A stretch of DNA of 64,000 nt from Vogesella urethralis (lineage in GTDB: Bacteria; Pseudomonadota; Gammaproteobacteria; Burkholderiales; Chromobacteriaceae): positions 62,001 to 126,000 of the forward strand of contig NZ_VMDW02000075.1 of the NCBI RefSeq assembly GCF_007644045.2, written 5' to 3'. Shown here piece after piece: positions 1-64,000 of the stretch (its first letter is position 1; every line of letters begins with the position of its first letter). Position numbers and translations under genes: made by a program. The notes under the pieces were generated by a model. The model saw nothing but the letters and a program-made list of their open reading frames with translations, was not told the DNA's origin and made no database searches.

Positions 1-1
1 C

Positions 2-478
2 AAGCGTGCGCAGAATATGCGCAAGGTACAGGCGGTTGGGCGTGTGGCTCTCGAGTTTTCCGATTACAAGGTGAAGCTGAAAGATCTTCCTGATCTGCCT
101 TTGGAGAATGGAGACGCCATTTATGTGCCACGTCAGCCGGGCACTATCAATGTCTTTGGTTCTGTCAATAACGCCACCGCCTTCATGTTCAAACCGAATC
201 GTCGGGTAACCGATTACCTGCAGCTGGCTGGTGGGTTGACTCGGTTGGCTGACGAGAAGGAGTTGTACGTATTGCGAGCGGACGGTACGGCGATCAGTCG
301 CGCCAGTGCGGGCTGGTTCACGTCGGTCAATAGCTACCGCCTGTTTCCTGGTGATAGTGTGATCGTGCCAGAGGCTATTGAACGTGATATTTCCACCACT
401 CAGAGCCTGAAAGAATGGACCACCATCCTGTACCAGTTTGGACTGGGTGCGGCGGGCCTGAAAGTGCTGAAGGACTGA
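2..478 (+). CDS. Polysaccharide export protein, C-terminal part (partial at window edge)
   Basis: The open frame runs in from the left edge, so only the last 158 residues are present. They look like the SLBB-type beta-grasp part of Wza/BexD-like outer-membrane polysaccharide export proteins: a GDAIYVPRQPGTINVFGSV stretch, then a second similar unit (LFPGDSVIVPE). It ends in a short hydrophobic helix (about the last 20 residues, FGLGAAGLKVLKD), as in Wza where a C-terminal helix crosses the outer membrane. In the family the protein forms the octameric channel that carries capsule or exopolysaccharide through the outer membrane. It lies 13 bases before the Wzz-like gene, so one operon is likely. 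The true start is outside the window. Family call is firm, exact polymer unknown. Confidence 0.8.
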   Translation, partial: KRAQNMRKVQAVGRVALEFSDYKVKLKDLPDLPLENGDAIYVPRQPGTINVFGSVNNATAFMFKPNRRVTDYLQLAGGLTRLADEKELYVLRADGTAISRASAGWFTSVNSYRLFPGDSVIVPEAIERDISTTQSLKEWTTILYQFGLGAAGLKVLKD

Positions 479-491
479 TTGATACAAGCCG

Positions 492-1643
492 ATGCAAGAT
501 AAAAACATGAATGACAAAACTCCGTCGGATTCCATGATGCGTGACGAGATTGACTTGGGCCAACTGATCAATGAACTGTGGCGGGGTAGGCGCACAGTAT
601 TGTTATCAACAGCGGTGTGCGGTGCTGCGGCGCTGGCCATCGCCTTGTTGATGCCCCCCGTTTTTACTGCGCGCAGCAGCGTGATGCCGCCGCAGCAGCA
701 GTCTTCTGGCTTAGCAGCAGCATTGGGCTCTCTGGGTGCGCTGGCTGGTGTTGGTGGTAGCAGCGCCCTGAAGAATCCTAACGACTTGTATGTCGGCATT
801 CTGAAAAGCCAGAATGTGTCCGATAGTCTGATCAAACGGTTCGACCTCAAGGCGCGTTATGAAGTAGAGACCATCATTGAGGCGCGAATGGCACTGGAAA
901 AAGTTGCCAATATCCAGTCCGCAAAGTCTGGGTTGATCGAGATTGCTGTCGAGGACAAAGACCCCGTATTTGCTGCAAAGCTTGCTAATGCCTATGTTGA
1001 CGAGATGAAACGGGTCAATCAGAGTTTGGCGGTGACAGATGCGGCCAAGCGGCGTTTCTTTTTCCAGCGGCAGCTGAAGGATGTGCGGGCAGATCTTGTT
1101 TCGGCTGAGAGCCGATTGGAGCAATTGCAAAAAAACACAGGCTTGATTCTGCCTGAAGGCCAAGTGTCTGGTGTAATCAAGGCCACGGCCGACCTTAAGG
1201 CCCGTATTGCGGCGAAAGAAGTGCAGCTTGCCACCATGCGCAGCTTTGCCACCGACAAGAACCCGGATTTCATCCGTACCCAAGAAGAGTTGACTGCACT
1301 CAAGGCGCAGCTACAGCAGTTCTCGTCAGCTGGCCACGATGAGGCCGGTTTGTTGCCTGGTGCTGCCAGATTACCCGAGAAAGGGCTAGCCTATATCCGT
1401 GCCTTGCGTGAGGTAAAGTATCAGGAGGCCTTGCTTGAAGTGATGGCCAAACAGTACGAATTGGCCAGAATGGAAGAGGCCCGTGATAGTTCACTTATTC
1501 AGGTGCTAGATGTGGCCACGCCGCCGGATCGCAAGAGTGGTCCCAAGAGAGCCATGATTACCATGCTCGGTGCTCTGCTGGGTGCAATGGTTGGTGCGGC
1601 ATACCTTTTATTTAAAACGTGGCGTCGCGGCGCTCTGAACTGA
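492..1643 (+). CDS. Wzz-type polysaccharide chain-length determinant / co-polymerase
   Basis: 383 residues with the layout of Wzz/PCP family proteins: a short cytoplasmic N-terminus, a first membrane segment at about residues 34-55, a long periplasmic part rich in charged helices and coiled coil (about 100-330), and a second membrane segment near the C-terminus (about 353-375) preceded by the proline-containing stretch ATPPDRKSGPKRAM typical of the family. No tyrosine kinase domain is fused, so it is a PCP1-like or short PCP2 protein. It probably controls the length of the polymer exported by the upstream channel. An internal ATG at 507 is an alternative start; neither has a strong ribosome binding site. 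Confidence 0.82.
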   Translation: MQDKNMNDKTPSDSMMRDEIDLGQLINELWRGRRTVLLSTAVCGAAALAIALLMPPVFTARSSVMPPQQQSSGLAAALGSLGALAGVGGSSALKNPNDLYVGILKSQNVSDSLIKRFDLKARYEVETIIEARMALEKVANIQSAKSGLIEIAVEDKDPVFAAKLANAYVDEMKRVNQSLAVTDAAKRRFFFQRQLKDVRADLVSAESRLEQLQKNTGLILPEGQVSGVIKATADLKARIAAKEVQLATMRSFATDKNPDFIRTQEELTALKAQLQQFSSAGHDEAGLLPGAARLPEKGLAYIRALREVKYQEALLEVMAKQYELARMEEARDSSLIQVLDVATPPDRKSGPKRAMITMLGALLGAMVGAAYLLFKTWRRGALN

Positions 1644-1699
1644 TGTGGTCGCATCGTTTTCTGGTTTTTCAAGTGTCAGGTCCGGGAAGTAACCTTTAG

Positions 1700-2809
1700 A
1701 TGTCTTTGTATATCCTGTTGACGGCTTTGTTCGTCTCACTTTTGACTGCGGCGCTGATTATTCGCTTTCAGCATCTGCACGCCCATCTGTCCATGGATCA
1801 TGATCTGGATGGGGTGCAGAAATTCCATGCTACGCCAACGCCTCGTGTGGGGGGGGTGCCGATTCTGGCGGGTTTGCTTGCTGCTTTTGCAGTCTGGCAG
1901 TGGGTAGGCACTGATGGATTGGAAGTGTGGCTACTACTGCTGGCGGGGGTGCCGGTTTTTCTGGCAGGTCTGATCGAAGACCTGACCAAAAAAGTGTCGC
2001 CTTTGGTGCGCCTGCTGGCTGCTTTTGTGTCTGCGGCAGTGGCTGCCTGGTTGCTGCATGCTTTGCTTGACCGTTTGGGCCTGCCGCTACTGGATGACTG
2101 GTTGCGTCAGATTTTACTATTACAGTTGCTGGTAACCGTTTTTGCTGTTGGTGGTGTGTGTCACTCGGTCAATATCATCGATGGCTATAATGGCCTGATG
2201 GCCGGAGTCGGCGTGCTGGCTTGTGCGGCATTTGCCTATGTGTCCTATCAGTTGAACGACCAGTTCCTGTTCGTGGTGTCGGTCTCGCTGGCGGGTGCCT
2301 TGTTGGGCTTTATGTTCTGGAATTTCCCGCGTGGTCTGATTTTCGCAGGTGATGCGGGAGCCTATCTTGTCGGCTTCTTGTTGGCTGAGCTGGCTGTACT
2401 GCTGGTAGCACGCCATCATGGTGTAGTGTCGCCTTGGTTCCCGTTGCTGGTGCTGATTTACCCGATTTTCGAGACGGTATTCACCATTCTGCGCCGCAAG
2501 CAACGAAAAGAAGCAGCTGGTCTTCCAGATAGCATGCACTTCCACCAGCTGGTTTACAAGCGGGTGGTGCGCTGGGTGGCGGGAGAAGATACACAAGCCT
2601 ACTTGCTTAAGCGCAATAGCATGACTTCGCCATACTTGTGGTTGATCGCAATGATGACCGTCATTCCGGCGGTCATTTTCTGGCAGCAGCAGTGGGTGTT
2701 GCAGGTGTGCAGCCTGCTGTTCATCTCCACTTACTTGTGGTTATACAAGCGTATCGTCCGTTTTCGTGCGCCGAAGTGGTTTCACATTTACCCGCACCAT
2801 CGTCGTTGA
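1700..2809 (+). CDS. WecA/WbpL-like undecaprenyl-phosphate sugar-1-phosphate transferase
   Basis: 369-residue polytopic membrane protein of glycosyltransferase family 4 (MraY/WecA/WbpL). Visible motifs in order: DLDGVQKFHATPTPRVGG in the first cytoplasmic loop, NIIDGYNGL (family NxxNxxDGxxGL region, catalytic Asp), FAGDAGAYLVGF in a later helix and HFHQLVYKR (the His-rich HIHHH-like loop that sets sugar specificity). The reaction joins a UDP-activated N-acetylhexosamine phosphate to undecaprenyl phosphate and so starts polymer synthesis. Start ATG follows GGGAAG by about 11 bases. It is the last gene of the operon and is closed by the hairpin at 2839-2866. The exact sugar donor cannot be read from sequence alone. 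Confidence 0.85.
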   Translation: MSLYILLTALFVSLLTAALIIRFQHLHAHLSMDHDLDGVQKFHATPTPRVGGVPILAGLLAAFAVWQWVGTDGLEVWLLLLAGVPVFLAGLIEDLTKKVSPLVRLLAAFVSAAVAAWLLHALLDRLGLPLLDDWLRQILLLQLLVTVFAVGGVCHSVNIIDGYNGLMAGVGVLACAAFAYVSYQLNDQFLFVVSVSLAGALLGFMFWNFPRGLIFAGDAGAYLVGFLLAELAVLLVARHHGVVSPWFPLLVLIYPIFETVFTILRRKQRKEAAGLPDSMHFHQLVYKRVVRWVAGEDTQAYLLKRNSMTSPYLWLIAMMTVIPAVIFWQQQWVLQVCSLLFISTYLWLYKRIVRFRAPKWFHIYPHHRR

Positions 2810-2838
2810 TAGTTCTTGGTTGGTATGCGCTGGATGTA

Positions 2839-2866
2839 AAAAGCCCCCACTCAGGTGGGGGCTTTT
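2839..2866. terminator. Bidirectional intrinsic terminator
   Basis: A 12-base perfect stem (AAAAGCCCCCAC with GTGGGGGCTTTT) around a 4-base loop, with A-run on one side and T-run on the other. It lies between the convergent WecA-like gene and the UDP-GlcNAc dehydrogenase gene and can stop transcription from both sides. Confidence 0.88.
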
Positions 2867-2900
2867 GTTCGTGCACAGTTGGTAGCGGTCGCCAGCTCGT

Positions 2901-4205
2901 TCAGGCTTTGATGACGTTGGCCGCACCTTGCTGATACTTGCCGCGGCTGTCTACCAGTAGCTGGGCATGCTGTAGCAGCATGGCGTAGTCGAATTTGTCG
3001 TGGTCGGTAGCCAGCAGCACGCAGTCGTAGCTGGCGACCGATTCGGCGCTCAGGGCGACGCTGGTCAGATCGAAATGGTGCTCGCGCATTTTCGGGAACA
3101 CCGGTACGTGCGGGTCGCTATAGCTCACTTCAGCGCCCAGGTCGCGCAGTTTTTCCATCAGGAACACCGACGGGCTTTCACGCATGTCGTCAACATTCTT
3201 TTTGTAAGCAATCCCCAGTACCAGGATCTTGCTGCCATTGATGGCTTTCTTGCGCTCGTTCAGTGCGGCCGCCACTTTGCTGACCACGTAGTCCGGCATG
3301 GCGGAGTTGACTTCGCCTGCCAGTTCGATAAAGCGGGTGTGAACGCCGTACTCGCGCGCCTTCCAGGTCAGGTAGAACGGGTCGATCGGGATGCAATGGC
3401 CGCCCAGGCCCGGGCCTGGGTAGTAGGGTACGAAACCGAACGGTTTGGTGGCGGCGGCGCGGATCACCTCATGAATATCGATGCCCATCTTGTCGGCGAC
3501 GATTTTCATCTCGTTGACCAGGCCGATGTTGACCGCGCGGTGGATGTTTTCCAGCAATTTGGTCATCTCTGCCGCACGCGTGCTCGACACCGGTACCACT
3601 TGATCGATGACGGCGCTGTACAGCGCGACGCCCACTTCCTGGCAAGCTGCAGTCACGCCACCGCATACTTTGGGGATGGTGCGGGTGGTGAAGTTGGGGT
3701 TGCCCGGGTCTTCGCGTTCCGGCGAGAACACCAGGAAGGCGTTTTCGCCAACCTTCAGGCCGCGCGATTCGATGCGCGGCAGCAGCTCTTCATCGGTGGT
3801 GCCGGGGTAGGTAGTGGATTCCAGCGACACCAGGTGGCCTTCGCGCAGGTGCGGTACCAGGCTGTCGATGGTGTTGATGACGAAGGACAGGTCCGGCTCG
3901 CGGTATTTGTTGAGCGGCGTCGGGACGCACAGGATCAGCGCGTCGGCTTCCGGTGCACGGCTGAAGTCGGTGGTGGCTTCGAAGCCGGCGGCGCGGGCGC
4001 TGGCAATGCTGTCGGCGCTGATGTGCTCGATGTAGCTCTTGCCGGCGTGCAGGGCATCAACCTTGCTTTGGTCGATATCGAAGCCTAGTACCTTGTAGCC
4101 GACTTCGGCAAAGCGCAGCATCAGCGGCAGGCCGACGTAGCCCAGGCCGACAATGCCGATCACCGCCGATTTGTCGGCGATGCGGTTCAGGAATGCGGTT
4201 TTCAC
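2901..4205 (-). CDS. wbpA: UDP-N-acetyl-D-glucosamine 6-dehydrogenase
   Basis: 434 residues if the GTG at 4205 is used. This start has GGAAAG 10 bases upstream and gives the usual distance to the NAD-binding motif; an upstream GTG at 4241 gives 446 residues with no clear site. The N-terminal Rossmann motif reads [35 protein letters not shown] and the active-site loop [14 protein letters not shown] with the catalytic Cys are present. The sequence closely follows Pseudomonas WbpA from memory, including the end DSRGKY. The enzyme oxidises UDP-GlcNAc to UDP-GlcNAcA with two NAD+, feeding O-antigen or capsule synthesis. It fits the polysaccharide genes next to it though it is read from the other strand. 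Confidence 0.9.
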
Positions 4206-4329
4206 GAATGGTCTTTCCGGATGCAAAAATGAAGGTGGCACGCAATGCTGCTGCCACGGATGGCCAGTATTTTACGCTAAATCATGCTGGCTGCGCGGGG
4301 TGGCCTTGTCACATCTTGTTGTAAAGCAA

Positions 4330-4358
4330 AAGCCCTGCGGCCGGGGCGCGCAGGGCTT
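4330..4358 (-). terminator. Probable terminator of the PpiC gene
   Basis: Stem AAGCCCTGCG / CGCAGGGCTT around a 9-base loop, 20 bases past the PpiC stop codon. On the minus strand the stem is followed by TTTGCTTTAC, an imperfect U-tract. Confidence 0.65.
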
Positions 4359-4379
4359 GATGGCAGGACTGGCGGCGGC

Positions 4380-5114
4380 TTACAGGCCAGGCATGCTGTA
4401 GCCCTTGATGTCTGCAGCCTGTACCAGGCCACTCAGGTACTCGTGCATGGCTTGGCGGCCGGCCATTTCGTTCAGGTATTGCTGCAGGCGCGGGAACACG
4501 TCGGCAAAGGCCAGTTGGCCGCCTTCCTGGCGCTCTTTGACCTGGATGATGTGGTAGCCGAACTGGGTTTCTACCAGGTGCGGGGTGATCTGGCCGGCGT
4601 CAGTGCTGAATACCGCTTGTTCGAACTCCGGCACCATCTGGCCGCGGCCGAACTGGCCCAGGTCGCCGCCCTGTTTGCCGGACGGGCAGGTGGAGTGCTC
4701 TGCCGCCAGGCTGGCAAAGGCTGCCGGGTTGGCTTGCACTTGTTCCAGCACGCCCTGAGCCTTGGCCTTGGCCAGCGAGGCAGCCAGTTCGTCACCCTGG
4801 CCCAGCGGGAACAGAATGTGGCTGGCTACGGCGCTTTCGCCTTGCTTGAAGTATTGCGGGTTAGCGTCGTAGTAAGCTTGGCAGGCGGCTTCGTCAGCGG
4901 GGGTGAAGTTCAGTTCCTTGTCGAGCAGGGCGCCGATGGCCTGACCTTCGTTGCTGGTGTCGTGGCCTTGTTCGCGGGCCTTCTGCAGCAGCAGCTGGTG
5001 CAGCACCAGTTGTTGAACGGCAGAATCGCGCGGGCTGGCGGTGTCTTCGTGGTTGGCTTGTTCGGCCTGCACCATGGCTTCGGTGATTTCTACGCCGTTA
5101 ACGGTAATGGACAT
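4380..5114 (-). CDS. Parvulin-type (PpiC) peptidyl-prolyl isomerase, NifM-like
   Basis: 244 residues without signal peptide or membrane segment, so cytoplasmic. The N-terminal half is an alpha-helical chaperone-like part (a conserved N-terminal ITVNGVEIT start followed by VQQLVLHQLLLQKA). The C-terminal half holds a rotamase domain at about residues 97-195, with ASHILFP, CPSGKQGGDLGQFGRGQMVPEFE and FGYHIIQV, all hallmarks of the parvulin family. It resembles the small cytosolic SurA/NifM-like isomerases that help fold partner proteins. No nif gene is near, so a general folding role is more likely than nitrogenase maturation. It stands alone, with its own terminator. Confidence 0.85.
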   Translation of the reverse strand: MSITVNGVEITEAMVQAEQANHEDTASPRDSAVQQLVLHQLLLQKAREQGHDTSNEGQAIGALLDKELNFTPADEAACQAYYDANPQYFKQGESAVASHILFPLGQGDELAASLAKAKAQGVLEQVQANPAAFASLAAEHSTCPSGKQGGDLGQFGRGQMVPEFEQAVFSTDAGQITPHLVETQFGYHIIQVKERQEGGQLAFADVFPRLQQYLNEMAGRQAMHEYLSGLVQAADIKGYSMPGL

Positions 5115-5313
5115 GGAAGTTTCCTGTATTGAGTTGGTTGCTACAGTCGGTATGTGTCAGCCGTGCAATGCTGCATTATCTTGGGGCGGCTTTGATTCTA
5201 TCAATAGCGGTGCAGGCTTTTTTTGCTGTGGGCTGTGTGCATTGCAGACGGCGCCAGCCGGGTAGGGTACAGTGCCGCTTGTATAGCGTTAACGGTTTTC
5301 TGCTGCCCTTGCC

Positions 5314-5814
5314 ATGTCACCCATCCTGACGCCACGTCTTTGTCTGCGTGAATTTACACTGGCTGATGCCCCCTTTGTGTTGCAGCTGCTGAACGATCCC
5401 GACTTCATTCGCTTCATTGCCGACAAAGGGGTGCGTTCCATTGCTGATGCCGAGGCTTATCTGCAGGCTGGGCCGTTGGCCAGCTATGCCGCCAACGGCT
5501 TCGGCCTGTGGGCGGTGGCGCACCGGCAAACGGGTGAGTTGCTGGGCATGTGCGGCCTGATTCGCCGCCCCGACGTACCGCATGTGGATGTCGGCTACGC
5601 CTTCATGCCGCAAGCCAGGGGGCAGGGTTATGCGGTCGAGGCGGCGGCAGCCGCCCGGGCTTACGGGCTGGAGGTGTTGGCCTTGCCGCAGGTGGTGGGG
5701 TTCATCGATCCTGCCAATCGCGCTTCGGCCAGGGTACTGCAAGCCATCGGTTTGCAGTCACAGGGCATGGTGAGCCTGCCTGGCGTAGATGGAGATACCG
5801 AATTATTTGCGTGA
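5314..5814 (+). CDS. GNAT family N-acetyltransferase (RimJ/RimL-like)
   Basis: 166 residues. The start TPRLCLREFTLADAPFVLQLLND and the later VDVGYAFMPQARGQGYAVEAAAAARAYG are typical of the RimJ/RimL branch; the Q-A-R-G-Q-G-Y run is the acetyl-CoA pyrophosphate loop, and DPANRASARVLQAIGL is the conserved C-terminal motif. The family moves an acetyl group from acetyl-CoA to a protein N-terminus or a small amine; the substrate here is unknown. It is a single gene with about 200 bases of noncoding DNA upstream and no clear partner. Confidence 0.82.
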   Translation: MSPILTPRLCLREFTLADAPFVLQLLNDPDFIRFIADKGVRSIADAEAYLQAGPLASYAANGFGLWAVAHRQTGELLGMCGLIRRPDVPHVDVGYAFMPQARGQGYAVEAAAAARAYGLEVLALPQVVGFIDPANRASARVLQAIGLQSQGMVSLPGVDGDTELFA

Positions 5815-5930
5815 CGCGGCAGGGTTGGCCGCAAACGGGCTTGGCTGGCTGAGAGCAAATGCTCTATTTCGTTGGATTTTATCGTGCTGCTTGGGCGATA
5901 ATGCCGGCCATCTAAATGGAGAGATGTGTA

Positions 5931-7193
5931 ATGCGTTGTCTGGATGATTTCCGTCTGCGTCTGGCGGGCAAGGAACTGGTGCCCATCATGCAGGGCGGTA
6001 TGGGGGTGGACATTTCCACCGCGTCACTGGCGCTGGAAGTGGCTCGCCTGGGTGGTATCGGGCATATTTCCGACGCCATGCTGCCTACCGTAGCGGATCG
6101 TCGCTATAACACCAAGTACGTCAAGAACAAGCTGAAGCAGTACAAGTTCAACGTCGAGAATACCGACAAGTCGGTGGTGAAGTTCGATCTGGACGAGGTG
6201 GCAGAGTCTACCCGCCTGCACGTCGAAGCCACCATGAAAGCCAAGCAGGGTGATGGCCTGATCTTCATCAACTGTATGGAAAAACTCACCATGAACGCGC
6301 CCAAGGACACCTTGCGCGTGCGCATGCGCGCAGCGATGGATGCCGGTATCGATGGCATCACGCTGGCGGCAGGCTTGCACCTCGGTTCGTTTGCACTGAT
6401 CGAAGACCACCCGCGCTTCCGCGAGGTGCAGCTGGGCATCATCGTGTCGTCGGTACGGGCCTTGCAACTGTTCCTGAAGAAAACCGCGCGTACCCAGCGC
6501 CTGCCCGACTACGTGGTGATCGAAGGCCCGCTGGCCGGTGGCCACCTGGGTTTCGGCATGGATTGGGAAAACTACCGCCTGGAAGATATCCTGGTGGAAG
6601 TGCGCGACTGGCTGCAAGCTGAAGGCCTGGATATTCCGATCATCGCTGCCGGTGGCGTGTTTACCGGCGCCGACGCCGTGCGCATGCTGGAACTGGGCGC
6701 CAAGGGCGTGCAAGTGGCTACCCGCTTTACCGTGACCCGCGAGTGCGGCCTGCCGGACAAGATCAAGCAGGAGTACTTCCGCGCTGACGAAGATGACATC
6801 GAAGTCAACCAGCTATCGCCAACTGGTTACCCGATGCGCATGATCAAGCAGTGCCCCGCCATCGGCGACGGCATTCGCCCCAACTGCGAAGCCTACGGCT
6901 ACCTGCTGGATGCCAGCGGCAGCTGCCAGTATATCGAGGCGTACAACCGTGAAGTAGCGGCCCATCCGGGCGAGCGCCGTGTCAAGGTGATGGACAAAAC
7001 CTGCCTGTGCACCCACATGCGCAACTTCGACTGCTGGACCTGCGGCCACTATACCTATCGCCTGAAAGACACCACCCACCGCCTGGCCGATGGCAGCTAC
7101 CAGCTGCTGACCGCCGAACACGTGTTCCGTGACTACCAGTTCACTACCGAAGGCGTAGCCTTGCCGGCGCTGGAAGAAGTGTGCCTTGCCTGA
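5931..7193 (+). CDS. Nitronate monooxygenase-like FMN oxidoreductase with Cys-rich tail
   Basis: 420 residues from ATG 5931, chosen because GGAGAG lies 7 bases before it; an in-frame ATG at 5916 overlaps that site. The TIM-barrel part carries the family marks of 2-nitropropane dioxygenase / FabK-like flavoproteins: PIMQGGMGVDIS near the start, VVIEGPLAGGHLGFG in the middle (catalytic His region) and PIIAAGGVFTGADAVRMLELGAKGVQVATRF for FMN phosphate binding. The last about 90 residues are unusual, with six to seven cysteines (CPAI, RPNCEAYGY, CLCTHM, DCWTCGHY), suggesting a metal or Fe-S site absent from classical nitronate monooxygenases. Reaction and substrate are not known. Confidence 0.75.
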   Translation: MRCLDDFRLRLAGKELVPIMQGGMGVDISTASLALEVARLGGIGHISDAMLPTVADRRYNTKYVKNKLKQYKFNVENTDKSVVKFDLDEVAESTRLHVEATMKAKQGDGLIFINCMEKLTMNAPKDTLRVRMRAAMDAGIDGITLAAGLHLGSFALIEDHPRFREVQLGIIVSSVRALQLFLKKTARTQRLPDYVVIEGPLAGGHLGFGMDWENYRLEDILVEVRDWLQAEGLDIPIIAAGGVFTGADAVRMLELGAKGVQVATRFTVTRECGLPDKIKQEYFRADEDDIEVNQLSPTGYPMRMIKQCPAIGDGIRPNCEAYGYLLDASGSCQYIEAYNREVAAHPGERRVKVMDKTCLCTHMRNFDCWTCGHYTYRLKDTTHRLADGSYQLLTAEHVFRDYQFTTEGVALPALEEVCLA

Positions 7194-7240
7194 GCGAGGT
7201 AGCGCGTTGCGGCCAACCTTGGCCGTAGCGCCCGCAAAAC

Positions 7241-7273
7241 AACCCCCCCCTGCACTAACAGTGCAGGGGGGTT
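7241..7273 (+). terminator. Intrinsic terminator after the nitronate monooxygenase-like gene
   Basis: A long C-rich arm ending CCCCTGCAC, loop TAACA, and GTGCAGGGGGG followed by TTTG. It sits between the flavoprotein gene and the convergent TSUP gene and may serve both. Confidence 0.75.
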
Positions 7274-7293
7274 TGCTGTTGCATGCCGTATGG

Positions 7294-8178
7294 TCAGGCC
7301 AGTGCCTTGTACAGGTTCCATGCCGACAGGCAGGTAATCAGTACGCCGACGATGGTCATCAGCGCACGTGCCGGCAGGTAACGCGTGGTCCAGGCAGCCA
7401 GCGGTGCAGCGATCATGCCACCGATAACCAGGCCGGCGATTAGCTCCAGCTGCTCGAATACCCCGATAAACACCGCAAACGAGGCGGCGCCGGCGACAGA
7501 CAGGAAGAACTCTGCTGCGTTGACCGAACCAATGACGTGGCGCGGCGCGCCACCACGGCCGATCAGCGAGGTAGTCACCACCGGGCCCCAGCCGCCACCA
7601 CCGATGGAATCCAGCGCGCCGCCCAGAAACGCCAGCGGGCCCAGCCGTTTCGGCGGTTGGCGCTCGGCCAGTTGCTGGCGGGCTTTCAGCAGGATGTAGA
7701 GGCCCATCAGTAGCAGATAGGCCGATACCACCGGCTTGATGATGCCCACGTCCACATAAGCCAACACCGCAGCGCCGACAATGCCGCCCAGAACGCCAGG
7801 AATGACCAGCCGCTTGAATAGGCTGCGGTCCACATTGCCGAACTTCAGGTGCGCGAGGCCGGAGGCGCCGGTAGTGAAAATTTCGGCCAGGTGGATGCCG
7901 GCGCTGGCGGCAGCTGGTGGTACCCCGGCCGACATTAGGGCGGTATTGGCGGTTACACCGTAGGCCATGCCCAAGGCGCCGTCGATGATCTGGGCGCCAA
8001 AGCCGATGGCGATAAAGGTCCAGAACATCGGGTCGCTGGTCCAGCCGGCGGTGGCCTGCAGTGCACTCGCGGCGGCGTCGCCCAGGTGCAGGGCCCCGGC
8101 CAGGTGCAGCAGGCCGGCACAAAGCAAAACGGCCAGTAAGGAGTAGTGGGTCCAGTGACGGCGAAGGCGTTGCAGCAT
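7294..8178 (-). CDS. TSUP (TauE/SafE) family membrane transporter
   Basis: 294 residues with about eight hydrophobic segments. Two halves each carry the family glycine-rich motif: FGAQIIDGALGMAYGVTANTALMSAGV near residue 60-85 and LGGALDSIGGGGWGPVVTTSLIGRG near 185-210, the duplicated repeat of the sulfite/sulfonate/organic-anion exporter family. It sits in the cytoplasmic membrane; members move sulfite, sulfoacetate or similar anions, but the substrate here cannot be assigned. A second TSUP gene lies at 9536-10297. No sulfur-metabolism gene is adjacent. Confidence 0.82.
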   Translation of the reverse strand: MLQRLRRHWTHYSLLAVLLCAGLLHLAGALHLGDAAASALQATAGWTSDPMFWTFIAIGFGAQIIDGALGMAYGVTANTALMSAGVPPAAASAGIHLAEIFTTGASGLAHLKFGNVDRSLFKRLVIPGVLGGIVGAAVLAYVDVGIIKPVVSAYLLLMGLYILLKARQQLAERQPPKRLGPLAFLGGALDSIGGGGWGPVVTTSLIGRGGAPRHVIGSVNAAEFFLSVAGAASFAVFIGVFEQLELIAGLVIGGMIAAPLAAWTTRYLPARALMTIVGVLITCLSAWNLYKALA

Positions 8179-8381
8179 GTTGGGGCTCCTAGGGTGACGC
8201 TCGCAGTCTAGTGGCCCTCTTTATTGCGCCAAAGCTTGATTTCTGATTTTGTTAGCAATTTTATTCATAAGCAGCGCGGTGGACGCCGGCGTAAATCGCC
8301 ATCGGTGCCGGGCGGCTGGTAAAGCCGGGGCAGGATGCTAGAATCCGTGCATTCTCCAATCCCACTGGGTATTCCGCCTCC

Positions 8382-9068
8382 ATGACCCCGATGATGTCGC
8401 TGTTCGTCAGCAAGTTCCTGTTTGTGGCCGCCGCTTTGCTGCCCATCATCAACCCGCCCGGCCTGGTGCCGTTTTTCATTTCGCTCACCGCGCACAATAC
8501 CCAGCCGCAGCGCGCCTTTCTGGCGCGCCGCATCGCCATTTACTGCTTCCTGCTGTTGCTGGGCAGCATGTATATCGGTGGCTTCGTGCTCAGTTTCTTT
8601 GGTGTGTCGCTGCCGGTAGTGCAGCTGTCGGGTGGTTTGCTGATCACGTTTGCCGCCTGGCGCATGCTGAACGATGCGCCGGCCGAAGCGTCGCCGGGTG
8701 TCGAGAAGATCGAAAACCGCGAGGTGCTGAAGCAGCGCGCCTTCTACCCGCTAACCTTTCCGCTGACAGTGGGGCCGGGCTCGATCTCGGTGGCCATTAC
8801 GGTGGGGGCATCGCTCAGTAGTGCTGGCCGCGGCCTGGAAAAATTTGCCGTAGCACCGTTGGCCGCCGTGGCGGCGGTGGCGGCCATTAGTGTGCTGACC
8901 TGGTGGTGCCTGACGCATGCCGACAAGCTGATGCGTTACCTGGGCCGTACCGGTTCGGTGGTGTTTCTGCGCCTGACGGCCTTCATCTTGCTGTGCCTGG
9001 GGGTGCAGATCATCTGGGAAGGTTTTTCCGGTCTGGTGGAGCCGCTGCTCAAGAGCATCGGCAAGTAA
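8382..9068 (+). CDS. MarC family (UPF0056) integral membrane protein
   Basis: 228 residues, six predicted membrane segments. The family motif LLPIINPPGLVPFFISLT lies at about residues 18-35 and is repeated in weaker form at about 125-145 (YPLTFPLTVGPGSISVAI), the pseudo-repeat of MarC/SnatA proteins. SnatA of Thermococcus is described as a neutral amino acid transporter, while E. coli MarC has no clear function. Start ATG 8382 is closest to the upstream edge; ATGs at 8391 and 8394 are possible. Followed by its own terminator. Confidence 0.82.
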   Translation: MTPMMSLFVSKFLFVAAALLPIINPPGLVPFFISLTAHNTQPQRAFLARRIAIYCFLLLLGSMYIGGFVLSFFGVSLPVVQLSGGLLITFAAWRMLNDAPAEASPGVEKIENREVLKQRAFYPLTFPLTVGPGSISVAITVGASLSSAGRGLEKFAVAPLAAVAAVAAISVLTWWCLTHADKLMRYLGRTGSVVFLRLTAFILLCLGVQIIWEGFSGLVEPLLKSIGK

Positions 9069-9085
9069 AAAAACGTGTAGCAAGC

Positions 9086-9109
9086 AAGGGGGCATGGCCC
9101 CCTTTTTTC
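9086..9109 (+). terminator. Intrinsic terminator after the MarC gene
   Basis: Stem AAGGGGGC / GCCCCCTT, 3-base loop, then six T. It lies 18 bases after the MarC stop and abuts the convergent SemiSWEET stop codon. Confidence 0.85.
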
Positions 9110-9377
9110 ATGCTTGCTGCTCGCGGCGTAGCTCGCGCCATTTCATCACCAGGATGATGGACGCCAGCAGCAGGGTAATGCCATTGGCCAGCATGATGGG
9201 CAAGGCGCCCAATAGCCAGCCGTAGGCCAGCCAGGCAGCGACACCGATCACCAGCATCAGGTACATGGTGAACGAGATGCTGCGCGTGTCGCCGGTACGC
9301 AGGGTGCGGATGACTTGCGGCAGGAAGCTGGTGGTGGTGAGGAAGGCGGCAATATAGCCGAGCAGGTCGGTGGTCAT
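9108..9377 (-). CDS. SemiSWEET / PQ-loop small sugar transporter
   Basis: 89 residues from ATG 9377; the open frame extends upstream to 9476 but the family starts here with MTTDLLGYIAAFLTTTSF. Three membrane helices with the PQ-loop motif SFLPQVIRTLRTGDTRSIS in helix 1 and its following loop. Bacterial SemiSWEETs are single three-helix bundles that dimerise to form a sugar uniporter. Length and motif match the family closely. Substrate unknown; no sugar genes are adjacent. Confidence 0.85.
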   Translation of the reverse strand: MTTDLLGYIAAFLTTTSFLPQVIRTLRTGDTRSISFTMYLMLVIGVAAWLAYGWLLGALPIMLANGITLLLASIILVMKWRELRREQQA

Positions 9378-9535
9378 GATCGTTGTGGGGTGGCGTGATG
9401 ATATAGGCAGATTGTGCCTGTACTCTCTGCGTTTGGGGCAAGGTGTGCACGCAGTGTTTTGCCGATAAAACCTCAATCCCCCGACAGCGGCGGGATATAC
9501 CGCTACAATGTTGCCTCGCTAAAAACGGGGTGTGT

Positions 9536-10297
9536 ATGTTTACGCTGGCTTTTCTGTGCGTGTTTGCGTTTCTGGCGGGTTTGATCGACGCCGCTGTCGG
9601 TGGTGGCGGCCTGATCCAGATTCCGGCCTTGTTCAATGCCCTGCCGCAGGCGTCGGTGGCGACGCTGTTCGGTACCAACAAGATGTCGTCTGCCGTGGGT
9701 ACCGTGTTTGCGGCGCGCTCCTACCTCAAACGTGTGAAGATACCGTGGCGGCTGGTGCTGCCGGCTGCGGGCGCGGCTTTCGTGATGTCGTTTGCCGGTG
9801 CGGCGGCAGTCAGCTACATCCCGCCCAGCGTGATGCGCCCGCTGGTGCTGGTGCTGCTGATCGTGATGGCGATCTACACCTTCCGCAAGAAGCAGCTGGG
9901 CGCGGTGCACGAGCCGGTAGCCATCGGTCGGCGCGAAATGCTGGTTGGTCTGGCCATTGGCGGCGGTATCGGCTTTTATGATGGCCTGTTCGGGCCGGGC
10001 ACTGGCAGCTTTTTGATGTTCCTGTTCGTGCGCTTTTTTGCCTTCGACTTTTTGCATGCGTCGGCCTCGGCCAAGGTGGTGAACCTGGCCACCAACATCG
10101 CCGCGCTGTGTTTCTTCATCCCCAGCGGCAACGTGCTGTTTGCCTATGCCATCCCGATGGCAGTGTGCAATGTGGCAGGGGCGTTGGTGGGTTCGTGGTT
10201 GGCCATGCGCAAGGGGGCAGGTTTTGTGCGCCTGCTGTTCCTGGTGCTGGTGACAGTGTTGATCTGCAAGCTGGCGTGGGACATGCTGCATGCCTGA
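9536..10297 (+). CDS. TSUP (TauE/SafE, YfcA-like) family membrane transporter
   Basis: 253 residues from ATG 9536, preceded by ACGGGG. Each half has the family motif: FLAGLIDAAVGGGGLIQIPALFNALP in the first helix hairpin and IGGGIGFYDGLFGPGTGSFLMFLFV near residue 140-165. This is the YfcA-like branch and is clearly different from the TSUP protein at 7294-8178 (shorter, different loops). A cytoplasmic membrane anion exporter is likely; the substrate is not known. TerC follows 69 bases downstream on the same strand. Confidence 0.83.
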   Translation: MFTLAFLCVFAFLAGLIDAAVGGGGLIQIPALFNALPQASVATLFGTNKMSSAVGTVFAARSYLKRVKIPWRLVLPAAGAAFVMSFAGAAAVSYIPPSVMRPLVLVLLIVMAIYTFRKKQLGAVHEPVAIGRREMLVGLAIGGGIGFYDGLFGPGTGSFLMFLFVRFFAFDFLHASASAKVVNLATNIAALCFFIPSGNVLFAYAIPMAVCNVAGALVGSWLAMRKGAGFVRLLFLVLVTVLICKLAWDMLHA

Positions 10298-10366
10298 CAG
10301 CTAAATGAAAGTTTTGCCCGCCATAATGGCGGTTGCTCGTACAAGTTTTGATCGGAGGAGAACAAT

Positions 10367-11062
10367 ATGCTGGAAATGATGGGTGAAAGCACCTTCTGGA
10401 TTTCGGTGCTGCAGATCATCGCCATCGACATCCTGCTGGGTGGGGACAATGCCGTGGTGATTGCGCTGGCGTGCCGCAGTTTGCCGGAGGATCTGCGCAA
10501 GAAGGGCATTTTCTGGGGCGTAGTGGGCGCCATCGGCCTGCGCGTGGTACTGATTGCCTTTGCGCTGCAGATCCTGGATATCCCGTTCCTGAAACTGGTC
10601 GGCGGCTTGCTGTTGCTGTGGATCGGCATGAAGCTGCTGGTGGGCGAGGATGACGACGGCCACGACGTGGATGGCAGTGCCCACCTGTGGGGTGCGGTAA
10701 AAACCATCATCGTCGCCGACGCGGTGATGAGTATCGATAACGTGATTGCCGTTGCCGGTGCATCCGGTGGTCATATGCCGCTGGTGGTGTTCGGTATCGT
10801 GATCAGCATCCCGATCATCGTCTGGGGCAGCCAGCTGGTAATGAAACTGATGGACCGCTTCCCGATCGTGATCACCCTGGGTGGCGGCCTGTTGGGCTGG
10901 ATCGGTGGCTCCATGCTGGTCAGCGACAAGGGGCTGACCAATTTCATCGGTACGCTGCCGGCCTGGTCGCATCAGGTCAGCGGCGCCATTGGTGCGGCAC
11001 TGGTCGTGATTACCGGTACCGTGCTGGCCAAGCGCAAAGCGGCTGCCGTCAGCCCCGAATAA
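10367..11062 (+). CDS. TerC family (YjbE-like) metal exporter
   Basis: 231 residues, seven to eight membrane helices. Two family motifs with the key aspartates are seen: DILLGGDNAVVIALACR near residue 20 and DAVMSIDNVIAVAGASGG near 115. These Asp-bearing repeats are the TerC/Alx signature; related proteins export Mn2+, in some cases co-translationally protecting exported metalloproteins. A strong GGAGGAG lies 7 bases before the start. The 69-base upstream gap is too short for a yybP-ykoY manganese riboswitch and shows only a small CCGCCA/TGGCGG hairpin. Terminator at 11088-11111. Confidence 0.85.
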   Translation: MLEMMGESTFWISVLQIIAIDILLGGDNAVVIALACRSLPEDLRKKGIFWGVVGAIGLRVVLIAFALQILDIPFLKLVGGLLLLWIGMKLLVGEDDDGHDVDGSAHLWGAVKTIIVADAVMSIDNVIAVAGASGGHMPLVVFGIVISIPIIVWGSQLVMKLMDRFPIVITLGGGLLGWIGGSMLVSDKGLTNFIGTLPAWSHQVSGAIGAALVVITGTVLAKRKAAAVSPE

Positions 11063-11087
11063 GCATCGTCACCTTGTGCAATGCCAG

Positions 11088-11111
11088 GGCCGCCCTTCGG
11101 GGCGGCCTTTT
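11088..11111 (+). terminator. Intrinsic terminator after terC-like gene
   Basis: Stem GGCCGCCC / GGGCGGCC with a stable TTCG tetraloop, then TTTT. It is 25 bases after the stop codon. Confidence 0.9.
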
Positions 11112-11130
11112 GCATGGGGCGGTCGCGCAA

Positions 11131-11168
11131 ACGCTTGCGGCCAACCAGGCAAGGTTGGCCGCAAGCGT
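11131..11168. repeat. Inverted pair of the dispersed GGTTGGCCGC motif (16-bp perfect stem)
   Basis: ACGCTTGCGGCCAACC at 11131-11146 and its exact complement at 11153-11168, six-base loop. The 381-base space 11063-11443 between terC-like and the Lrp gene holds the terC terminator and this hairpin; nothing else was recognised in it apart from the Lrp promoter region that must lie near its right end. Confidence 0.85.
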
Positions 11169-11443
11169 CCGGCCCGTGCCGGCGTGGTCTTTGTCCCGGG
11201 TGCTCTGGCGCCCTTAGTTTTGTGTGCACCTGTCGCCTGAGGCCCCGGTCGGGCGGTTGGCGTGCAGTACAGCCCGTGGCGTGAGTGGCCGGCGGTGGGC
11301 AGTGCCGCGATGGCGGCGCTGTCTGTGTGGCAGTACGGATACTGTATCGCGCCAGGGCGCGAAGGTGCTTTCTATCGTTCAGCACTTTTGCGCGGATTGC
11401 GGTAGATTGTTCCTTGTTAGTAAAAATTGTCGGAATGATCTTC

Positions 11444-11929
11444 ATGAATAATGATCAGACAGACCAGGCTGTCGCCCTTAGCGCGCAGGATCGGAAGATC
11501 CTGCGCGAGCTGCAACGCAACGCGCGCTTGTCCAACGCCGAGCTGGCCGAGCGGGTAGGGATGTCGCCCACCGCGTGTTGGAACCATACCCGGCAACTGG
11601 AAAAAGACGGTTACATCCAGGGTTACGTGGCGTTGATCGACCAGAAGCGCATGGGCTTGCGCGATACCGTGCTGATCGAAGTGACGCTGAACGCGCACGA
11701 GGAAGACACGCTGGCGCGCTTTGGCGAAGCGCTGGCAGCGCTGCCCGAGGTGCTGGAGGCGCACTTGGTGTCCGGCGAATACGACTACCTGATCAAGGTG
11801 GCCGTCGATGGCACCGCCGGTTACGAGCGCTTTCTGCGCGAGAAGCTGTACAAGATTTCCGGCATCCGCCACAGCCGTTCGCACTTCACGCTGCGCTGCA
11901 TGAAGTCGGTGCCGTCGGTGCAGGTGTAG
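11444..11929 (+). CDS. Lrp/AsnC family transcriptional regulator
   Basis: 161 residues from ATG 11444 (GGAA 9 bases upstream; longer in-frame extensions lack support). N-terminal winged helix DRKILRELQRNARLSNAELAERVGMSPTACWNHTRQLEKDGYIQGY, then the RAM/AsnC ligand-binding domain with VLEAHLVSGEYDYLIKVAV and the conserved end HSRSHFTLRCMK. Members bind amino acids and act as octamers or hexadecamers on promoters of amino-acid metabolism or export genes. The neighbours do not reveal the target; a CW-for-usual-S variation in the recognition helix (SPTACWNHTRQLE) is typical of one Lrp subgroup. Confidence 0.87.
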   Translation: MNNDQTDQAVALSAQDRKILRELQRNARLSNAELAERVGMSPTACWNHTRQLEKDGYIQGYVALIDQKRMGLRDTVLIEVTLNAHEEDTLARFGEALAALPEVLEAHLVSGEYDYLIKVAVDGTAGYERFLREKLYKISGIRHSRSHFTLRCMKSVPSVQV

Positions 11930-11941
11930 GCCGGACGTGAC

Positions 11942-11976
11942 TGCGGCCAACCTGGCGCGTGGCAAGGTTGGCCGCA
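11942..11976. repeat. Inverted pair of the dispersed GGTTGGCCGC motif
   Basis: TGCGGCCAACCT at 11942-11953 and AGGTTGGCCGCA at 11965-11976, 11-base loop, 13 bases after the Lrp stop codon. It can fold into a 12-base hairpin in RNA of either strand and may end transcription of the Lrp gene, though no T-run follows. Confidence 0.75.
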
Positions 11977-12006
11977 AGATGGGTGGCATGGTTGGCGGGC
12001 GTGGCT

Positions 12007-12071
12007 TAGGGTCTGTTAACACCACCACCTGACAAGCGCCGCCGCATCAAAAATAGCGTTAACAGGCCCTA
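12007..12071. repeat. Short element with 14-bp terminal inverted repeats (MITE-like)
   Basis: TAGGGTCTGTTAAC at 12007-12020 and GTTAACAGGCCCTA at 12058-12071 are inverted copies with one mismatch around 37 bases. The outer TA on both sides could be a target duplication, as made by IS630/Tc1-type transposases. The right end contains the stop codon of rlmJ (12069-12071). No transposase is present. It could also be a terminator-like hairpin, so the mobile origin is an inference. Confidence 0.5.
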
Positions 12072-12920
12072 GTTCTCCCGGTATTCCAGGCTGTGCCAGG
12101 CGCCGTCATCCAGCGCCAGTGCCTTGCTCAGCCACGGCAAGGTTTCTTGCAGCGTGGCGTGTAGCGTCCACGGCGGATTGACGATGAACATGCCGCTGCC
12201 GTGCATGCCGAAGCCGTCCTTGGACGGCGTGCGTACCGTCAGCGTGGCGTCCAGCCAGCTGTGGCAGGGCAGCTTTTTCAGGTCTTGCACCATTTCTTTG
12301 ACTTCTGCGCGCTGCAACAACGGGTACCAGATGGCGTAGGTGCCGGTGGCAAAGCGCTTCAGTGCTTCTTTCATCGCCTTCACCACGTGCTGGTAATCGG
12401 CTTTGTCTTCGTACGGCGGGTCTATCAGCGTCAGCGCGCGCCGCGGCGGCGGCGGCAGCAGCGACTTGATGGCTTCAAAGCCGTTGGCGCGTTCGATGCG
12501 CACGCGGCGGCCGGCATCGGCAAAGCAATCCTGCAGCAGCTGGTGGTCGCTGGGGTGCAGCTCGAACAGGCGCAGTTTTTCGCTGCCGGCCATGGTTTCG
12601 GCGGCAAACCACGGCGAGCCGGGGTAGTAGCGCAGCGCGCCGTCGGCGTCGCTATTGATGGCGGCGACTACTTCCAGGTAGCGCTGCACCGCGGCGGGGG
12701 CGTCATCGCGCTGCCACAGGCGGGCTACGCCTTCCACGTACTCGGCGGTTTTGGTGGCGTAGCCTTCGGTCAGGCTGTAGGCGCCGGCACCGGCGTGGGT
12801 GTCGATGTACCAGAACGGTTTGGCCTTCTGGCCGAGGTAGTCGATGATCTGCACCTGGATCAGGTGCTTGAGCACGTCGGCGTGGTTGCCGGCGTGAAAG
12901 GCGTGGCGGTAGCTGAGCAT
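12069..12920 (-). CDS. rlmJ: 23S rRNA (adenine-2030-N6)-methyltransferase
   Basis: 283 residues from ATG 12920, matching the about 280 of E. coli RlmJ; the open frame extends 14 codons further upstream without family similarity. Start MLSYRHAFHAGNHADVLKH is diagnostic for RlmJ. THAGAGAYSL is the SAM-binding motif I region and LIDPPYEDKADYQ holds the DPPY catalytic motif of N6-adenine methyltransferases. The enzyme methylates A2030 of 23S rRNA before ribosome assembly. The stop codon lies inside the right inverted repeat of the element at 12007-12071, but the C-terminus looks complete. Confidence 0.92.
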   Translation of the reverse strand: MLSYRHAFHAGNHADVLKHLIQVQIIDYLGQKAKPFWYIDTHAGAGAYSLTEGYATKTAEYVEGVARLWQRDDAPAAVQRYLEVVAAINSDADGALRYYPGSPWFAAETMAGSEKLRLFELHPSDHQLLQDCFADAGRRVRIERANGFEAIKSLLPPPPRRALTLIDPPYEDKADYQHVVKAMKEALKRFATGTYAIWYPLLQRAEVKEMVQDLKKLPCHSWLDATLTVRTPSKDGFGMHGSGMFIVNPPWTLHATLQETLPWLSKALALDDGAWHSLEYREN

Positions 12921-12980
12921 GAAAAAAGCCGTAAGACAGGGTTGGCCGCCATTGTAGCGCATCCCTGTCGCCGGCCGCGA

Positions 12981-13013
12981 CCGGCCCGGCGCCGCTGGGG
13001 GCTGCCGGGCCGG
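12981..13013 (-). terminator. GC-rich hairpin after the kinase/periplasmic-protein operon
   Basis: Stem CCGGCCCGGC / GCCGGGCCGG around 13 bases, 7 bases past the stop codon of the minus-strand gene at 13020. There is no T-run, so termination is only probable. Confidence 0.45.
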
Positions 13014-13019
13014 CGTGGC

Positions 13020-14147
13020 TTACGATTTCTTGCTGCGCTTCAGCGTGGCCGGGGTGCAATTCTGCACGGCGGTGGCGTAGCTGGTGTTCTTGATCGAGGT
13101 GTAGTACAGGCGGCAGGCTTGTACTTCGTTTTGCCAGGTCTGCTGGCAGCTGCTCATGGTGGCTTTGCCGTCGGCGGCCGGGTTCTTGCCCATGGCGGCT
13201 TGCCAGCACGACACGGTCAGGTCCTGACGCATGATGCTGATGCCCTGGCTGTCGCTGCCGGCATTCCAGATCAAGCTGGGGTGGTTGCCTACCGCCACCG
13301 GTACCTTCTGGTTATTGCCCAGGTCCAGCGTGAACTGGTCGCCCACTTTCAGCGTGCCCAGCTTGAACTGCTTGGCCAGCCACTGGCGCGCCGGGCTGCC
13401 CAGCACCACCATCGGCCGCGGCTGGGTAGTGCCGGCTTTGGGGGCGGTCCAGCGTTGCATCAGCGCCAGCGTGTACGGTGTAAACGTGTCGTAGACGCCG
13501 TCCAGCTTGCTGCCGGCGTTGGCCGGAGCGGCGATCGGGGCGATGTCGTCGATGGTCTGGTACAGCGCGTTCTGGCGCACGTCCACACCGTTGAAGCCAA
13601 GCAGGTTGCCCCAGCGGATGGTGGTGGCGGCGCTCAGGTAATCCTGGGTGTCGTTCAGCACGGTATCGGGCGGGAAGTGCAGCAGTTGCACGGTGGCATG
13701 GTTGCGCATGGCCATGCCCAGCGTCAGGAAGAAACGCCAGTCGGTTTGCCACAGCGGCGTCTGCTTCAGCTCTTCCGCTTTGGCGTAGCCGATGTCGGCT
13801 ACGTCCAGATAGCCTTGCACCACTTCACGGTAGTCGTCCGGCGCCGGGTACTTGTTGGCGTCAGGGTGGGCCGGGTCTGTATCGCGTACCAGTTCGGCAA
13901 TCAGGCGGTCGTCACGGCGGAAGACGCGTACCGGCGAGGTGTAACCGTCGCGACTGACGCTCTGGCCCAGCCAGTGTTCCACCGTTTGTTCCAGCGAGTT
14001 GGCCGGCGCAGGGCAGTTGTAGCTGCAGTTGGGGTAGGAGAACAGCTTGCCTACGCGGTCGGCGCTGCCAAGGTCGATTTCCAGGTTGGCCGCAAAGGCG
14101 GCTTGGCCCAGTAGCAGGCTGGTGGCGATGAGGAGGCGGCTTGTCAT
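13020..14147 (-). CDS. Hypothetical periplasmic protein, kinase-linked
   Basis: 375 residues. The first about 20 form a Sec signal peptide (MTSRLLIATSLLLGQAAFA, cut before ANLEID). The mature part has eight or more cysteines, including a NCSYNCPAP pair near the N-terminus and several near the C-terminus, so disulfides are likely. I do not recognise the family; no catalytic motif is visible. It begins 10 bases after the stop codon of the MASE1 hybrid kinase on the same strand, so the two are probably co-transcribed and it may be a sensory or effector partner of that kinase. Function unknown. Confidence 0.7.
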   Translation of the reverse strand: MTSRLLIATSLLLGQAAFAANLEIDLGSADRVGKLFSYPNCSYNCPAPANSLEQTVEHWLGQSVSRDGYTSPVRVFRRDDRLIAELVRDTDPAHPDANKYPAPDDYREVVQGYLDVADIGYAKAEELKQTPLWQTDWRFFLTLGMAMRNHATVQLLHFPPDTVLNDTQDYLSAATTIRWGNLLGFNGVDVRQNALYQTIDDIAPIAAPANAGSKLDGVYDTFTPYTLALMQRWTAPKAGTTQPRPMVVLGSPARQWLAKQFKLGTLKVGDQFTLDLGNNQKVPVAVGNHPSLIWNAGSDSQGISIMRQDLTVSCWQAAMGKNPAADGKATMSSCQQTWQNEVQACRLYYTSIKNTSYATAVQNCTPATLKRSKKS

Positions 14148-14157
14148 GGCTTTTGTC

Positions 14158-16965
14158 TCACAGAGAGTTGTCGCGGTGGGTAAAACGGTGCGCCAGCTGC
14201 TGCTGGATGGTGTCGATCTCGCTGGCCAGCGCCTCCACCAGTTCGGCCGGCGCCTGGCCCGCTTTGGCGGCAGCGTCCAGCGACTTGGCCAGTTGCTGCA
14301 TCTGCTGGGCCTGGATGTAGTGGCCGACAGATTTCAGGTTGTGCGCGATCAGCTGAATGGTTTCCAGATCGCCGTCACGGTTGGCCTTGCGTAGCGAGCT
14401 GGCGTCTTCCGCGTGGTATTGCTGGAATTTCTGCAGCAAGCTGTCCAGCTGCTTGTCGGCTGGCGCTGTGGTGTTGCCGTGGCTGGTTGTGCTTTCGGTG
14501 GCCGGTGTCGGGGCGGGCATGAAACGGCAGAGCAGCTGGTAAAGCTGGTCTGGCGTGTAGGGCTTGCTCAGGTGTTCGTCCATGCCGGCTTCCAGCGCTT
14601 CCTGGCGGGCGGCATCAAAGGCGTGGGCGGTGACAGCGATGATGGGCAGCGTGGTCAGACCGTGGGCGCGGATCTGGCGCGACGCTTCCAGGCCATCCAT
14701 CACCGGCATGTGTACGTCCATCAGGATGGCGTCGAACAGGCCGTGCAGCGCCATTTCCACCGCCTGCTGGCCGTTCTCGGCACAGATGACGGTGGCACCG
14801 GCTTCTTCCAGCAGCTCGCTGGCAATCTGGCGGTTGATCACATTGTCTTCTGCCAGCAGGATCTGGCGACCGCGCAGGCAGGCATTGCGTGACGGGTGGC
14901 TGTCAGTGCTGGCAGAGGGAGGCGGCTCGTTTCGTAGTGCCAGGCGCAGTTGCGCCGCGGACAGTGGTTTGCTCAGTAGCGTTACCTCGGTGCCGCTTTC
15001 CGCCGCAGTACTGCTGTAGTGTGGTTCAACCAGCAGGATGTCCGGTGCGCGGCCCGGTACCAGCCGGCGCAGCGTCGTCAGTTGCTGGCTGACGCTGGTG
15101 TTGTCCGGCAGCTCGGCAATCAGCAGCGATGGCGTCACGTCGCCGTGCTGGTACAGCATGGCGCGCGCGGTGCCGATACCGCTGGCGCTGATCACTTGCA
15201 GCCCCAGTGCCTGCAAGGTGCTGACGGCGCTGTCGCGCAGGCCTTCGTGGCGATGGATCAGCATGACGGTTTGCAGCGGGAATTCCGCCGCCAGCTCGGT
15301 GCCGGCTTCGAACGGCAGGCTGATGGCAAAGCGGAAGCAGCTGCCTTCGCCTGGCGTGCTGCTGGCCTGGATGCTGCCGCCCATGGCGCCGACCAGTTGC
15401 TGGCAGATGGCCAGGCCCAGCCCGGTGCCGCCGTAGCGACGGGTGATCGATTCATCCGCCTGCGTAAAGGGCTGGAACAGGCGTGACAGATGGGCTTCGT
15501 CAATGCCGATGCCGGTGTCGATGATGTCAAACTGTAGCGTTACCAGGCTGCTATCGCCTTCGTCGGCGGGCATCCGGCTGATGCGCAGGCAAACTTCACC
15601 GCGCTCGGTGAACTTCACGGCATTGTTGAGCAGGTTCAGCAAGACCTGGCCCAGACGCACGGTGTCGCCGCTGAGTACGCGCGGTACGTTCGGGGCAATG
15701 TCCACCACCAGCTCCAGTTGTTTGCTGTCCAGCTGCGTCCGTAGTTGGTCGCATAGCGTGTCGATGAAGCCATCCAGCTTGAAGGCGCGCTGTTCCAGCT
15801 GCAGGGTGCCGATTTCGGAGCGGGAGAAGTCCAGGATGTCATTGATGATCACCAGCAAGGAGTTGCCTGCCTGGTGGATTTTTTGCAGATAGTCGCGCTC
15901 GCGCGGGTTGTGGCTGTGTTGAAGCGCCAGGTTGGATAGCCCGATGATGGCGTTCATCGGGGTGCGGATCTCGTGGCTCATGCGTGCCAGAAAGCCCGAC
16001 TTGGCGCGGTTGGCTTCTTCGGCGTGGCGAACGGCCTGCTGCAGTTCGTCTACCCAGGTACGCACAAAGCGGTAGCCCAGCGAAGCCATCGCCAGGAACA
16101 TGATGGACAGCACCATGTATACCGACGATGACGAGGCGGTAATCAGTTCGGTAGCGCGCTGCCAGCCGGCGACGGTGTTCAGGCCGGTATTGGCGTTGAC
16201 GGCCTGGTGGCTGAGCCAGAACGACAGTGCGATGTACATGTACACGCCCACCACCACCATGCTCGCCGCCAGCAGCATCCAGCGCAGGCTGGTGTGGGGG
16301 TTGTCAGCCAGCTGGAACAGCGAGCGGTTGCGCCAGTTGCCCACCGGGTCGGCCACAATCGCCAGGATGGGGGCAGTAATGAACAGCATCTGCAGCAGAT
16401 TGCCCAGCCACCAGCCCTGCCACAGCGCAAACGCGTCGCCGGAGGCAATGTGGTTGGTATGGATCCAGATGAAGGCGCCGCTGGCGCTGAACACGCTGCT
16501 GAAGAAGGCCAGCAGGCCGAAGAACAGCAGCGAGTCCATGCTGCGCAGGTTCAGCGGTATCGACAGCGCACGGTAGGCGATGGTGAACACCGACAGGCCC
16601 AGCGGGTTGGCCAGGGCAAACAAGGCGGCCCAGCCGGCCGGCATGCCCGCGTACACCGACAGCACAAAGGTGGACAGATAAGCCGGTATGGCCCCCCAGG
16701 CCAGGCCGAACATCAGGGTCCACAGCAGGCAGATGGTCAGTGGCGGGTAGGCGGAAACATAGAAGGAAACGCCACCGAAATCCATCGGCATGCCCGACCA
16801 CTGGAAGATGACGGCGCCCAGCCCCAGCGCCACGCAGGCGATGGTGGATAGCAGCCAGCTGGTCAGTAGTACGTTGCGGGGCGTGGTGGCGCTGAAGCGC
16901 AGTCTGCGCCAGGAAACCGGCCGGTAGCTGCCTGCTTCCATCGTTCGGTTGCTGTGTATATCCAC
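14158..16965 (-). CDS. MASE1 hybrid sensor histidine kinase with two receiver domains and Hpt
   Basis: 935 residues from GTG 16965, preferred because AGGA lies 8 bases upstream; TTG 17052 is possible but almost touches the terminator of the gene before it, and ATG 16941 is a third option. Order: MASE1 membrane sensor with about eight helices (residues 30-300), HisKA with phospho-His about 331 ([10 protein letters not shown]), HATPase with DTGIGI and [10 protein letters not shown], a degenerate receiver (about 565-675, no clear phospho-Asp), a true receiver with Asp about 750 ([10 protein letters not shown]), and a C-terminal Hpt with His about 875 (AHNLKSVGH). The full phosphorelay resembles BarA-type kinases. 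Signal unknown; the periplasmic protein downstream may take part. Confidence 0.88.
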
Positions 16966-17054
16966 GCTGCGATCCTGTCGGCTGGGTGACTCTGTATCAA
17001 CGCTAGGATTCTGGCATAGATGGATAGGATTTGTGTGTAGGATATCAGCCAATT

Positions 17055-17087
17055 TTAATAAAAAAGCGACGCAAATTATGCGTCGCT
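17055..17087 (-). terminator. Intrinsic terminator of glcB
   Basis: Stem AGCGACGCA / TGCGTCGCT, loop AATTA; on the minus strand it is followed by TTTTTATTAAAATT. It lies about 80 bases past the glcB stop codon and upstream of the hybrid kinase gene. Confidence 0.85.
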
Positions 17088-17163
17088 CTTGTCGGCAGAG
17101 GGGTGTCTGCCTTTATTGCCAAGCAGGGCTTTCAGCTGAATGAAGCCTGTGCTTTTGATTGGC

Positions 17164-19326
17164 TCAGCCGGCCTTGGCCACCAGACGCCAGGCGTGCAGC
17201 AGCGGCTCGGTGTAACCGGACGGCTGGGCGCAACCCTTGAATACCAGGTCGCACGCGGCCTTGAACGCTACCGAGCTGTCGAAACGGCCGGCCATGTTCT
17301 GGTAAGCCGCGTCGCCGGCGTTCTGCTGGTCTACCACTGCGGCCATGCGTTGCAGCGTTTCGGTAACCTGGGCTTCGGTCACAATGCCGTGGCGCAGCCA
17401 GTTGGCGATGTGCTGGCTGGAGATGCGCAGCGTGGCGCGGTCTTCCATCAGGCCCACGTTGTGGATGTCCGGCACCTTGGAGCAGCCCACGCCCTGGTCG
17501 ATCCAGCGCACCACGTAACCCAGAATGCCCTGCGCGTTGTTGTCCAGTTCCTGCTGGATGTCGGCGGCGCTCCAGTTGGGGTTGGCCGCCACCGGGATGG
17601 TCAGCAGTGCGTCCTGCAGGTCTTCGGCCGGTTGCGCCTCCATGCCTTTCTGCACGTCTTGCACATTCACCTGGTGGTAGTGCAGCGCGTGCAGCACGGC
17701 GGCGGTAGGGGACGGCACCCAGGCGGTGTTGGCGCCGGCTTTCGGGTGGCCGATCTTCTGCTTCAGCATTTCGGCCATCAGGTCCGGCATCGCCCACATG
17801 CCCTTGCCGATCTGGGCGCGGCCACGCAGGCCGCTGGCCAGACCTACCTGCACGTTGTTGCGCTCGTAAGCCTGGATCCAGCTGCTGGTTTTCATGTCAC
17901 CCTTGCGGATCATCGGGCCGGCTTCCATCGAGGTGTGCATCTCGTCGCCGGTACGGTCCAGGAAGCCGGTATTGATGAAGGCCACGCGGTGGCGGGCGGC
18001 GGCAATGCAGGCGGCCAGGTTGACGCTGGTGCGGCGCTCTTCGTCCATGATGCCCAGCTTCACCGTGTACTGCGGCAGGCCGAGCAGGTTTTCCACCGCG
18101 CCGAACAGCGTATTGGCGAATGCCACCTCGTCCGGGCCGTGCATTTTCGGCTTCACGATGTAGATGGAGCCGGTACGCGAGTTGCCACGGCGTTGCTGGT
18201 CGTGCAGTGAGATCAGTGTGGTGACCACGGCGTCCATGATGCCTTCCGGAATCTCGCGACCTTCGCCGTCCAGAATGGCCGGGTTGCTCATCAGGTGGCC
18301 CACGTTACGGATGAACAGCAGGCTGCGACCGTGCAGGGTCAGGCTGCCACCGGCGGCGGCGGTGTACTGGCGGTCGGCGTTCATGCGGCGGGTAAAGGTC
18401 TTGCCGCCCTTGGCCACTTCTTCGGTAAGCGTGCCCAGCATCAGGCCCAGCCAGTTGCGGTACACCACCACCTTGTCGTCGGCGTCCACGGCTGCAACCG
18501 AGTCTTCGCAGTCCATGATGGTGCTGATGGCGGCTTCCATCACGATGTCTTTCACGCCGGCGCCGTCCTGGGCGCCGATGGCGCTTTGCTTGTCGATCTG
18601 GATCTCGAAGTGCAGGCCGTTGTTTTTCAGCAGTACCGCGGTGGGGGCGGCGGCATCGCCGGTGTAGCCGATAAACTGCGCCGGCTGCTTCAGGCCGCTG
18701 CTGCTACCGTTTTGCAGCACCACTTCCAGCTGGCCGTTTGCCACGCGGTAGGCGGCAGCGTCGCTGTGCGAGCCGCTTTCCAGCGCGGCAGCCTGGTCCA
18801 GGAAGGCGCGGCCAAAGGCGATGACCTTGGCGCCGCGTACCGGGTTGTAGCCGCCGGCGCGGGTGGCGCCGTCGTCTTCGCTGATGGCGTCGGTGCCGTA
18901 CAGCGCGTCGTACAGGCTGCCCCAGCGCGCGTTGGCCGCGTTCAGCGCGTAGCGGGCGTTCATCACCGGCACCACCAGTTGCGGGCCGGCTTGTTCGGCC
19001 AGCTCGGTATCGATACGGCTGGTATCGATGCGGCTATCGGCCGGCAGCGGTTTCAGGTAGCCGATGCCGGACAGGAAGGCCTTGTAGGCGGCCATGTCGG
19101 CAATCGGGCCCGGGTGCTGGCGGTGCCAGGCGTCGATCTCGCTTTGCAGGCGGTCGCGCTCGGCCAGCAGGGCGCGGTTTTGCGGGGCCAGTTCGTGTAC
19201 CAGTGCGTCAAAGCCTTGCCAGAATGCATCGCTGGCAATGCCGGTACCGGGCAGGGCTTCCTGCTCGATGAAGTCGTGAAGGTTGGCCGCAACGGCGAGG
19301 CGATGCTTCTGGATGCGTGCAGTCAT
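17164..19326 (-). CDS. glcB: Malate synthase G
   Basis: 720 residues from ATG 19326 (E. coli GlcB has 723); an upstream in-frame ATG at 19362 lacks family similarity. Sequence marks include the conserved [39 protein letters not shown]-like [41 protein letters not shown] and [13 protein letters not shown]. It condenses glyoxylate and acetyl-CoA to malate in the glyoxylate bypass or after glycolate oxidation, in the cytoplasm. It is a single gene with a terminator. A LysR gene is divergently placed 132 bases away and is a likely regulator. Confidence 0.95.
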
Positions 19327-19458
19327 GGAAGGCTCTCTTTGTCGTGTTGCGCGGCTGCGCATGGGTTTGGAATAAGTATCGATGGGCTCAGTGTAGCCAT
19401 GTTGCTGCGCTGCGCAAAGCGCTAAAATGCCATAACATTTTTTACTTTTGGTGCCGTA

Positions 19459-20355
19459 ATGGACGTGTTCAAGCAGCTGGAAACCTTTGTTTCAGTGGTG
19501 AATCTGGGCAGTCTGTCGGCGGCAGCGCGGCAGGAAGACGTGGTGCCGGCCATCATCGGCCGCCGGCTGGACGCGCTGGAGCACCGTTTGGGCGTCAAAC
19601 TGCTGGTGCGCACCACGCGCAGCATTTCGCTGACGCAGGAAGGCAATGCTTTTTATGAGGACTGCCAGCGCATCCTGGGCGAGCTGTCGGAGGCCGAGTC
19701 GGCCGTAGCCAGCGGCAGTGCCCGCGCCCGCGGCCATTTGCGCTTGTCGGCACCGGCCGGCTTTGGCCGCCGCCATGTGGCGCCGCACGTGGCCAGCTTT
19801 TTGCGGCTGCACCCCGATATCCGCATCACGCTGGACCTGTCCGATCGGCTGACCGACCTGGTGCGCGACCGTATCGACTGTGCGATCCGTATTTCCGATT
19901 TGTCTGATTCCACGCTGATCGCGGTGCGACTGGCCGAAAACCGCCGCGTGGTGGTGGCGGCGCCGGCGTACCTGGCGCGGCGCGGTACGCCGAAGACGCT
20001 GGCCGACCTGGAGCAGCACGATTGCCTGTCGCTGGGTGAAAGCCAGAGCCGCGGCTGGACGTTCAAGGTAGGCGGCGAGCTGGTGAACCTGAAAGTGCGC
20101 GGTGCGCTGGAGTGTAACGACGGCGCCGTGCTGCACGATTGGGCCTTGCAGGGGCTGGGGCTGACCTGGCGCTCGATGTGGGAAGTGAAAGACGACATCA
20201 CCGATGGCCGCCTGGTGACGGTGCTGGACCGTTTTTCGTCGCCGGATTACCCGGTTTATGCGGTGGTGGCGCAAAGAAAATACCTGCCGGGGCGGGTGCG
20301 CTTGTTCATCGAGCACCTGAAAACCGTGTACGCCACGCCGGGGTATTGGGATTGA
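19459..20355 (+). CDS. LysR family transcriptional regulator divergent from glcB
   Basis: 298 residues. N-terminal helix-turn-helix [59 protein letters not shown], then the two-lobe effector domain with the CrgA-like [22 protein letters not shown] and [20 protein letters not shown]. The divergent layout with glcB is the usual sign of a LysR regulator controlling its neighbour, so a role in glyoxylate or acetate metabolism is inferred. A sequence AT-rich patch lies between the two starts at about 19375-19455. Confidence 0.87.
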
Positions 20356-20442
20356 TGGTGCCGTTTGTGGCGTGCAAGTTTTTGAAAAATAGCGTTTTTT
20401 TGAAAATGAATTAGAAAATTGCATTAATTCTACAAAAAACGC

Positions 20443-20471
20443 TTGACGCCAAGGGCGGTCAGGAGCATACT
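20443..20471 (+). promoter_or_regulatory. Sigma-70 promoter of tRNA-Tyr
   Basis: TTGACG at 20443-20448, 17-base spacer, CATACT at 20466-20471, and an AT-rich upstream stretch (20390-20440) that could be an UP element. The tRNA begins 15 bases after the -10 box. Confidence 0.75.
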
Positions 20472-20485
20472 TCGTTTCCTGATGT

Positions 20486-20570
20486 GGCGGGATTCCCGAG
20501 CGGTCAAAGGGAGCAGATTGTAAATCTGCCGGCTCTGCCTTCGAAGGTTCGAATCCTTCTCCCGCCACCA
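20486..20570 (+). tRNA. tRNA-Tyr (anticodon GTA)
   Basis: 85 bases with encoded CCA end. The acceptor stem GGCGGGA pairs exactly with TCCCGCC. The anticodon stem GCAGA/TCTGC encloses TTGTAAA, giving anticodon GTA. A long class II variable arm (GGCTCTGCCTTCG region) and T-loop GGTTCGAATCC are present, as expected for bacterial tRNA-Tyr. The 350-base space between the LysR gene and corA-like gene holds its promoter, this tRNA and its terminator. Confidence 0.96.
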
Positions 20571-20579
20571 CAGATTCAG

Positions 20580-20609
20580 AAAAGCCCGTGTCGAAAGACG
20601 CGGGCTTTT
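20580..20609 (+). terminator. Intrinsic terminator after tRNA-Tyr
   Basis: Stem AAAAGCCCGTG / ACGCGGGCTTTT with loop TCGAAAG and a run of T at the end, 10 bases after the tRNA CCA. Confidence 0.9.
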
Positions 20610-20705
20610 CGCATTGTGCGATTGCTTTGCCTGGCAAGTTGGCCGCAGATGCGGTGCAGCCATGCCCGGGCAGGGCGCAGCGTGGCCGCCCTGCCAAAGT
20701 GGCCG

Positions 20706-21677
20706 CTACAGCCAGCCCGACTTTTTGAAGCGCCACCACAGGATGGCATCCAGCACCAGCATGATCAGCAGCGTCACCGGGTAGCCGTCTACCGATTTCA
20801 GCTCCGGCATGTGCTCGAAGTTCATGCCGTAGATACCGGCGATCATGGTGGGCACGGCAAACAGCGCCGCCCAGGCGGCCAACTTCTTGCTGACGCTGGA
20901 GTCGTCCAGCGAGATCATCGCCAGGTTCACCTGAATGGCGGTGGACAGCATGTCGCGTTGCGACTCCAGGTTGCGGATGATGCGCGCCAGGTGGTCGTCC
21001 ACGTCGCGGTAGTAATCCTGCAGCCCGCCGCACACGCGGGGCACACGGCCGCCGTGCAGGCGGGCAGTGGCTTCGTGCAGCGGCACCAGCGCGTGGCTCA
21101 CCAGCACCAGCTTGCGCTTCAGCGCGTACAGGTCTTCGATGTTTTGCCGCGCCGAACCATTGCGCGAAAACAGCCGGTCTTCCAGTGCCTCCAGCTCGTC
21201 CTCCAGCTGGTGCATTACCGAAAAATAGCGGTCCACCACCGCGTCCATCAGCGCATAGAACACAAAACCGGCGCCGTGTTGCAGCAGGTGCGGTTCTTTC
21301 TCGCAGCGGTCGCGCACGTTCTGGAAGCCCTTGCGCGTGCCGTTGCGGATCGACAGCACGTAATTGGCGCCCACGAACACGTCCACCTCGCCTTCGCTGA
21401 GCGTGCCTTCGTCGTCCAGTTGCAGGGTTTTCATCACGCAGAACAGCATGTCGCCGTACTCGTCCAGCTTGGGGCGCTGGTGGCCGTGCTGCGCGTCTTC
21501 TATGGCCAGCTCGTGCAAGCCGAACTGCTCACCCAGTGCCGTAATTTCGCTGGGTAGCGGGTCTTTCAGTGCTACCCAGACAAAACAGTCCGGGCGCAGC
21601 AGCGTGTCGTGGATGTCGGCGACGGCGATGTCGCCCAGTTTCTGGCCGTTCTGGTAGGCCACGCAGTTGATCAGCAT
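20706..21677 (-). CDS. corA: CorA family magnesium/cobalt transporter
   Basis: 323 residues from ATG 21677 (AAGG 9 bases upstream; the open frame reaches 21707). Long N-terminal cytoplasmic domain, then two C-terminal membrane helices. The pore motif YGMNFEHMPEL with the GMN signature and the short positively charged tail RFKKSGWL are present. The CorA pentamer is gated by cytoplasmic Mg2+ and moves Mg2+ (also Co2+, Ni2+) inward. It is a single gene with no metal genes next to it. GMN is intact, so this is not the ZntB branch with altered motif (ZntB also has GMN, so zinc export cannot be fully excluded). Confidence 0.85.
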   Translation of the reverse strand: MLINCVAYQNGQKLGDIAVADIHDTLLRPDCFVWVALKDPLPSEITALGEQFGLHELAIEDAQHGHQRPKLDEYGDMLFCVMKTLQLDDEGTLSEGEVDVFVGANYVLSIRNGTRKGFQNVRDRCEKEPHLLQHGAGFVFYALMDAVVDRYFSVMHQLEDELEALEDRLFSRNGSARQNIEDLYALKRKLVLVSHALVPLHEATARLHGGRVPRVCGGLQDYYRDVDDHLARIIRNLESQRDMLSTAIQVNLAMISLDDSSVSKKLAAWAALFAVPTMIAGIYGMNFEHMPELKSVDGYPVTLLIMLVLDAILWWRFKKSGWL

Positions 21678-21950
21678 GCCGGGTACCTTATGCGTTTGTG
21701 CGGCCAACCTGGCTGTCGGCGCTTATGGGTCGGGGCAGGGTATGTCTGCATTGTTGTCTTTGTGCCCGGGCTTTGCCAGCCTGGGCAGGCAAGGGAGGGC
21801 GGCCCGCCCCGTCGCGCCGGCACCGTCACATCGTACTGGCTGGCATTTATTGCCAGCGATGCGCGGCCCGGCAGCAGGCTTGCGGTGCCGCCGGCTTGAA
21901 AACGGCGACATTGCGGCCATCTGCCTGTTTTGCCCTAGAGAGCGGAGCCT

Positions 21951-23705
21951 GTGGTGAGTACGCCGACACTGTTGCAGAAATTCCTGCCGCTGGGGGGCTT
22001 GCTGCCTTTCCTGCGGCCTTATCGCGGCCGTATGTGGCTGGCCGGCCTGGCGCTGTTGCTGGCGGCGGGGGCCACCTTGCTGCTGCCGGTGGCGTTCCGT
22101 TACCTGATCGATCACGCCTTTGTGCAGCAGGCGGCGGTGGATCGCTACTTCCTGTTGTTGTTCGGCCTGGCCGCCGCGCTGGCGCTGTTTACCGCGCTGC
22201 GCTTTTATCTGGTGTCGTGGCTGGGCGAGCGCGTTACCGCCGACCTGCGCAACGCGGTGTACCGCCACGTCATCGCCATGAGCCCGCAGTATTTCGAGAC
22301 GCTGCAAACCGGCGAGGTGCTGTCGCGGCTGACCACCGATACCACGCTGGTGCAGACGGTGGTGGGCACCAGCCTGTCGATGGGCCTGCGCAACCTGTTG
22401 CTGATGCTGGGCGGTCTGGTGATGTTGACGGTGACCAGCCCCAGCCTCACCGGCTACATCCTGCTGACGCTATTGCTGGTGATCGTGCCGATCCTGGTTT
22501 ACGGCCGCCGCGTGCGGGCGCTGTCGCGTGCCAGCCAGGACCGCATTGCCGATTCCAGCGCGCTGGCCGGTGAAAAGCTGAACGCGGCGCAGACGGTGCA
22601 GGCGTTTGCCCAGGAAGGCGCCGAGGTGGCGCGCTTCGAGGCCTCGGTGGCGCACAGTTTCGACACCGCGCTGGCACGCATCGGCGCCCGCAGCCAGCTT
22701 ACCGCCTTGGTGATCCTGCTGGTGTTTGCCGCCATCGTGTTCGTGCTGTGGCTGGGCGCGCACGCGGTGCTGGCCGGGCAGATGAGCAGCGGCCAGCTGG
22801 CGCAGTTCATCCTGTACGCGGTGGTGACCGCCGGTGCCATCGGCGCCGTGGCCGAGGTGTGGGGCGACCTGCAACGCGCGGCCGGCGCCACCGAGCGGCT
22901 GCTGGCCTTGCTGGCGCAACGCTCGCCGGTGCAGCCGCCGGCGCAGCCCTTGCCGCTGCCGGCCAGTGGTGACGGGCTGCGGCTGCAGGATGTCGGCTTT
23001 GCCTACCCGTCGCGCCCCGAGCAGCCGTCGCTGCAGGGGCTGAACCTGCACGTACGCCCGGGCGAGCACGTGGCGCTGGTGGGGCCGTCCGGTGCTGGCA
23101 AGACCACGCTGTTCCAGCTGCTGCTGCGTTTTTACGACCCGCAAGTTGGCCGCATCTTGCTGAACGGCGTGGCCATCGACCAGCTGGAGCCGGCCGCCCT
23201 GCGCCGCCATATCGGCATCGTGCTGCAAGACACGGTGATCTTTGCCAGCAGCGCGCTGGAAAACATCCGCTACGGCCGCCCGGAGGCCAGCGATGACGAG
23301 GTGATCGCCGCAGCCCGCGCTGCTGCCGCGCACGACTTTATCGAAAAGCTGCCTAACGGCTACCACAGCTTTCTGGGCGAGCGCGGCGTGCGCTTGTCCG
23401 GCGGCCAGCGCCAGCGCATTGCCATTGCCCGCGCCATCCTGAAGAACCCGCCCATCCTGCTGCTGGACGAAGCCACCAGCGCGCTGGACGCCGAGTCGGA
23501 GCAGCTGGTGCAGCAGGCGCTGGAGCAGGCCGCTGCCGGCCGCACCACGCTGGTGATCGCCCACCGCCTGGCTACTGTGCGCCAGGCCGACCGCATTATC
23601 GTGCTGGACGGCGGCCGCATGGTGGCCGAAGGCCGTCACGAACAGCTGCTGCAAAGCTCGCCGCTGTACGCCAGGTTGGCCGCATTGCAGTTTGGCCAGG
23701 CGTAG
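21951..23705 (+). CDS. ABC exporter, fused membrane and ATPase domains
   Basis: 584 residues. Six membrane helices (about residues 20-310) with an ABC_membrane domain, followed by one ATPase: Walker A GPSGAGKTT, Q-loop GIVLQDTVIFA, signature RLSGGQRQRIAIARAI, Walker B ILLLDEATSALD, and switch His in IAHRL. This is a half-transporter of the MsbA/BmrA/Sav1866 type acting as a homodimer to export lipids, drugs or peptides. Start is GTG 21951 or the next GTG, with AGCGGAG upstream. The gene for YejK follows after 61 bases, without obvious functional link. Substrate unknown. Confidence 0.87.
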   Translation: MVSTPTLLQKFLPLGGLLPFLRPYRGRMWLAGLALLLAAGATLLLPVAFRYLIDHAFVQQAAVDRYFLLLFGLAAALALFTALRFYLVSWLGERVTADLRNAVYRHVIAMSPQYFETLQTGEVLSRLTTDTTLVQTVVGTSLSMGLRNLLLMLGGLVMLTVTSPSLTGYILLTLLLVIVPILVYGRRVRALSRASQDRIADSSALAGEKLNAAQTVQAFAQEGAEVARFEASVAHSFDTALARIGARSQLTALVILLVFAAIVFVLWLGAHAVLAGQMSSGQLAQFILYAVVTAGAIGAVAEVWGDLQRAAGATERLLALLAQRSPVQPPAQPLPLPASGDGLRLQDVGFAYPSRPEQPSLQGLNLHVRPGEHVALVGPSGAGKTTLFQLLLRFYDPQVGRILLNGVAIDQLEPAALRRHIGIVLQDTVIFASSALENIRYGRPEASDDEVIAAARAAAAHDFIEKLPNGYHSFLGERGVRLSGGQRQRIAIARAILKNPPILLLDEATSALDAESEQLVQQALEQAAAGRTTLVIAHRLATVRQADRIIVLDGGRMVAEGRHEQLLQSSPLYARLAALQFGQA

Positions 23706-23766
23706 GGCCTGGCGGCCGGATGTGCGATAATCGCCACCCGTTTTTCAGCCCTTAACAGGAAGCATC

Positions 23767-24777
23767 ATGCAGATAACCGAAGCCCGCGTAGAACGTCTGG
23801 TGGTACACCGTGTCGGCAACCCGGCCCGCAGCGAGCCCTTGCAGCTGTCCGGCAAGGCCACCCAGGTGGACGAGGGTGTGTCGGCGCTGATCCTGGACGG
23901 CTACCTGAAAGGCATTGTCTCCGACAAGAAAAAGTACCAGTTCTATCACGAGAGCGACCTCAACCTGAACGAGCTGTACCACTACAGCCGCCAGTTCTTC
24001 CGTGGCGAGGCCGACCTGCTGGAAGTATCGCAGCGCATCGCCAAACACCTGTACGCCCGCTCGCAGCACCCCAACATCATGGCCGGCGACCTGCTGGTGA
24101 TCCTGTTCTCCGGCCTGAGCGACGGCGACCGCGAGGTGCGTGCGCTGGGCCTCTTTAAGGCTGAAATCCAGGAAGACTTCCTCACCATCGTGGAAAGCGG
24201 CGAGGTGTTCGACATCAGCCACGCCAGCGGCATCAACCCGCGCCTGATCGACAAGGGCGCGCTGTTGCTGGAGCACGGCCCGCTGCTGTACGCGGTGGAC
24301 CGCCAGGGTAACGAGGCCAAGTTCTGGCTGGACGATTTCCTGCAGGCCATGCGCGTGCCCGATACCAGCACCAGCAGCAAGGTGGTGGCCGAGGTGCTGG
24401 AGCAGATCTCGGAAGAAATTGAAGACCCGCAAGAGCAGGTGCGCTTCAAGGACGAAGTGATGAACCTGTGCAAGACCGAGCCGGAGCTGTCGCCACGCCA
24501 GATGGGCAGCATGGCCGAACGCTACGTGGGCTCGGAAGAGGTGGGCCGCCTGTTCGATAACGCCGCCGAAAGCTACGGCTTTTCGCTGGAAAGCGACGCG
24601 CCTCTGCCGGCGCAGTCGGTGGCCAAGCGGCTGGAAAAGAGCTGGAGCAAGGTCGGCATCGGCCACGGCGTCAGCCTGCTGCTGCCGTCCGACCTCAGCC
24701 TGCAGAACGTACGCAGCATGAAGGGCGAGAACGGCGAGCTGACGCTGACGCTGTTTTTGCAGCAGAAAGAAGACTGA
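23767..24777 (+). CDS. yejK: Nucleoid-associated protein YejK (NdpA)
   Basis: 336 residues, matching the about 335 of E. coli YejK. Conserved segments: ARVERLVVHRVGNPARSEPLQLS at the start, ALILDGYLKGIVSDKKKYQFYHESDLNLNELYHY and FVRFKDEVMN-like QVRFKDEVMNLCKTEP. The C-terminal end has LPSDLSLQNV. The protein binds the nucleoid; its exact role is not known. It is the last gene before a double-hairpin terminator. Confidence 0.9.
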   Translation: MQITEARVERLVVHRVGNPARSEPLQLSGKATQVDEGVSALILDGYLKGIVSDKKKYQFYHESDLNLNELYHYSRQFFRGEADLLEVSQRIAKHLYARSQHPNIMAGDLLVILFSGLSDGDREVRALGLFKAEIQEDFLTIVESGEVFDISHASGINPRLIDKGALLLEHGPLLYAVDRQGNEAKFWLDDFLQAMRVPDTSTSSKVVAEVLEQISEEIEDPQEQVRFKDEVMNLCKTEPELSPRQMGSMAERYVGSEEVGRLFDNAAESYGFSLESDAPLPAQSVAKRLEKSWSKVGIGHGVSLLLPSDLSLQNVRSMKGENGELTLTLFLQQKED

Positions 24778-24786
24778 TCGTTGCCT

Positions 24787-24860
24787 GATGCTGACTAGAG
24801 CGTCAGCATCAACGCCATAACAGCGCGGCCACGGTCATGACCGTGGCCGCGCTGTCTTTT
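24787..24860 (+). terminator. Double hairpin terminator after yejK
   Basis: First hairpin GATGCTGAC / GTCAGCATC (24787-24810), then an 18-bp perfect palindrome at 24820-24855 (ACAGCGCGGCCACGGTCA and its complement) directly followed by CTTTT. The convergent glycosyltransferase gene ends 11 bases later. Confidence 0.85.
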
Positions 24861-24870
24861 AGGGGTCGTG

Positions 24871-26118
24871 TTACGGCTGTCCGATCAGCCGGCGCTGGCT
24901 ACGCAAGGCTCGGATGTCGGCCACGATGGTGGCAGCACGGTTTTCCCAGCGATGGTGCTTGCGGACGTGAGCGGTAGCCTGCTGTCCGATATCGCGCAAG
25001 GTGTCGTGCCGGTTTTTCCATAGTGCCAGCGTCTCGCGCAGGGTTTCAGGCTGGTAAGCGATATAGTGCTCGCCATCATTGAAATAGGCCTGGACGTCAT
25101 GTGCCGGGTCATAGTCGGTATGGTTGATCAGGATGGTGCCACCCGCAGCCATGCACTCCAGCACCCGCTGATGCATGCCGAATGCCCCGTTATGCAGGTT
25201 GAACTGGCTGCGACGATAGACGTTTGCCAGCTCGCTGCCCCAGCTCAGGTTTCGCTGGTAGTAAGGGGCCAGCCGTTCCCAGCCCAGCCACTGGTTGGGG
25301 CCGTACAGCGCCAGCTGCAGCCCCTCGTCCAGGGCGGCGCAGGCATTGCTTAATCTATCCGGAATGCGTGGCAGCTCGGTGTCCAGCAGTAACAGGGTCC
25401 AGTGCGAGCCAAACAGGGCCAGCATCTCGTCTACGCTGATGGCAATGCCCAGCCGGCGGTTGATCTCGTCGGTCATCAGCTGGTGGATGTCACCGGTGGA
25501 GTGGCGGCTGATGGACACCTTGTACTGGTAGCTCAGGCTGAAAATGAGGTCGCCTACCGATACTTGGCGCCCTTGATGCCGTGCGATGACTTGCTCATGC
25601 ATGTCGGGCGTAGGTTTGATCGGTTTGGGGATATAGCCACAGATGGACGCCAGGCCAGGCTCTGGCCGACTGTCTGGCAGATTGGGGTACAGCTCGGTAT
25701 CGGCACCCGGTTGCAGGATTCTCCATTCCTGTTTGGTGGCCTGGGCCTGCAGGCCGAAATAGTCGGCTTTCAATAGGCCGTACAGCAGGTCGCTGCCGCC
25801 AAAACGTGGGTCGGCACGGTGTAGCAGTTTATTGCCGCTAACCGGGTCCTGATGCCAGGCATCTTGAATCCAGCAAAGGTGAAGACAGGACGCCGGCAAG
25901 GACAGTGGCGACTGGCCTCGTGTGCGGTTGATCTCGAACACGGCATCCGGGCACAGCTTGTCCAGCTCGTTGCTCAGTGCCTCGGCGGGCTTGTCTGCAT
26001 CCAACAGCTGGCAGTCCACGCCAATACGGTGAAACCCCTTCATCAGGGCAAAGCACATGTTCAACAGATAGGTGTTGCTGGTGCTGCACAGTATGGCCAG
26101 TCGCAGAGAGGTCATCAT
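24871..26118 (-). CDS. CgeB-like glycosyltransferase
   Basis: 415 residues, soluble. The C-terminal third is like the glycosyltransferase 1_2 domain of CgeB/spore maturation proteins: SQFNLHNGAFGMHQRVLECMAAGGTILIN, then YIAYQPETLRETLALW and an end rich in basic residues. The N-terminal half resembles a Rossmann-like acceptor domain (LAILCSTSNTYLLNMCFALMKGF). Its start ATG overlaps the stop of the radical SAM gene by one base (TGATG), so translation is coupled. The pair lies in a lower-GC stretch. The modified molecule is unknown. Confidence 0.7.
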   Translation of the reverse strand: MMTSLRLAILCSTSNTYLLNMCFALMKGFHRIGVDCQLLDADKPAEALSNELDKLCPDAVFEINRTRGQSPLSLPASCLHLCWIQDAWHQDPVSGNKLLHRADPRFGGSDLLYGLLKADYFGLQAQATKQEWRILQPGADTELYPNLPDSRPEPGLASICGYIPKPIKPTPDMHEQVIARHQGRQVSVGDLIFSLSYQYKVSISRHSTGDIHQLMTDEINRRLGIAISVDEMLALFGSHWTLLLLDTELPRIPDRLSNACAALDEGLQLALYGPNQWLGWERLAPYYQRNLSWGSELANVYRRSQFNLHNGAFGMHQRVLECMAAGGTILINHTDYDPAHDVQAYFNDGEHYIAYQPETLRETLALWKNRHDTLRDIGQQATAHVRKHHRWENRAATIVADIRALRSQRRLIGQP

Positions 26119-27401
26119 CAGTTTACGAATACCGGCATGTCATCGCGTTTGAAGTAACGCACGTAGTCATCAATGATCAGGCGCAGTTCTTCTTCTTCCT
26201 CTTCGGAGCGGATTTCCGGAATGATGAAATCCGGCACCGGGTTCTTGCAGAACTCGGTCCAGAAGTCTTTCTTGAATTTGCCGGTGCGCAGCAGCTCTTC
26301 GTAGTAGGGGGTTTCCGCTAGTGGCGACAATAAGTTGAAGTAAGGCAGCTTGATGCCCAGGTCGCGGATGCGCTGTGGCAGGGTGCGGCGATACTCGCTG
26401 GTTTCACCGGGCGCGCCGATGATGAAGTAGCCGAGGATGTCGATGCCGTACTGCTGACATAACGTGGAAAACTGCTCGATGTGCTTGTAGCGGGAGGACT
26501 TTTTGAAGCCTGCCAGGATGGTATCGTCCAGGCTCTCGATGCCGACATGCAGGCGCTTGCAGCCGGCCTCGGCCAGATCGGCGATAACCGATTCCCGCAC
26601 TTCCACCGTGCCCCTGGCGCTCCAGTCTACCTTGATGTTTTCGCGCACCAGCGCTTTGGACATTTCGCTGACACGGTTGCGGTTGACGTTGAACGCATCG
26701 TCCAGAATATGGATCGAGGTGGCGCCCAGGTCGATCAGCGCTTTGAACTCCTCGACGCAGCGCTCCGCAGACTTGAAATTGAAGGTTTTCTGCTGTACGT
26801 CGCAGTAGGTACAGGCGTAGGGGCAGCCTTTTGAGCTGAACATCGGCAAACGCAAGGCACCCACGTCAAACAACAGGTCTTCGTTTTTTTCGATCCGGTA
26901 ATCGTCAATATTGAGCAGATGGCGCGCCGGCAGCGGGATGGTGTTCAGGTTGACTTGGCCACCCCAAAACACGCCTTCCGGGCAGCCAGCTTGCAGCCAT
27001 TGCGGGAAGGTGACTTCGGCATCGTCCACGAATACGGCGTGGGCACCCTGTTCCAGAATGTAGTTGTAGCTCTTGGTAGCGTGCGGGCCGCCGACAATCT
27101 TGATGGGCGCGCTGGTGCGTTGCAGGATTTGCACCATGGCCCAGGCACGGTAGGTAACCACCGACAGGCCCAGTACATCCGGTGCCCAGGCTTCGATCTG
27201 GTCGATGGTTTCCTGCAGGTCCAGCCCCAGGCTGGCAGCATCCAGCACCTTCACTTCGTATTCCGGCGGGACGCAAGCCGCAAGGCTCAAGACACCCAGC
27301 GGCATGTATTTGACGGCTTTGTTCTTGTAGAACTTGGCGGTGACGCGATCACGAACCTCACCTTCGTAAGGCATGACGACAAACAGGATTTTTTTGGGTT
27401 T
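26118..27401 (-). CDS. B12-binding radical SAM protein (BchE/P-methylase class)
   Basis: 427 residues from GTG 27401, preferred because GGAA stands 8 bases upstream and the B12 fold begins just after; the open frame reaches 27479. N-terminal cobalamin-binding-like domain (KKILFVVMPYEG, DVLGLSVVTY, KIVGGPHAT; the DxHxxG lower-ligand motif is not evident), then radical SAM core with CxxxCxxC at about Cys193, Cys197, Cys200 (KGCPYACTYC), followed by LHVGIESLDDTIL and YFIIGAPGET. Such enzymes do radical methylation, ring formation or other difficult C-H chemistry. It is translationally coupled to a glycosyltransferase. Substrate unknown. Confidence 0.82.
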   Translation of the reverse strand, partial: KPKKILFVVMPYEGEVRDRVTAKFYKNKAVKYMPLGVLSLAACVPPEYEVKVLDAASLGLDLQETIDQIEAWAPDVLGLSVVTYRAWAMVQILQRTSAPIKIVGGPHATKSYNYILEQGAHAVFVDDAEVTFPQWLQAGCPEGVFWGGQVNLNTIPLPARHLLNIDDYRIEKNEDLLFDVGALRLPMFSSKGCPYACTYCDVQQKTFNFKSAERCVEEFKALIDLGATSIHILDDAFNVNRNRVSEMSKALVRENIKVDWSARGTVEVRESVIADLAEAGCKRLHVGIESLDDTILAGFKKSSRYKHIEQFSTLCQQYGIDILGYFIIGAPGETSEYRRTLPQRIRDLGIKLPYFNLLSPLAETPYYEELLRTGKFKKDFWTEFCKNPVPDFIIPEIRSEEEEEELRLIIDDYVRYFKRDDMPVFVN

Positions 27402-27631
27402 CACGATTTGTTTCCGTCTATTTGTCAGCGAGTGTGTGCTAAAGCGGGCCAGTACAATGCCATTTTTTGCATTTGGCATTGGATGGTGGCGTATCCTGAT
27501 TTAACGACACACGGTGCACAAACTTTAGCCGTTACTAAAGAAACACCATTTAACGAATTAGCTTTACGTATCGATATCTCGCCTCGGCTGGGTGGCTCCG
27601 GCGTGCCTGTGTTGTGTGGAGGGCCGCCCGC

Positions 27632-28264
27632 TTAGCCTTCCTTCAGCTCTTTCAGGTACTTGTACACAGTGGCGCGCCCCAGCCCCAGTACGTTGGCGAT
27701 GTAGTGGGTAGCGCTTTTGCCCTGGAACGCCCCCTCGGCGAACAGCGCAGTCACCAGCTCGCGGCGCTGGTCGCGCGTCAGGCCGTTCAGCGCCAGCTGG
27801 CGCTGCTGCAGCCAGCCGTGCATGAAGGTGTTGATGCGTTCCTGCCAGTCGTCGCGGAACAACTCGGCTGGCTGTTCTACCAGCCCGGCGCCTTTGAGTA
27901 GCATGCCCAGCATGCCGTGCATGTCTTCGAACACCGCGATGTTGAAATTGATGCACATCACGCCCAGTGCTTGCCCGCCATCGTCGAACAGCACGCTGCT
28001 GACGCAGCGCATGCGGCGGCCGTCCCAGTTCAGCTTTTCGTAGGGGCCGACAAAGCGGTCGGCAATGGTGCGTTCGATGTCTTCCAGCCCGGATGCGTCG
28101 CCGATTTCACGCCGCGACAGGTTGTTGGCCAGGTAGCGCACGCGCTGCTCGGCCAGGTCGTGGATGACGACTTCGGCATACGGGAAAAACAGCTTGGCGA
28201 TGCTGTCGGCGAGGTGGGCGTAGCGGGACAGCAGCAGGTCGGTAGCGTGGGCGGCTTGGCTCAT
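27632..28264 (-). CDS. YheO/DauR-like transcriptional regulator (PAS_6 + HTH_22)
   Basis: 210 residues from ATG 28264. The N-terminal PAS-like YheO domain contains VVIHDLAEQRVRYLANNLSRREIGDAS and NWDGRRMRCVSSVLFDDGGQALGVMCINFN. The C-terminal winged helix has RRELVTALFAEGAFQGKSATHYIANVLGLGRATVYKYLKELK. In Pseudomonas, DauR of this family represses the dauBA D-arginine catabolic genes; here an ornithine cyclodeaminase-family gene lies directly upstream on the same strand and a D-amino acid dehydrogenase-like gene close by. A role in sensing a basic D-amino acid is therefore likely but unproven. Confidence 0.83.
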   Translation of the reverse strand: MSQAAHATDLLLSRYAHLADSIAKLFFPYAEVVIHDLAEQRVRYLANNLSRREIGDASGLEDIERTIADRFVGPYEKLNWDGRRMRCVSSVLFDDGGQALGVMCINFNIAVFEDMHGMLGMLLKGAGLVEQPAELFRDDWQERINTFMHGWLQQRQLALNGLTRDQRRELVTALFAEGAFQGKSATHYIANVLGLGRATVYKYLKELKEG

Positions 28265-28307
28265 GGGGGCGGGTTCCGGGCAGAGACGGCATAGTGCCGC
28301 AGCGCGG

Positions 28308-28331
28308 GGTTGGCCACAAGCGCGGCCAACC
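28308..28331. repeat. Inverted pair of the dispersed motif with T-run
   Basis: GGTTGGCC at 28308-28315 and GGCCAACC at 28324-28331 form an 8-bp stem with 8-base loop, followed by TTTT on the plus strand. The left copy has A in place of G after the GGCC. It lies between the YheO-like regulator and the cyclodeaminase-family gene and may uncouple them. Confidence 0.65.
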
Positions 28332-28344
28332 TTTTGCTGCCGGC

Positions 28345-29313
28345 TTAGCCGGCCTGCTGTACGCGTTGCAGCAGGGCGTGGGCGATGGCGATGTCTTGCA
28401 GGCCCATGCCGATGGAGCGGAAGAACACGTGGCGCTGGTAGTCGGGGCGCGGGCAGCGATCGCTTACCAGTTCGGCCAGGTCGCCGCGGATGGCGTCGGC
28501 CTGCCACTGGTGGTCGAGCGCGGCCAACACCATTTCGCCGGCACGGCTGGGGGTGCTGGCGCGGTGGTCGCAGTACACGTCCAGCTGCGGCAGCTGGGCC
28601 GGGGCGATCTCGTGCGCCTGGGCCACGTTGGTGCTGATCGAGGTAATCAGCGCCGGGCGGCGCAGCGCCGCCACATCCAGTACCGGGCTGCCGGACGACG
28701 TGCACAGCATCACCACGTCGGCGTCGGCGGCGGCGTCTTCGGCCGAGGTGGCCAGCTCGATGCGGTTGTCGATGGCCAGCAGGGTGTCCAGCAAGGTGCG
28801 GTCGGCGGCAAGGCCCGGCGCAAACACGCGGATGCGCGTCCACGGCCGCAACGCCAGCACATGGCGCAGGTGGGCTTGGCCGACGGCGCCGCAGCCGATC
28901 AGCGCCAGCTGCTGGCTGTCCGGGCGCGCCAGCAGCTCTACCGCCAGCGCGGTGGTGCCGGCGGTGCGCTCCACGGTGAGCAGGCTGGCGTCACAGAACA
29001 GCAGCGGCTGGCCGGTCTGCATCGAAAACAGGCTGGTCCAGGCAGTGACCAGTGGTTTGCCGCCGGTCACGATGTAGGGCGACAGCTTGGCGCCGAACAG
29101 TTGCTGGCTGGCCAGCACGCCCTGGTAGGTGATGACGTCGCCGGCGTCGCCCGGAAACAGGGTAAGCGTTTGCGCCGGCTGCACTGCCAGGCCCTGGCCC
29201 AGTGCGGCAAACAGCTGCAGCAGTACCTGGCGTACCGGCAGCAGCGGCAGGTGCGGGCGGATGGCATCGGCGTTGAGGATGAGCGGGGCGGCGTGATGGT
29301 CGATGGCTTGCAT
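28345..29313 (-). CDS. Ornithine cyclodeaminase / mu-crystallin family protein (DauB-like)
   Basis: 322 residues. The fold is recognised from TAWTSLFSMQTGQPLLFCDASLLTVERTAGTTALAVELLAR, then the NAD(P) Rossmann motif LIGCGAVGQAHLRHVLALRP and ALITSISTN. This family includes ornithine cyclodeaminase, alanine dehydrogenase, ketimine reductases and DauB, which reduces the 2-ketoarginine imine or iminoarginine formed by the D-arginine dehydrogenase DauA. With a YheO-type regulator downstream and a binding protein and FAD D-amino acid dehydrogenase divergently upstream, a DauB-like or ketimine-reductase role is the best guess. Confidence 0.8.
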   Translation of the reverse strand: MQAIDHHAAPLILNADAIRPHLPLLPVRQVLLQLFAALGQGLAVQPAQTLTLFPGDAGDVITYQGVLASQQLFGAKLSPYIVTGGKPLVTAWTSLFSMQTGQPLLFCDASLLTVERTAGTTALAVELLARPDSQQLALIGCGAVGQAHLRHVLALRPWTRIRVFAPGLAADRTLLDTLLAIDNRIELATSAEDAAADADVVMLCTSSGSPVLDVAALRRPALITSISTNVAQAHEIAPAQLPQLDVYCDHRASTPSRAGEMVLAALDHQWQADAIRGDLAELVSDRCPRPDYQRHVFFRSIGMGLQDIAIAHALLQRVQQAG

Positions 29314-29367
29314 GGTGTCTCTGTGTGTCGGGTCACGATGGCCACAGCTTAGCGATGAAGAAAAAAA

Positions 29368-29396
29368 TTGTCCACGATGGAAATTTTATCTATTCT
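29368..29396 (+). promoter_or_regulatory. Candidate sigma-70 promoter of the solute-binding protein gene
   Basis: TTGTCC at 29368-29373, 17-base spacer, TATTCT at 29391-29396, in the AT-rich part of the divergent region between the cyclodeaminase-family gene and the binding protein gene. Found by eye only. Confidence 0.5.
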
Positions 29397-29482
29397 TGCC
29401 GGCAAGCGGTCATCACGAGCCGCCACCCGCAGTCGACACGCTGTCGATGCGTCATCACCGGACCAGGCCAGGAGAAACCATC

Positions 29483-30265
29483 ATGAGCAAAACCCGCACT
29501 GCCAGCCGTTACCTGCTTCCCCTTCTTGCCGTGCTCGCGGCCCCGGCGCTGGCCGGCGGCCAGGCCATCCGCATGGGGCTGGAGCCGTTTTACGCCCCGT
29601 TTGAAAGCAAGCAGGCCGACGGCAAGCTGGTTGGCTTCGATATCGACATCGGCAACGCCATCTGCGAACGCATGGCCGCCAAGTGCAGCTACGTGGAAAC
29701 CTCGTTCGAGGGGCTGATCCCGGGGCTGAAAGCGCGCAAGTTCGAGGTGATCAACTCGGCGATGAACATTACCGCCAAGCGCCGCGAATCCATCGACTTC
29801 ACCGTGCCAATCTACATCGTGCCCATCCAGATGGTGGCGCGCCGCGACAGCAAACTGCTGCCCACCGTGGCTGCGCTGAAGGGCAAGACCGTCGGCGTGC
29901 TGCAGGGCGCCACCCAGGAAGACTTCGTGCGCAAACACTGGGAGCGTGAAGGCGTGAAGGTGGTGGCCTACCGTGACCAGAGCCAGATCTACCTGGACCT
30001 GGCTGCCGGCCGCCTGGATGCCTCGGTACAGGAAGGGCAGAATGCGCAGGAAGGCTTCCTCGACAAGCCGCAGGGCAAGGCCTTCGAGTTCAAGGGCAAG
30101 GTGCTGAGCGACTTTGCCACGCTGGGCGAGGGCACCGGTTTCGGCGTACGCAAGGGCGACCCGCTGAAGGCCGAACTGGACAAAGCCATTGCCGCGCTGA
30201 AGCAGGATGGCACCCTCAGCCGCCTGTCGCAGAAGTATTTCAAGCGCGACATCATCGCCAAATAA
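29483..30265 (+). CDS. Amino-acid ABC transporter periplasmic binding protein (Lys/Arg/Orn type)
   Basis: 260 residues from ATG 29483 with AGGAGA upstream. Sec signal peptide of about 24 residues (ends APALAGG). Mature protein is SBP_bac_3 family: IRMGLEPFYAPFESKQADGKLVGFDIDIGNAICERMAAKCSYVETSFEGLIPGLKARKFEVINSAMNIT, then VGVLQGATQEDF and FKRDIIAK at the end. It resembles ArgT/HisJ/ArtJ proteins that catch basic amino acids in the periplasm. No permease or ATPase gene is adjacent, so it must use a transporter encoded elsewhere. The D-amino acid genes around it suggest arginine, ornithine or lysine as ligand. Confidence 0.87.
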   Translation: MSKTRTASRYLLPLLAVLAAPALAGGQAIRMGLEPFYAPFESKQADGKLVGFDIDIGNAICERMAAKCSYVETSFEGLIPGLKARKFEVINSAMNITAKRRESIDFTVPIYIVPIQMVARRDSKLLPTVAALKGKTVGVLQGATQEDFVRKHWEREGVKVVAYRDQSQIYLDLAAGRLDASVQEGQNAQEGFLDKPQGKAFEFKGKVLSDFATLGEGTGFGVRKGDPLKAELDKAIAALKQDGTLSRLSQKYFKRDIIAK

Positions 30266-30306
30266 GTTATCCGGACCCGCCCGGCCATCGGCTGGGCAGC
30301 GGTGCG

Positions 30307-30352
30307 CCAGGGTTGGCCGCCGCCAGGTCATGACCGCCGCGGCCAACCCTGG
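30307..30352. repeat. Inverted pair of the dispersed GGTTGGCCGC motif (14-bp stem)
   Basis: CCAGGGTTGGCCGC at 30307-30320 and its exact complement at 30339-30352. The 18-base loop contains the small palindrome GGTCATGACC. It separates the binding-protein gene from the FAD oxidoreductase gene. Confidence 0.8.
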
Positions 30353-30379
30353 TGCGGCAGCAGGAAGGCAATACGCAGC

Positions 30380-31621
30380 ATGGATGCAGATGTAATCGTA
30401 CTGGGCGCCGGCATGGTAGGCGTATCGGCCGCTTTGGCCTTGCAGCAACGTGGCCGTCAGGTGTGGCTGCTGGACCGCCGCGCGCCTGGCGAGGAAACCA
30501 GCCACGGCAACGCCGGCTTGCTGGAGCGGGCCGCGGTCATTCCGTACGGTTTTCCGCGCCAGCTGTCGTCGGTATTGCGGCTGGCGGCCAACCGCTCGCC
30601 CGACGTGCGCTACCACCCGGCCACGCTGCCGTCCTACGCCGGCTGGCTGTGGCAGTACTGGCGCGAGTCGGCGCCTGCCCGCTTGGCCGCCACCGGCCGC
30701 GCCATGCTGCCGTTGCTGGAAGCTTGCCTGCCGGAGCACGACGCCTGGATTCGCGCCGCCGGTGTCACCGAACTGCGCCGCAGCGAAGGCTTGCTGGAGG
30801 CGTGGCGCAGCGAAGCCGGTTTCGTCGCCGAAGCGGCCAACGCGCAGCGCATCGCGCACGATTACGGCCTGGGCTTGACGGTGCTGGACGCGGTGGCGCT
30901 ACGCCAGGCCGAACCGGGGCTGGGGCAGGGCTTCAGCGGTGCCATCCACTGGCACGACCCGCACAGCATCCGCGACCCCGGCGCGCTGGTGCGCGGCTAT
31001 GCCAGTTACTTTCAGACGCTGGGCGGGGTATTCCGGCAATGCGCGGTGCAGGCGCTACGCCAGCATGGCAAAGGCTGGCAGGTGATCACCGACGCTTGCG
31101 TGCTGCAGGCGCGCGAGGTGGTGCTGGCGCTGGGGCCGTGGTCGGACGACGTGTTCACGCCGCTGGGTTACCGCATTCCGTTGCAGGTGAAACGTGGCTA
31201 CCACATGCACTATCGTGCCAGCGGCCCTGGTTTGCAGCGGACGGTGGTGGACATGGAAAACAGTTTTCTGGTGGCGCCGATGGCGCGTGGCCTGCGGCTG
31301 GCAACCGGCGTGGAGCTGGCGCGCCGCGACGCACCGCCCACGCCCAATCAGCTGGCGCAAGCCGAAGCGCTGGCACAGGGGGTGTTCCCGCTGGGTGAAC
31401 GCGTGGATGCCGAACCGTGGGTAGGCTGCCGGCCGTGCCTGCCGGACATGCGCCCGGTGATCGGCGCCGCGCCACGTCACCCCGGCTTGTGGTTCTGCTT
31501 TGGCCACAGCCATCTGGGGCTGACGCTGGGGCCGGTGTCGGGGCGCCTGTTGGCCGAGATGATGCTGGGCGAGCAGCCGTTTACCGACCCGGCACCGTAC
31601 TCGCCGGCGCGCTTTGCCTGA
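30380..31621 (+). CDS. FAD-dependent D-amino acid dehydrogenase-like oxidoreductase
   Basis: 413 residues from ATG 30380 (AGGAAGG upstream). N-terminal dinucleotide motif DVIVLGAGMVGVSAALALQQRGRQVWLLDRR, then ETSHGNAGLLE as in DadA proteins, and a C-terminal VGCRPCLPDMRPVIGAAPRHPGLWFCFGHSHLGLTLGPVSGRLLAEMM FAD-binding region typical of the DAO fold. The length fits DadA (about 415-432) better than Pseudomonas DauA (about 375). It should oxidise a D-amino acid to its keto acid, passing electrons to the membrane chain. Placement near the dauB-like and dauR-like genes suggests basic D-amino acids. Confidence 0.83.
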   Translation: MDADVIVLGAGMVGVSAALALQQRGRQVWLLDRRAPGEETSHGNAGLLERAAVIPYGFPRQLSSVLRLAANRSPDVRYHPATLPSYAGWLWQYWRESAPARLAATGRAMLPLLEACLPEHDAWIRAAGVTELRRSEGLLEAWRSEAGFVAEAANAQRIAHDYGLGLTVLDAVALRQAEPGLGQGFSGAIHWHDPHSIRDPGALVRGYASYFQTLGGVFRQCAVQALRQHGKGWQVITDACVLQAREVVLALGPWSDDVFTPLGYRIPLQVKRGYHMHYRASGPGLQRTVVDMENSFLVAPMARGLRLATGVELARRDAPPTPNQLAQAEALAQGVFPLGERVDAEPWVGCRPCLPDMRPVIGAAPRHPGLWFCFGHSHLGLTLGPVSGRLLAEMMLGEQPFTDPAPYSPARFA

Positions 31622-31689
31622 AGTGAATGTGCAGTTCGAGAGGCTGGGCGGTACTGCTTGGCAACATGTGGGTGAAGCGCCAATAGCCC

Positions 31690-31900
31690 GTTGGCGCGAG
31701 CCGAACAAAAGTGCAGCCCCCAGGTTTTAAGACGCCGATTTGTTTGAGCCGCGTGACGTTAGCACGCGGCGAGTTCGGCGGCGCCTGGGGGCTGTGCTTT
31801 TGAGCGGGGTTTCGAGCAGCCCCGGGTCGCCTTTTCTTTGGGTACTTTCTTTTGGCGAAGCAAAAGAAAGTACCCCGTCCGCCGGGCGGAACCGGCAATG
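31690..31900. repeat. Intergenic repeat-like block with 15-bp perfect hairpin
   Basis: The 344-base space between convergent genes (31622-31965) is occupied by a block with strong internal symmetry. At 31839-31853 GGGTACTTTCTTTTG pairs exactly with 31860-31874 across loop GCGAAG. Further left, CCCCCAGG (31718-31725) and CCTGGGGG (31786-31793) with CGCGTGACGTTAGCACGCG between them form a larger inverted structure. I recall very similar hairpins as dispersed intergenic repeats in beta- and gammaproteobacteria, but this could not be checked. It may end transcription from both sides. Confidence 0.6.
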
Positions 31901-31965
31901 CCAAGCATCATCCGCGTAGCGGATCCTGCCGTGGTCACGCCACGTTCTCGGCCGGTGCTGGCCGA

Positions 31966-33366
<1,401 letters not shown>

Positions 33367-33519
33367 GCTGCTTCTCTTTTTATGGTGCGGGCGCGGGTGG
33401 CGCCACGGGTGTTGTCTGTCCGGCCGGGTGGGCCATGGTGGGTGGGTGCTGCCCGGGCAGCGGCGGCATTGTACTGAGCAATGCCGCCGCTGTGTGCACT
33501 ACCGATGCTGCAGTGCGTT

Positions 33520-34776
33520 TTAACGATACACAGGGAAGGCCGCGCACAGTTCGGCTACCTGGCGCCGTACGCGGGCGGCGACGTCGGCGTTATCGATATC
33601 GTCCAGGATGTCGCATACCCAGTGCGCTACCTGGCCGGCTTCGGCGCTGCCGAAACCACGGCTGGTAATGGCCGGGGTGCCGATGCGGATGCCGCTGGTC
33701 ACAAACGGGCTTTGCGGGTCGTTCGGCACCGCGTTCTTGTTGACGGTAATGCAGGCCGCGCCCAGCGCCGCGTCGGCGGCCTTGCCGGTGAGGCCCTTGT
33801 CGATCAGGCTCAGCAGGAACAGGTGGTTGTCGGTTTTGCCGGATACCACGGTATAGCCGCGCTGGCGGAACACCGCCACCATGGCGCGGGCGTTGTCCAG
33901 CACCTGTTGCTGGTAGGCCTTGAACTCGGGTTGCAGCGCCTCCAGGAAGGCCACCGCCTTGGCAGCGATCACGTGCATCAGCGGGCCGCCCTGGATGCCG
34001 GGGAAAACCAGCGATTGCAGCTTTTTCACCAGCGCCTCGTCCGGGTTGGCCGCCAGGATCAGGCCGCCGCGCGGGCCGCGCAGGGTCTTGTGGGTGGTGG
34101 TGGTCACCACGTGGGCGTGCGGCAGCGGGCTGGGGTAGAGCCCGGCCGCCACCAGGCCGGCCACGTGCGCCATGTCCACGAATAGCCAGGCGCCGACGCT
34201 GTCGGCAATCTGGCGCATGCGCGCCCAGTCCACCACCAGCGAATAGGCCGAGAAACCGGCCACTAGCATCTTGGGCTGGTGTTCGGTGGCCAGCCGTTGC
34301 ACCTCGTCGTAATCGATGGCGCCGCTTTCCGTGTTGATGCCGTACTGCACCGCCTTGTAGATCTTGCCGGAAAAATTGACGCTGGCGCCGTGGGTAAGGT
34401 GGCCGCCGTGGGCCAGGCTCATGCCGAGGATGGTGTCGCCCGGTTGCAGCAGCGCCATGTACACGGCGGCGTTGGCCTGGCTGCCGGAGTGCGGCTGCAC
34501 GTTGGCGTAGCGGGCGCCAAACAGCTGGCAGGCGCGGTCGATGGCCAGCTGCTCCACCACGTCCACGTGCTCGCAGCCGCCGTAGTAGCGCTTGCCGGGG
34601 TAGCCTTCGGCGTATTTGTTGGTGAGCTGGGTGCCTTGCGCCTGCATCACGCGCGGGCTGGTGTAGTTTTCCGAGGCAATCAGTTCGATGTGGTCTTGCT
34701 GGCGCTGGTTTTCGGCCTGGATGGCGGCCCACAGTGCGTCGTCGAAGCCGGCAATCTGCATGTCTTGCGTGAACAT
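33520..34776 (-). CDS. glyA: Serine hydroxymethyltransferase
   Basis: 418 residues from ATG 34776 with GGAGACAG upstream; an in-frame ATG four codons earlier overlaps that site. The start [59 protein letters not shown] is typical. The PLP-lysine lies in [16 protein letters not shown] and the end has [15 protein letters not shown]. It interconverts serine and glycine with tetrahydrofolate. The 496-base space upstream (34777-35272) holds a tandem glycine riboswitch, so this copy is under glycine control. With SdaA downstream the pair forms a glycine-to-pyruvate route, probably a catabolic second glyA rather than the housekeeping one; this last point is inference. Confidence 0.95.
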
Positions 34777-34927
34777 ATCTGTCTCCATGTCGTGTCTGGC
34801 TGCTGGCAGCAGCCGTGTGCATGGCTCTTTGGCGGGGTGCCCAGGGTGCCGCGTGACGGCAGGGGCGGGCGGGGCATGGCTGGCACAAAGGCGACGGCAC
34901 CCGACCGGCCATGCCGGACGATGCCCC

Positions 34928-35103
34928 CTCTGTCCCTTGTGCCTGAGATATTGCGGCGCGCGAACGCGCACCGGGTGTCCTTCGGCGAGGCGGCCTGGCG
35001 GCCAACCTTCTCTCCAGAGTGCCTCGCGTCCACAGTTCTTTTGCCTGAGAGTTTCCGGGGCGATTCCCCTTCGGCGCTGCCGCCGGGGCAGTCTCTCCTG
35101 TGG
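34928..35103 (-). ncRNA. Tandem glycine riboswitch
   Basis: On the minus strand two gcvT-type aptamers stand in tandem with a 10-base linker. Aptamer 1 (35103-35030) opens CCACAGGAGAGACTG, has CTCTCAGGCAAAAG and closes with CTGTGG, giving P1. Aptamer 2 (35019-34928) opens CTCTGGAGAG, has ATCTCAGGCACAAGGGACAGAG, its CTCTG/CAGAG giving P1. Both conserved cores are present. Downstream, GGGGCAT next to aptamer 2 can pair with ATGCCCC about 45 bases later, a possible switch helix; there is no T-run, so control of translation or Rho is as likely as intrinsic termination. It precedes glyA-sdaA. Confidence 0.93.
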
Positions 35104-35272
35104 TCGCGGCCGGGGCGGGTGTGGCACCTGCCAGCCGGCGTGGCTTGCAGAATCTAGAAGACCGCGCTTGCCGCTGTCAATGCGTGCGGCAGATTTATCG
35201 ATGTGCGAACGCAGCAAAACGCCCCCGCAGGCAACAGCCGGGCGGGGGCGGGGTGGTGCGGGCAAGGGTCGT

Positions 35273-35722
35273 TCAGAACATGCCGTTGCCGTTGGCGTCT
35301 TTGGCCGGCACCGGCTGGATCACGTCCCAGTGCTCGGCAATCTTGCCGTCCTGCACGCGGAAGATGTCCACCACCGCCACGCCCAGATCGCCGGGCTTGT
35401 CCTGGCTGTGCACGTGCAGCATCACCAGGTCGCCGTCGGCCAGCACGCGCTTGATGCTGGCGCGGCTTTGCGGCGTGTTGGCGCGGATCCAGCGTACGTA
35501 GTCCTGCAGCGGCGCGACGCCGTTGGCCACCTCCGGGTTGTGCTGGATGTAGCCGGGCGCCAGGTAGCTGGCTGCCTGTTCTGCATCCAGCCGGGAGAAG
35601 GCGGCATCGTAAAAGGCCAGCACCAGTGCCTTGTTGGCGTCTTCCCGCGGGCCGGCCAGCGCTGGTAGCGCGCTAGTGGCCAGGCTTGCGGCCAACAATG
35701 CCGCGCTCAGTAGGTGCTTCAT
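35273..35722 (-). CDS. Secreted SnoaL-like (NTF2 fold) protein
   Basis: 149 residues from ATG 35722, which overlaps the stop codon of the upstream gene by four bases (ATGA). Signal peptide of about 23 residues ([24 protein letters not shown]). Mature part is SnoaL/polyketide-cyclase-like: [36 protein letters not shown] and [13 protein letters not shown]. Family members include cyclases, isomerases and uncharacterised periplasmic proteins often annotated as nuclear transport factor 2 family. Co-transcription with the NAD(P)-binding protein suggests a shared small-molecule detoxification role, not proven. Confidence 0.8.
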
Positions 35723-36366
35723 TGGGCGGCAGCCACGGTAAAGCGTTGGCGATGGTGACGCGCCTGTTCGGCTTCGTCGACGATGGCTACCGCTAGGTCG
35801 GCCACGCTGATGCCGGCCGGCGCGTCGCCGTCCATCAGCAGTTCGTTGGCGCCCAGACGGTACTGGCCGCTGCGCTCGCCCGGGGCCAGCATGGCTGGCG
35901 GCGATACGAATACCCAGTCCAGCACGGTTTCGTCTTGCAGCTTGTTCAGCGCCTGGCGTGCGCCCTCGGCGCCTTCCTTGTATTCGGCCGGGAAGTGCGG
36001 GGTATCGATCAGCTGCAGGCCCGGTGCCACGTACAGGCTGCCTGCGCCGCCTACTTCGATGAAGCGCGCCACGCCGGCGGCTTTGGTGCCGGCCACGATG
36101 GCGTCGTGGCCTTGCAGGAACAGCGTGCGGATGTCGGCTTTGTCCCAACCCGGGTTGAAGGCGCTGATCACCACGTCGTGGCCGGCCACGTCACGGGCGA
36201 TGGCGTCGGCGTCGTAAGCGTTGCTGGCCTTGACGGTGAGGTTGGCCGCAGCGGCAACGCGTTCCGGGCGGCTGACCAGGGCGGTAACGTGATGGCCGCG
36301 GGCCAGCAGTTCCTGTTGCAGGGCTTGGCCGACAAAACCGCTGGCGCCGATGAGTGCGATGTTCAT
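35719..36366 (-). CDS. NAD(P)H-binding SDR-like protein (YwnB/NmrA type)
   Basis: 215 residues from ATG 36366 with AAAGGACA upstream. Atypical SDR with Rossmann motif IALIGASGFVGQALQQELLARGHHVTALVSRPERV and VVISAFNPGWDKADIR, ending RFTVAAAQ. It resembles Bacillus YwnB/YhfK-like NAD(P)-binding proteins, whose substrates are not known. It leads a two-gene operon with the SnoaL-like gene and is divergent from a LysR gene, which is a likely regulator. Confidence 0.82.
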   Translation of the reverse strand: MNIALIGASGFVGQALQQELLARGHHVTALVSRPERVAAAANLTVKASNAYDADAIARDVAGHDVVISAFNPGWDKADIRTLFLQGHDAIVAGTKAAGVARFIEVGGAGSLYVAPGLQLIDTPHFPAEYKEGAEGARQALNKLQDETVLDWVFVSPPAMLAPGERSGQYRLGANELLMDGDAPAGISVADLAVAIVDEAEQARHHRQRFTVAAAQ

Positions 36367-36471
36367 GCTGTGTCCTTTCGGGTGGGGTAGGGGAATGACT
36401 GCATGGTAGATCACCCGCTTGTAGCTGATAATCCGCTGTAAAATTCAATCATTGTTAAGCTGAGGTTGATA

Positions 36472-37359
36472 ATGGAAGCGCTACGCAGCATGGCGGTGTT
36501 TGCCGCCGTAATCGAACAGGGCTCGATGAACGCGGCCGGGCGTGCGCTGGGCATGACCGCGTCGGCGGTCAGCCAGCATGTGCGGCTGCTGGAGCAGCAA
36601 CACCAGGTGGCGCTGCTGCACCGGACCACTCGTAAGCTGACGCTCACCGAGGCCGGTAGCGTGTTTTACCGCAGTTGCGCTGCCATGTTGGCCGCAGCGC
36701 GTGAAGCCAGCGTACAGATGGCGGCATTGCGCGACGAACCGGTGGGCGAGCTGCGCATTGCCGCACCCAGCGGTTTTGCCGGCGGGGTGCTGGGGCAGGC
36801 ACTGGCACCGTTGCTGGCGGCCAACCCCGGCCTCAGCCTGCGCCTGTTTTTCCAGGACGAGATGATCGACCTGGTGCAACACCGCATCGACCTGGCATTG
36901 CGTGCCGGTAATCAGCCGGATTCCACGCTGGTGGCGCGCCATCTGGCCGACTGGCCGTTCGTGCTGGTGGCGGCGCCGTCGTATCTGGCGGCGCGTGGCG
37001 AGCCGCAGCAGCCGGGCCAGCTGTACCAGCACGACTGGATAGGCCTGGAGCAGGACCATGACCTGACGCCGCTGCGCTTGCAGCGAGAGGGCGACGTGGA
37101 AGTGCTGCGCTTGCAGTGCCGCATTGCCAGCAACAGCATGCTGTCGGCACGGGCGTTTGCGCTGGATGGCATGGGTATTTCGATGCAGCCGGCACCGGAA
37201 GTGGCGGGCGAGCTGGCCGCCGGGCGCTTGCAGCGCGTGCTGCCCGACTGGCAGGCACCGGCGCTGCCGGTGTACGCCGTCACGCCGCGGCGCGACGTGC
37301 TGCCGGCCAAGGTGCGGCACGCTATGGCATTCTTGCAACAGAAGTTTGCGCAGAGCTGA
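36472..37359 (+). CDS. LysR family transcriptional regulator
   Basis: 295 residues from ATG 36472 (GAGG 6 bases upstream; TTG 36466 overlaps it). HTH: MEALRSMAVFAAVIEQGSMNAAGRALGMTASAVSQHVRLLEQQHQVALLHRTTRKLTLTEAG; effector domain with GELRIAAPSGFAGGVLGQALAP and IDLALRAGNQPDSTLVARHL, the CrgA-like group. Divergent from the SDR/SnoaL operon with 105 bases between starts, so likely its regulator. Ligand unknown. Confidence 0.86.
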   Translation: MEALRSMAVFAAVIEQGSMNAAGRALGMTASAVSQHVRLLEQQHQVALLHRTTRKLTLTEAGSVFYRSCAAMLAAAREASVQMAALRDEPVGELRIAAPSGFAGGVLGQALAPLLAANPGLSLRLFFQDEMIDLVQHRIDLALRAGNQPDSTLVARHLADWPFVLVAAPSYLAARGEPQQPGQLYQHDWIGLEQDHDLTPLRLQREGDVEVLRLQCRIASNSMLSARAFALDGMGISMQPAPEVAGELAAGRLQRVLPDWQAPALPVYAVTPRRDVLPAKVRHAMAFLQQKFAQS

Positions 37360-37695
37360 TTAAATTATGTGCAACGATTGACATCGTCATCATTATTGCA
37401 CGCAAAAAAACTTGTATGTACTCCGTTGATTGCCTAACAAACATATAGAGTCATAGTTAGTTCAATGCATGGCTTGTTTACAGCTATCAATTTGGCGGTA
37501 AATTTAATAAAAATACTTACAGGCAGGATGAAATGATGGCTTTTTAACCGCAGGCTGGCATTTCTGCGTACTGTTTTTACAGTATTTTGTATGCAAATTG
37601 TTTTGTGCTGTACGGGGAATCTGGCTTGCGAGCTTGGTAGTACCATCGCGCAGTCCGAAAAACACATCTAAATGACAACAGGGGAAGCTCCGATC
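37360..37695. other. AT-rich intergenic region upstream of the chemoreceptor gene
   Basis: 336 bases clearly richer in A and T than the rest of the window. No ORF, RNA or repeat was recognised. It must hold the chemoreceptor promoter; several TTGACA/TATAAT-like hexamers occur but none with convincing spacing, and no clear sigma-28 or sigma-54 site was seen. Confidence 0.5.
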
Positions 37696-39564
37696 ATGAC
37701 ACTACGCACGCGCTTGATGGTTTTTGTGCTGCTGGTACTCACCGCTTTGTCGGTGGTGTTCTGTACCGTGGCGTACTGGAAAATGAGCTCCGCGCTGGAG
37801 CAGGAAATCCAGAACGAGATCAAGATGTCTGCCGACAACAAGGTGAGCTTTGTCAGCGAATGGGTGGATAGCCGCCAGAAAATCGTGGGTTCGGTGCTGC
37901 CGCGTTTTGGCACCGGCGACCTGAAGCCAATGCTGGACCAGGCCCGTGACGCCGGTGGCTTCGACGACATGTACGTCGGCCAGCCGGACAAGACCATGAC
38001 CCAGTTTACCGGTGCTGCTCCGGTACCGCCGGGCTACGATCCGACCGGACGTCCGTGGTACCTGGCTGCCAAAGATGCGGCCGGCCCGATCGCCTCGCCG
38101 CCGTATATCGATGCTGCCACCAAACGCCCGATCATCACCTTTGCCCAGGCGCGCAAGGATGGTGGCAACCTGGTTGCTGTCGCCGGCGGTGACGTTACCC
38201 TGGCGCGTGTGGTGCAAGAAGTGACTGCCGCCAAACTGCCGGGTGAAGGCTATGCCTTCCTGATTACCGGCGAAGGCGACGTGATTGCCCACCCGCAGAA
38301 GGATTCCGGCCTGAAGAAAGTCACCGAAGTGGTACCGGGTCTGGACTTGGGCGCGCTGAGCAAGGACGGCCAGATCCAGAAAATCAGCCTGGATGGCGCA
38401 ACCAGCCTGGTGGCACTGTACCCGGTTCCGAAAACCAGCTGGCTGTTTGGCGTGGTAGTGCCGGAAGCCGCGGCACTGGCACCGGTGAAACAGCTGCTGC
38501 TGGTGATGATCGGCCTGGCTGTTGTCGGCCTGTTGCTGGCGGGCATTCTGGCCTACGCCGGTGTAGCCAAGATGCTGGCGCCGCTCAATGTGCTGCACAA
38601 AGCCATGGCCGAAGTGGCCAGCGGCCAGGGTGACCTCACCAAAACCCTGCCGGTGGGCAACCGCGATGAGGTAGGGCAGATCGCCGAAGCGTTTAACCAG
38701 TTTGTGGCCAAGCTGCGCGACATGTTCCTGACCGTACGCGACGAAGCCACCGCACTGGCTACCGACGCGGCCGACCTGAACCGGGTGGCCGAGCAGATCG
38801 CCCAGGATTCGCGCGTACAGTCCAGCGAGCTGTCGGCCACTGCGGCGACCATCGAGGAAATCACCGTCAGCATCAACCATATTGCCGACCACGTGGGCGA
38901 GACCGAGGCACTGGTATCGCGTTCGCGCAGCAACTCGGTGGAAAGCTACCGTGCCATGACCGAAGTGGAGCGTGAGGTGCAGTCCATCCTGCACGCGGTA
39001 TCGTCGCTGCACGGCGTGATGGGCAGCCTGTCCGGCCAGTCCGAGCAGATCAAGGGTATTGTTGGCGTGATCCGCGATATTGCCGACCAGACCAACCTGC
39101 TGGCGCTGAACGCGGCCATTGAAGCGGCCCGTGCCGGCGAAAGCGGCCGCGGCTTTGCCGTGGTAGCCGACGAGGTACGCAAGCTGGCCGAGCGCACCGC
39201 TACCGCCACCGTGCAGATTGCCGAGATGATCGACACCGTGATCCGTCGCACCGGCGAGGCCATCAGCCACGCCGACGTGACCAATGAGAAAGTGAGCTCC
39301 GGCGTCACCCTGTCGCGTGAAGCGGCCAGCAAGGTAGAGGCCATCAAGCAGAATGCCGAGGAAATCTCCTCGCGCATGAGCGAGATCACCTCGTCCACCG
39401 CCGAGCAGGGCGTGGCCACCAACGAGATGGCCCGCAGCGCCGAGCGCGTGAACGTGATGGCACAGCAGACCGATACCAGCCTGCAGGAAGCGCTGGCCAC
39501 CATCAATACGCTGGCGTCCCGTGGCGACGAGCTGAAGGCGCTGGTAGCCAAGTTCCGCCTGTAA
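37696..39564 (+). CDS. Methyl-accepting chemotaxis protein with Cache sensor domain
   Basis: 622 residues from ATG 37696 (GGGGAAG 8 bases upstream; an ATG at 37672 precedes that site). Membrane segment about residues 5-27, periplasmic dCache-like domain ([56 protein letters not shown]-like [18 protein letters not shown]), second segment near 270-295, HAMP, then the signalling tip [41 protein letters not shown]. dCache domains of this pattern bind amino acids or small acids. No CheB/CheR tether pentapeptide at the C-terminus. No other che genes lie in the window. Confidence 0.92.
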
Positions 39565-39580
39565 ACCGTGATTCAACCCG

Positions 39581-39606
39581 CACAAGCCCGGCATGCCGGG
39601 CTTGTG
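39581..39606 (+). terminator. Palindromic hairpin after the chemoreceptor gene
   Basis: CACAAGCCCGGC and its exact complement with a two-base centre, a 12-bp stem 17 bases after the stop. T-poor tail (GGCTT). It also argues against the upstream ATG-like starts of the next gene. Confidence 0.6.
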
Positions 39607-39624
39607 GCTTATGTAGAGGCAGCT

Positions 39625-40569
39625 ATGCAAGACCCGTTGGCCCAGGTGGCTATTGATGATGTGATCATTCTGGATGGCGCGATGGCGTCCGAGCTGGAGC
39701 GTCGCGGCTGCGACCTCAACGACGCGTTGTGGTCGGCCCGCGTGCTGCTGGAAGCGCCGGAGCTGATCCGCCAGGTGCACTACGACTACTACGTTGCCGG
39801 TGCCGACGTGGCCACCACGGCCAGCTATCAGGCCAGCTTCGAGGGCTTTGCCAAGCGTGGCATCGGCCACGAGCAGGCGGTGGCGCTGATGCAGCAGTCG
39901 GTACGGCTGGCGCAGGAAGCACGTGACGCCTTTTGCGCCGATGCGGCCAACCTGGCCGGTCGCAAACGGCCGCTGGTGGCGGCGTCGGTCGGCCCCTACG
40001 GTGCCATGCTGGCTGATGGTTCCGAATACCGTGGCGGCTACGGCCTGAGCGTGCAACAGCTGATGGACTTCCATCGCCCGCGTCTGGCGGCGCTGCTGGC
40101 GGCCGGCCCCGACTTGCTGGCCGGCGAAACCTTCCCCTGCGCCGAAGAGGCGCTGGCGCTGGCCACCTTGCTGCGCGACGAGTTTCCCGATGCCCGTGCC
40201 TGGGTAAGTTTTTCTTGCCGCGATGGCGCTAGCCTCAGCGACGGTACACCGCTGGCCGACGCAGTAGCGGCGCTGGCTGATTTCCCGCAGATCGTGGCCG
40301 TCGGCGTCAACTGCACTGCGCCGCGCCACATTGCACCATTGTTGGGCGAGGCAGCACGGGTTTCGGGCAAACGCCTGCTGACTTACCCTAACTCGGGCGA
40401 GAGCTACGACGCCACCACCAAGACCTGGCACGGCAGCAGCGACCCTGGCGCCTTTGCCGACGCCGCACGCCAGTGGCGTGCCGCTGGTGCCGCCTGCATT
40501 GGCGGCTGCTGCCGCACCACGCCGGAAGACATCCGCTCTCTCAGCGCCTGGCTGCGTCCGCAGCACTAA
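39625..40569 (+). CDS. mmuM: Homocysteine S-methyltransferase (MmuM-like)
   Basis: 314 residues from ATG 39625 with AGAGGCAG upstream; the frame is open back to 39568 but that lies in the preceding hairpin. Domain marks: IILDGAMASELERRG at the start, TTASYQASFEGFAKRG, GPYGAMLADGSEYRGGY, VGVNCTAP (first Zn-Cys) and GGCCRTTPEDIRSLS (the paired Zn-Cys). The enzyme methylates homocysteine to methionine using S-methylmethionine or SAM, cytoplasmic, zinc dependent. No S-methylmethionine permease gene is adjacent. Confidence 0.9.
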   Translation: MQDPLAQVAIDDVIILDGAMASELERRGCDLNDALWSARVLLEAPELIRQVHYDYYVAGADVATTASYQASFEGFAKRGIGHEQAVALMQQSVRLAQEARDAFCADAANLAGRKRPLVAASVGPYGAMLADGSEYRGGYGLSVQQLMDFHRPRLAALLAAGPDLLAGETFPCAEEALALATLLRDEFPDARAWVSFSCRDGASLSDGTPLADAVAALADFPQIVAVGVNCTAPRHIAPLLGEAARVSGKRLLTYPNSGESYDATTKTWHGSSDPGAFADAARQWRAAGAACIGGCCRTTPEDIRSLSAWLRPQH

Positions 40570-40607
40570 GCCTGTGGCTGGCACCCGCCGCGCTGGCTAG
40601 CCGAATC

Positions 40608-40642
40608 GACCCTGTCTGCCATGCAGAAAGGGTTTTGTTTTT
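40608..40642 (+). terminator. Probable terminator after mmuM-like gene
   Basis: GACCCTGTCTGC and GCAGAAAGGGTT form an imperfect stem with a 3-base loop, followed by TTTTGTTTTT. The 381-base space 40570-40950 otherwise holds one copy of the dispersed motif (40780-40789) and nothing else recognised. Confidence 0.65.
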
Positions 40643-40950
40643 GCAGGATATTTTCGGGAGTGGGAGTTTGCCGGTATCGGGTCGGTGTGGTGCGGGCAAG
40701 AGTGGGTAAGTCGTCACAAGGGCTGGGGCAAGCCCATGGCACATGTCGGCTTGCATCATGCCGCGCACTGGCGGGTGTTGCGGCCAACCTTGCCGCTCTG
40801 CCGGGCGCGGCCATCTGCCCTGGTTTCCGCTTATAGCCATCGCTGCCAGCCGGTACCGCAGTTGGCAAGCTTGTTGCTTGCTGCAGTGCAGCGTCAGCCT
40901 GCTTACCCGGCGGGCAGGGCGCGGACCTGATAACTGCAAGCGGTACAACC

Positions 40951-41590
40951 ATGACAAGCGAAAGCAAGTGCCTGGAAGGCGGACACAATCCGCTGGCACA
41001 CACCTGGGCGGAAGACCTGCTGGCCTTCCTGATCGGCACCTCCTTCATCGGCCTCGGCATGGCCATGTTCGCGCAGGCCGGCCTGCTTACCGGCGGCACC
41101 GCCGGTATCGCCTTCCTGCTGCACTACTACAGCGGCGCCTCCTTCGGCTGGCTGTTCTTCATCATCAACCTGCCGTTTTACTGGCTGGCGCTGCGCCAGA
41201 TGGGGCGTGCTTTCACGCTGCGCACCTTTAGTGGCCGTGGGCCTGGTGTCGTTGTTTTCCAGCCTGCACCGCACGCTGTTTCCGTTTGCGGGCAATCTCA
41301 ACCCTTACTACACCGGCTTGCTGGGCGGCCTGCTGATCGGCATGGGCCTGATTGCCTTGTTCCGCCACAAGGCCAGCGTGGGCGGGGTCAATATCCTGGC
41401 GCTGTACGTGCAACAGCGCTACGGCATGCGTGCCGGTAAGTTGCAGTTCGGTTTCGATTTGCTGGTGATGGCGGGCGCGCTGTTGGTGGCGGGTTGGCCG
41501 CAATTGCTGGGCTCGCTGATCGGTGCTGCCGCCATGAGCCTGGTGATCGGTTTTTACCACCGGCCGGATCGTTACATAGCCCAGTCCTGA
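40951..41590 (+). pseudogene. YitT family membrane protein, broken by a one-base frameshift
   Basis: Two overlapping frames together match the intact YitT paralogue just downstream. The first frame gives the N-terminal part to about 41229 (WAEDLLAFLIGTSFIGLGMAMF, LINLPFYW-like INLPFYWLALRQMGRAFTLRTF). The second continues from there (VAVGLVSLFSSLH ... GLLGGLLIGMGLIALFRHKASVGGVNILALYVQQRYGMRAGKLQ, HRPDRYIAQS). One extra base near 41227-41230 (TTTA) explains the shift: removing it gives TFVAVGLVSLF, aligned with TFAAVTLLSLF in the paralogue. It is either a true recent inactivation or a sequencing error. Confidence 0.85.
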
Positions 41591-41783
41591 CGCGGCAGGG
41601 TCAAAAATTGCGGTACTGCCTGCTTGTCATGGGGTAGGGGTGTGCCATGGGTCGTTTGCTTGGCTTTGTGGGTTGTAAATTGCTTTTTATTGTGGATATG
41701 CAACTACTTGATGCTTGTTAATTGTGAATGTTGGCAGTATTGGTAAAATGATGAAATTGTTGCATCGCAATAGAGATTCCGAT

Positions 41784-42422
41784 ATGACCGCTACTGCTTC
41801 TGCTTTGCCGCCACCGGCGGCTGACGACGCGCTGGGCCATAGCTGGCTGGAAGACGCGCTGGCCATTCTGGTAGGCACGCTGCTGATTTCCTTCGGCGTG
41901 GCCATGTTCAAGAGTGCCGGCCTGCTCACCGGCAGCACGGCGGGGCTGGCCTTCCTGGTGCATTACCAGACCGGCGTGCCTTTCGGCGTGGCCTTTTCGC
42001 TGATCAACCTGCCGTTTTACTGGCTGGCGGTGAAGCGCATGGGCTGGGTGTTTACCTTAAAGACTTTTGCTGCGGTAACGCTGCTGTCGCTGTTTACCGG
42101 GCTGCACGCGCAGTTTGCCCATTTTGATGGCTTGAACCCGTTCTACAGCGGCCTGATCGGCGGCCTGATGATGGGCATGGGCTTCATCGCGCTGTTCCGG
42201 CACAAGGCCAGCCTGGGCGGTGTCAACATCCTGGCGCTGTTTGTGCAGGACCGCTACGGCATTCGCGCTGGCAAGCTGCAGCTGGGGCTGGACTTGGTCA
42301 TCCTGCTGGCGTCGCTGTTCCTGGTGAGCGTGCCGGCCTTGCTGGGTTCCATCCTGGGCGCTGCCGCGCTGAACATGATCATCGCCATGAACCACCGGCC
42401 GGATCGCTACATCGGTACTTGA
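41784..42422 (+). CDS. YitT family integral membrane protein
   Basis: 212 residues from ATG 41784. About five membrane helices. Conserved stretches: AILVGTLLISFGVAMFKSAGLLTGSTAGLAFLVHY, LINLPFYWLAVKRMGWVFTLKTF, FYSGLIGGLMMGMGFIALFRHKASLGGVNILALFVQDRYGIRAGKLQLGLD and HRPDRYIGT. Members of the YitT/YczE-like family are thought to be membrane transporters or anchors, substrate unknown. It is a tandem copy of the frameshifted gene at 40951-41590, with an AT-rich promoter region between (41640-41780). Closed by the terminator at 42440. Confidence 0.82.
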   Translation: MTATASALPPPAADDALGHSWLEDALAILVGTLLISFGVAMFKSAGLLTGSTAGLAFLVHYQTGVPFGVAFSLINLPFYWLAVKRMGWVFTLKTFAAVTLLSLFTGLHAQFAHFDGLNPFYSGLIGGLMMGMGFIALFRHKASLGGVNILALFVQDRYGIRAGKLQLGLDLVILLASLFLVSVPALLGSILGAAALNMIIAMNHRPDRYIGT

Positions 42423-42439
42423 TGCCCCGGCAGGGCGTG

Positions 42440-42474
42440 AAAAAGCCAGACAGTGCACACTGTCTGGCTTTTTT
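42440..42474. terminator. Bidirectional intrinsic terminator
   Basis: AAAAAGCCAGACAGTG and its complement CACTGTCTGGCTTTTT around two bases, with A- and T-runs on both sides. Serves the YitT gene and the convergent dbpA. Confidence 0.92.
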
Positions 42475-42500
42475 CATGCGGCCCGAACGTTGCGGGCGGC

Positions 42501-43883
42501 TTATGCCACAAACCGCATCTTGTAGCTCTTGGCCTTGATCTTGCCCACGCTCAGGCGGTCGAAGGCCTGTTGCGCGATGTGGCGGTCCAGTGCCACGAAG
42601 GTGTTGAACTCGAACACGGTGATCTTGCCCACTTGCGTGCCCTGGATACCGCCTTCGCCGGTGAGGGCGCCCAGGATGTCGCCCGGGCGCAGCTTGTCGC
42701 GTTTGCCGCCGGCAATCTCCAGCATCACCATCGGCGGCAGCAGCGGGCCGCCTGGCGCCGGTTTCAGGTCGGCCAGGTCTTCCCAGGCCAGTTCGGCTTT
42801 CTGGTATTCCTCGATGCTGGCGGCGCGGCGGGCGTCGCTGGGGCTCACCAGCGTCAGCGCCAGGCCGTGCTTGTCGCCACGGCCGGTACGGCCGATACGG
42901 TGAATGTGCACTTCCGGGTCGTGCGCCACGTCCACGTTGATCACCAGGTCCAGGTCCTTGATGTCCAGGCCGCGGGCGGCCACGTCGGTGGCGACCAGCA
43001 CAGTGATGGTCTTGCCGGCAAAGCGGGCCAGGATCTGGTCGCGGTCGCGCTGTTCCAGCTCGCCGTACAGCGCTTCGGCGCTAAAGCCGGCCTGCTGCAG
43101 TTCGGCTACTAGCTCCTTGCAGCGCTGCTTGGTGTTGCAGAACGCCAGGACAGAGGTTGGCCGCACGCTGTGCAGCACGCGGGCGACCACGTCCAGGCGG
43201 TCGTCCGGGTCGATCTCGTACCACCATTGTTCGATCTGGCCGGCGTCGTGCAGCGCTTCCACTTTCACCATGTGCGGCTGCTTCATGAACTGCTCGGCCA
43301 GCTTGCGGATGTTGTCCGGGTAGGTGGCGCTGAACATCAGCGTCTGGCGGTTGCGCGGGCAGGCGCGCACGATGCCGACGATCTCTTCGATGAAGCCCAT
43401 GTCCACCATGCGGTCGGCTTCGTCGAGCACCAGCGTTTTCACGCCGGCCAGCTCCAGCGTGCCACGCGACAGGTGGTCTTGGAGGCGGCCCGGGGTACCC
43501 ACCACGATGTGGGCGCCGTGTTCCAGCGACGCGCGTTGCGGCGCCATCGGCGTGCCGCCGCACAGGGTGATGACCTTGATGTTGTCGATACAGCGCGCCA
43601 GACGGCGGATTTCCTGCGCCACCTGGTCGGCCAGCTCGCGGGTGGGGCACAGCACCAGTGCCTGGATGGCAAACCAGCGCGGGTTGATGTTGGTCAGCAG
43701 GCCCAGACCGAAGGCGGCGGTCTTGCCGCTGCCGGTCTTGGCCTGGGCGATCACGTCGCGGCCGTCCAGGATGGCGGGCAGGCTTTCCGCCTGGATGGCG
43801 GTCATGCTGGTGTAGCCCAGGCTATCGAGGTTGGACAGGACTTCCGGCGGCAGTTGCAGGGTGCTGAATTTGGCTTTGTTCAC
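42501..43883 (-). CDS. dbpA: ATP-dependent RNA helicase DbpA
   Basis: 460 residues. DEAD-box motifs in order: Q motif YTSMTAIQAESLPAIL, AQAKTGSGKT, PTRELADQ, VGTPGRL, VLDEADRM, FSATYP, LVATDVAARGLDIK, HRIGRTGRG. The C-terminal 75 residues are the DbpA RNA-binding domain (GKRDKLRPGDILGALTG, VGKITVFEFNTFVALDR, KIKAKSYKMRFV) that recognises hairpin 92 of 23S rRNA, so this is DbpA and not another DEAD helicase. It acts in large-subunit assembly. Single gene with its own terminator. Confidence 0.95.
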   Translation of the reverse strand: MNKAKFSTLQLPPEVLSNLDSLGYTSMTAIQAESLPAILDGRDVIAQAKTGSGKTAAFGLGLLTNINPRWFAIQALVLCPTRELADQVAQEIRRLARCIDNIKVITLCGGTPMAPQRASLEHGAHIVVGTPGRLQDHLSRGTLELAGVKTLVLDEADRMVDMGFIEEIVGIVRACPRNRQTLMFSATYPDNIRKLAEQFMKQPHMVKVEALHDAGQIEQWWYEIDPDDRLDVVARVLHSVRPTSVLAFCNTKQRCKELVAELQQAGFSAEALYGELEQRDRDQILARFAGKTITVLVATDVAARGLDIKDLDLVINVDVAHDPEVHIHRIGRTGRGDKHGLALTLVSPSDARRAASIEEYQKAELAWEDLADLKPAPGGPLLPPMVMLEIAGGKRDKLRPGDILGALTGEGGIQGTQVGKITVFEFNTFVALDRHIAQQAFDRLSVGKIKAKSYKMRFVA

Positions 43884-43964
43884 AATGACTTGGCGTTAGG
43901 TTGCGTTGGCAAGGCGCGGAGTGTAGCAGCTAGCGGCCTTGCGGCCAACCTTGCCGGTGCGATG

Positions 43965-45122
43965 TCAGCGTGCTGAGTGGCTTGCCAGCCGTAACAGCTG
44001 GCCGTTGCGGTCGTCGGCAAACCACAGCGCACCGTCGGCAGCCTGGGCAATTTCCACCGGCCCGGCCGGCCCGCCCTTGCCGCGCCACGGCCCCAGTAGC
44101 GTGTGTGGCCGGCCCTGGGGCAGACCTTTGCCATCGGTGGCGTAGGCCACCAGGCGCTGCCCGTGCTGGCGGTAGCCGTGCAGGCCTACCACCAGTTGGC
44201 CGCGCCAGGGCGCCGGCGCCTGCGGCCCTAGCCACCACGTCATGCCCAGTGGCGCGCTGTGCGCCGGCAGCAGCATGGCGGGGGCGCGGGTAGTGCGGCA
44301 GGCGTAACGCGGAAACTCCGGTGCGTTGCGCTGCGCGTCGTAGCAATACGGCCAGCCGTAGTGGCCGCCGGCTTGCAGCAGGTTCAGCTCGTCGTGCGGC
44401 AGGTTATTGTCGTTGGGCAGGCCGGCGGCCAGATGCTGCGCGTCGCGGCTGTTTTCGGCCTGCAGCACGCTGCCGCCGGGGTGGACGGCGATGGCCATGC
44501 TGTTGCGCAGGCCACGCGCCAGTACGCCCAGGTTTTGCAGGCGGCCGTCGGCCAGCACACGGTAGCGGCGAACGCTGCCGGCCGGGTTGCCGCCTTCTGC
44601 TTCGCTGCACAGCGTCTGGCCGCGCTGCGCTTCGCAGTTGTCCGAGCTGCTGCCGATGTTCACGTACAAGGTGTCGCCCGCCAGCGTAAAGCTGGTGAGC
44701 GGGTGGCGCTGGCGCAAGGGCAGGCTGGCGACCGTTTGGCGCTGCGCCGGCCTGGAAGCATCCAGCAGGCTGATGCGGCCAACCTCGCCTAGCAGGATGC
44801 GGCCATCCGGCAGCACCGCCACGCTGTGCGGGCGGTCCAGCTGGCGCGCCAGTACCGTCTTCTGCCATGTTTTGCCGCTGCGGGTGAAGCGCAGCAGGCG
44901 GCCAGCCGGGGCGTCCCAGCGCACCATCTCGGTCAGCAACACGCTGCCGTCCGGCAGCAGGGCGATGCCGCGCGGCAGCGTCAGCCCGCTGGCCACCACG
45001 CCGGCGCACAGGCCGGCGGCGGCGGGGGCAGCCAGCGCCGGCAGGCCGTCACAGTTGGCCGCCAGCGTGGTTTGCGCGGCCAGCCAGGTGGCGGCCAGCA
45101 GGCAGAGGCTTGTTTTTGTCAT
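43965..45122 (-). CDS. Periplasmic PQQ-dependent sugar dehydrogenase-like protein
   Basis: 385 residues. Signal peptide of about 21 residues (MTKTSLCLLAATWLAAQTTLAAN). The mature part is a six-bladed propeller of the GSDH / L-sorbosone dehydrogenase type: LPRGIALLPDGSVLLTE, RPHSVAVLPDGRILLGE, TLYVNIGSSSDNC, ARGLRNSMAIAVHPGG, LPHDELNLLQAGGHYGWPYCYD and GHPRPVEIAQ-like AGPVEIAQAADGALWFADD. Family members oxidise aldoses with PQQ; some lack cofactor. No pqq genes in the window. Divergent from the SiaA-like operon. Confidence 0.82.
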   Translation of the reverse strand: MTKTSLCLLAATWLAAQTTLAANCDGLPALAAPAAAGLCAGVVASGLTLPRGIALLPDGSVLLTEMVRWDAPAGRLLRFTRSGKTWQKTVLARQLDRPHSVAVLPDGRILLGEVGRISLLDASRPAQRQTVASLPLRQRHPLTSFTLAGDTLYVNIGSSSDNCEAQRGQTLCSEAEGGNPAGSVRRYRVLADGRLQNLGVLARGLRNSMAIAVHPGGSVLQAENSRDAQHLAAGLPNDNNLPHDELNLLQAGGHYGWPYCYDAQRNAPEFPRYACRTTRAPAMLLPAHSAPLGMTWWLGPQAPAPWRGQLVVGLHGYRQHGQRLVAYATDGKGLPQGRPHTLLGPWRGKGGPAGPVEIAQAADGALWFADDRNGQLLRLASHSAR

Positions 45123-45250
45123 AAATCGTTTGATTTAATATAACACCTTCTTTTGGAGGCTTTGTTTAACGATAGCGTCAAAGTCTTGTCACGGTTGCGT
45201 CACGACGGCTGCCTACACTGCGCGCATTCTTTCAAGCCGCAGGACAGATC

Positions 45251-46501
45251 ATGCAGCGCGACAACTTTACCCTGTCTGCCGTTACCCAGGTTGCCGGCCA
45301 CCTGCTGGACAACCCGCCGGTGGTGCTGCCGGACAGTACCAACTACCAGGTGCTGGAAGTGTTTACCAGCCACGAAGGGCTGGCCAACCTGCCGGTGGTG
45401 CGCGATGGCCAGCCGCTGGGCATCATCAACCGCAACCATTTCATGAGCATGCTGGCGCGGCCGTTCCACCGCGAGATTTTCGGCCGCAAGCCGTGCACCG
45501 CGTTCATGGACACCAACCCGCTGGTGGTGGACTACCACCTGCCGCTGACCGAGCTGTCGTTCATGGCGCTGCAGCGCGGCGACAAGGTGCTGTCGGACGG
45601 CTTTCTGATCACGGTAGACGGTGCCTACGCCGGCGTGGGCCAGGGCGTGTCGCTGATGCAGGCGCTGGCCGACCAGCAGGCCGAAAAGCACCGCCAGATG
45701 ATGGACAGCATCCATTATGCCTCGGTAATCCAGCAGTCCTTCCTACAGAGCTCGCGCCGCGACATGGCGGCCTGCCTGCAAGACTACTTCATGGTGTGGG
45801 AGCCGCGCGACGTGGTGGGCGGCGACTACTACTACTTCGTGAAGCGCGACGACGGCTTTTTCGTGGCCGTCATCGACTGCACCGGCCACGGCGTGCCGGG
45901 CGCGTTCATGACGCTGATCATGGCTTCGGCACTGAAGCAGGTGCTGGGCAGCCACGACCTGCACGACCCGGCGGCGCTGCTGGGGGCGATCAACCGCCAG
46001 GTGAAGGAATCGCTGGGCCAGCTGGCCGACCACGAGCGCCACCCCGAGCTGCATGTGGAAGTGCGCAGCGACGACGGCATGGACTGCGCCTTCTGCTGGT
46101 ACGACTACGCCAGCCACACGCTGACCTTTGCCGGCGCCAAAACCCCCATTTTCGTGCTGCCGCCCAAGGGCGACGAGGTGGACGTGGTGGACGGCAACAA
46201 GAAAGGCGTCGGCTATGTCAGCACGCCGCTGGACTACCAGTGGGACAACCGCACGCTGAAGCTGAAGCCCGGCAGCCGCCTGTACATCAGCACCGACGGC
46301 ATCATCGACCAGATCGGCGGTGCCAAGCGCATCTGCTTTGGCAAAAAGCGCTTCAAGGAACAGATTCTCAAACACGCCCACCTGCCGATGGCACAGCAGC
46401 AGCAGGCGCTGCTGGACGCGTTCCACCACTGGCAGGGCGAAAACAGCCGCCGCGACGATGTCAGCCTGTTCGGCGTACACCTGAAGGAAACCCGTCCATG
46501 A
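45251..46501 (+). CDS. CBS-domain PP2C (SpoIIE) phosphatase, SiaA-like
   Basis: 416 residues. N-terminal CBS-like domain (about 20-130; NLPVVRDGQPLGIINRNHFMSMLARP), a short helix, and a C-terminal SpoIIE/PP2C phosphatase from about 160: PRDVVGGDYYYF, AVIDCTGHGVPGAFMTLIMASALKQVL, LYISTDGIIDQIGG and SRRDDVSLFGVHL carry the metal-binding aspartates. Pseudomonas SiaA has the same catalytic domain but is membrane bound with HAMP; here no membrane segment is present. Its stop overlaps the SiaB-like start (ATGA). It should dephosphorylate the SiaC-like protein two genes on. Confidence 0.85.
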   Translation: MQRDNFTLSAVTQVAGHLLDNPPVVLPDSTNYQVLEVFTSHEGLANLPVVRDGQPLGIINRNHFMSMLARPFHREIFGRKPCTAFMDTNPLVVDYHLPLTELSFMALQRGDKVLSDGFLITVDGAYAGVGQGVSLMQALADQQAEKHRQMMDSIHYASVIQQSFLQSSRRDMAACLQDYFMVWEPRDVVGGDYYYFVKRDDGFFVAVIDCTGHGVPGAFMTLIMASALKQVLGSHDLHDPAALLGAINRQVKESLGQLADHERHPELHVEVRSDDGMDCAFCWYDYASHTLTFAGAKTPIFVLPPKGDEVDVVDGNKKGVGYVSTPLDYQWDNRTLKLKPGSRLYISTDGIIDQIGGAKRICFGKKRFKEQILKHAHLPMAQQQQALLDAFHHWQGENSRRDDVSLFGVHLKETRP

Positions 46502-47058
46502 GCCTGGACCACTTCTACCGCTTCCAGGACCTGGCGCGCCAGCAGCGCGTGGTCTTCTACTACACCGGCTACTTCTCGCAAGCCATCGTCAGCGCCATGG
46601 GCGACGCCTTGCGCCAGCGCCTGAACCAGACCGACGCCAGCAATGTGCAGCGTCGCCGCCTGTTCTCGGTGTTCATCGAGATGGCGCAGAACGTGGTGCA
46701 TTACTCGGCCGACCACGTCACCGCCGGCGACAGCAGCGACCAGGAAATCCGCCGTGGCGCGCTGTGGGTGGGCGAGCAGGATGGGCACTACTACGTGGTC
46801 TGTGCCAACCCGGTAGCGCGCGAGCAGGTTGGCCGCATCCGCGACAAGCTGATGCCGCTGCTGGGCATGAGCAACGACGACATCAAGCAGCTGTACAAGC
46901 AGAAGCTGCGCAGCGACAACGACGCCGAAAGCAAGGGCGCCGGCCTGGGTTTCCTTACCGTGGCGCGCGACGCTACCGAGCCGGTGGAGTTCGACTTCAT
47001 CGACGAAGACGGCCCGCTCAGCCCCATCACCATGTTCTATCTGAAAGCCTCGATCTGA
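46498..47058 (+). CDS. siaB: SiaB-like family protein kinase (DUF6272)
   Basis: 186 residues. Start SLDHFYRFQDLARQQRVVFYYTGYFSQAIVSAMGDALR, then an ATPase N-box FSVFIEMAQNVVHYS with Glu61 and Asn65, and a G-rich ATP lid ESKGAGLGFLTVARDAT. These match the Pseudomonas SiaB group, a GHKL-type kinase that phosphorylates SiaC. The start codon overlaps the stop of the phosphatase gene and the next gene begins one base after its stop, so the three proteins are made together. Confidence 0.85.
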   Translation: MSLDHFYRFQDLARQQRVVFYYTGYFSQAIVSAMGDALRQRLNQTDASNVQRRRLFSVFIEMAQNVVHYSADHVTAGDSSDQEIRRGALWVGEQDGHYYVVCANPVAREQVGRIRDKLMPLLGMSNDDIKQLYKQKLRSDNDAESKGAGLGFLTVARDATEPVEFDFIDEDGPLSPITMFYLKASI

Positions 47059-47059
47059 T

Positions 47060-47443
47060 ATGCAAAACCTCCATATCCCCGCCACCAGCTACAGCCCGCA
47101 AGTGGACTTCGACTTCGCCCGCCACCAGCTGAGCCTGCGTGGCGAGAGCTACCCGGAAAACGCCAGTGTGTTTTTCGCCCCCATCATGGCCGCGCTGGAC
47201 GCCTACCTGGCGCCGCTGGACCACGTGCGCATTACCGTGGACGTCCAGCTGGCCTACTTCAACAGCGCCAGCACTAAGGCCATCCTGGCCGTGTTCGAGC
47301 GCCTGAACGACGCGGCAGTGGCCGGCAACTACGTCACCGTTAACTGGCACAGCGACCCGGACGACGACACCATCATGGAGTTTGGCCAGGAAATCGCCGA
47401 AGACAACCCGGCGCTGGACGTGCACCTGCTGGAACTGGCCTGA
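47060..47443 (+). CDS. siaC: SiaC-like partner-switch protein (DUF1987)
   Basis: 127 residues. Start NLHIPATSYSPQVDFDFARHQLSLRGESYPENASVFFAPIM is the DUF1987 signature; VQLAYFNSASTKAILAVFERLND (Ser69-Ala-Ser-Thr72-Lys) is the conserved segment that carries the phosphorylated Thr in Pseudomonas SiaC. There, unphosphorylated SiaC binds and activates the diguanylate cyclase SiaD. No cyclase gene follows here; the operon ends with a terminator, so the target is elsewhere or is another protein. Confidence 0.86.
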   Translation: MQNLHIPATSYSPQVDFDFARHQLSLRGESYPENASVFFAPIMAALDAYLAPLDHVRITVDVQLAYFNSASTKAILAVFERLNDAAVAGNYVTVNWHSDPDDDTIMEFGQEIAEDNPALDVHLLELA

Positions 47444-47486
47444 GGGCGCAGCTGCTGTGCCCGCAGTTACTGTTCTGCTGCACAGC

Positions 47487-47526
47487 AAAAAGGCGTTAGC
47501 GGCACAGGGCTGCTAGCGCCTTTTTT
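47487..47526 (+). terminator. Intrinsic terminator of the SiaABC-like operon
   Basis: AAAAAGGCGTTAGC pairs with GCTAGCGCCTTTTT (one wobble) around 11 bases, followed by T6. It stands between the convergent siaC-like and RND pump genes. Confidence 0.85.
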
Positions 47527-47546
47527 ACACATGCCTGACCGCCGGG

Positions 47547-50500
47547 TCAGGGTGTCGTGTCTGCGTGTTGCTGGTGCTGCGGCAGCCAGCGCCGCAGCCA
47601 CTGCTGCACGTCGTCCACCACCGTATACACCACCGGCACCACCAGCAGGCTGAGCAGGGTAGAGGTCAGCAGGCCGCCGATCACCGCAATCGCCATCGGC
47701 GCACGGAAGCTGGGGTCGGCGCTCAGGCCCAGCGCAATCGGCAGCATGCCGGCGCCCATCGCCACCGTGGTCATCAGGATGGGCTGGGCGCGCTTGTGGC
47801 AGGCGTCCAGCATGGCGGCCAACCTTGTCAGCCCCTGTTCGCGCCACGCCTTCACCGCGTACTCCACCAGCAGGATGGCGTTTTTGGTGACCACGCCCAT
47901 CAGCATCAGCAAGCCGATGATGGACGGCATGGAAAAGCTGTTGCCGGTGAGCAGCAGCGCCAGAAACGCCCCGCCCACGCTCAGCGGCAGCGCCATCAGG
48001 ATGGTCAGCGGCTGCAGGAAGTCGTGGAACAGCAGCACCAGCACCACGTAGATGCACAGCACGCCTACCGCCATCGCCATGCCGAAGTTGCCGAACAGCT
48101 CGCCCATGCGCTCGGCGTCGCCGGACGGTTGCAGGCTGACACCGGCCGGCAGCTGGCGCAGCGTCGGCAGCGCGTTGGCTTGCTGCTGCACTTCGCCCAT
48201 GCTGCGTTGGCCCAGCTCGACATCCAGCGTGACCTGGCGCTGGCGGTCGCGGCGGTTGATCTGGCTGGGGCCGCTGCCCACGTTCAGCGCAGCCACGCTT
48301 TGCAGCGGCACGCTGCCGCTGGTGGCCGGCACCCGCAGCTGGCCCAGCGCAGCCAGGTTGCCGCGCACGCTATCGTCCAGCCGCACGCGGATGTCCAGCT
48401 GCCGTTGTGGCAGCGACAGCTTGGCCAGGCTGGTGGAGAAGTCGCCGTAGGTGGCCAGCCGCACGGTGTCGGCCAGCGCGCTGCTGGTGACGCCCAGCTC
48501 GGCGGCGCGGGCGGCGTCCGGGGTGATCTGCAGCTCTTGCTGCTGCAGGCTGGCGTCCGACTTCACGTTGCCGATGCCGGGCAGGCTGCGCAGTTCGCGC
48601 TCCAGCTGGCGGGTGGTGGCTAGCAGCGTGTTGCTGTCTTCGCCGGTCAGCGTCAGCTGCAGCTTTTCGCCGGTGTTCTGGCCACCCACGGCCAGCCGCG
48701 CACCGGGCACGTCGCGCACGGCGTCGCGCAGCGCGTCTTCGATGACGGCCTGGCTGACGCTGCGTTCGCTGCGCGGCGCCAGCGTGATGGTGAGCGTGGC
48801 GCTGTTGTTGCTGTTGCTACTGCTGGCGCTGGGGCCGCCGCCGGTACTGGCGGTACCCACCGAGCTGAACACGTGGCGCACGTGGGCTACCTTCTGCACG
48901 CGCTGCTCGGTGGCGGCTACCACGCGGCGGGTGTCGTCCAGCGTGCTGCCGGCCGGCAGCTCCACGCTGATGCTGGTGCGGCCAACGTCGGCCGCCGGTA
49001 CAAAGCCGGTGGGCAACAACGGCACCAGCGCCAGCGAGGCCACAAAGAACAGCCCGGCGGCGGCCAGCGTGGTCTTGCGGTGCGCCATGCACCAGCCGGC
49101 CCAGACCAGGTAGCGTTGCATCAGCTTGCTGTCTTGCTGCTGTACCGGGTGCGCCTTCAGCATGCTGGCCGCCATCATCGGCGTCAGCAGCCGGGCCACC
49201 AGCAGCGAGGCCAGTACCGCCGCAGCGGCGGTGAGGCCGAACTGGCGGAAGAAGCGGCCGGTAATGCCGCTCATGAAGGCGGTAGGCAGGAACACCGCCA
49301 CCAGCGTAAAGGTGGTGGCGATCACCGCCAGGCCGATTTCGTCGGCCGCTTCCAGCGCCGCCTGGCGTGGCGACTTGCCCATGCGCAGGTGGCGCACGAT
49401 GTTTTCCACTTCCACGATGGCGTCGTCCACCAGGATGCCGATCACCAGCGCCAGCGCCAGCAGGGTGAGGGTGTTGAGGCTGAACGACCAGTAATACATC
49501 AGCGCGAAGGTGGGCAGGATCGATAGCGGCAGCGCGGTGGCCGACACGAAGGTGGCGCGGCCGTCGCGCAGGAACCACCACACCACCAGCACGGCCAGGA
49601 TGGCGCCTTCCAGCAGCAGGTGCATCGAGCCTTGGTAGTTGTCCTCGATCGAGGCCACGGTGTTGGAGGCCTCGGTGATGCGGATCTGCGGGTGGGCAGC
49701 CTGCAGCTGGGCCACGGTCTGGCGGGTGCGTTCCACCACCGCCACTTCCGATTCGCCCTTGTTGCGGGTGACCTGGAAGCCGATCACCGGCTTGCCGTCC
49801 ATGCGGGCATAGGTGCTGCGCTCGGCCTGGGTGTCGCTGACGGTGGCCATCTGGTCCAGCCGCACGTGGCGACCGTCGCCCAGCGGAATCGGCAATGCCG
49901 CCAGCGTGGCCACATCGCCGGCGGCGCCCAGCGTGCGCAGCGTTTGCTGGCCGCCGGATACGCGGCCCTGGCCGCCGGCGCTATCTTGCTGCACATTGCC
50001 CAGCTGGCTGGCCACGGTGGCCACGCTGACGCCCAGCGCGTTCAACCGCAGCGGGTCCAGCGCCACCAGGATCTCGCGGTCCACACCGCCGACACGGGCC
50101 ACCTTGCCCACGCCACGGGTGGCCAGCAGCGCCTTGTTGACGTCGTTGTCGATAAACCAGCTCAGCTCGGCTTCGCTAAGGTTGGCCGCCTGCACGCTGT
50201 AGGTAATCAGCGCCTGGCCGCTGGTGTTTACCTTGCTGACGGTGGGCGTCTGCATGGCGGCCGGCAGCTTGGCCTTCACGCTGTCTACTGCGTTGCGCAC
50301 CTGGTTCAGCGCTTCTTCGCTGTTTTTTTCCAGCGGGAACTCCACGCTCACGCTGACAGCGCCGTCGGTGATGGTGGTGGTGATGTGCTGTACGTCGCCC
50401 AGGGTGGCGATCTGGTTTTCCAGCGGGCGGGCGACTTCGGTTTCCAGCTGGCTGGGCGCCGCGCCTTCCAGGCTGGCGCTGACCGTGACGGTGGGGAAGT

Positions 50501-50621
50501 CCATGTCGGGGAAGTTCTGGATGCCCAGCGCGCGCAGGCCCCACAGGCCTGCCAGACTCAGCAGCACGAACAGCAGGATGGCCGGTACCGGGTTGCGGAT
50601 CGACCAGGCAGAAAAATTCAT
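47547..50621 (-). CDS. RND efflux pump inner-membrane transporter (HAE1 family)
   Basis: 1024 residues, twelve membrane helices with two large periplasmic parts. Start NFSAWSIRNPVPAILLFVLLSLAGLWGLRALGIQNFPDMDFPTVTVSASLEGAAPSQLETEVARPLE is typical of the AcrB/MexB superfamily. Transmembrane helix 4 carries LALALVIGILVDDAIVEVENI with the proton-relay Asp pair, and GGAFLALLLTGNSFSMPSIIGLLMLMGVVTKNAILLVEYA is the helix 10-11 region. It pumps drugs, lipids or other compounds by proton motive force. Its start overlaps the stop of the adaptor gene by four bases. Substrate unknown; an MdtB/VexF-like HAE1 rather than a heavy-metal HAE. Confidence 0.92.
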   Translation of the reverse strand: MNFSAWSIRNPVPAILLFVLLSLAGLWGLRALGIQNFPDMDFPTVTVSASLEGAAPSQLETEVARPLENQIATLGDVQHITTTITDGAVSVSVEFPLEKNSEEALNQVRNAVDSVKAKLPAAMQTPTVSKVNTSGQALITYSVQAANLSEAELSWFIDNDVNKALLATRGVGKVARVGGVDREILVALDPLRLNALGVSVATVASQLGNVQQDSAGGQGRVSGGQQTLRTLGAAGDVATLAALPIPLGDGRHVRLDQMATVSDTQAERSTYARMDGKPVIGFQVTRNKGESEVAVVERTRQTVAQLQAAHPQIRITEASNTVASIEDNYQGSMHLLLEGAILAVLVVWWFLRDGRATFVSATALPLSILPTFALMYYWSFSLNTLTLLALALVIGILVDDAIVEVENIVRHLRMGKSPRQAALEAADEIGLAVIATTFTLVAVFLPTAFMSGITGRFFRQFGLTAAAAVLASLLVARLLTPMMAASMLKAHPVQQQDSKLMQRYLVWAGWCMAHRKTTLAAAGLFFVASLALVPLLPTGFVPAADVGRTSISVELPAGSTLDDTRRVVAATEQRVQKVAHVRHVFSSVGTASTGGGPSASSSNSNNSATLTITLAPRSERSVSQAVIEDALRDAVRDVPGARLAVGGQNTGEKLQLTLTGEDSNTLLATTRQLERELRSLPGIGNVKSDASLQQQELQITPDAARAAELGVTSSALADTVRLATYGDFSTSLAKLSLPQRQLDIRVRLDDSVRGNLAALGQLRVPATSGSVPLQSVAALNVGSGPSQINRRDRQRQVTLDVELGQRSMGEVQQQANALPTLRQLPAGVSLQPSGDAERMGELFGNFGMAMAVGVLCIYVVLVLLFHDFLQPLTILMALPLSVGGAFLALLLTGNSFSMPSIIGLLMLMGVVTKNAILLVEYAVKAWREQGLTRLAAMLDACHKRAQPILMTTVAMGAGMLPIALGLSADPSFRAPMAIAVIGGLLTSTLLSLLVVPVVYTVVDDVQQWLRRWLPQHQQHADTTP

Positions 50622-51718
50622 CGCGCCGCTCCGCCCTGGCTGACACGCACGCTGTCGCCGTCATTCAGGAAGCCGCCGCCGCTTTTTACCAGCGCCACGT
50701 TGCGGTCGGTTTTGCCCAGTAGCTCCACCTCGTTGCCTTGCCTGCGGCCAACCTTTACCTCGCGCTGGCGCACCAGGTTGCCGGCTTGCAGTTCGAATAC
50801 ATACTGGCGCCCGTCGCGCACGGTGACGGCACTGGCCGGTACGGTGTAGGCCAGTTGCTGGCCCAGGTTCAGCTGGCCGCTGGCGTACATGCCGGCGCGG
50901 GCGCTGCTGTTACCGGCCAGGTCGATATAGGCCAGCGCCAGACGGTTGCTGCTGTCCAGCGCCGGTGCCAACTGACGCACGCGGCCGCTGGCGGTTTTGC
51001 CATCGGGCAGCTGCAGCGTGGCCTGCATGCCCGGCTTGATGCTGGACAGCTGGCTGGCGTCCACTTCGGCGCGCCATTCCAGCCGTTGCTGCCGCTGCAA
51101 TGTAAACAGCTCGGTACCGCTGGCCACCACCTGGCCCAGCTGCGCGCTGCGCTTGGTGATGACGCCATCGTCGCTGGCAGTAATGCGGGTGTGGCCCAGC
51201 GTGATGCGGCTGGCGGCCAGCTTGGCCTTGGCGGCGGCAACGTCGGCCTCGGCGGTTTGCAGTGCCTGCGCGTACTGTTCGATCTTCTGCGCCGACAGCG
51301 CGCCGCTATCGGCCACCGCGCGGGCGCGGTCAAGGTCGCTGCGGGCGGCGCCCAGCGCCACGCGGGCCTGCTTCAGCCCGGCTTCGTTCTGGCGGATGTC
51401 GGTCTGGATGCTGTCGGCAAACAGCTCGGCCAGCACCTGGCCTTTCCGTACCACGGTACCGACGTCGGCGTGCAGCGCGGTAATGCGCAGGCCGCCGGTT
51501 TCGGCGCTGATGCTGGCTTCCTGCCAGGCATGGATGCCGCCGCTGAGGGCCAGCGTCTGCGGCCAGATGCGCGGCTGGATGCGGATGGTTTCTACCGCCA
51601 GCGCGCTGGCGCGTGCCGGCGTAGCCTGGGCGGCACGCGCCGGGGTTTGCCACAGGGCGACGGGCAGGAGCAGGGCGGCGCCGACCAGACCGGCGAGGGC
51701 GAGATGCTGCTTTTTCAT
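50618..51718 (-). CDS. RND efflux periplasmic adaptor (membrane fusion protein)
   Basis: 366 residues with an N-terminal signal or anchor helix (ALAGLVGAALLLPVALWQ). Lipoyl halves VSISAETGGLRITALHADVGTVVRKGQVLAEL and ITASDDGVITKRSAQLGQVVASGTELF flank a helical hairpin (about 110-180), then beta-barrel and membrane-proximal domains (VDASQLSSIKPGMQATLQL, YTVPASAVTVRDGRQYVF, VKVGRRQGNEVELL). This is the HlyD/AcrA-type adaptor that links the pump to the outer-membrane channel. It overlaps both neighbours by four bases. Confidence 0.9.
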   Translation of the reverse strand: MKKQHLALAGLVGAALLLPVALWQTPARAAQATPARASALAVETIRIQPRIWPQTLALSGGIHAWQEASISAETGGLRITALHADVGTVVRKGQVLAELFADSIQTDIRQNEAGLKQARVALGAARSDLDRARAVADSGALSAQKIEQYAQALQTAEADVAAAKAKLAASRITLGHTRITASDDGVITKRSAQLGQVVASGTELFTLQRQQRLEWRAEVDASQLSSIKPGMQATLQLPDGKTASGRVRQLAPALDSSNRLALAYIDLAGNSSARAGMYASGQLNLGQQLAYTVPASAVTVRDGRQYVFELQAGNLVRQREVKVGRRQGNEVELLGKTDRNVALVKSGGGFLNDGDSVRVSQGGAAR

Positions 51719-53100
51719 GAGGCTTGGCTTTCACTTGGGGTGGTCCAGCCGCCGCCCAGCGCCTTGTACAAGGCCAGGGTATACAGCAGGCGGTCGCGCT
51801 GGAGGGTAATCAGGTCTTGCTGGCTGCTGATGCTGCTGCGCAGGGCGCTGCCCAGCTCCAGCACGCTGGCGCTGCCGGCTTGCCACTGGCGGTTGACGGC
51901 CGTCAGCTGGCCGCTGGCCAGGCGATAGCGGGCGGCCAGCGCACTTTCACGCTGCCGGCTGCTGTCTACGCGTACCAGTGCTTGTTCTACTTCTTGTACC
52001 GCGCTGCGGACGCTGCTCTGGTAGCTGGCCAGCGCCTGGCGGTAACTGGCCTGTGCCTGGGTGACGGCGGCCTGACTGCTGCCACCATCGAACAGGGGCA
52101 GGCTAAGGCCGGGGCCCATCTGCCAGCTGCTGTGTTGCTTGCCCTGGCTGCGGCTGACGCTGAGCGTGCCGCTGAGGCTGAGCTGCGGGTAGCGGGCGGC
52201 CTCGGCCACGCCGATGTCGGCGCTGGCGGCGGCCAACTGGCGCTCGGCGGCTTGCAGGTCGGGGCGCTGGCGCAGCAGGTCGGTCGGCACGCTGTCTACC
52301 TGCAGGTTGGCCGCAGCGGGTAGCCGTGCCGGTTCGCTGGCCAGCAGCGCGCGCAGTTCGGCTTCCGGCATGCCGCTGATGGCGACCAGCGCTTTCAGGT
52401 ACACCTCGGTCTCGGCTTGCTGCGCCAGCAGGGTGTTGTCGGCGCTGGCCAGCGCGGCTTCGGCATCGGCACCGTCTACCGCCGAGGTAAAGCCGGCGCT
52501 TACCAGTCCGCGGGTCGCCTCGGTGCTGGCCTGTTGCGACTGCCGCGCCAGCTGGGCCAGTTCCGCCAGTAGCTGGCTGGCACGGTAGTTCACGTAGTAG
52601 TTGGCCAGCTCGGCCGCCAGGCTGGCGCGGGCGTCGTGCCAATCGGCCTCGCTGGCTTGCAGGCGGGCGCTGGCCGCTTCGCGGTTGCGCTGCAGCTTGC
52701 CCCACAGGTCGATTTCCCAGCTGGCGTCCAGCGCGCTGCTGCGGGTAGTGCCGCTGCCGCGCTGGCGGGTAGCACTGGCACTAAGGCTGGCCGTCGGCAC
52801 GCCGGCCAGCGCCGCACTGTCGACGTCGGCACGGGCGCTGTCGATGGCGGCCAACGCGCTCTGCAGCGACGGATGCTGTTGTTCGGTGACGGTCAGCAGG
52901 CGGTGCAGTACCGGGTCGTCCAGTTGCTGCCACCAGTCCAGCAGGCTGGCCAGCTTGCCGTCGTGGGCTTGCGGTGCTTGCCACTGGCTGGCCAGCGGCG
53001 GGGTTGGGGCGGTATAGGCCGGGCCAACCGTGGCGCAGCCGCCCAGCAGGGTGAGTGCAGCCAGTAGCGGCAACAGCCGGTAGCAGGCGGGTATGGTCAT
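51715..53100 (-). CDS. RND efflux outer-membrane channel lipoprotein (NodT/OprM family)
   Basis: 461 residues. N-terminal lipobox LTLLGGCATVGP, so acylated at that Cys. Then PPLASQWQAP, DPVLHRLLTVTEQQHPSLQSALAAIDSARADV and DASWEIDLWGKLQRNREAASARLQASEADWHDARASLAAELANYYVNYRASQ, all OprM/NodT marks, and the second repeat RPDLQAAERQLAAASADIGVAEAARYPQLSLSG. It forms the trimeric TolC-like exit duct. It is the first gene of the three-gene operon, with the promoter in the 282-base space 53101-53382. Confidence 0.92.
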   Translation of the reverse strand: MTIPACYRLLPLLAALTLLGGCATVGPAYTAPTPPLASQWQAPQAHDGKLASLLDWWQQLDDPVLHRLLTVTEQQHPSLQSALAAIDSARADVDSAALAGVPTASLSASATRQRGSGTTRSSALDASWEIDLWGKLQRNREAASARLQASEADWHDARASLAAELANYYVNYRASQLLAELAQLARQSQQASTEATRGLVSAGFTSAVDGADAEAALASADNTLLAQQAETEVYLKALVAISGMPEAELRALLASEPARLPAAANLQVDSVPTDLLRQRPDLQAAERQLAAASADIGVAEAARYPQLSLSGTLSVSRSQGKQHSSWQMGPGLSLPLFDGGSSQAAVTQAQASYRQALASYQSSVRSAVQEVEQALVRVDSSRQRESALAARYRLASGQLTAVNRQWQAGSASVLELGSALRSSISSQQDLITLQRDRLLYTLALYKALGGGWTTPSESQAS

Positions 53101-53382
53101 GCAGTGCTCCTTGGCGTGCGGCAGGGGGAAGCCCTGCGCGCGACGAAGGCGCCAGTGTGCATGGCCGGTTTATGGCGTTTACGTCGGCTTTGTATCGGTA
53201 TTGAAACATGCCGGCAGTGCCGCCGGCATGGCGCGTGCCAGCGGGTTTGAGCATGACATGCTGCACTGGCACAGCTGTCAGCCACTGGTGGACTAGTATT
53301 ATCGAAAGCGGCGCGCCATCTGGCGGACGCGTGGCCGGCGGGGGTATACCGGCTACAGCATGTCGTGAACGGGGGGCAGATC

Positions 53383-54129
53383 ATGAACAAGCCAAGGCCG
53401 CTTTGGCGGTGCATCATCTTGCTGGCCGGTTTGCTGGCGGTTTGTCTGCCAGCTGCACAGGCGGTGGAAGCGCCGCCGCCGCTGCGCATCCTGCTGCGCG
53501 AAAAGCCGGCAGCGGAGGGGCAGACGCCGCAAGGGGAAGGCTTCCAGCCAGCGCTGGGCCGTTTGCTGGCGGACCGGCTGGGCTACGCGCCGGTACTGCT
53601 GTCGCTGCCGCGCAAGCGGCTGGCCACCGCGTTGGAAAGTGGCGAAGGCGACCTGCTGTGCGGCTATATGCCGGACTGGTTGCCGGGGCCGTTTCGCTGG
53701 AGCCAGGGCTTTATCGATGTCAGCGATCTGCTGGTGAGCACCACGCGAACCCGGGCGCCAGCGCAGCTCCGCCAACTGGCCGGCAAGCCGGTGGGCACGC
53801 TCAGCGGCTATCGTTACCCGTTGCTGGAGCAGCAACTGGGCCGCCACTTCGTACGCAGCGACAGTACGTCGGTGAAGACCAGCCTGCAGCGGCTGCTGGC
53901 CGGTCGTTACGATTACGCGGTGGTGGGCGAGGCGGCGTTGCGCTACTACCTGCAGCACGACTTTCCGCGCCTGCCGCTGAACCCGCCACAGGTGATACAG
54001 CGGGTGCAGGCGCGCTGTGCCTTGTCGCCGCAGGCGCCGTTGCAGTTGGCGGAACTGGAACAGGCGATCGAGCGCATCCAGCGCGACGGCAGCTACGCGG
54101 CGCTACTGGCGGCCAACCCCTGGCATTAG
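53383..54129 (+). CDS. Periplasmic solute-binding-like protein (SBP_bac_3 type)
   Basis: 248 residues from ATG 53383 with GGGGGGCAG just upstream. Signal peptide of about 28 residues (CIILLAGLLAVCLPAAQAVE). The mature part reads like a small family-3 binding protein: LRILLREKPAAEGQTPQGEGFQPALGRLLADRLGY, GEGDLLCGYMPDW, GKPVGTLSGYRYPLLEQQLGRHFVRSDSTSVKTSLQRLLAGRYDYAVVGEAALRYYLQ. Such stand-alone proteins occur as sensors or amino-acid binders; no transporter genes are near. Ligand unknown. Confidence 0.75.
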   Translation: MNKPRPLWRCIILLAGLLAVCLPAAQAVEAPPPLRILLREKPAAEGQTPQGEGFQPALGRLLADRLGYAPVLLSLPRKRLATALESGEGDLLCGYMPDWLPGPFRWSQGFIDVSDLLVSTTRTRAPAQLRQLAGKPVGTLSGYRYPLLEQQLGRHFVRSDSTSVKTSLQRLLAGRYDYAVVGEAALRYYLQHDFPRLPLNPPQVIQRVQARCALSPQAPLQLAELEQAIERIQRDGSYAALLAANPWH

Positions 54130-54164
54130 GGCTGGCGCATGCACGGTGCCGCTTGGGGGCTGCC

Positions 54165-54737
54165 CTAGCGGCGGTTGGCCGGGTGTTCGGGGCAGCTGAG
54201 CAGGTGGTCGTTCACCACGCCGGTAGCCTGCAGGAAAGCGTAGATCACGGTGCTGCCGACAAAATTCATGCCGGCTTTTTTCAATGCCTTGCTGATGCTG
54301 TCCGATAGCGGCGTGCTGGCCGGGCAGTCTTTCAGTGTGGCCCAGTGGTTCTGTACCGGCTGGCCGTCCACCTGCGCCCACAGCCAGGCGGCAAAGCTGC
54401 CGTGCTCGCGCTGCATGGCCAGAAACACCCGTGCGTTGCGGATGGCGCTGTTCACTTTCAGTCGGTTGCGCACGATGCCCGGGTCCTGCAACAGGCGCTC
54501 GACGTCGGTGTCGGTCATCGCCGCCACCTTCACCGGGTCGAAGTCATGGAACACGCGGCGGTAATGCTCGCGCTTGCGCAGGATGGTGATCCACGACAGC
54601 CCGGCCTGCGCGCCTTCCAGTATCAGCATCTCGAACAGCTTGTGGTCGTCGTGTACCGGCTTACCCCATTCGTGGTCGTGGTAGGCCATGTATAGCGGGT
54701 CGTCGCCGCACCAGCCGCAGCGTGTCAGTTCAGTCAT
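54165..54737 (-). CDS. tag: DNA-3-methyladenine glycosylase I
   Basis: 190 residues (E. coli Tag 187). TRCGWCGDDPLYMAYHDHEWGKPVHDDHKLFEMLILEGAQAGLSWITILRKREHYRRVFHDFD is diagnostic, with the zinc Cys/His at the N-terminus, and SFAAWLWAQVDGQPVQNHW and GVVNDHLLSC at the C-terminal part with the remaining zinc ligands. It excises 3-methyladenine from alkylated DNA. Its start lies inside the end of the upstream TfoX-like gene (8-base overlap), so the two are co-translated. Confidence 0.94.
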   Translation of the reverse strand: MTELTRCGWCGDDPLYMAYHDHEWGKPVHDDHKLFEMLILEGAQAGLSWITILRKREHYRRVFHDFDPVKVAAMTDTDVERLLQDPGIVRNRLKVNSAIRNARVFLAMQREHGSFAAWLWAQVDGQPVQNHWATLKDCPASTPLSDSISKALKKAGMNFVGSTVIYAFLQATGVVNDHLLSCPEHPANRR

Positions 54738-54987
54738 GCATTTTCTCCAGGTCTTCCAGTGCCAGCAGCAAGCGCAGGCGGTCGTCGCGCGCTACCTGCT
54801 GCCAGTGGCGGCCGCTCAGCGCGCCTTCCAGCGCCCATAGCAGGTTCAGGCTGGCGTGTTGCCCGCTGCGCTTCACTTGCAGGTAAGCAGCAACGGCGCC
54901 CAGCTGGCGCAAGGCGGCAAGGTCGGCAATGCCGGCGGCCTGCAACAGCCGCCACGAGGCCGGGCCGAGGTTGGCGGTAGCGTTCAT
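54730..54987 (-). CDS. TfoX/Sxy C-terminal domain protein
   Basis: 85 residues from ATG 54987. The whole protein is one helical TfoX C-terminal domain: NLGPASWRLLQAAGIADLAALRQLGAVAAYLQVKRSGQHASLNLLWALEGALSGRHWQQVA, with the helix-hairpin-helix like pattern of the family. In gammaproteobacteria full-length TfoX/Sxy activates competence genes with CRP; stand-alone C-terminal domains are common and uncharacterised. It overlaps tag by 8 bases, which links it to a DNA-related gene. Confidence 0.8.
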   Translation of the reverse strand: MNATANLGPASWRLLQAAGIADLAALRQLGAVAAYLQVKRSGQHASLNLLWALEGALSGRHWQQVARDDRLRLLLALEDLEKMHD

Positions 54988-55086
54988 GCCGCCAGTGTAA
55001 CGCGGCGCTGCTGCCAGCGTGCTGTCAGTGGCATGGCACAAACCTTGCTGCGTGTGTGGCCAATCCACCCGAAGGACAGGTTACCC

Positions 55087-55665
55087 ATGTTAAGCGTCAT
55101 GCTGGTCAACGATGGCTCCGGCAAGGCCGCCGCGCTGAAGGAAGCGCTGGCGGCAGCAGGCGTGCGCGTGGTGGCCGAGGTGGCGGCCAACCTGCAGCTG
55201 GCCGACATGCTGGCTGCCGCCCGGCCCGACGTAGTGCTGATCGACAGCGACGCGCCGTCGCGCGACATGCTGGAGCAGGTGTGCGTGATGGGCGCCCGCC
55301 ACGGCCAGCCGGTGGTGATGTTCACCGACGACAGCCGCCGCGACACCATCCGCGCTGCGCTGTCGGCCGGCGTGGCCGCCTACGTGGTGGGCAGCGTGGA
55401 AGCGGCACGCATCCAGCCCTTGCTGGAGGTGGCCATCGAGCGTCACCAGCTGGAGCAGACACGGCGTAGCGAGCTGGCCAGCGCGCAGCAGCAGCTGGCC
55501 GAGCGCAAGGTGATCGAAAAAGCCAAGGGCCTGCTGATGCAGATGAAAGGCCTGGACGAGCAGACTGCCTACAAGCAGCTGCGCGAACGCGCGATGCAGC
55601 AGCAAAAGCGGCTGGCCGACGTGGCGCAGGAGATCATCAGCCTGGCCGAATGGCTGCAAGGCTGA
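55087..55665 (+). CDS. nasT: NasT-like ANTAR antitermination regulator
   Basis: 192 residues. N-terminal receiver-like domain (LSVMLVNDGSGKAAALKEALAAAGVRVVAEV, DVVLIDSDAPSRDMLEQV) followed by a coiled linker and a C-terminal ANTAR domain (LAERKVIEKAKGLLMQMKGLDEQTAYKQLRERAMQQQKRLADVAQEIISLAEWLQG). In Azotobacter and others, NasT binds paired hexaloop hairpins in leader RNAs of nitrate assimilation operons and prevents termination, while NasS holds NasT when nitrate is absent. Matching leaders lie at 55768 and 59063. No nasS gene is seen beside it. AGGACAGG lies upstream of ATG 55087. Confidence 0.92.
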   Translation: MLSVMLVNDGSGKAAALKEALAAAGVRVVAEVAANLQLADMLAAARPDVVLIDSDAPSRDMLEQVCVMGARHGQPVVMFTDDSRRDTIRAALSAGVAAYVVGSVEAARIQPLLEVAIERHQLEQTRRSELASAQQQLAERKVIEKAKGLLMQMKGLDEQTAYKQLRERAMQQQKRLADVAQEIISLAEWLQG

Positions 55666-55739
55666 GCTGCGCTGGTGCGTGGCCGCGCTATTGCGGTGCA
55701 CAAACTACGCCGGCAGGCAGCAAAACACGGTTTCAAGGC

Positions 55740-55755
55740 TGGCACGGCACTTGCT
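55740..55755 (+). promoter_or_regulatory. Sigma-54 promoter of the nrtABD operon
   Basis: TGGCACGGCACTTGCT fits the -24/-12 consensus (TGGCAC-N5-TTGC) at every key position: GG at 55741-55742 and GC at 55753-55754. Transcription should begin near 55766, just before the leader hairpins. NtrC activation is expected; a GC-rich candidate site region lies at about 55665-55705 but no clear pair of NtrC sites was fixed by eye. Confidence 0.88.
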
Positions 55756-55767
55756 GACGTGACAGCA

Positions 55768-55886
55768 GGCGCAAGGTAGCGCCAACACATTCAACAGGAA
55801 GGTGCCAACGGCGGCGCAAGCCTGGGAGTACGGACAACGGCGTCCGTTGCCCTTTCTGACGAGAGGGCGACGGACGCTTTTCTTTT
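55768..55886 (+). ncRNA. ANTAR-responsive leader and terminator of nrtABD
   Basis: P1 hairpin GGCGC-AAGGTA-GCGCC at 55768-55783 and P2 hairpin GTGCC-AACGGC-GGCGC at 55802-55817. Both six-base loops have A at position 1 and G at position 4, the rule described for ANTAR RNA targets. Then an intrinsic terminator: 14-bp stem 55840-55853 / 55864-55877 (one wobble) followed by TTTTCTTTT to 55886. NasT binding to P1-P2 should prevent this terminator from ending transcription before nrtA. Confidence 0.88.
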
Positions 55887-55909
55887 GTGGCTACCGCTTA
55901 GGAGCAAAC

Positions 55910-57172
55910 ATGAAAACGCGTCAGCAACCCGATACCCAAACCCTGGCGGCCGCCCGCCGCGACTTTCTCAAGGGAGCCTTGTCACTGATGGCCTCTACCG
56001 CCTTGCCCGCCGGCTTTGCCCTGCAAGCGCTGGCTGCCCCTGTGGGCAAACCGGAAAAAACCGAAGTCAAGGTGGGGTTCATCCCGCTGACCGACTGTGC
56101 TTCGGTGATCGTGGCCTCGAAGATGGGCTTCGACAAGAAATACGGCATCACCATCGTGCCGTCCAAGGAAGCCAGCTGGGCGGCAGTACGCGACAAGCTG
56201 GTCAACGGCGAGCTCGACGCCTCGCACGCGCTGTACGGCATGATCTACGGCGTGCACCTGGGCGTGGGCGGCCCCAAGAAAGACATGGCGGTGCTGATGA
56301 CGCTGAACCAGAACGGCCAGGGCATCACGCTTTCCAACCAGCTGAAAGAGAAGGGCGCCACCACCGGCCCGGCGCTGGCCAAACTGATCAAGGCCGAGCC
56401 GCGCGAGTACACCTTCGCCCAGACCTTCCCCACCGGTACCCACGCCATGTGGCTGTATTACTGGTTGGCCGCGCACGGCGTCAACCCGCTGACCGACGTG
56501 AAAACCATCGTGGTGCCGCCGCCGCAGATGGTGGCCAATATGCGCGTAGACAATATGGACGGCTACTGCGTGGGCGAGCCGTGGAACGCCCGCGCCATCG
56601 CCGACGGCATCGGCTTCAGCGTGGCCACCACGCAGCAGATCTGGCCCGATCACCCTGAAAAAGTGCTGGGCACCACCGGCGACTGGGTGAAACAGAACCC
56701 CAATACCGCCCGCGCGCTCGTGGCAGCGCTGCTGGAAGCCTCGCGCTACATCGACGACGTGAAAAACCGCGCTGCAGTAGCCAAGCTGATTTCCGACAAG
56801 GCCTATGTCAACGCGCCGGAGCCGGTGATCGAAGGCCGCTTCCTGGGCGCCTACGAAGATGGCCTGGGCAAGAAATGGCAAGACCCCAAGCTGATGAAGT
56901 TTTTCGACGGCGGCAAGGTCAACTTCCCCTACCTGTCCGACGGCATGTGGTTCCTGACCCAGCACAAGCGCTGGGGCCTGCTGAAAGCCGACCCCGACTA
57001 CCTGGCGGTGGCCAGGCAGATCAACCAGATTGCGGTCTACAAGGACGCCGCCACCATGGCCCGCGTGCCGGTGCCGGCCAGTGACATGCGCAGCAGCAAG
57101 CTGATCGACGGCGTGGTGTGGGACGGCAAGAATCCGGCGGCCTACGCCGCCAGCTTCAAGATCAAGGCCTGA
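55910..57172 (+). CDS. nrtA: Nitrate ABC transporter substrate-binding protein (NrtA/CmpA-like), Tat exported
   Basis: 420 residues from ATG 55910 with TAGGAGC 7 bases upstream. A twin-arginine signal with AARRDFLKGALSLMASTALPAGFALQALA (about residues 14-45) leads into the NrtA/CmpA fold: KTEVKVGFIPLTDCASVIVASKMGFDKKYGITI, LDASHALYGMIYGVHLGVGG, NQNGQGITLS, TFPTGTHAMWLYYWLAAHGVNPL and NMRVDNMDGYCVGEPWNARAI. It binds nitrate or nitrite in the periplasm. It is the first gene of nrtABD, behind an ANTAR leader. Confidence 0.9.
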   Translation: MKTRQQPDTQTLAAARRDFLKGALSLMASTALPAGFALQALAAPVGKPEKTEVKVGFIPLTDCASVIVASKMGFDKKYGITIVPSKEASWAAVRDKLVNGELDASHALYGMIYGVHLGVGGPKKDMAVLMTLNQNGQGITLSNQLKEKGATTGPALAKLIKAEPREYTFAQTFPTGTHAMWLYYWLAAHGVNPLTDVKTIVVPPPQMVANMRVDNMDGYCVGEPWNARAIADGIGFSVATTQQIWPDHPEKVLGTTGDWVKQNPNTARALVAALLEASRYIDDVKNRAAVAKLISDKAYVNAPEPVIEGRFLGAYEDGLGKKWQDPKLMKFFDGGKVNFPYLSDGMWFLTQHKRWGLLKADPDYLAVARQINQIAVYKDAATMARVPVPASDMRSSKLIDGVVWDGKNPAAYAASFKIKA

Positions 57173-57183
57173 GGAGGTGTGAC

Positions 57184-58062
57184 ATGACCGTTGCCAAACC
57201 CGTTGCGGCCAACCTGGCATTGCCGCGCCGCCGCAAGCCGGCGTCGCCGGTAGCCCGCCTGGCCGCCACCCCGCTGGTGGCACCGCTGGTGCCGCTGCTG
57301 CGCGCCGTGGTGCCGCCCTTGCTGGGCCTGCTGGCCTTTCTGTTGCTGTGGACGCTGGTGTCGCAACTGAGCAAGGGCAGCCTGCCCGGCCCGGTCAGCA
57401 CCTGGGCCTCGGCACGCGAACTGTTTGCCGACCCGTTCTACCAGAACGGCCCCAACGACCAGGGCATAGGCTGGAACATCCTGATGTCGCTGGGCCGTGT
57501 CGGCGCCGGTTTCGGCATGGCGGCGCTGGTGGGCATTCCGCTGGGCTTCATGATCGGCCGCTTCGATTTTCTGGCGCGCATGACGGCGCCGGTGATCAGC
57601 CTGCTGCGCCCGGTCAGCCCGCTGGCCTGGCTGCCGATCGGCCTGCTGGTGTTCAAGGCCGCCAGCCCGGCATCGATCTGGGTGATCTTCATCTCCAGCA
57701 TCTGGCCGATGATCCTCAACACCGCCGCCGGCGTGCGCGCCGTACCGCAGGACTACCTGAACGTGGCGCGCGTGCTGCGGCTGTCGGAGTGGAAGGTGTT
57801 CAGCGTCATCCTGCTGCCGGCCACGCTACCGCACATGCTGACCGGGGTGCGGCTGGCGGTGGGCACGGCCTGGCTGGTGATCGTGGCCGCCGAAATGCTC
57901 ACCGGCGGCGTGGGGCTGGGCTTCTGGGTGTGGGACGAATGGAACAACCTGAACGTGGAGCACATCCTGATCGCCATCTTCGTGGTGGGGCTGGTGGGCT
58001 TGTTGCTGGAACAAGCCCTGGTATGGCTGGCGCGCAAGGCCAGCTTCGGGCAGGAGAACTGA
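57184..58062 (+). CDS. nrtB: Nitrate ABC transporter permease
   Basis: 292 residues from ATG 57184 with GAGGAGG upstream. Membrane segments from about residue 40 on; the EAA loop region reads VISLLRPVSPLAWLPIGLLVFKAASPASIWVIF and AVPQDYLNVARVLRLSEWKVFSVILLPATLPHMLTGVRLAVGTAWLVIVAAEML, typical of BPD permeases for nitrate/taurine/bicarbonate. End IFVVGLVGLLLEQALVWLARKA. It makes the membrane channel of the NrtABD importer. Confidence 0.92.
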   Translation: MTVAKPVAANLALPRRRKPASPVARLAATPLVAPLVPLLRAVVPPLLGLLAFLLLWTLVSQLSKGSLPGPVSTWASARELFADPFYQNGPNDQGIGWNILMSLGRVGAGFGMAALVGIPLGFMIGRFDFLARMTAPVISLLRPVSPLAWLPIGLLVFKAASPASIWVIFISSIWPMILNTAAGVRAVPQDYLNVARVLRLSEWKVFSVILLPATLPHMLTGVRLAVGTAWLVIVAAEMLTGGVGLGFWVWDEWNNLNVEHILIAIFVVGLVGLLLEQALVWLARKASFGQEN

Positions 58063-58063
58063 C

Positions 58064-58855
58064 ATGGACCGCTTTGTCGAGCTGGAAAACATCCACAAGC
58101 ACTTTGATACCAAAAAAGGCCGCTTCGTCGCGCTGCAGGACGTCAACCTCACCATCCGCCAGGGCGAGTTCGTGTCGCTGATCGGTCACTCCGGTTGCGG
58201 CAAGTCCACGGTGCTCAACATCATCGCCGGCCTGCTGGACCCGAGCGACGGCATTGCGCTGTGCAACGGCCGCGAAATCGACGGCCCCGGCCCCGAGCGC
58301 GCGGTAGTGTTCCAGAACCACAGCCTGCTGCCATGGCTCACTTGCTACGGCAACATCCTGCTGGCGGTGGAGCGCGTGTTCGGCAGCAAGGAAAGCAAGG
58401 CACAGTTGGCCGCACGCACCGATGAGGCGCTGGCGCTGGTGGGCCTGCAGCATGCCCGCGAGAAGCACCCGCACGAGATCTCCGGCGGCATGAAGCAGCG
58501 GGTGGGCATTGCCAGGGCGCTGGCGATGGAGCCCAAGGTGCTGCTGATGGATGAGCCGTTCGGCGCGCTGGACGCGCTGACCCGTGCCAACCTGCAGGAC
58601 GAGATGGTGAAGATCGTCGACAAGACCGGCAGCACGGTGGTGATGGTGACGCACGACGTGGACGAGGCGGTGCTGCTGTCCGACCGTATCGTGATGATGA
58701 CCAACGGCCCGGCCGCCACCGTGGGCGACATCCTGCACGTCGACCTGCCACGGCCGCGCAACCGGTTGGCACTGGCCAGCGACCCGGCCTACCACGCCTG
58801 CCGCAGCGCGGTGCTGGACTTCCTGTACCAGAAGCACAAACGGGAAGCGGCCTAG
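58064..58855 (+). CDS. nrtD: Nitrate ABC transporter ATPase
   Basis: 263 residues, beginning one base after nrtB. Walker A GHSGCGKST, Q-loop VFQNHSLLPWLT, signature EISGGMKQRVGIARALAMEPKVLLMDEPFGALDAL with Walker B, and His switch VTHDVDEAVLLSDRIVMMTNGP. The single ATPase domain without a substrate-binding fusion is NrtD/TauB-like, not NrtC. It powers nitrate/nitrite uptake. Terminator at 58889-58912. Confidence 0.92.
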   Translation: MDRFVELENIHKHFDTKKGRFVALQDVNLTIRQGEFVSLIGHSGCGKSTVLNIIAGLLDPSDGIALCNGREIDGPGPERAVVFQNHSLLPWLTCYGNILLAVERVFGSKESKAQLAARTDEALALVGLQHAREKHPHEISGGMKQRVGIARALAMEPKVLLMDEPFGALDALTRANLQDEMVKIVDKTGSTVVMVTHDVDEAVLLSDRIVMMTNGPAATVGDILHVDLPRPRNRLALASDPAYHACRSAVLDFLYQKHKREAA

Positions 58856-58888
58856 CCGGTAATAGTTTGTCCCGCCAAGCGCGTTGAT

Positions 58889-58912
58889 ACCGGGCCCTGT
58901 GCCCGGTTTTTT
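58889..58912 (+). terminator. Intrinsic terminator of nrtABD
   Basis: ACCGGGC-CCTGT-GCCCGGT followed by T6, about 35 bases after the nrtD stop codon. The 351-base space 58856-59206 also holds one copy of the dispersed motif (58997-59006), the sigma-54 promoter and the nirB leader. Confidence 0.9.
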
Positions 58913-59034
58913 CATTGGCGTGTCTGGCTGCGCCGCCTCGGGGCAAGCAGGGTGGCATGCCGCAAACTGGTGCGGCCGTGCACCAGCCACAGGCCAGGTT
59001 GGCCGCAAAAGCGGCGGAAACGGACCTGCCAGGC

Positions 59035-59050
59035 TGGCACGGCAGTTGCT
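59035..59050 (+). promoter_or_regulatory. Sigma-54 promoter of the nirBD-nasA operon
   Basis: TGGCACGGCAGTTGCT, identical to the nrtA promoter except one spacer base. GG at 59036-59037, GC at 59048-59049; start of transcription expected near 59061. Confidence 0.88.
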
Positions 59051-59062
59051 GTAGCAATAATA

Positions 59063-59152
59063 CGCAAAGGTCTCTTGCGCCAATGGCGGCGCAGGAGCGG
59101 GACAAGGAAGTCCGCTGCCGTGGGGGTGCCCACGGTAGCGGGCTTTTTTTTT
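59063..59152 (+). ncRNA. ANTAR-responsive leader and terminator of nirBD-nasA
   Basis: A clear P2 hairpin GCGCC-AATGGC-GGCGC at 59077-59092 with A1 and G4 in its six-base loop. A possible P1 is CGCAA-AGGTCTC-TTGCG at 59063-59079, with a seven-base loop and sharing three bases with P2, so it departs from the standard. The terminator follows: CCGCTGCCGTGGG / CCCACGGTAGCGG at 59112-59141 (one wobble) and nine T to 59152. Layout parallels the nrtA leader. Confidence 0.8.
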
Positions 59153-59206
59153 GGCCTGTGCCGCAGCAAAGCCGCGGTGGCGCAGCCGGCTGGAAAGGAC
59201 GCAACA

Positions 59207-61639
59207 ATGGACAAACCCAAACTGGTCATGGTGGGCAACGGCATGGCCGGCGTGCGCACGCTGGAAGAGCTGCTGCGGCTGGCGCCCGACGCCTACGACA
59301 TCACCGTGTTCGGCGCCGAGCCGCACCCCAACTACAACCGCATCATGCTGTCGCCGGTGCTGACCGGCGAACAGACGCTGCCCGATATCGTGCTGAACGA
59401 CCTGGACTGGTACGCCGGGCACGGCGTCACGCTGCACCTAGGCCAGCCGGTGGTGGCCATCGACCGTGCCCGCCGTGTGGTGCACGCCGCCGACGGCCAC
59501 AGCGTGCCGTACGACCGGCTGCTGCTGGCTACCGGTTCCAGCCCGTTCATCCTGCCGGTGCCGGGCAAAGACCTGCCCGGCGTGGTGACCTTCCGCGATA
59601 TTGCCGACGTGGAAACCATGATCGCCGCTGCGGCCAATCATCGCCACGCGGTGGTGATCGGCGGCGGCCTGCTGGGGCTGGAAGCCGCCAACGGCCTGCT
59701 GGCGCGCGGCATGCAGGTAACGGTAGTGCACCTGGGCGAATGGCTGCTGGAGCGGCAGCTGGACCGCACGGCGGCCAACTTGCTGCAACAAAGCCTGGAA
59801 GCCAAAGGCCTGCGCTTTTTGCTGCAAACGCAGACCGCAGCACTAGTGGCCGGCGCCGACGGCCGTGTGGCCGAGGTGCAGTTCCGCGACGGCAGCAGCG
59901 TGCCGGCCGAGCTGGTGGTGATGGCGGTGGGCATCCGCCCCAACTACGCACTGGCCGAAGCCAGCGGCCTGTACTGCGACCGTGGTGTGGTGGTGAACGA
60001 CCACCTGCAAACCTTCGACCCGCGCATCTACGCGGTGGGCGAGTGCGTCAGCCACCGTGGCGTCAGCTACGGCCTGGTGGCGCCGCTGTTCGACATGGCC
60101 AAGGTGGCGGCCAACCATCTGGCGCGCTTCGGCATTGCCCGCTACGTACCGGCGGCCACCAGTACCAAGCTGAAGGTCACCGGCATGGACGTGTTTTCGG
60201 CCGGCGATTTCATGGGCGGCGACGGTTGCGAGGACATCACGCTGTCTGACCCGGTAGGCGGCATCTACAAGCGGCTGGTGGTGAAGGACGACAAGCTGGT
60301 CGGCGCCTGCCTGTTCGGCGACACCGCCGACGGCGCCTGGTACTTCCGCCTGATCCGCGAGCAGCAGCCGGTACACGCCATCCGCGAACAACTGATGCTG
60401 GGCGAGGGCGCGGTGGGCGACACCGGCCACCAGGGCCAGAACCGTGCCGCTGGCCTGCCGGACGACGCCGAAGTGTGCGGCTGCAACGGCGTGTGCAAAG
60501 GCACCATCGTCAAGGCCATCCAGGAAAAAGGCCTGTTTACCGTCGACGACGTGAAGAAGCACACCAAGGCGGCCAGCTCCTGCGGCTCGTGCAGCGGGCT
60601 GGTGGAGCAGATCCTGATCAGTTGCGTCGGCGGCGCCGCCGACGTGAAGCCCAAGTCGGAAAAGCCGGTCTGCGGCTGCAGCGACATCACCCACGGCCAG
60701 CTGCGGACCGCCATCCGCGAACAGCATCTGACCAGCCTGGCCGACACCTTCCGCGTACTGGGCTGGCGCAGCCCGGACGGCTGTGCCACGTGCCGCCCGG
60801 CGGTGAACTACTACCTGATTTCCAGCTGGCCCGGCGAGGCGCGCGACGACCCGCAGGCGCGTTTCATCAACGAGCGCGTGCACGCCAACATCCAGAAGGA
60901 CGGCACCTACTCGGTGGTGCCGCGCATGTGGGGCGGCGTCACCAACCCGGCCGAATTACGGCGTATTGCCGACGTGGCCGACAAGTACGCCATTCCACTG
61001 GTGAAGGTGACCGGCGGCCAGCGCATCGACCTGCTGGGCGTGAAGAAGGAGGACCTGCCGGCGGTGTGGCGCGAGCTGGACATGCCGTCCGGCCACGCCT
61101 ACGGCAAGAGCCTGCGCACGGTGAAAACCTGCGTCGGCAGCGAGTTCTGCCGCTTTGGCACCCAGGATTCCACCCAGATGGGCATCGACCTGGAAAAAGA
61201 CCTGTTCGGCATGTGGAGCCCGGCCAAGGTGAAACTGGCGGTGTCCGGCTGCCCGCGCAACTGCGCCGAATCCGGCATCAAGGACGTGGGCATCATCGGC
61301 GTGGACTCCGGCTGGGAGCTGTACATCGGCGGCAACGGCGGCATCAAGACCGAGGTGGCCGAGTTCTTCTGCAAGGTGAAAACGCACGACCAGGTGATGC
61401 AGTACAGCGGTGCTTTCCTGCAGCTGTACCGCGAGGAAGCGTTCTACCTGGAGCGCACCGTGCACTTTTTGCAGCGGGTAGGCATGGACTACATCAAGCA
61501 GCGCGTGCTGGACGATGCGGTCAACCGCAGCGAGCTGTACGCGCGGCTGAAGTTTGCGCTGTCGTTCGAGCAAGACCCGTGGGCCGAACGCTACCAAGGC
61601 GGCGTGGCGCAGCACGAGTTTGCGCCGCTGACGGTGTAG
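59207..61639 (+). CDS. nirB: Assimilatory nitrite reductase large subunit
   Basis: 810 residues from ATG 59207 (GGAAAGGAC upstream). N-terminal FAD/NAD(P) domain (LVMVGNGMAGVRTLEELL, AVVIGGGLLGLEAANGLL), two BFD-like [2Fe-2S] segments (VCGCNGVCKGTIVKAI and SCGSCSGLVEQIL; VCGCSDITHGQLR and GCATCRPAVNYYL), then the ferredoxin-like repeat and siroheme-[4Fe-4S] site with TCVGSEFCRFGTQDS and SGCPRNCAES. It reduces nitrite to ammonium with NADH/NADPH in the cytoplasm, together with NirD. First gene of the second nitrate operon. Confidence 0.95.
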   Translation: MDKPKLVMVGNGMAGVRTLEELLRLAPDAYDITVFGAEPHPNYNRIMLSPVLTGEQTLPDIVLNDLDWYAGHGVTLHLGQPVVAIDRARRVVHAADGHSVPYDRLLLATGSSPFILPVPGKDLPGVVTFRDIADVETMIAAAANHRHAVVIGGGLLGLEAANGLLARGMQVTVVHLGEWLLERQLDRTAANLLQQSLEAKGLRFLLQTQTAALVAGADGRVAEVQFRDGSSVPAELVVMAVGIRPNYALAEASGLYCDRGVVVNDHLQTFDPRIYAVGECVSHRGVSYGLVAPLFDMAKVAANHLARFGIARYVPAATSTKLKVTGMDVFSAGDFMGGDGCEDITLSDPVGGIYKRLVVKDDKLVGACLFGDTADGAWYFRLIREQQPVHAIREQLMLGEGAVGDTGHQGQNRAAGLPDDAEVCGCNGVCKGTIVKAIQEKGLFTVDDVKKHTKAASSCGSCSGLVEQILISCVGGAADVKPKSEKPVCGCSDITHGQLRTAIREQHLTSLADTFRVLGWRSPDGCATCRPAVNYYLISSWPGEARDDPQARFINERVHANIQKDGTYSVVPRMWGGVTNPAELRRIADVADKYAIPLVKVTGGQRIDLLGVKKEDLPAVWRELDMPSGHAYGKSLRTVKTCVGSEFCRFGTQDSTQMGIDLEKDLFGMWSPAKVKLAVSGCPRNCAESGIKDVGIIGVDSGWELYIGGNGGIKTEVAEFFCKVKTHDQVMQYSGAFLQLYREEAFYLERTVHFLQRVGMDYIKQRVLDDAVNRSELYARLKFALSFEQDPWAERYQGGVAQHEFAPLTV

Positions 61640-61650
61640 AAAATCTGATG

Positions 61651-61790
61651 TCGCCACGGAAGCACACCGACAGCACGGAAAAAAGCACAGGCCTGTTGCT
61701 GCGCTAGGGGAAACGGCTGCCATGCCTGCCTCGTCACCATTGACATCAGTGGTGCCGTTTTCGTGTTCTTTCGTGTGTTTCCGTGGCCAA
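61651..61790. repeat. Imperfect 30-base inverted repeat between nirB and nirD
   Basis: GCCACGGAAGCACACCGACAGCACGGAAA (from about 61656) and CTTTCGTGTGTTTCCGTGGC (to about 61783) are inverted, imperfect copies around some 70 bases. The unit TTTCGTGTGTTTCCGTGGCC is like a dispersed repeat I recall in several bacterial genomes; copy number here could not be checked. It fills the 167-base gap inside the operon. Confidence 0.6.
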
Positions 61791-61806
61791 AAAAAGGAAA
61801 GCAAAC

Positions 61807-62121
61807 ATGAGCAACTGGAAAGCCGTCTGCCGCCTGGCAGACATCCCGCCGCAGGGCGCGCGGGTACTGAAACGGGCAGGGCAGGTCGATATCGCCGTGT
61901 TCCGCACCGTGGACGACCAGGCCTTTGCGCTGCTGGACCGCTGCCCGCACAAGGGCGGGCCGTTGTCGCAGGGCATCGTGTCCGGCCATCGCGTGGCCTG
62001 CCCGCTGCACAACTGGCACATCGATCTGGCCACTGGCCAGGCCTGCGCGCCGGACGAAGGCTGTAGCGGCCACATCCCGCTGAAGCTGGAAGACGGCACC
62101 GTCTATCTGGCGCTGGACTGA
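61807..62121 (+). CDS. nirD: Assimilatory nitrite reductase small subunit
   Basis: 104 residues from ATG 61807 with AGGAAAG 6 bases upstream. Rieske-like fold with CPHKGGPLSQGIVSGHRVACPLHNWHIDLATGQ: the C-x-H and C-x2-H pairs needed for a [2Fe-2S] cluster are all present, whereas many NirD proteins lack some of them. VFRTVDDQAFALLDR is conserved before it. It works with NirB. Confidence 0.92.
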   Translation: MSNWKAVCRLADIPPQGARVLKRAGQVDIAVFRTVDDQAFALLDRCPHKGGPLSQGIVSGHRVACPLHNWHIDLATGQACAPDEGCSGHIPLKLEDGTVYLALD

Positions 62122-62130
62122 GCACGGCAA

Positions 62131-62140
62131 GGTTGGCCGC
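62131..62140 (+). repeat. Copy of the dispersed motif beside the nasA ribosome binding site
   Basis: GGCAAGGTTGGCCGCAAGGAGC: the motif full consensus, ending directly in the AAGGAG used by nasA. One of about 16 intergenic copies; others by eye at 5823, 7209, 11137, 11153, 11943, 11966, 12940, 21700, 28322, 30311, 30339, 34998 (riboswitch), 40780, 43941 and 58997. Confidence 0.75.
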
Positions 62141-62151
62141 AAGGAGCGAGC

Positions 62152-64000
62152 ATGAATGACACAAGCGCATCGGATGGCGACATCGCCACTGTCTGCTGTT
62201 ACTGCGGTACCGGTTGTGGCGTGCGGGTAAGCCCGCAGCCGGATGGCAGTCTCCGGGTGGTGGGCGATGCGCAGCACCCGGCCAACTTCGGCCGCCTGTG
62301 CAGCAAGGGCCGTACGCTGGGGCAGAGCGTGGGCGTGGCCGGCAGCCGCCTGCTGCAGCCACAGCTGCGCACCGGCAAGGACGAAGCGCGCCAGCCGCTA
62401 AGCTGGGACAGCGCGCTGGACGCGGTCAGCAGCCGGCTCGCCACCACCCTTGCCGAGCATGGCCCGGACGCGGTGGGCTTTTACCTGTCCGGCCAGCTGC
62501 TGACCGAAGACTACTACCTGTTCAACAAGCTGGCGCGGGCGCTGGTGGGCACCAATAACGTCGATACCAACTCGCGGCTGTGCATGTCCAGTGCGGTCAG
62601 CGGTTATAAGCGCACGCTGGGCGCCGACGCGCCACCGGCTTGCTACGAAGACTTCGACCACGCCGGCTGCGTGTTCATCGCCGGCGCCAATATGGCGGTG
62701 GCGCACCCGGTGCTGTTCCGCCGGCTGGAGGCGGCGCGTGCGGCCAACCCGGCCATGAAAATCATCGTGGCCGACCCGCGCCGTACCGACACCGCCAGCC
62801 TGGCCGACCTGCACCTGCCGGTGTTGCCGGGCACCGACGTGGCGCTGTTCCACGCCATGCTCAACGTGATGATCTGGGAAGACCTGATAGACCGTGACTA
62901 CATCGCGCAGCACACCGCGGGCTTTGCCGCGCTGCGGGCGCGCTTGCGTGAGTACACGCCGCGCGCCGCCAGCCAGCTGTGCGGCGTGCACGAAGACGAC
63001 ATCGTCACCGCCGCGCGCTGGTTTGCCGCCAGCCCGGCCACGCTGTCCTGCTACACCATGGGGCTGAACCAGTACAGCAACGGCAGCGACAAGAACGCGG
63101 CGCTGATCCACCTGCACCTGGCCACCGGCCACATCGGCCGCCCCGGCGCCGGGCCGTTTTCGCTGACCGGCCAGCCCAACGCCATGGGCGGGCGCGAGGT
63201 AGGCGCGCTGGCCACGCTGCTGCCAGGGCACCGCGACCCGGCCAGTGCTGCCGACCGTGCCGAGTTGGCCGCGTTGTGGGGTGTGCCGGCGCTGCCGGCC
63301 AACCCCGGTCTGCCGGCCGTGGCGCTGTTCGAGGCTGCCGCCGCCGGGCGTATCAAGGTGTTGTGGATCGCCTGCACCGACCCGGCGTTTTCGCTGCCGG
63401 ACCAGGCGCTGGTGCGTGCCGCCTTGCAGAAAGTGGAGTGCGTCATCGTGCAGGAAGCGTTTGCCAGCAGCCACACCCTACCGTTTGCCGACATCGTGCT
63501 ACCGGCCGCCACCTGGCCGGAAAAAGACGGCACCGTCACCAACAGCGAGCGCCGCATCAGCCGCGTGCGTGCCGCGCTGCCACCGGCGGGGCAGGCGCGC
63601 GAGGACTGGCGCATCGTGGCCGACGTGGCGCAGCGCCTGGCTGCCTGCATTGCCCCGGAGCGGGCGGGCTTGTTTAGGTTTGCCGACGTGGCCGCCGTGT
63701 TTGCCGAGCACGCTGCCACCACCGCCGGGCGTGACCTCGACTACAGCCGGCTGGACTACGCGCTGCTGGACCGGCTGGGGCCGCAGCAATGGCCGTTTGA
63801 CGGCCAGCTTGGCCGCAGCAGGCTGTACGGCGATGGCGTCTACCCCACGCCCGATGGCCGCGCCCGCTTTGCCGACATCGGCTGGCAGCCGCCGGCCGAC
63901 AAGGTGTCGGCGCACTTCCCGCTGCGCTTGACTACCGGCCGCCTGCGCGACCACTGGCACAGCATGAGCCGTACTGCACTGGTGCCGGGTCTGACCCGCC
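62152..64000 (+). CDS. nasA: Assimilatory nitrate reductase catalytic subunit (partial at window edge)
   Basis: 616 residues are present; the frame runs off the right edge with no stop. Start ATG 62152 with AAGGAGCGAG before it. N-terminal [4Fe-4S] site CCYCGTGCGVRV with CSKGRTLGQSV, then molybdopterin oxidoreductase: NVDTNSRLCMSSAVSGYKRTLGADAPPACYEDFDHA, IIVADPRRTDTASLADLHL, GMNQYSNG-like GLNQYSNGSDKNAALIHLHLATGHIGRPGAGPFSLTGQPNAMGGREVG, and the start of the dinucleotide domain (FPLRLTTGRLRDHWHSMSRT). It reduces nitrate to nitrite with Mo-bisMGD, feeding NirBD. Any C-terminal [2Fe-2S] or FAD part lies outside the window. Confidence 0.94.
   Translation, partial: MNDTSASDGDIATVCCYCGTGCGVRVSPQPDGSLRVVGDAQHPANFGRLCSKGRTLGQSVGVAGSRLLQPQLRTGKDEARQPLSWDSALDAVSSRLATTLAEHGPDAVGFYLSGQLLTEDYYLFNKLARALVGTNNVDTNSRLCMSSAVSGYKRTLGADAPPACYEDFDHAGCVFIAGANMAVAHPVLFRRLEAARAANPAMKIIVADPRRTDTASLADLHLPVLPGTDVALFHAMLNVMIWEDLIDRDYIAQHTAGFAALRARLREYTPRAASQLCGVHEDDIVTAARWFAASPATLSCYTMGLNQYSNGSDKNAALIHLHLATGHIGRPGAGPFSLTGQPNAMGGREVGALATLLPGHRDPASAADRAELAALWGVPALPANPGLPAVALFEAAAAGRIKVLWIACTDPAFSLPDQALVRAALQKVECVIVQEAFASSHTLPFADIVLPAATWPEKDGTVTNSERRISRVRAALPPAGQAREDWRIVADVAQRLAACIAPERAGLFRFADVAAVFAEHAATTAGRDLDYSRLDYALLDRLGPQQWPFDGQLGRSRLYGDGVYPTPDGRARFADIGWQPPADKVSAHFPLRLTTGRLRDHWHSMSRTALVPGLTR

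Follow-up and report, generated by a model that had tools for sequence, protein, structure and literature searches.

A short word dispersed through the genome of Vogesella (Chromobacteriaceae) is very probably a DNA uptake sequence (DUS), read by a minor pilin of the ComP family, judging from the word's strictness and distribution and from the sequence of its candidate receptor. To our knowledge, few bacterial groups mark their own DNA for uptake, and no report of a DUS in Vogesella was found in the literature searched. The best reading of the data is a DUS lineage outside the Neisseriaceae, with dialects that run parallel to the neisserial ones and with CCG replacing the CTG core.

The window, a 64-kb stretch of this genome, contains 39 exact copies of GGTTGGCCGC over both strands, compared with a mean of 0.61 and a maximum of 3 in 100 dinucleotide shuffles. 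An earlier note on this DNA had listed about 38 copies and put the chance expectation below one; all 38 listed positions were recovered, together with one missed at 17580, and the shuffles agree with the estimate. The genome-wide count that the note had called for gave 931 + 936 = 1867 copies in 4.03 Mb versus 9 + 8 = 17 for the reversed control, and the enrichment is therefore genome-wide and not confined to the window. The strict unit is a non-palindromic 9-mer core, GTTGGCCGC, within A(A)GGTTGGCCGCA. This core occurs 59 times in the window and is preceded by G in 39 of these. In 0.50 Mb, the consensus AGGTTGGCCGCA was found 82 times versus 0.2 expected, and the 27 single substitutions inside the 9-bp core were found 0 to 3 times each. 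Flank conservation in the 0.5-Mb sample was limited to about three bases upstream and one base downstream of the core, and the longer consensus that the note had assigned to the intergenic copies proved overstated, as its 18-mer, GGCAAGGTTGGCCGCAAG, is exact only four times in the window. A strict, genus-specific site with GGCC inside could also be recognised by a methyltransferase peculiar to the genus, or could be a HIP1-like hotspot of mismatch repair or methylation. This is very unlikely, as nine fixed non-palindromic bases would be long for a methylase site, and such a site predicts neither inverted hairpins near stop codons, nor scarcity in divergent regions, nor changes in the ComP loops that track the word.

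Independent gene calls place 16 of the 39 copies between genes, the number that had been claimed. Intergenic copies that form inverted pairs lie at 11137–11146 (−) and 11153–11162 (+), the left and right arms of a predicted hairpin of −35.3 kcal/mol; at 11943–11952 (−) and 11966–11975 (+), with convergent genes on either side; and at 30311–30320 (+) and 30339–30348 (−), the arms of a predicted hairpin of −46.9 kcal/mol. The remaining intergenic copies are at 5823–5832, 12940–12949, 58997–59006 and 62131–62140 on the forward strand and at 7209–7218, 21700–21709, 28322–28331, 34998–35007 (called intergenic), 40780–40789 and 43941–43950 on the reverse strand. Within genes, the word is read as AANL at 14084–14093 (+), 19281–19290 (+), 36240–36249 (+), 39943–39952 (−), 50180–50189 (+), 52305–52314 (+), 55183–55192 (−) and 57205–57214 (−); as AANP at 17580–17589 (+), 34044–34053 (+), 36817–36826 (−), 54109–54118 (−) and 62740–62749 (−); as AANR at 30584–30593 (−) and AANH at 60107–60116 (−); as RLAA at 23674–23683 (+) and 47815–47824 (−) and WLAA at 56463–56472 (+); as VGRI at 44775–44784 (−) and 46827–46836 (+) and VGRR at 50744–50753 (−); as GWPQ at 41492–41501 (+); and as VRPT at 43155–43164 (+). 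Several frames and both strands are thus used, with the AANL, RLAA and VGRI readings recurring as the note had described. Sites with the 9-mer core only are found on the forward strand at 2916–2924, 4514–4522, 8858–8866, 18931–18939, 20638–20646 (intergenic, after tRNA-Tyr at 20486–20570), 23145–23153, 32959–32967, 36687–36695, 44195–44203, 45054–45062, 58405–58413 and 63264–63272, and on the reverse strand at 20875–20883, 28520–28528, 30833–30841, 35688–35696, 48978–48986, 52229–52237, 52847–52855 and 59771–59779.

By our own gene calls, on which the genic and intergenic labels and the distances to stop codons rest, cores are denser between genes (1.50 per kb) than within them (0.79 per kb). 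Nonetheless, 342 of the 441 cores in the 0.5-Mb sample are genic, versus a mean of 49.9 and a maximum of 69 in 200 synonymous shuffles, which excludes codon usage or codon bias as the cause, as had been argued from the window. Close pairs of cores are mostly inverted (24/29); 20 of these 24 inverted pairs are intergenic, and for 19 of the 20 a stop codon is no more than 110 bp away. For six of the 24, picked by hand and folded, each predicted hairpin was stronger than all 200 shuffles. Strong predicted hairpins from inverted pairs near gene ends would also fit a word that is primarily a terminator or attenuator family (REP-like), spread without any role in uptake. We consider this extremely unlikely: most cores are genic, yet of the 29 close pairs just 9 are, so most copies are single, and the flanks are unconserved beyond the few bases given above.

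Convergent intergenic regions carry 2.5 cores per kb and divergent ones 0.42 (4 in 9.5 kb), and a plasmid is nearly empty of the word (7 cores in 150 kb). A word that is dense across the chromosome and scarce on a plasmid might be a polar site for chromosome maintenance (of the Chi, KOPS-like or nucleoid-protein type), an option of the kind that the note had also raised. However, the strands are balanced, both in the genome-wide counts and in our own sample, where a GC-skew proxy over 25 blocks placed 223 cores on the G-rich strand versus 214 on the other, and intergenic density varies with gene orientation. A strand-polar site therefore fits worse, and its probability is minimal. In placement, the sites behave like neisserial DUS, with inverted pairs as predicted hairpins near stop codons, scarcity in divergent regions, no strand bias and scarcity on a plasmid.

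The core is enriched in all 13 Vogesella genomes (2312–3490 cores each, at least 39 times the reversed control), compared with 57–313 cores, at most about 4 times the reversed control, in the other 48 Chromobacteriaceae genomes. The comparison of related genera suggested in the note uncovered sister words (AGGTTGGCCGAA, AGGTTGGCCGAG) at 321–2363 copies in 10 genomes spread over six further genera, suggesting a lineage of DUS dialects; they were found in none of the 19 Chromobacterium genomes. The word is present in only 1 of 10 genomes of genus g3, and two g162 genomes have a weak excess of it. In a sample of 399 genomes from the order, strong enrichment of the frame AGGNNNNCYGAA is confined to 10 of the 11 genomes of family f44, taken here as Neisseriaceae, and two Chromobacteriaceae. 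The Chromobacteriaceae genomes enriched for the frame AGG....C(T/C)GAA are G117 and G312; the Vogesella word ends in GCA, and six sampled Vogesella genomes show no enrichment of this frame.

The genome encodes a ComP orthologue outside the window (G000:C46:60833-61249), and a counterpart is present in 13/13 Vogesella. The protein scores 35.8 bits against PF16732 (curated cut-off 27.3), and its three best solved-structure matches are ComP structures, aligned over residues 28–70 of 135. In a search of the 399 genomes that took up to 11 first-look candidates from each genome for scoring, with the Vogesella protein itself a row in both custom models, ComP-model scores of at least 99 bits were obtained in all 13 sampled Chromobacteriaceae genomes and 10 of the 11 f44 genomes, while other families reached at most 61.4 bits. 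Support is weak (57/77) for the tree branch that divides ComP from the PilE-type pilins. An uptake sequence might instead be received by another pilin, such as the PilE-type G000:C146, with the likeness to DUS arising by convergence; this pilin has the higher PF16732 score (80.4 bits), and PF16732 is a broad family with matches in 61/61 Chromobacteriaceae genomes. We regard this as improbable, because the top solved match of C146 is PilE (4noa), with no ComP structure among its listed matches, whereas the best matches of C46 are ComP, and because the loop changes that track the DUS sit in the C46-type protein.

Published NMR work implicates certain places in the ComP loops in DUS binding. Two loop features at these places occur in 22/23 and 20/23 genomes with the word and in 0/23 and 0/23 without it, counts drawn from related genomes that are not phylogenetically independent. 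The best loop contrast is a single genome, G117, in which the loop motif is present and the lysine absent. The loop motif, N(T/A/V)D, is a trait of the Chromobacteriaceae and occurs in 0/12 Neisseriaceae-type ComPs. G436 carries 2010 copies of a sister word, yet its best ComP candidate has neither loop feature, and the two g162 genomes mentioned above, where the word is weakly in excess, have only candidates of 58 bits without the loop motif. DUS-free g2 and g3 species retain ComP orthologues, so the presence of ComP alone does not predict a DUS. ComEC likewise has little evidential value, being above cut-off in 11/13 Vogesella and found in 12/14 control genomes. The net charge of the globular part of ComP is −2 in the protein of this genome and ranges from −2 to +5 across the 12 Vogesella proteins tabulated, and is thus not consistently positive, a point against the DUS reading, as are the missing CTG core and second cysteine pair described below.

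The DUS-like option in the note is supported by the genome-wide counts, the restriction to the genus, related words elsewhere, inverted pairs near stop codons, scarcity on a plasmid and a ComP orthologue with loops that track the word. In the proposed mechanism, loops of the ComP-family type IV minor pilin would bind double-stranded DNA bearing A(A)GGTTGGCCGCA, pilus retraction would pull the bound DNA through the PilQ secretin, ComEC would then pass one strand inward, and recombination would install the allele, motif included, in the chromosome. A preference for taking up self DNA that carries the motif could spread and maintain the word genome-wide, and inverted pairs may have acquired a second use as terminator-like hairpins where genes end. 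We lean towards a DUS–ComP system older than the Neisseriaceae, in which the ancestor shared with the Chromobacteriaceae would have had the frame AGG....C.GAA and a ComP, word and loops would have evolved in step (TTGGCCGAA, followed by GAG and GCA), and the word would have been lost from Chromobacterium and from most g3 species, which kept a ComP with decayed binding loops. If so, the 'essential' CTG core would be derived, having arisen in a single branch. A second set of DUS-like words, divergent from the first and paired with orthologous receptors, offers natural comparisons of the way ComP reads DNA, not least within g3, where 1 genome in 10 has the word; these bear on the joint change of password and reader and on the fate of a password-rich genome after its reader fails. 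Vogesella and the six related genera are predicted to be naturally transformable, and the words indicate how donor DNA for them would need to be marked.

Among known systems, cyanobacterial HIP1 is likewise an abundant short chromosomal word. HIP1 is a palindrome, whereas the Vogesella word is not, and the HIP1-like option in the note therefore fits worse. The USS of Pasteurellaceae shares an abundant, strict core of 9–10 bp and gene-end hairpins with the Vogesella word, although its sequence is another. Its predicted receptor (ComN/PpdA) is also a different one. The DUS dialects of Neisseriaceae (AG-DUS, simDUS, kingDUS) belong to a different family; on the Chromobacteriaceae side, earlier work that covered five outlying genomes found no obvious DUS in them. 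The CTG core, given as common to all eight described dialects (PMC3630211), is replaced in Vogesella by CCG, preceded by TTGG, with core substitutions nearly absent in 0.50 Mb; the AA ending of the dialects is matched by the sister words, while the Vogesella word ends in CA. Neisserial ComP has a long C-terminal insertion, and the ComPs of N. meningitidis and N. subflava are described with two disulphide bridges, one linking the DD-region to beta 1; the Vogesella protein is without the insertion and the second cysteine pair, and downstream of the signal motif it contains just two cysteines. By alignment, it shares the conserved (Y/F)K...WP segment and the loop between presumed beta 1 and beta 2 with ComP (PDB 2nba, 2m3k, 5hz7). 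The words of Chromobacteriaceae are probably homologous to the neisserial dialects, although a sister word matches one dialect at 9/12 positions (chance probability ~0.007) and the Vogesella word at only 8/12 (~0.05). Shared with these dialects are a 12-bp word with an AGG start, C at position 8 and G at position 10, copy numbers from many hundreds into the thousands over the two strands, strong genome-wide over-representation, inverted pairs with predicted hairpins at gene ends and a ComP orthologue in the genome.

The 10-mer GGTTGGCCGC is enriched throughout the Vogesella urethralis draft genome (4,028,666 bp, in which the window is C103:62001-126000). The window holds 39 exact copies against 0.61 expected from dinucleotide shuffles; all 38 that the earlier note had listed by eye are real, and one, at 17580, had been missed. 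Genome-wide there are 1867 copies (931 forward, 936 reverse) versus 17 of the reversed control, so the enrichment is neither near chance nor confined to the window. In a 0.50-Mb sample of the genome, the 12-mer AGGTTGGCCGCA occurred 82 times against 0.2 expected, and each of the 27 single substitutions within the core GTTGGCCGC had only 0 to 3 copies, while substitutions at positions 1, 2 and 12 of the 12-mer were tolerated (2 to 30 copies each). As core substitutions are rare and flanking positions more than about three bases upstream or one base downstream carry at most 0.1 bit each, the unit comes down to a strict 9-bp core, not palindromic, between the soft flanks A(A)G and A. This core occurs 59 times in the window and 441 times in the sample, where 342 copies are genic (0.79 per kb) and 99 lie between or across genes (1.50 per kb), the intergenic figures being approximate because three genes with Pfam support at window positions 17-2809 escaped our simple gene caller. 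Genic copies use both strands and several reading frames, and codon usage, which the earlier note had thought an insufficient explanation, is excluded, since synonymous shuffling of 457 genes (200 trials) yielded a mean of 49.9 and a maximum of 69 cores versus the 342 found.

Among 29 pairs of neighbouring cores no more than 60 bp apart in the sample, 24 were inverted, 4 of them inside genes and 20 elsewhere; by our own gene calls, 19 of these 20 were centred at most 110 bp from a stop codon. At least two inverted pairs lead directly into five or more T, and all of the six that were folded exceeded 200 of 200 shuffles in stability. Core density was 2.5 per kb in convergent, 1.5-1.8 in tandem and 0.42 in divergent intergenic regions (4 cores in 9.5 kb), and orientation was independent of GC skew (223 against 214). 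These are the placement habits of the DNA uptake sequences (DUS) of Neisseriaceae, whose inverted pairs are associated with terminators (PMC3630211). On a 164.5-kb plasmid of a congener, 150 kb were examined and contain 7 cores, versus 3236 in the 3.9 Mb of that whole genome including the plasmid, a scarcity due in part to lower G+C (50-53%). Across the 20 kb that were compared, a plasmid of the Vogesella genome G444 is identical to NZ_CP085531.1 (Vogesella sp. XCS3, Neisseriales, Chromobacteriaceae). At the start of the window (17-5132), a stretch of exopolysaccharide-type genes (SLBB, Wzz, glycosyltransferase family 4 and UDP-glucose dehydrogenase) has no 10-mer and two cores only, and as the codon-based caller was blind to three of its genes, it may have been acquired.

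Among 399 genomes of the order, the 10-mer was enriched only in the six Vogesella sampled (1406-1867 copies, versus about 72 at most elsewhere). The comparison with related genera to which the earlier note had pointed gave the same picture across 61 family genomes: all 13 Vogesella carried 2312-3490 cores (at least 39 times the reversed control), and the other 48 carried 57-313 (up to about four times). Unsupervised k-mer counting in sequence sampled from other genera revealed sister words, namely AGGTTGGCCGAA(G) in g164, g4 and genome G117 of g3, AGGTTGGCCGAA(A) in g163, AGGTTGGCCGAG in g160, and ACGTTGGCCGAA and GGTTGGCCGAAC in g161. Genome-wide, GTTGGCCGA was enriched in ten non-Vogesella genomes (G117, 1453 copies; G426, 2120; G427, 1780; G428, 889; G429, 2363; G312, 1291; G436, 2010; G437, 1220; G438, 321; G439, 1017; reversed controls 73-97). 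It was near background genome-wide in 19/19 genomes of g2, which we take to be Chromobacterium, 4/4 of g159 and 9/10 of g3, nor did k-mers sampled from Chromobacterium and from the DUS-free genomes of g3 include a comparable word. Two of six g162 genomes showed a weak excess (G431, 308 against 94; G434, 252 against 87), possibly what is left of the word as it decays, and the other four had 57-138 copies. In G117 a further word, GTTTGCCGAA, is abundant beside GTTGGCCGAA (32 copies of the former in 148.5 kb versus 0.65 expected; loci L029, L181 and L259-L264); this coexistence is reminiscent of Simonsiella, for which two DUS dialects are reported (PMC3630211).

Among the 399 genomes, the frame AGGNNNNCYGAA reached at least four times its control in 10 of 11 genomes of family f44 and in G117 and G312 of Vogesella's family; milder rises, of less than twofold, occur in some others. 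We take f44 as Neisseriaceae because AGGCCGTCTGAA and AGGCAGCCTGAA turned up in k-mer samples from two of its genomes and its ComP proteins match solved ComPs. Genomes of genus g40 in family f37 hold the frame at about 1.2 to 1.8 times its control (G082, for instance, has 415 against 235), and none of the ComP-model matches listed belongs to them; as ratios of this size also occur in single genomes from other families, the rise may mean little. AGGTTGGCCGAA agrees with the simDUS AGGCTGCCTGAA at 9 of 12 positions (chance probability 0.007 for a random 12-mer) and the Vogesella word with a neisserial dialect at 8 of 12 (0.05), as computed against five dialects on either strand at five offsets. 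With these probabilities the words are likely homologous to neisserial DUS, though sequence alone does not prove it.

The DUS receptor of Neisseriaceae is the minor pilin ComP. Its Pfam family, ComP_DUS (PF16732), matched in all 61 family genomes, so a family match alone cannot discriminate. The genome's strongest match, on contig C146, was discarded as a receptor candidate because PilE (4noa) is its best solved match and it lies within a run of minor-pilin-sized genes. PF16734 gave only a sub-threshold match in this genome, and a contig profile search with a PilE-type alignment was unspecific (1 of 80 loci close, L036). The comP orthologue lies on contig C46 at 60833-61249 (locus L017, 8831-9256, minus strand; 35.8 bits versus a PF16732 cut-off of 27.3), and the three top solved matches of its product, 2nba, 2m3k and 5hz7, are all ComP (residues 28-70). 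It has a counterpart in 13/13 Vogesella, adjoins a GspH-type gene and is convergent with secretin, shikimate kinase and dehydroquinate synthase genes, read as pilQ-aroK-aroB (L017 4554-9825); loci of g160, g164 and g4 instead have different pilin-like genes close by, and the receptor gene seems to have changed its place.

With at most 11 candidates scored per genome, a model of the ComP globular part, built from 18 rows to which 14 of the 23 high-scoring genomes contributed none, reached at least 99 bits in 13/13 sampled genomes of Vogesella's family and 10/11 of f44, and no more than 61.4 bits outside these families. In a separate search no clear gap set the ComP-type rows apart: the lowest of them scored 102.5 bits and the row below it 101.2. 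Two f44 genomes have two equally scoring ComP genes each (G375, C1:659609 and C1:1321044; G262, C130:31969 and C130:45014). The lowest f44 score, 73 bits, belongs to G089, where AGG....CYGAA is not enriched (44 against 40), possibly an independent loss of DUS. The ComP tree was only partly resolved: the branch parting ComP from PilE-type pilins was weak (57/77), DUS-bearing rows were not monophyletic, and the DUS-free rows of g2 and g3 grouped with G117. That another pilin, such as the PilE-type protein of C146, serves as receptor, the neisserial likeness being convergent, is very improbable.

Two loop features accompany the word. In the loop aligned to the neisserial beta 1-beta 2 loop, N(T/A/V)D occurred in 22/23 DUS-bearing family genomes versus 0/23 DUS-free ones, counts from mutually related rows that are hence not independent; its absence from 12 Neisseriaceae-type ComPs makes it a trait of Chromobacteriaceae dialects, on loop positions that the alignment suggests. 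A lysine before a W was present in 20/23 DUS-bearing and 0/23 DUS-free genomes, G427 being scored negative though its lysine sits six residues before the W. G117, alone of ten g3 genomes in bearing the word, has an ANTDAG loop and no lysine; the eight relatives examined read GNAR(A/N)D at that site. Exceptions were G436, which bears the word with neither feature, and the two g162 genomes with a weak excess, whose low-scoring candidates do not contain the motif. The loop count used G436b and left out G436a, five genomes with no match in the stretch (G409, G407, G430, G424, G425), candidates below 80 bits (G423, 16; G432, 14; G431 and G434, 58-59; a third in G436, 15) and G422, with a 60-bit pilin only; it covered neither G404, G408, G416, G403 nor G433. 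DUS-bearing and DUS-free genomes could not be told apart by the net charge of ComP's globular part.

Taken as a whole, the Vogesella word has the behaviour of a DUS and is very probably one that represents a lineage of dialects outside Neisseriaceae. We lean somewhat towards a DUS-ComP system older than Neisseriaceae, whose common ancestor with Chromobacteriaceae would have had the frame word and ComP, followed by losses. No report of the word was found among the matches listed in open PubMed Central literature, where 'uptake sequence' with 'Vogesella' gave no match. Frye et al. reported that five genomes, from Laribacter, Lutiella, Pseudogulbenkiania and Chromobacterium but not Vogesella, had no obvious DUS (PMC3630211), which agrees with our 0/19 in g2. 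Whereas neisserial ComP has two disulphide bridges (PMC12061091), the Vogesella ComP has a single cysteine pair and no C-terminal insertion. CTG is given as common to all eight described dialects (PMC3630211; PMC12061091), but the words found here read CCG at that site, and with the CTG core failing, the Vogesella word should not be classed as a Neisseriaceae dialect.
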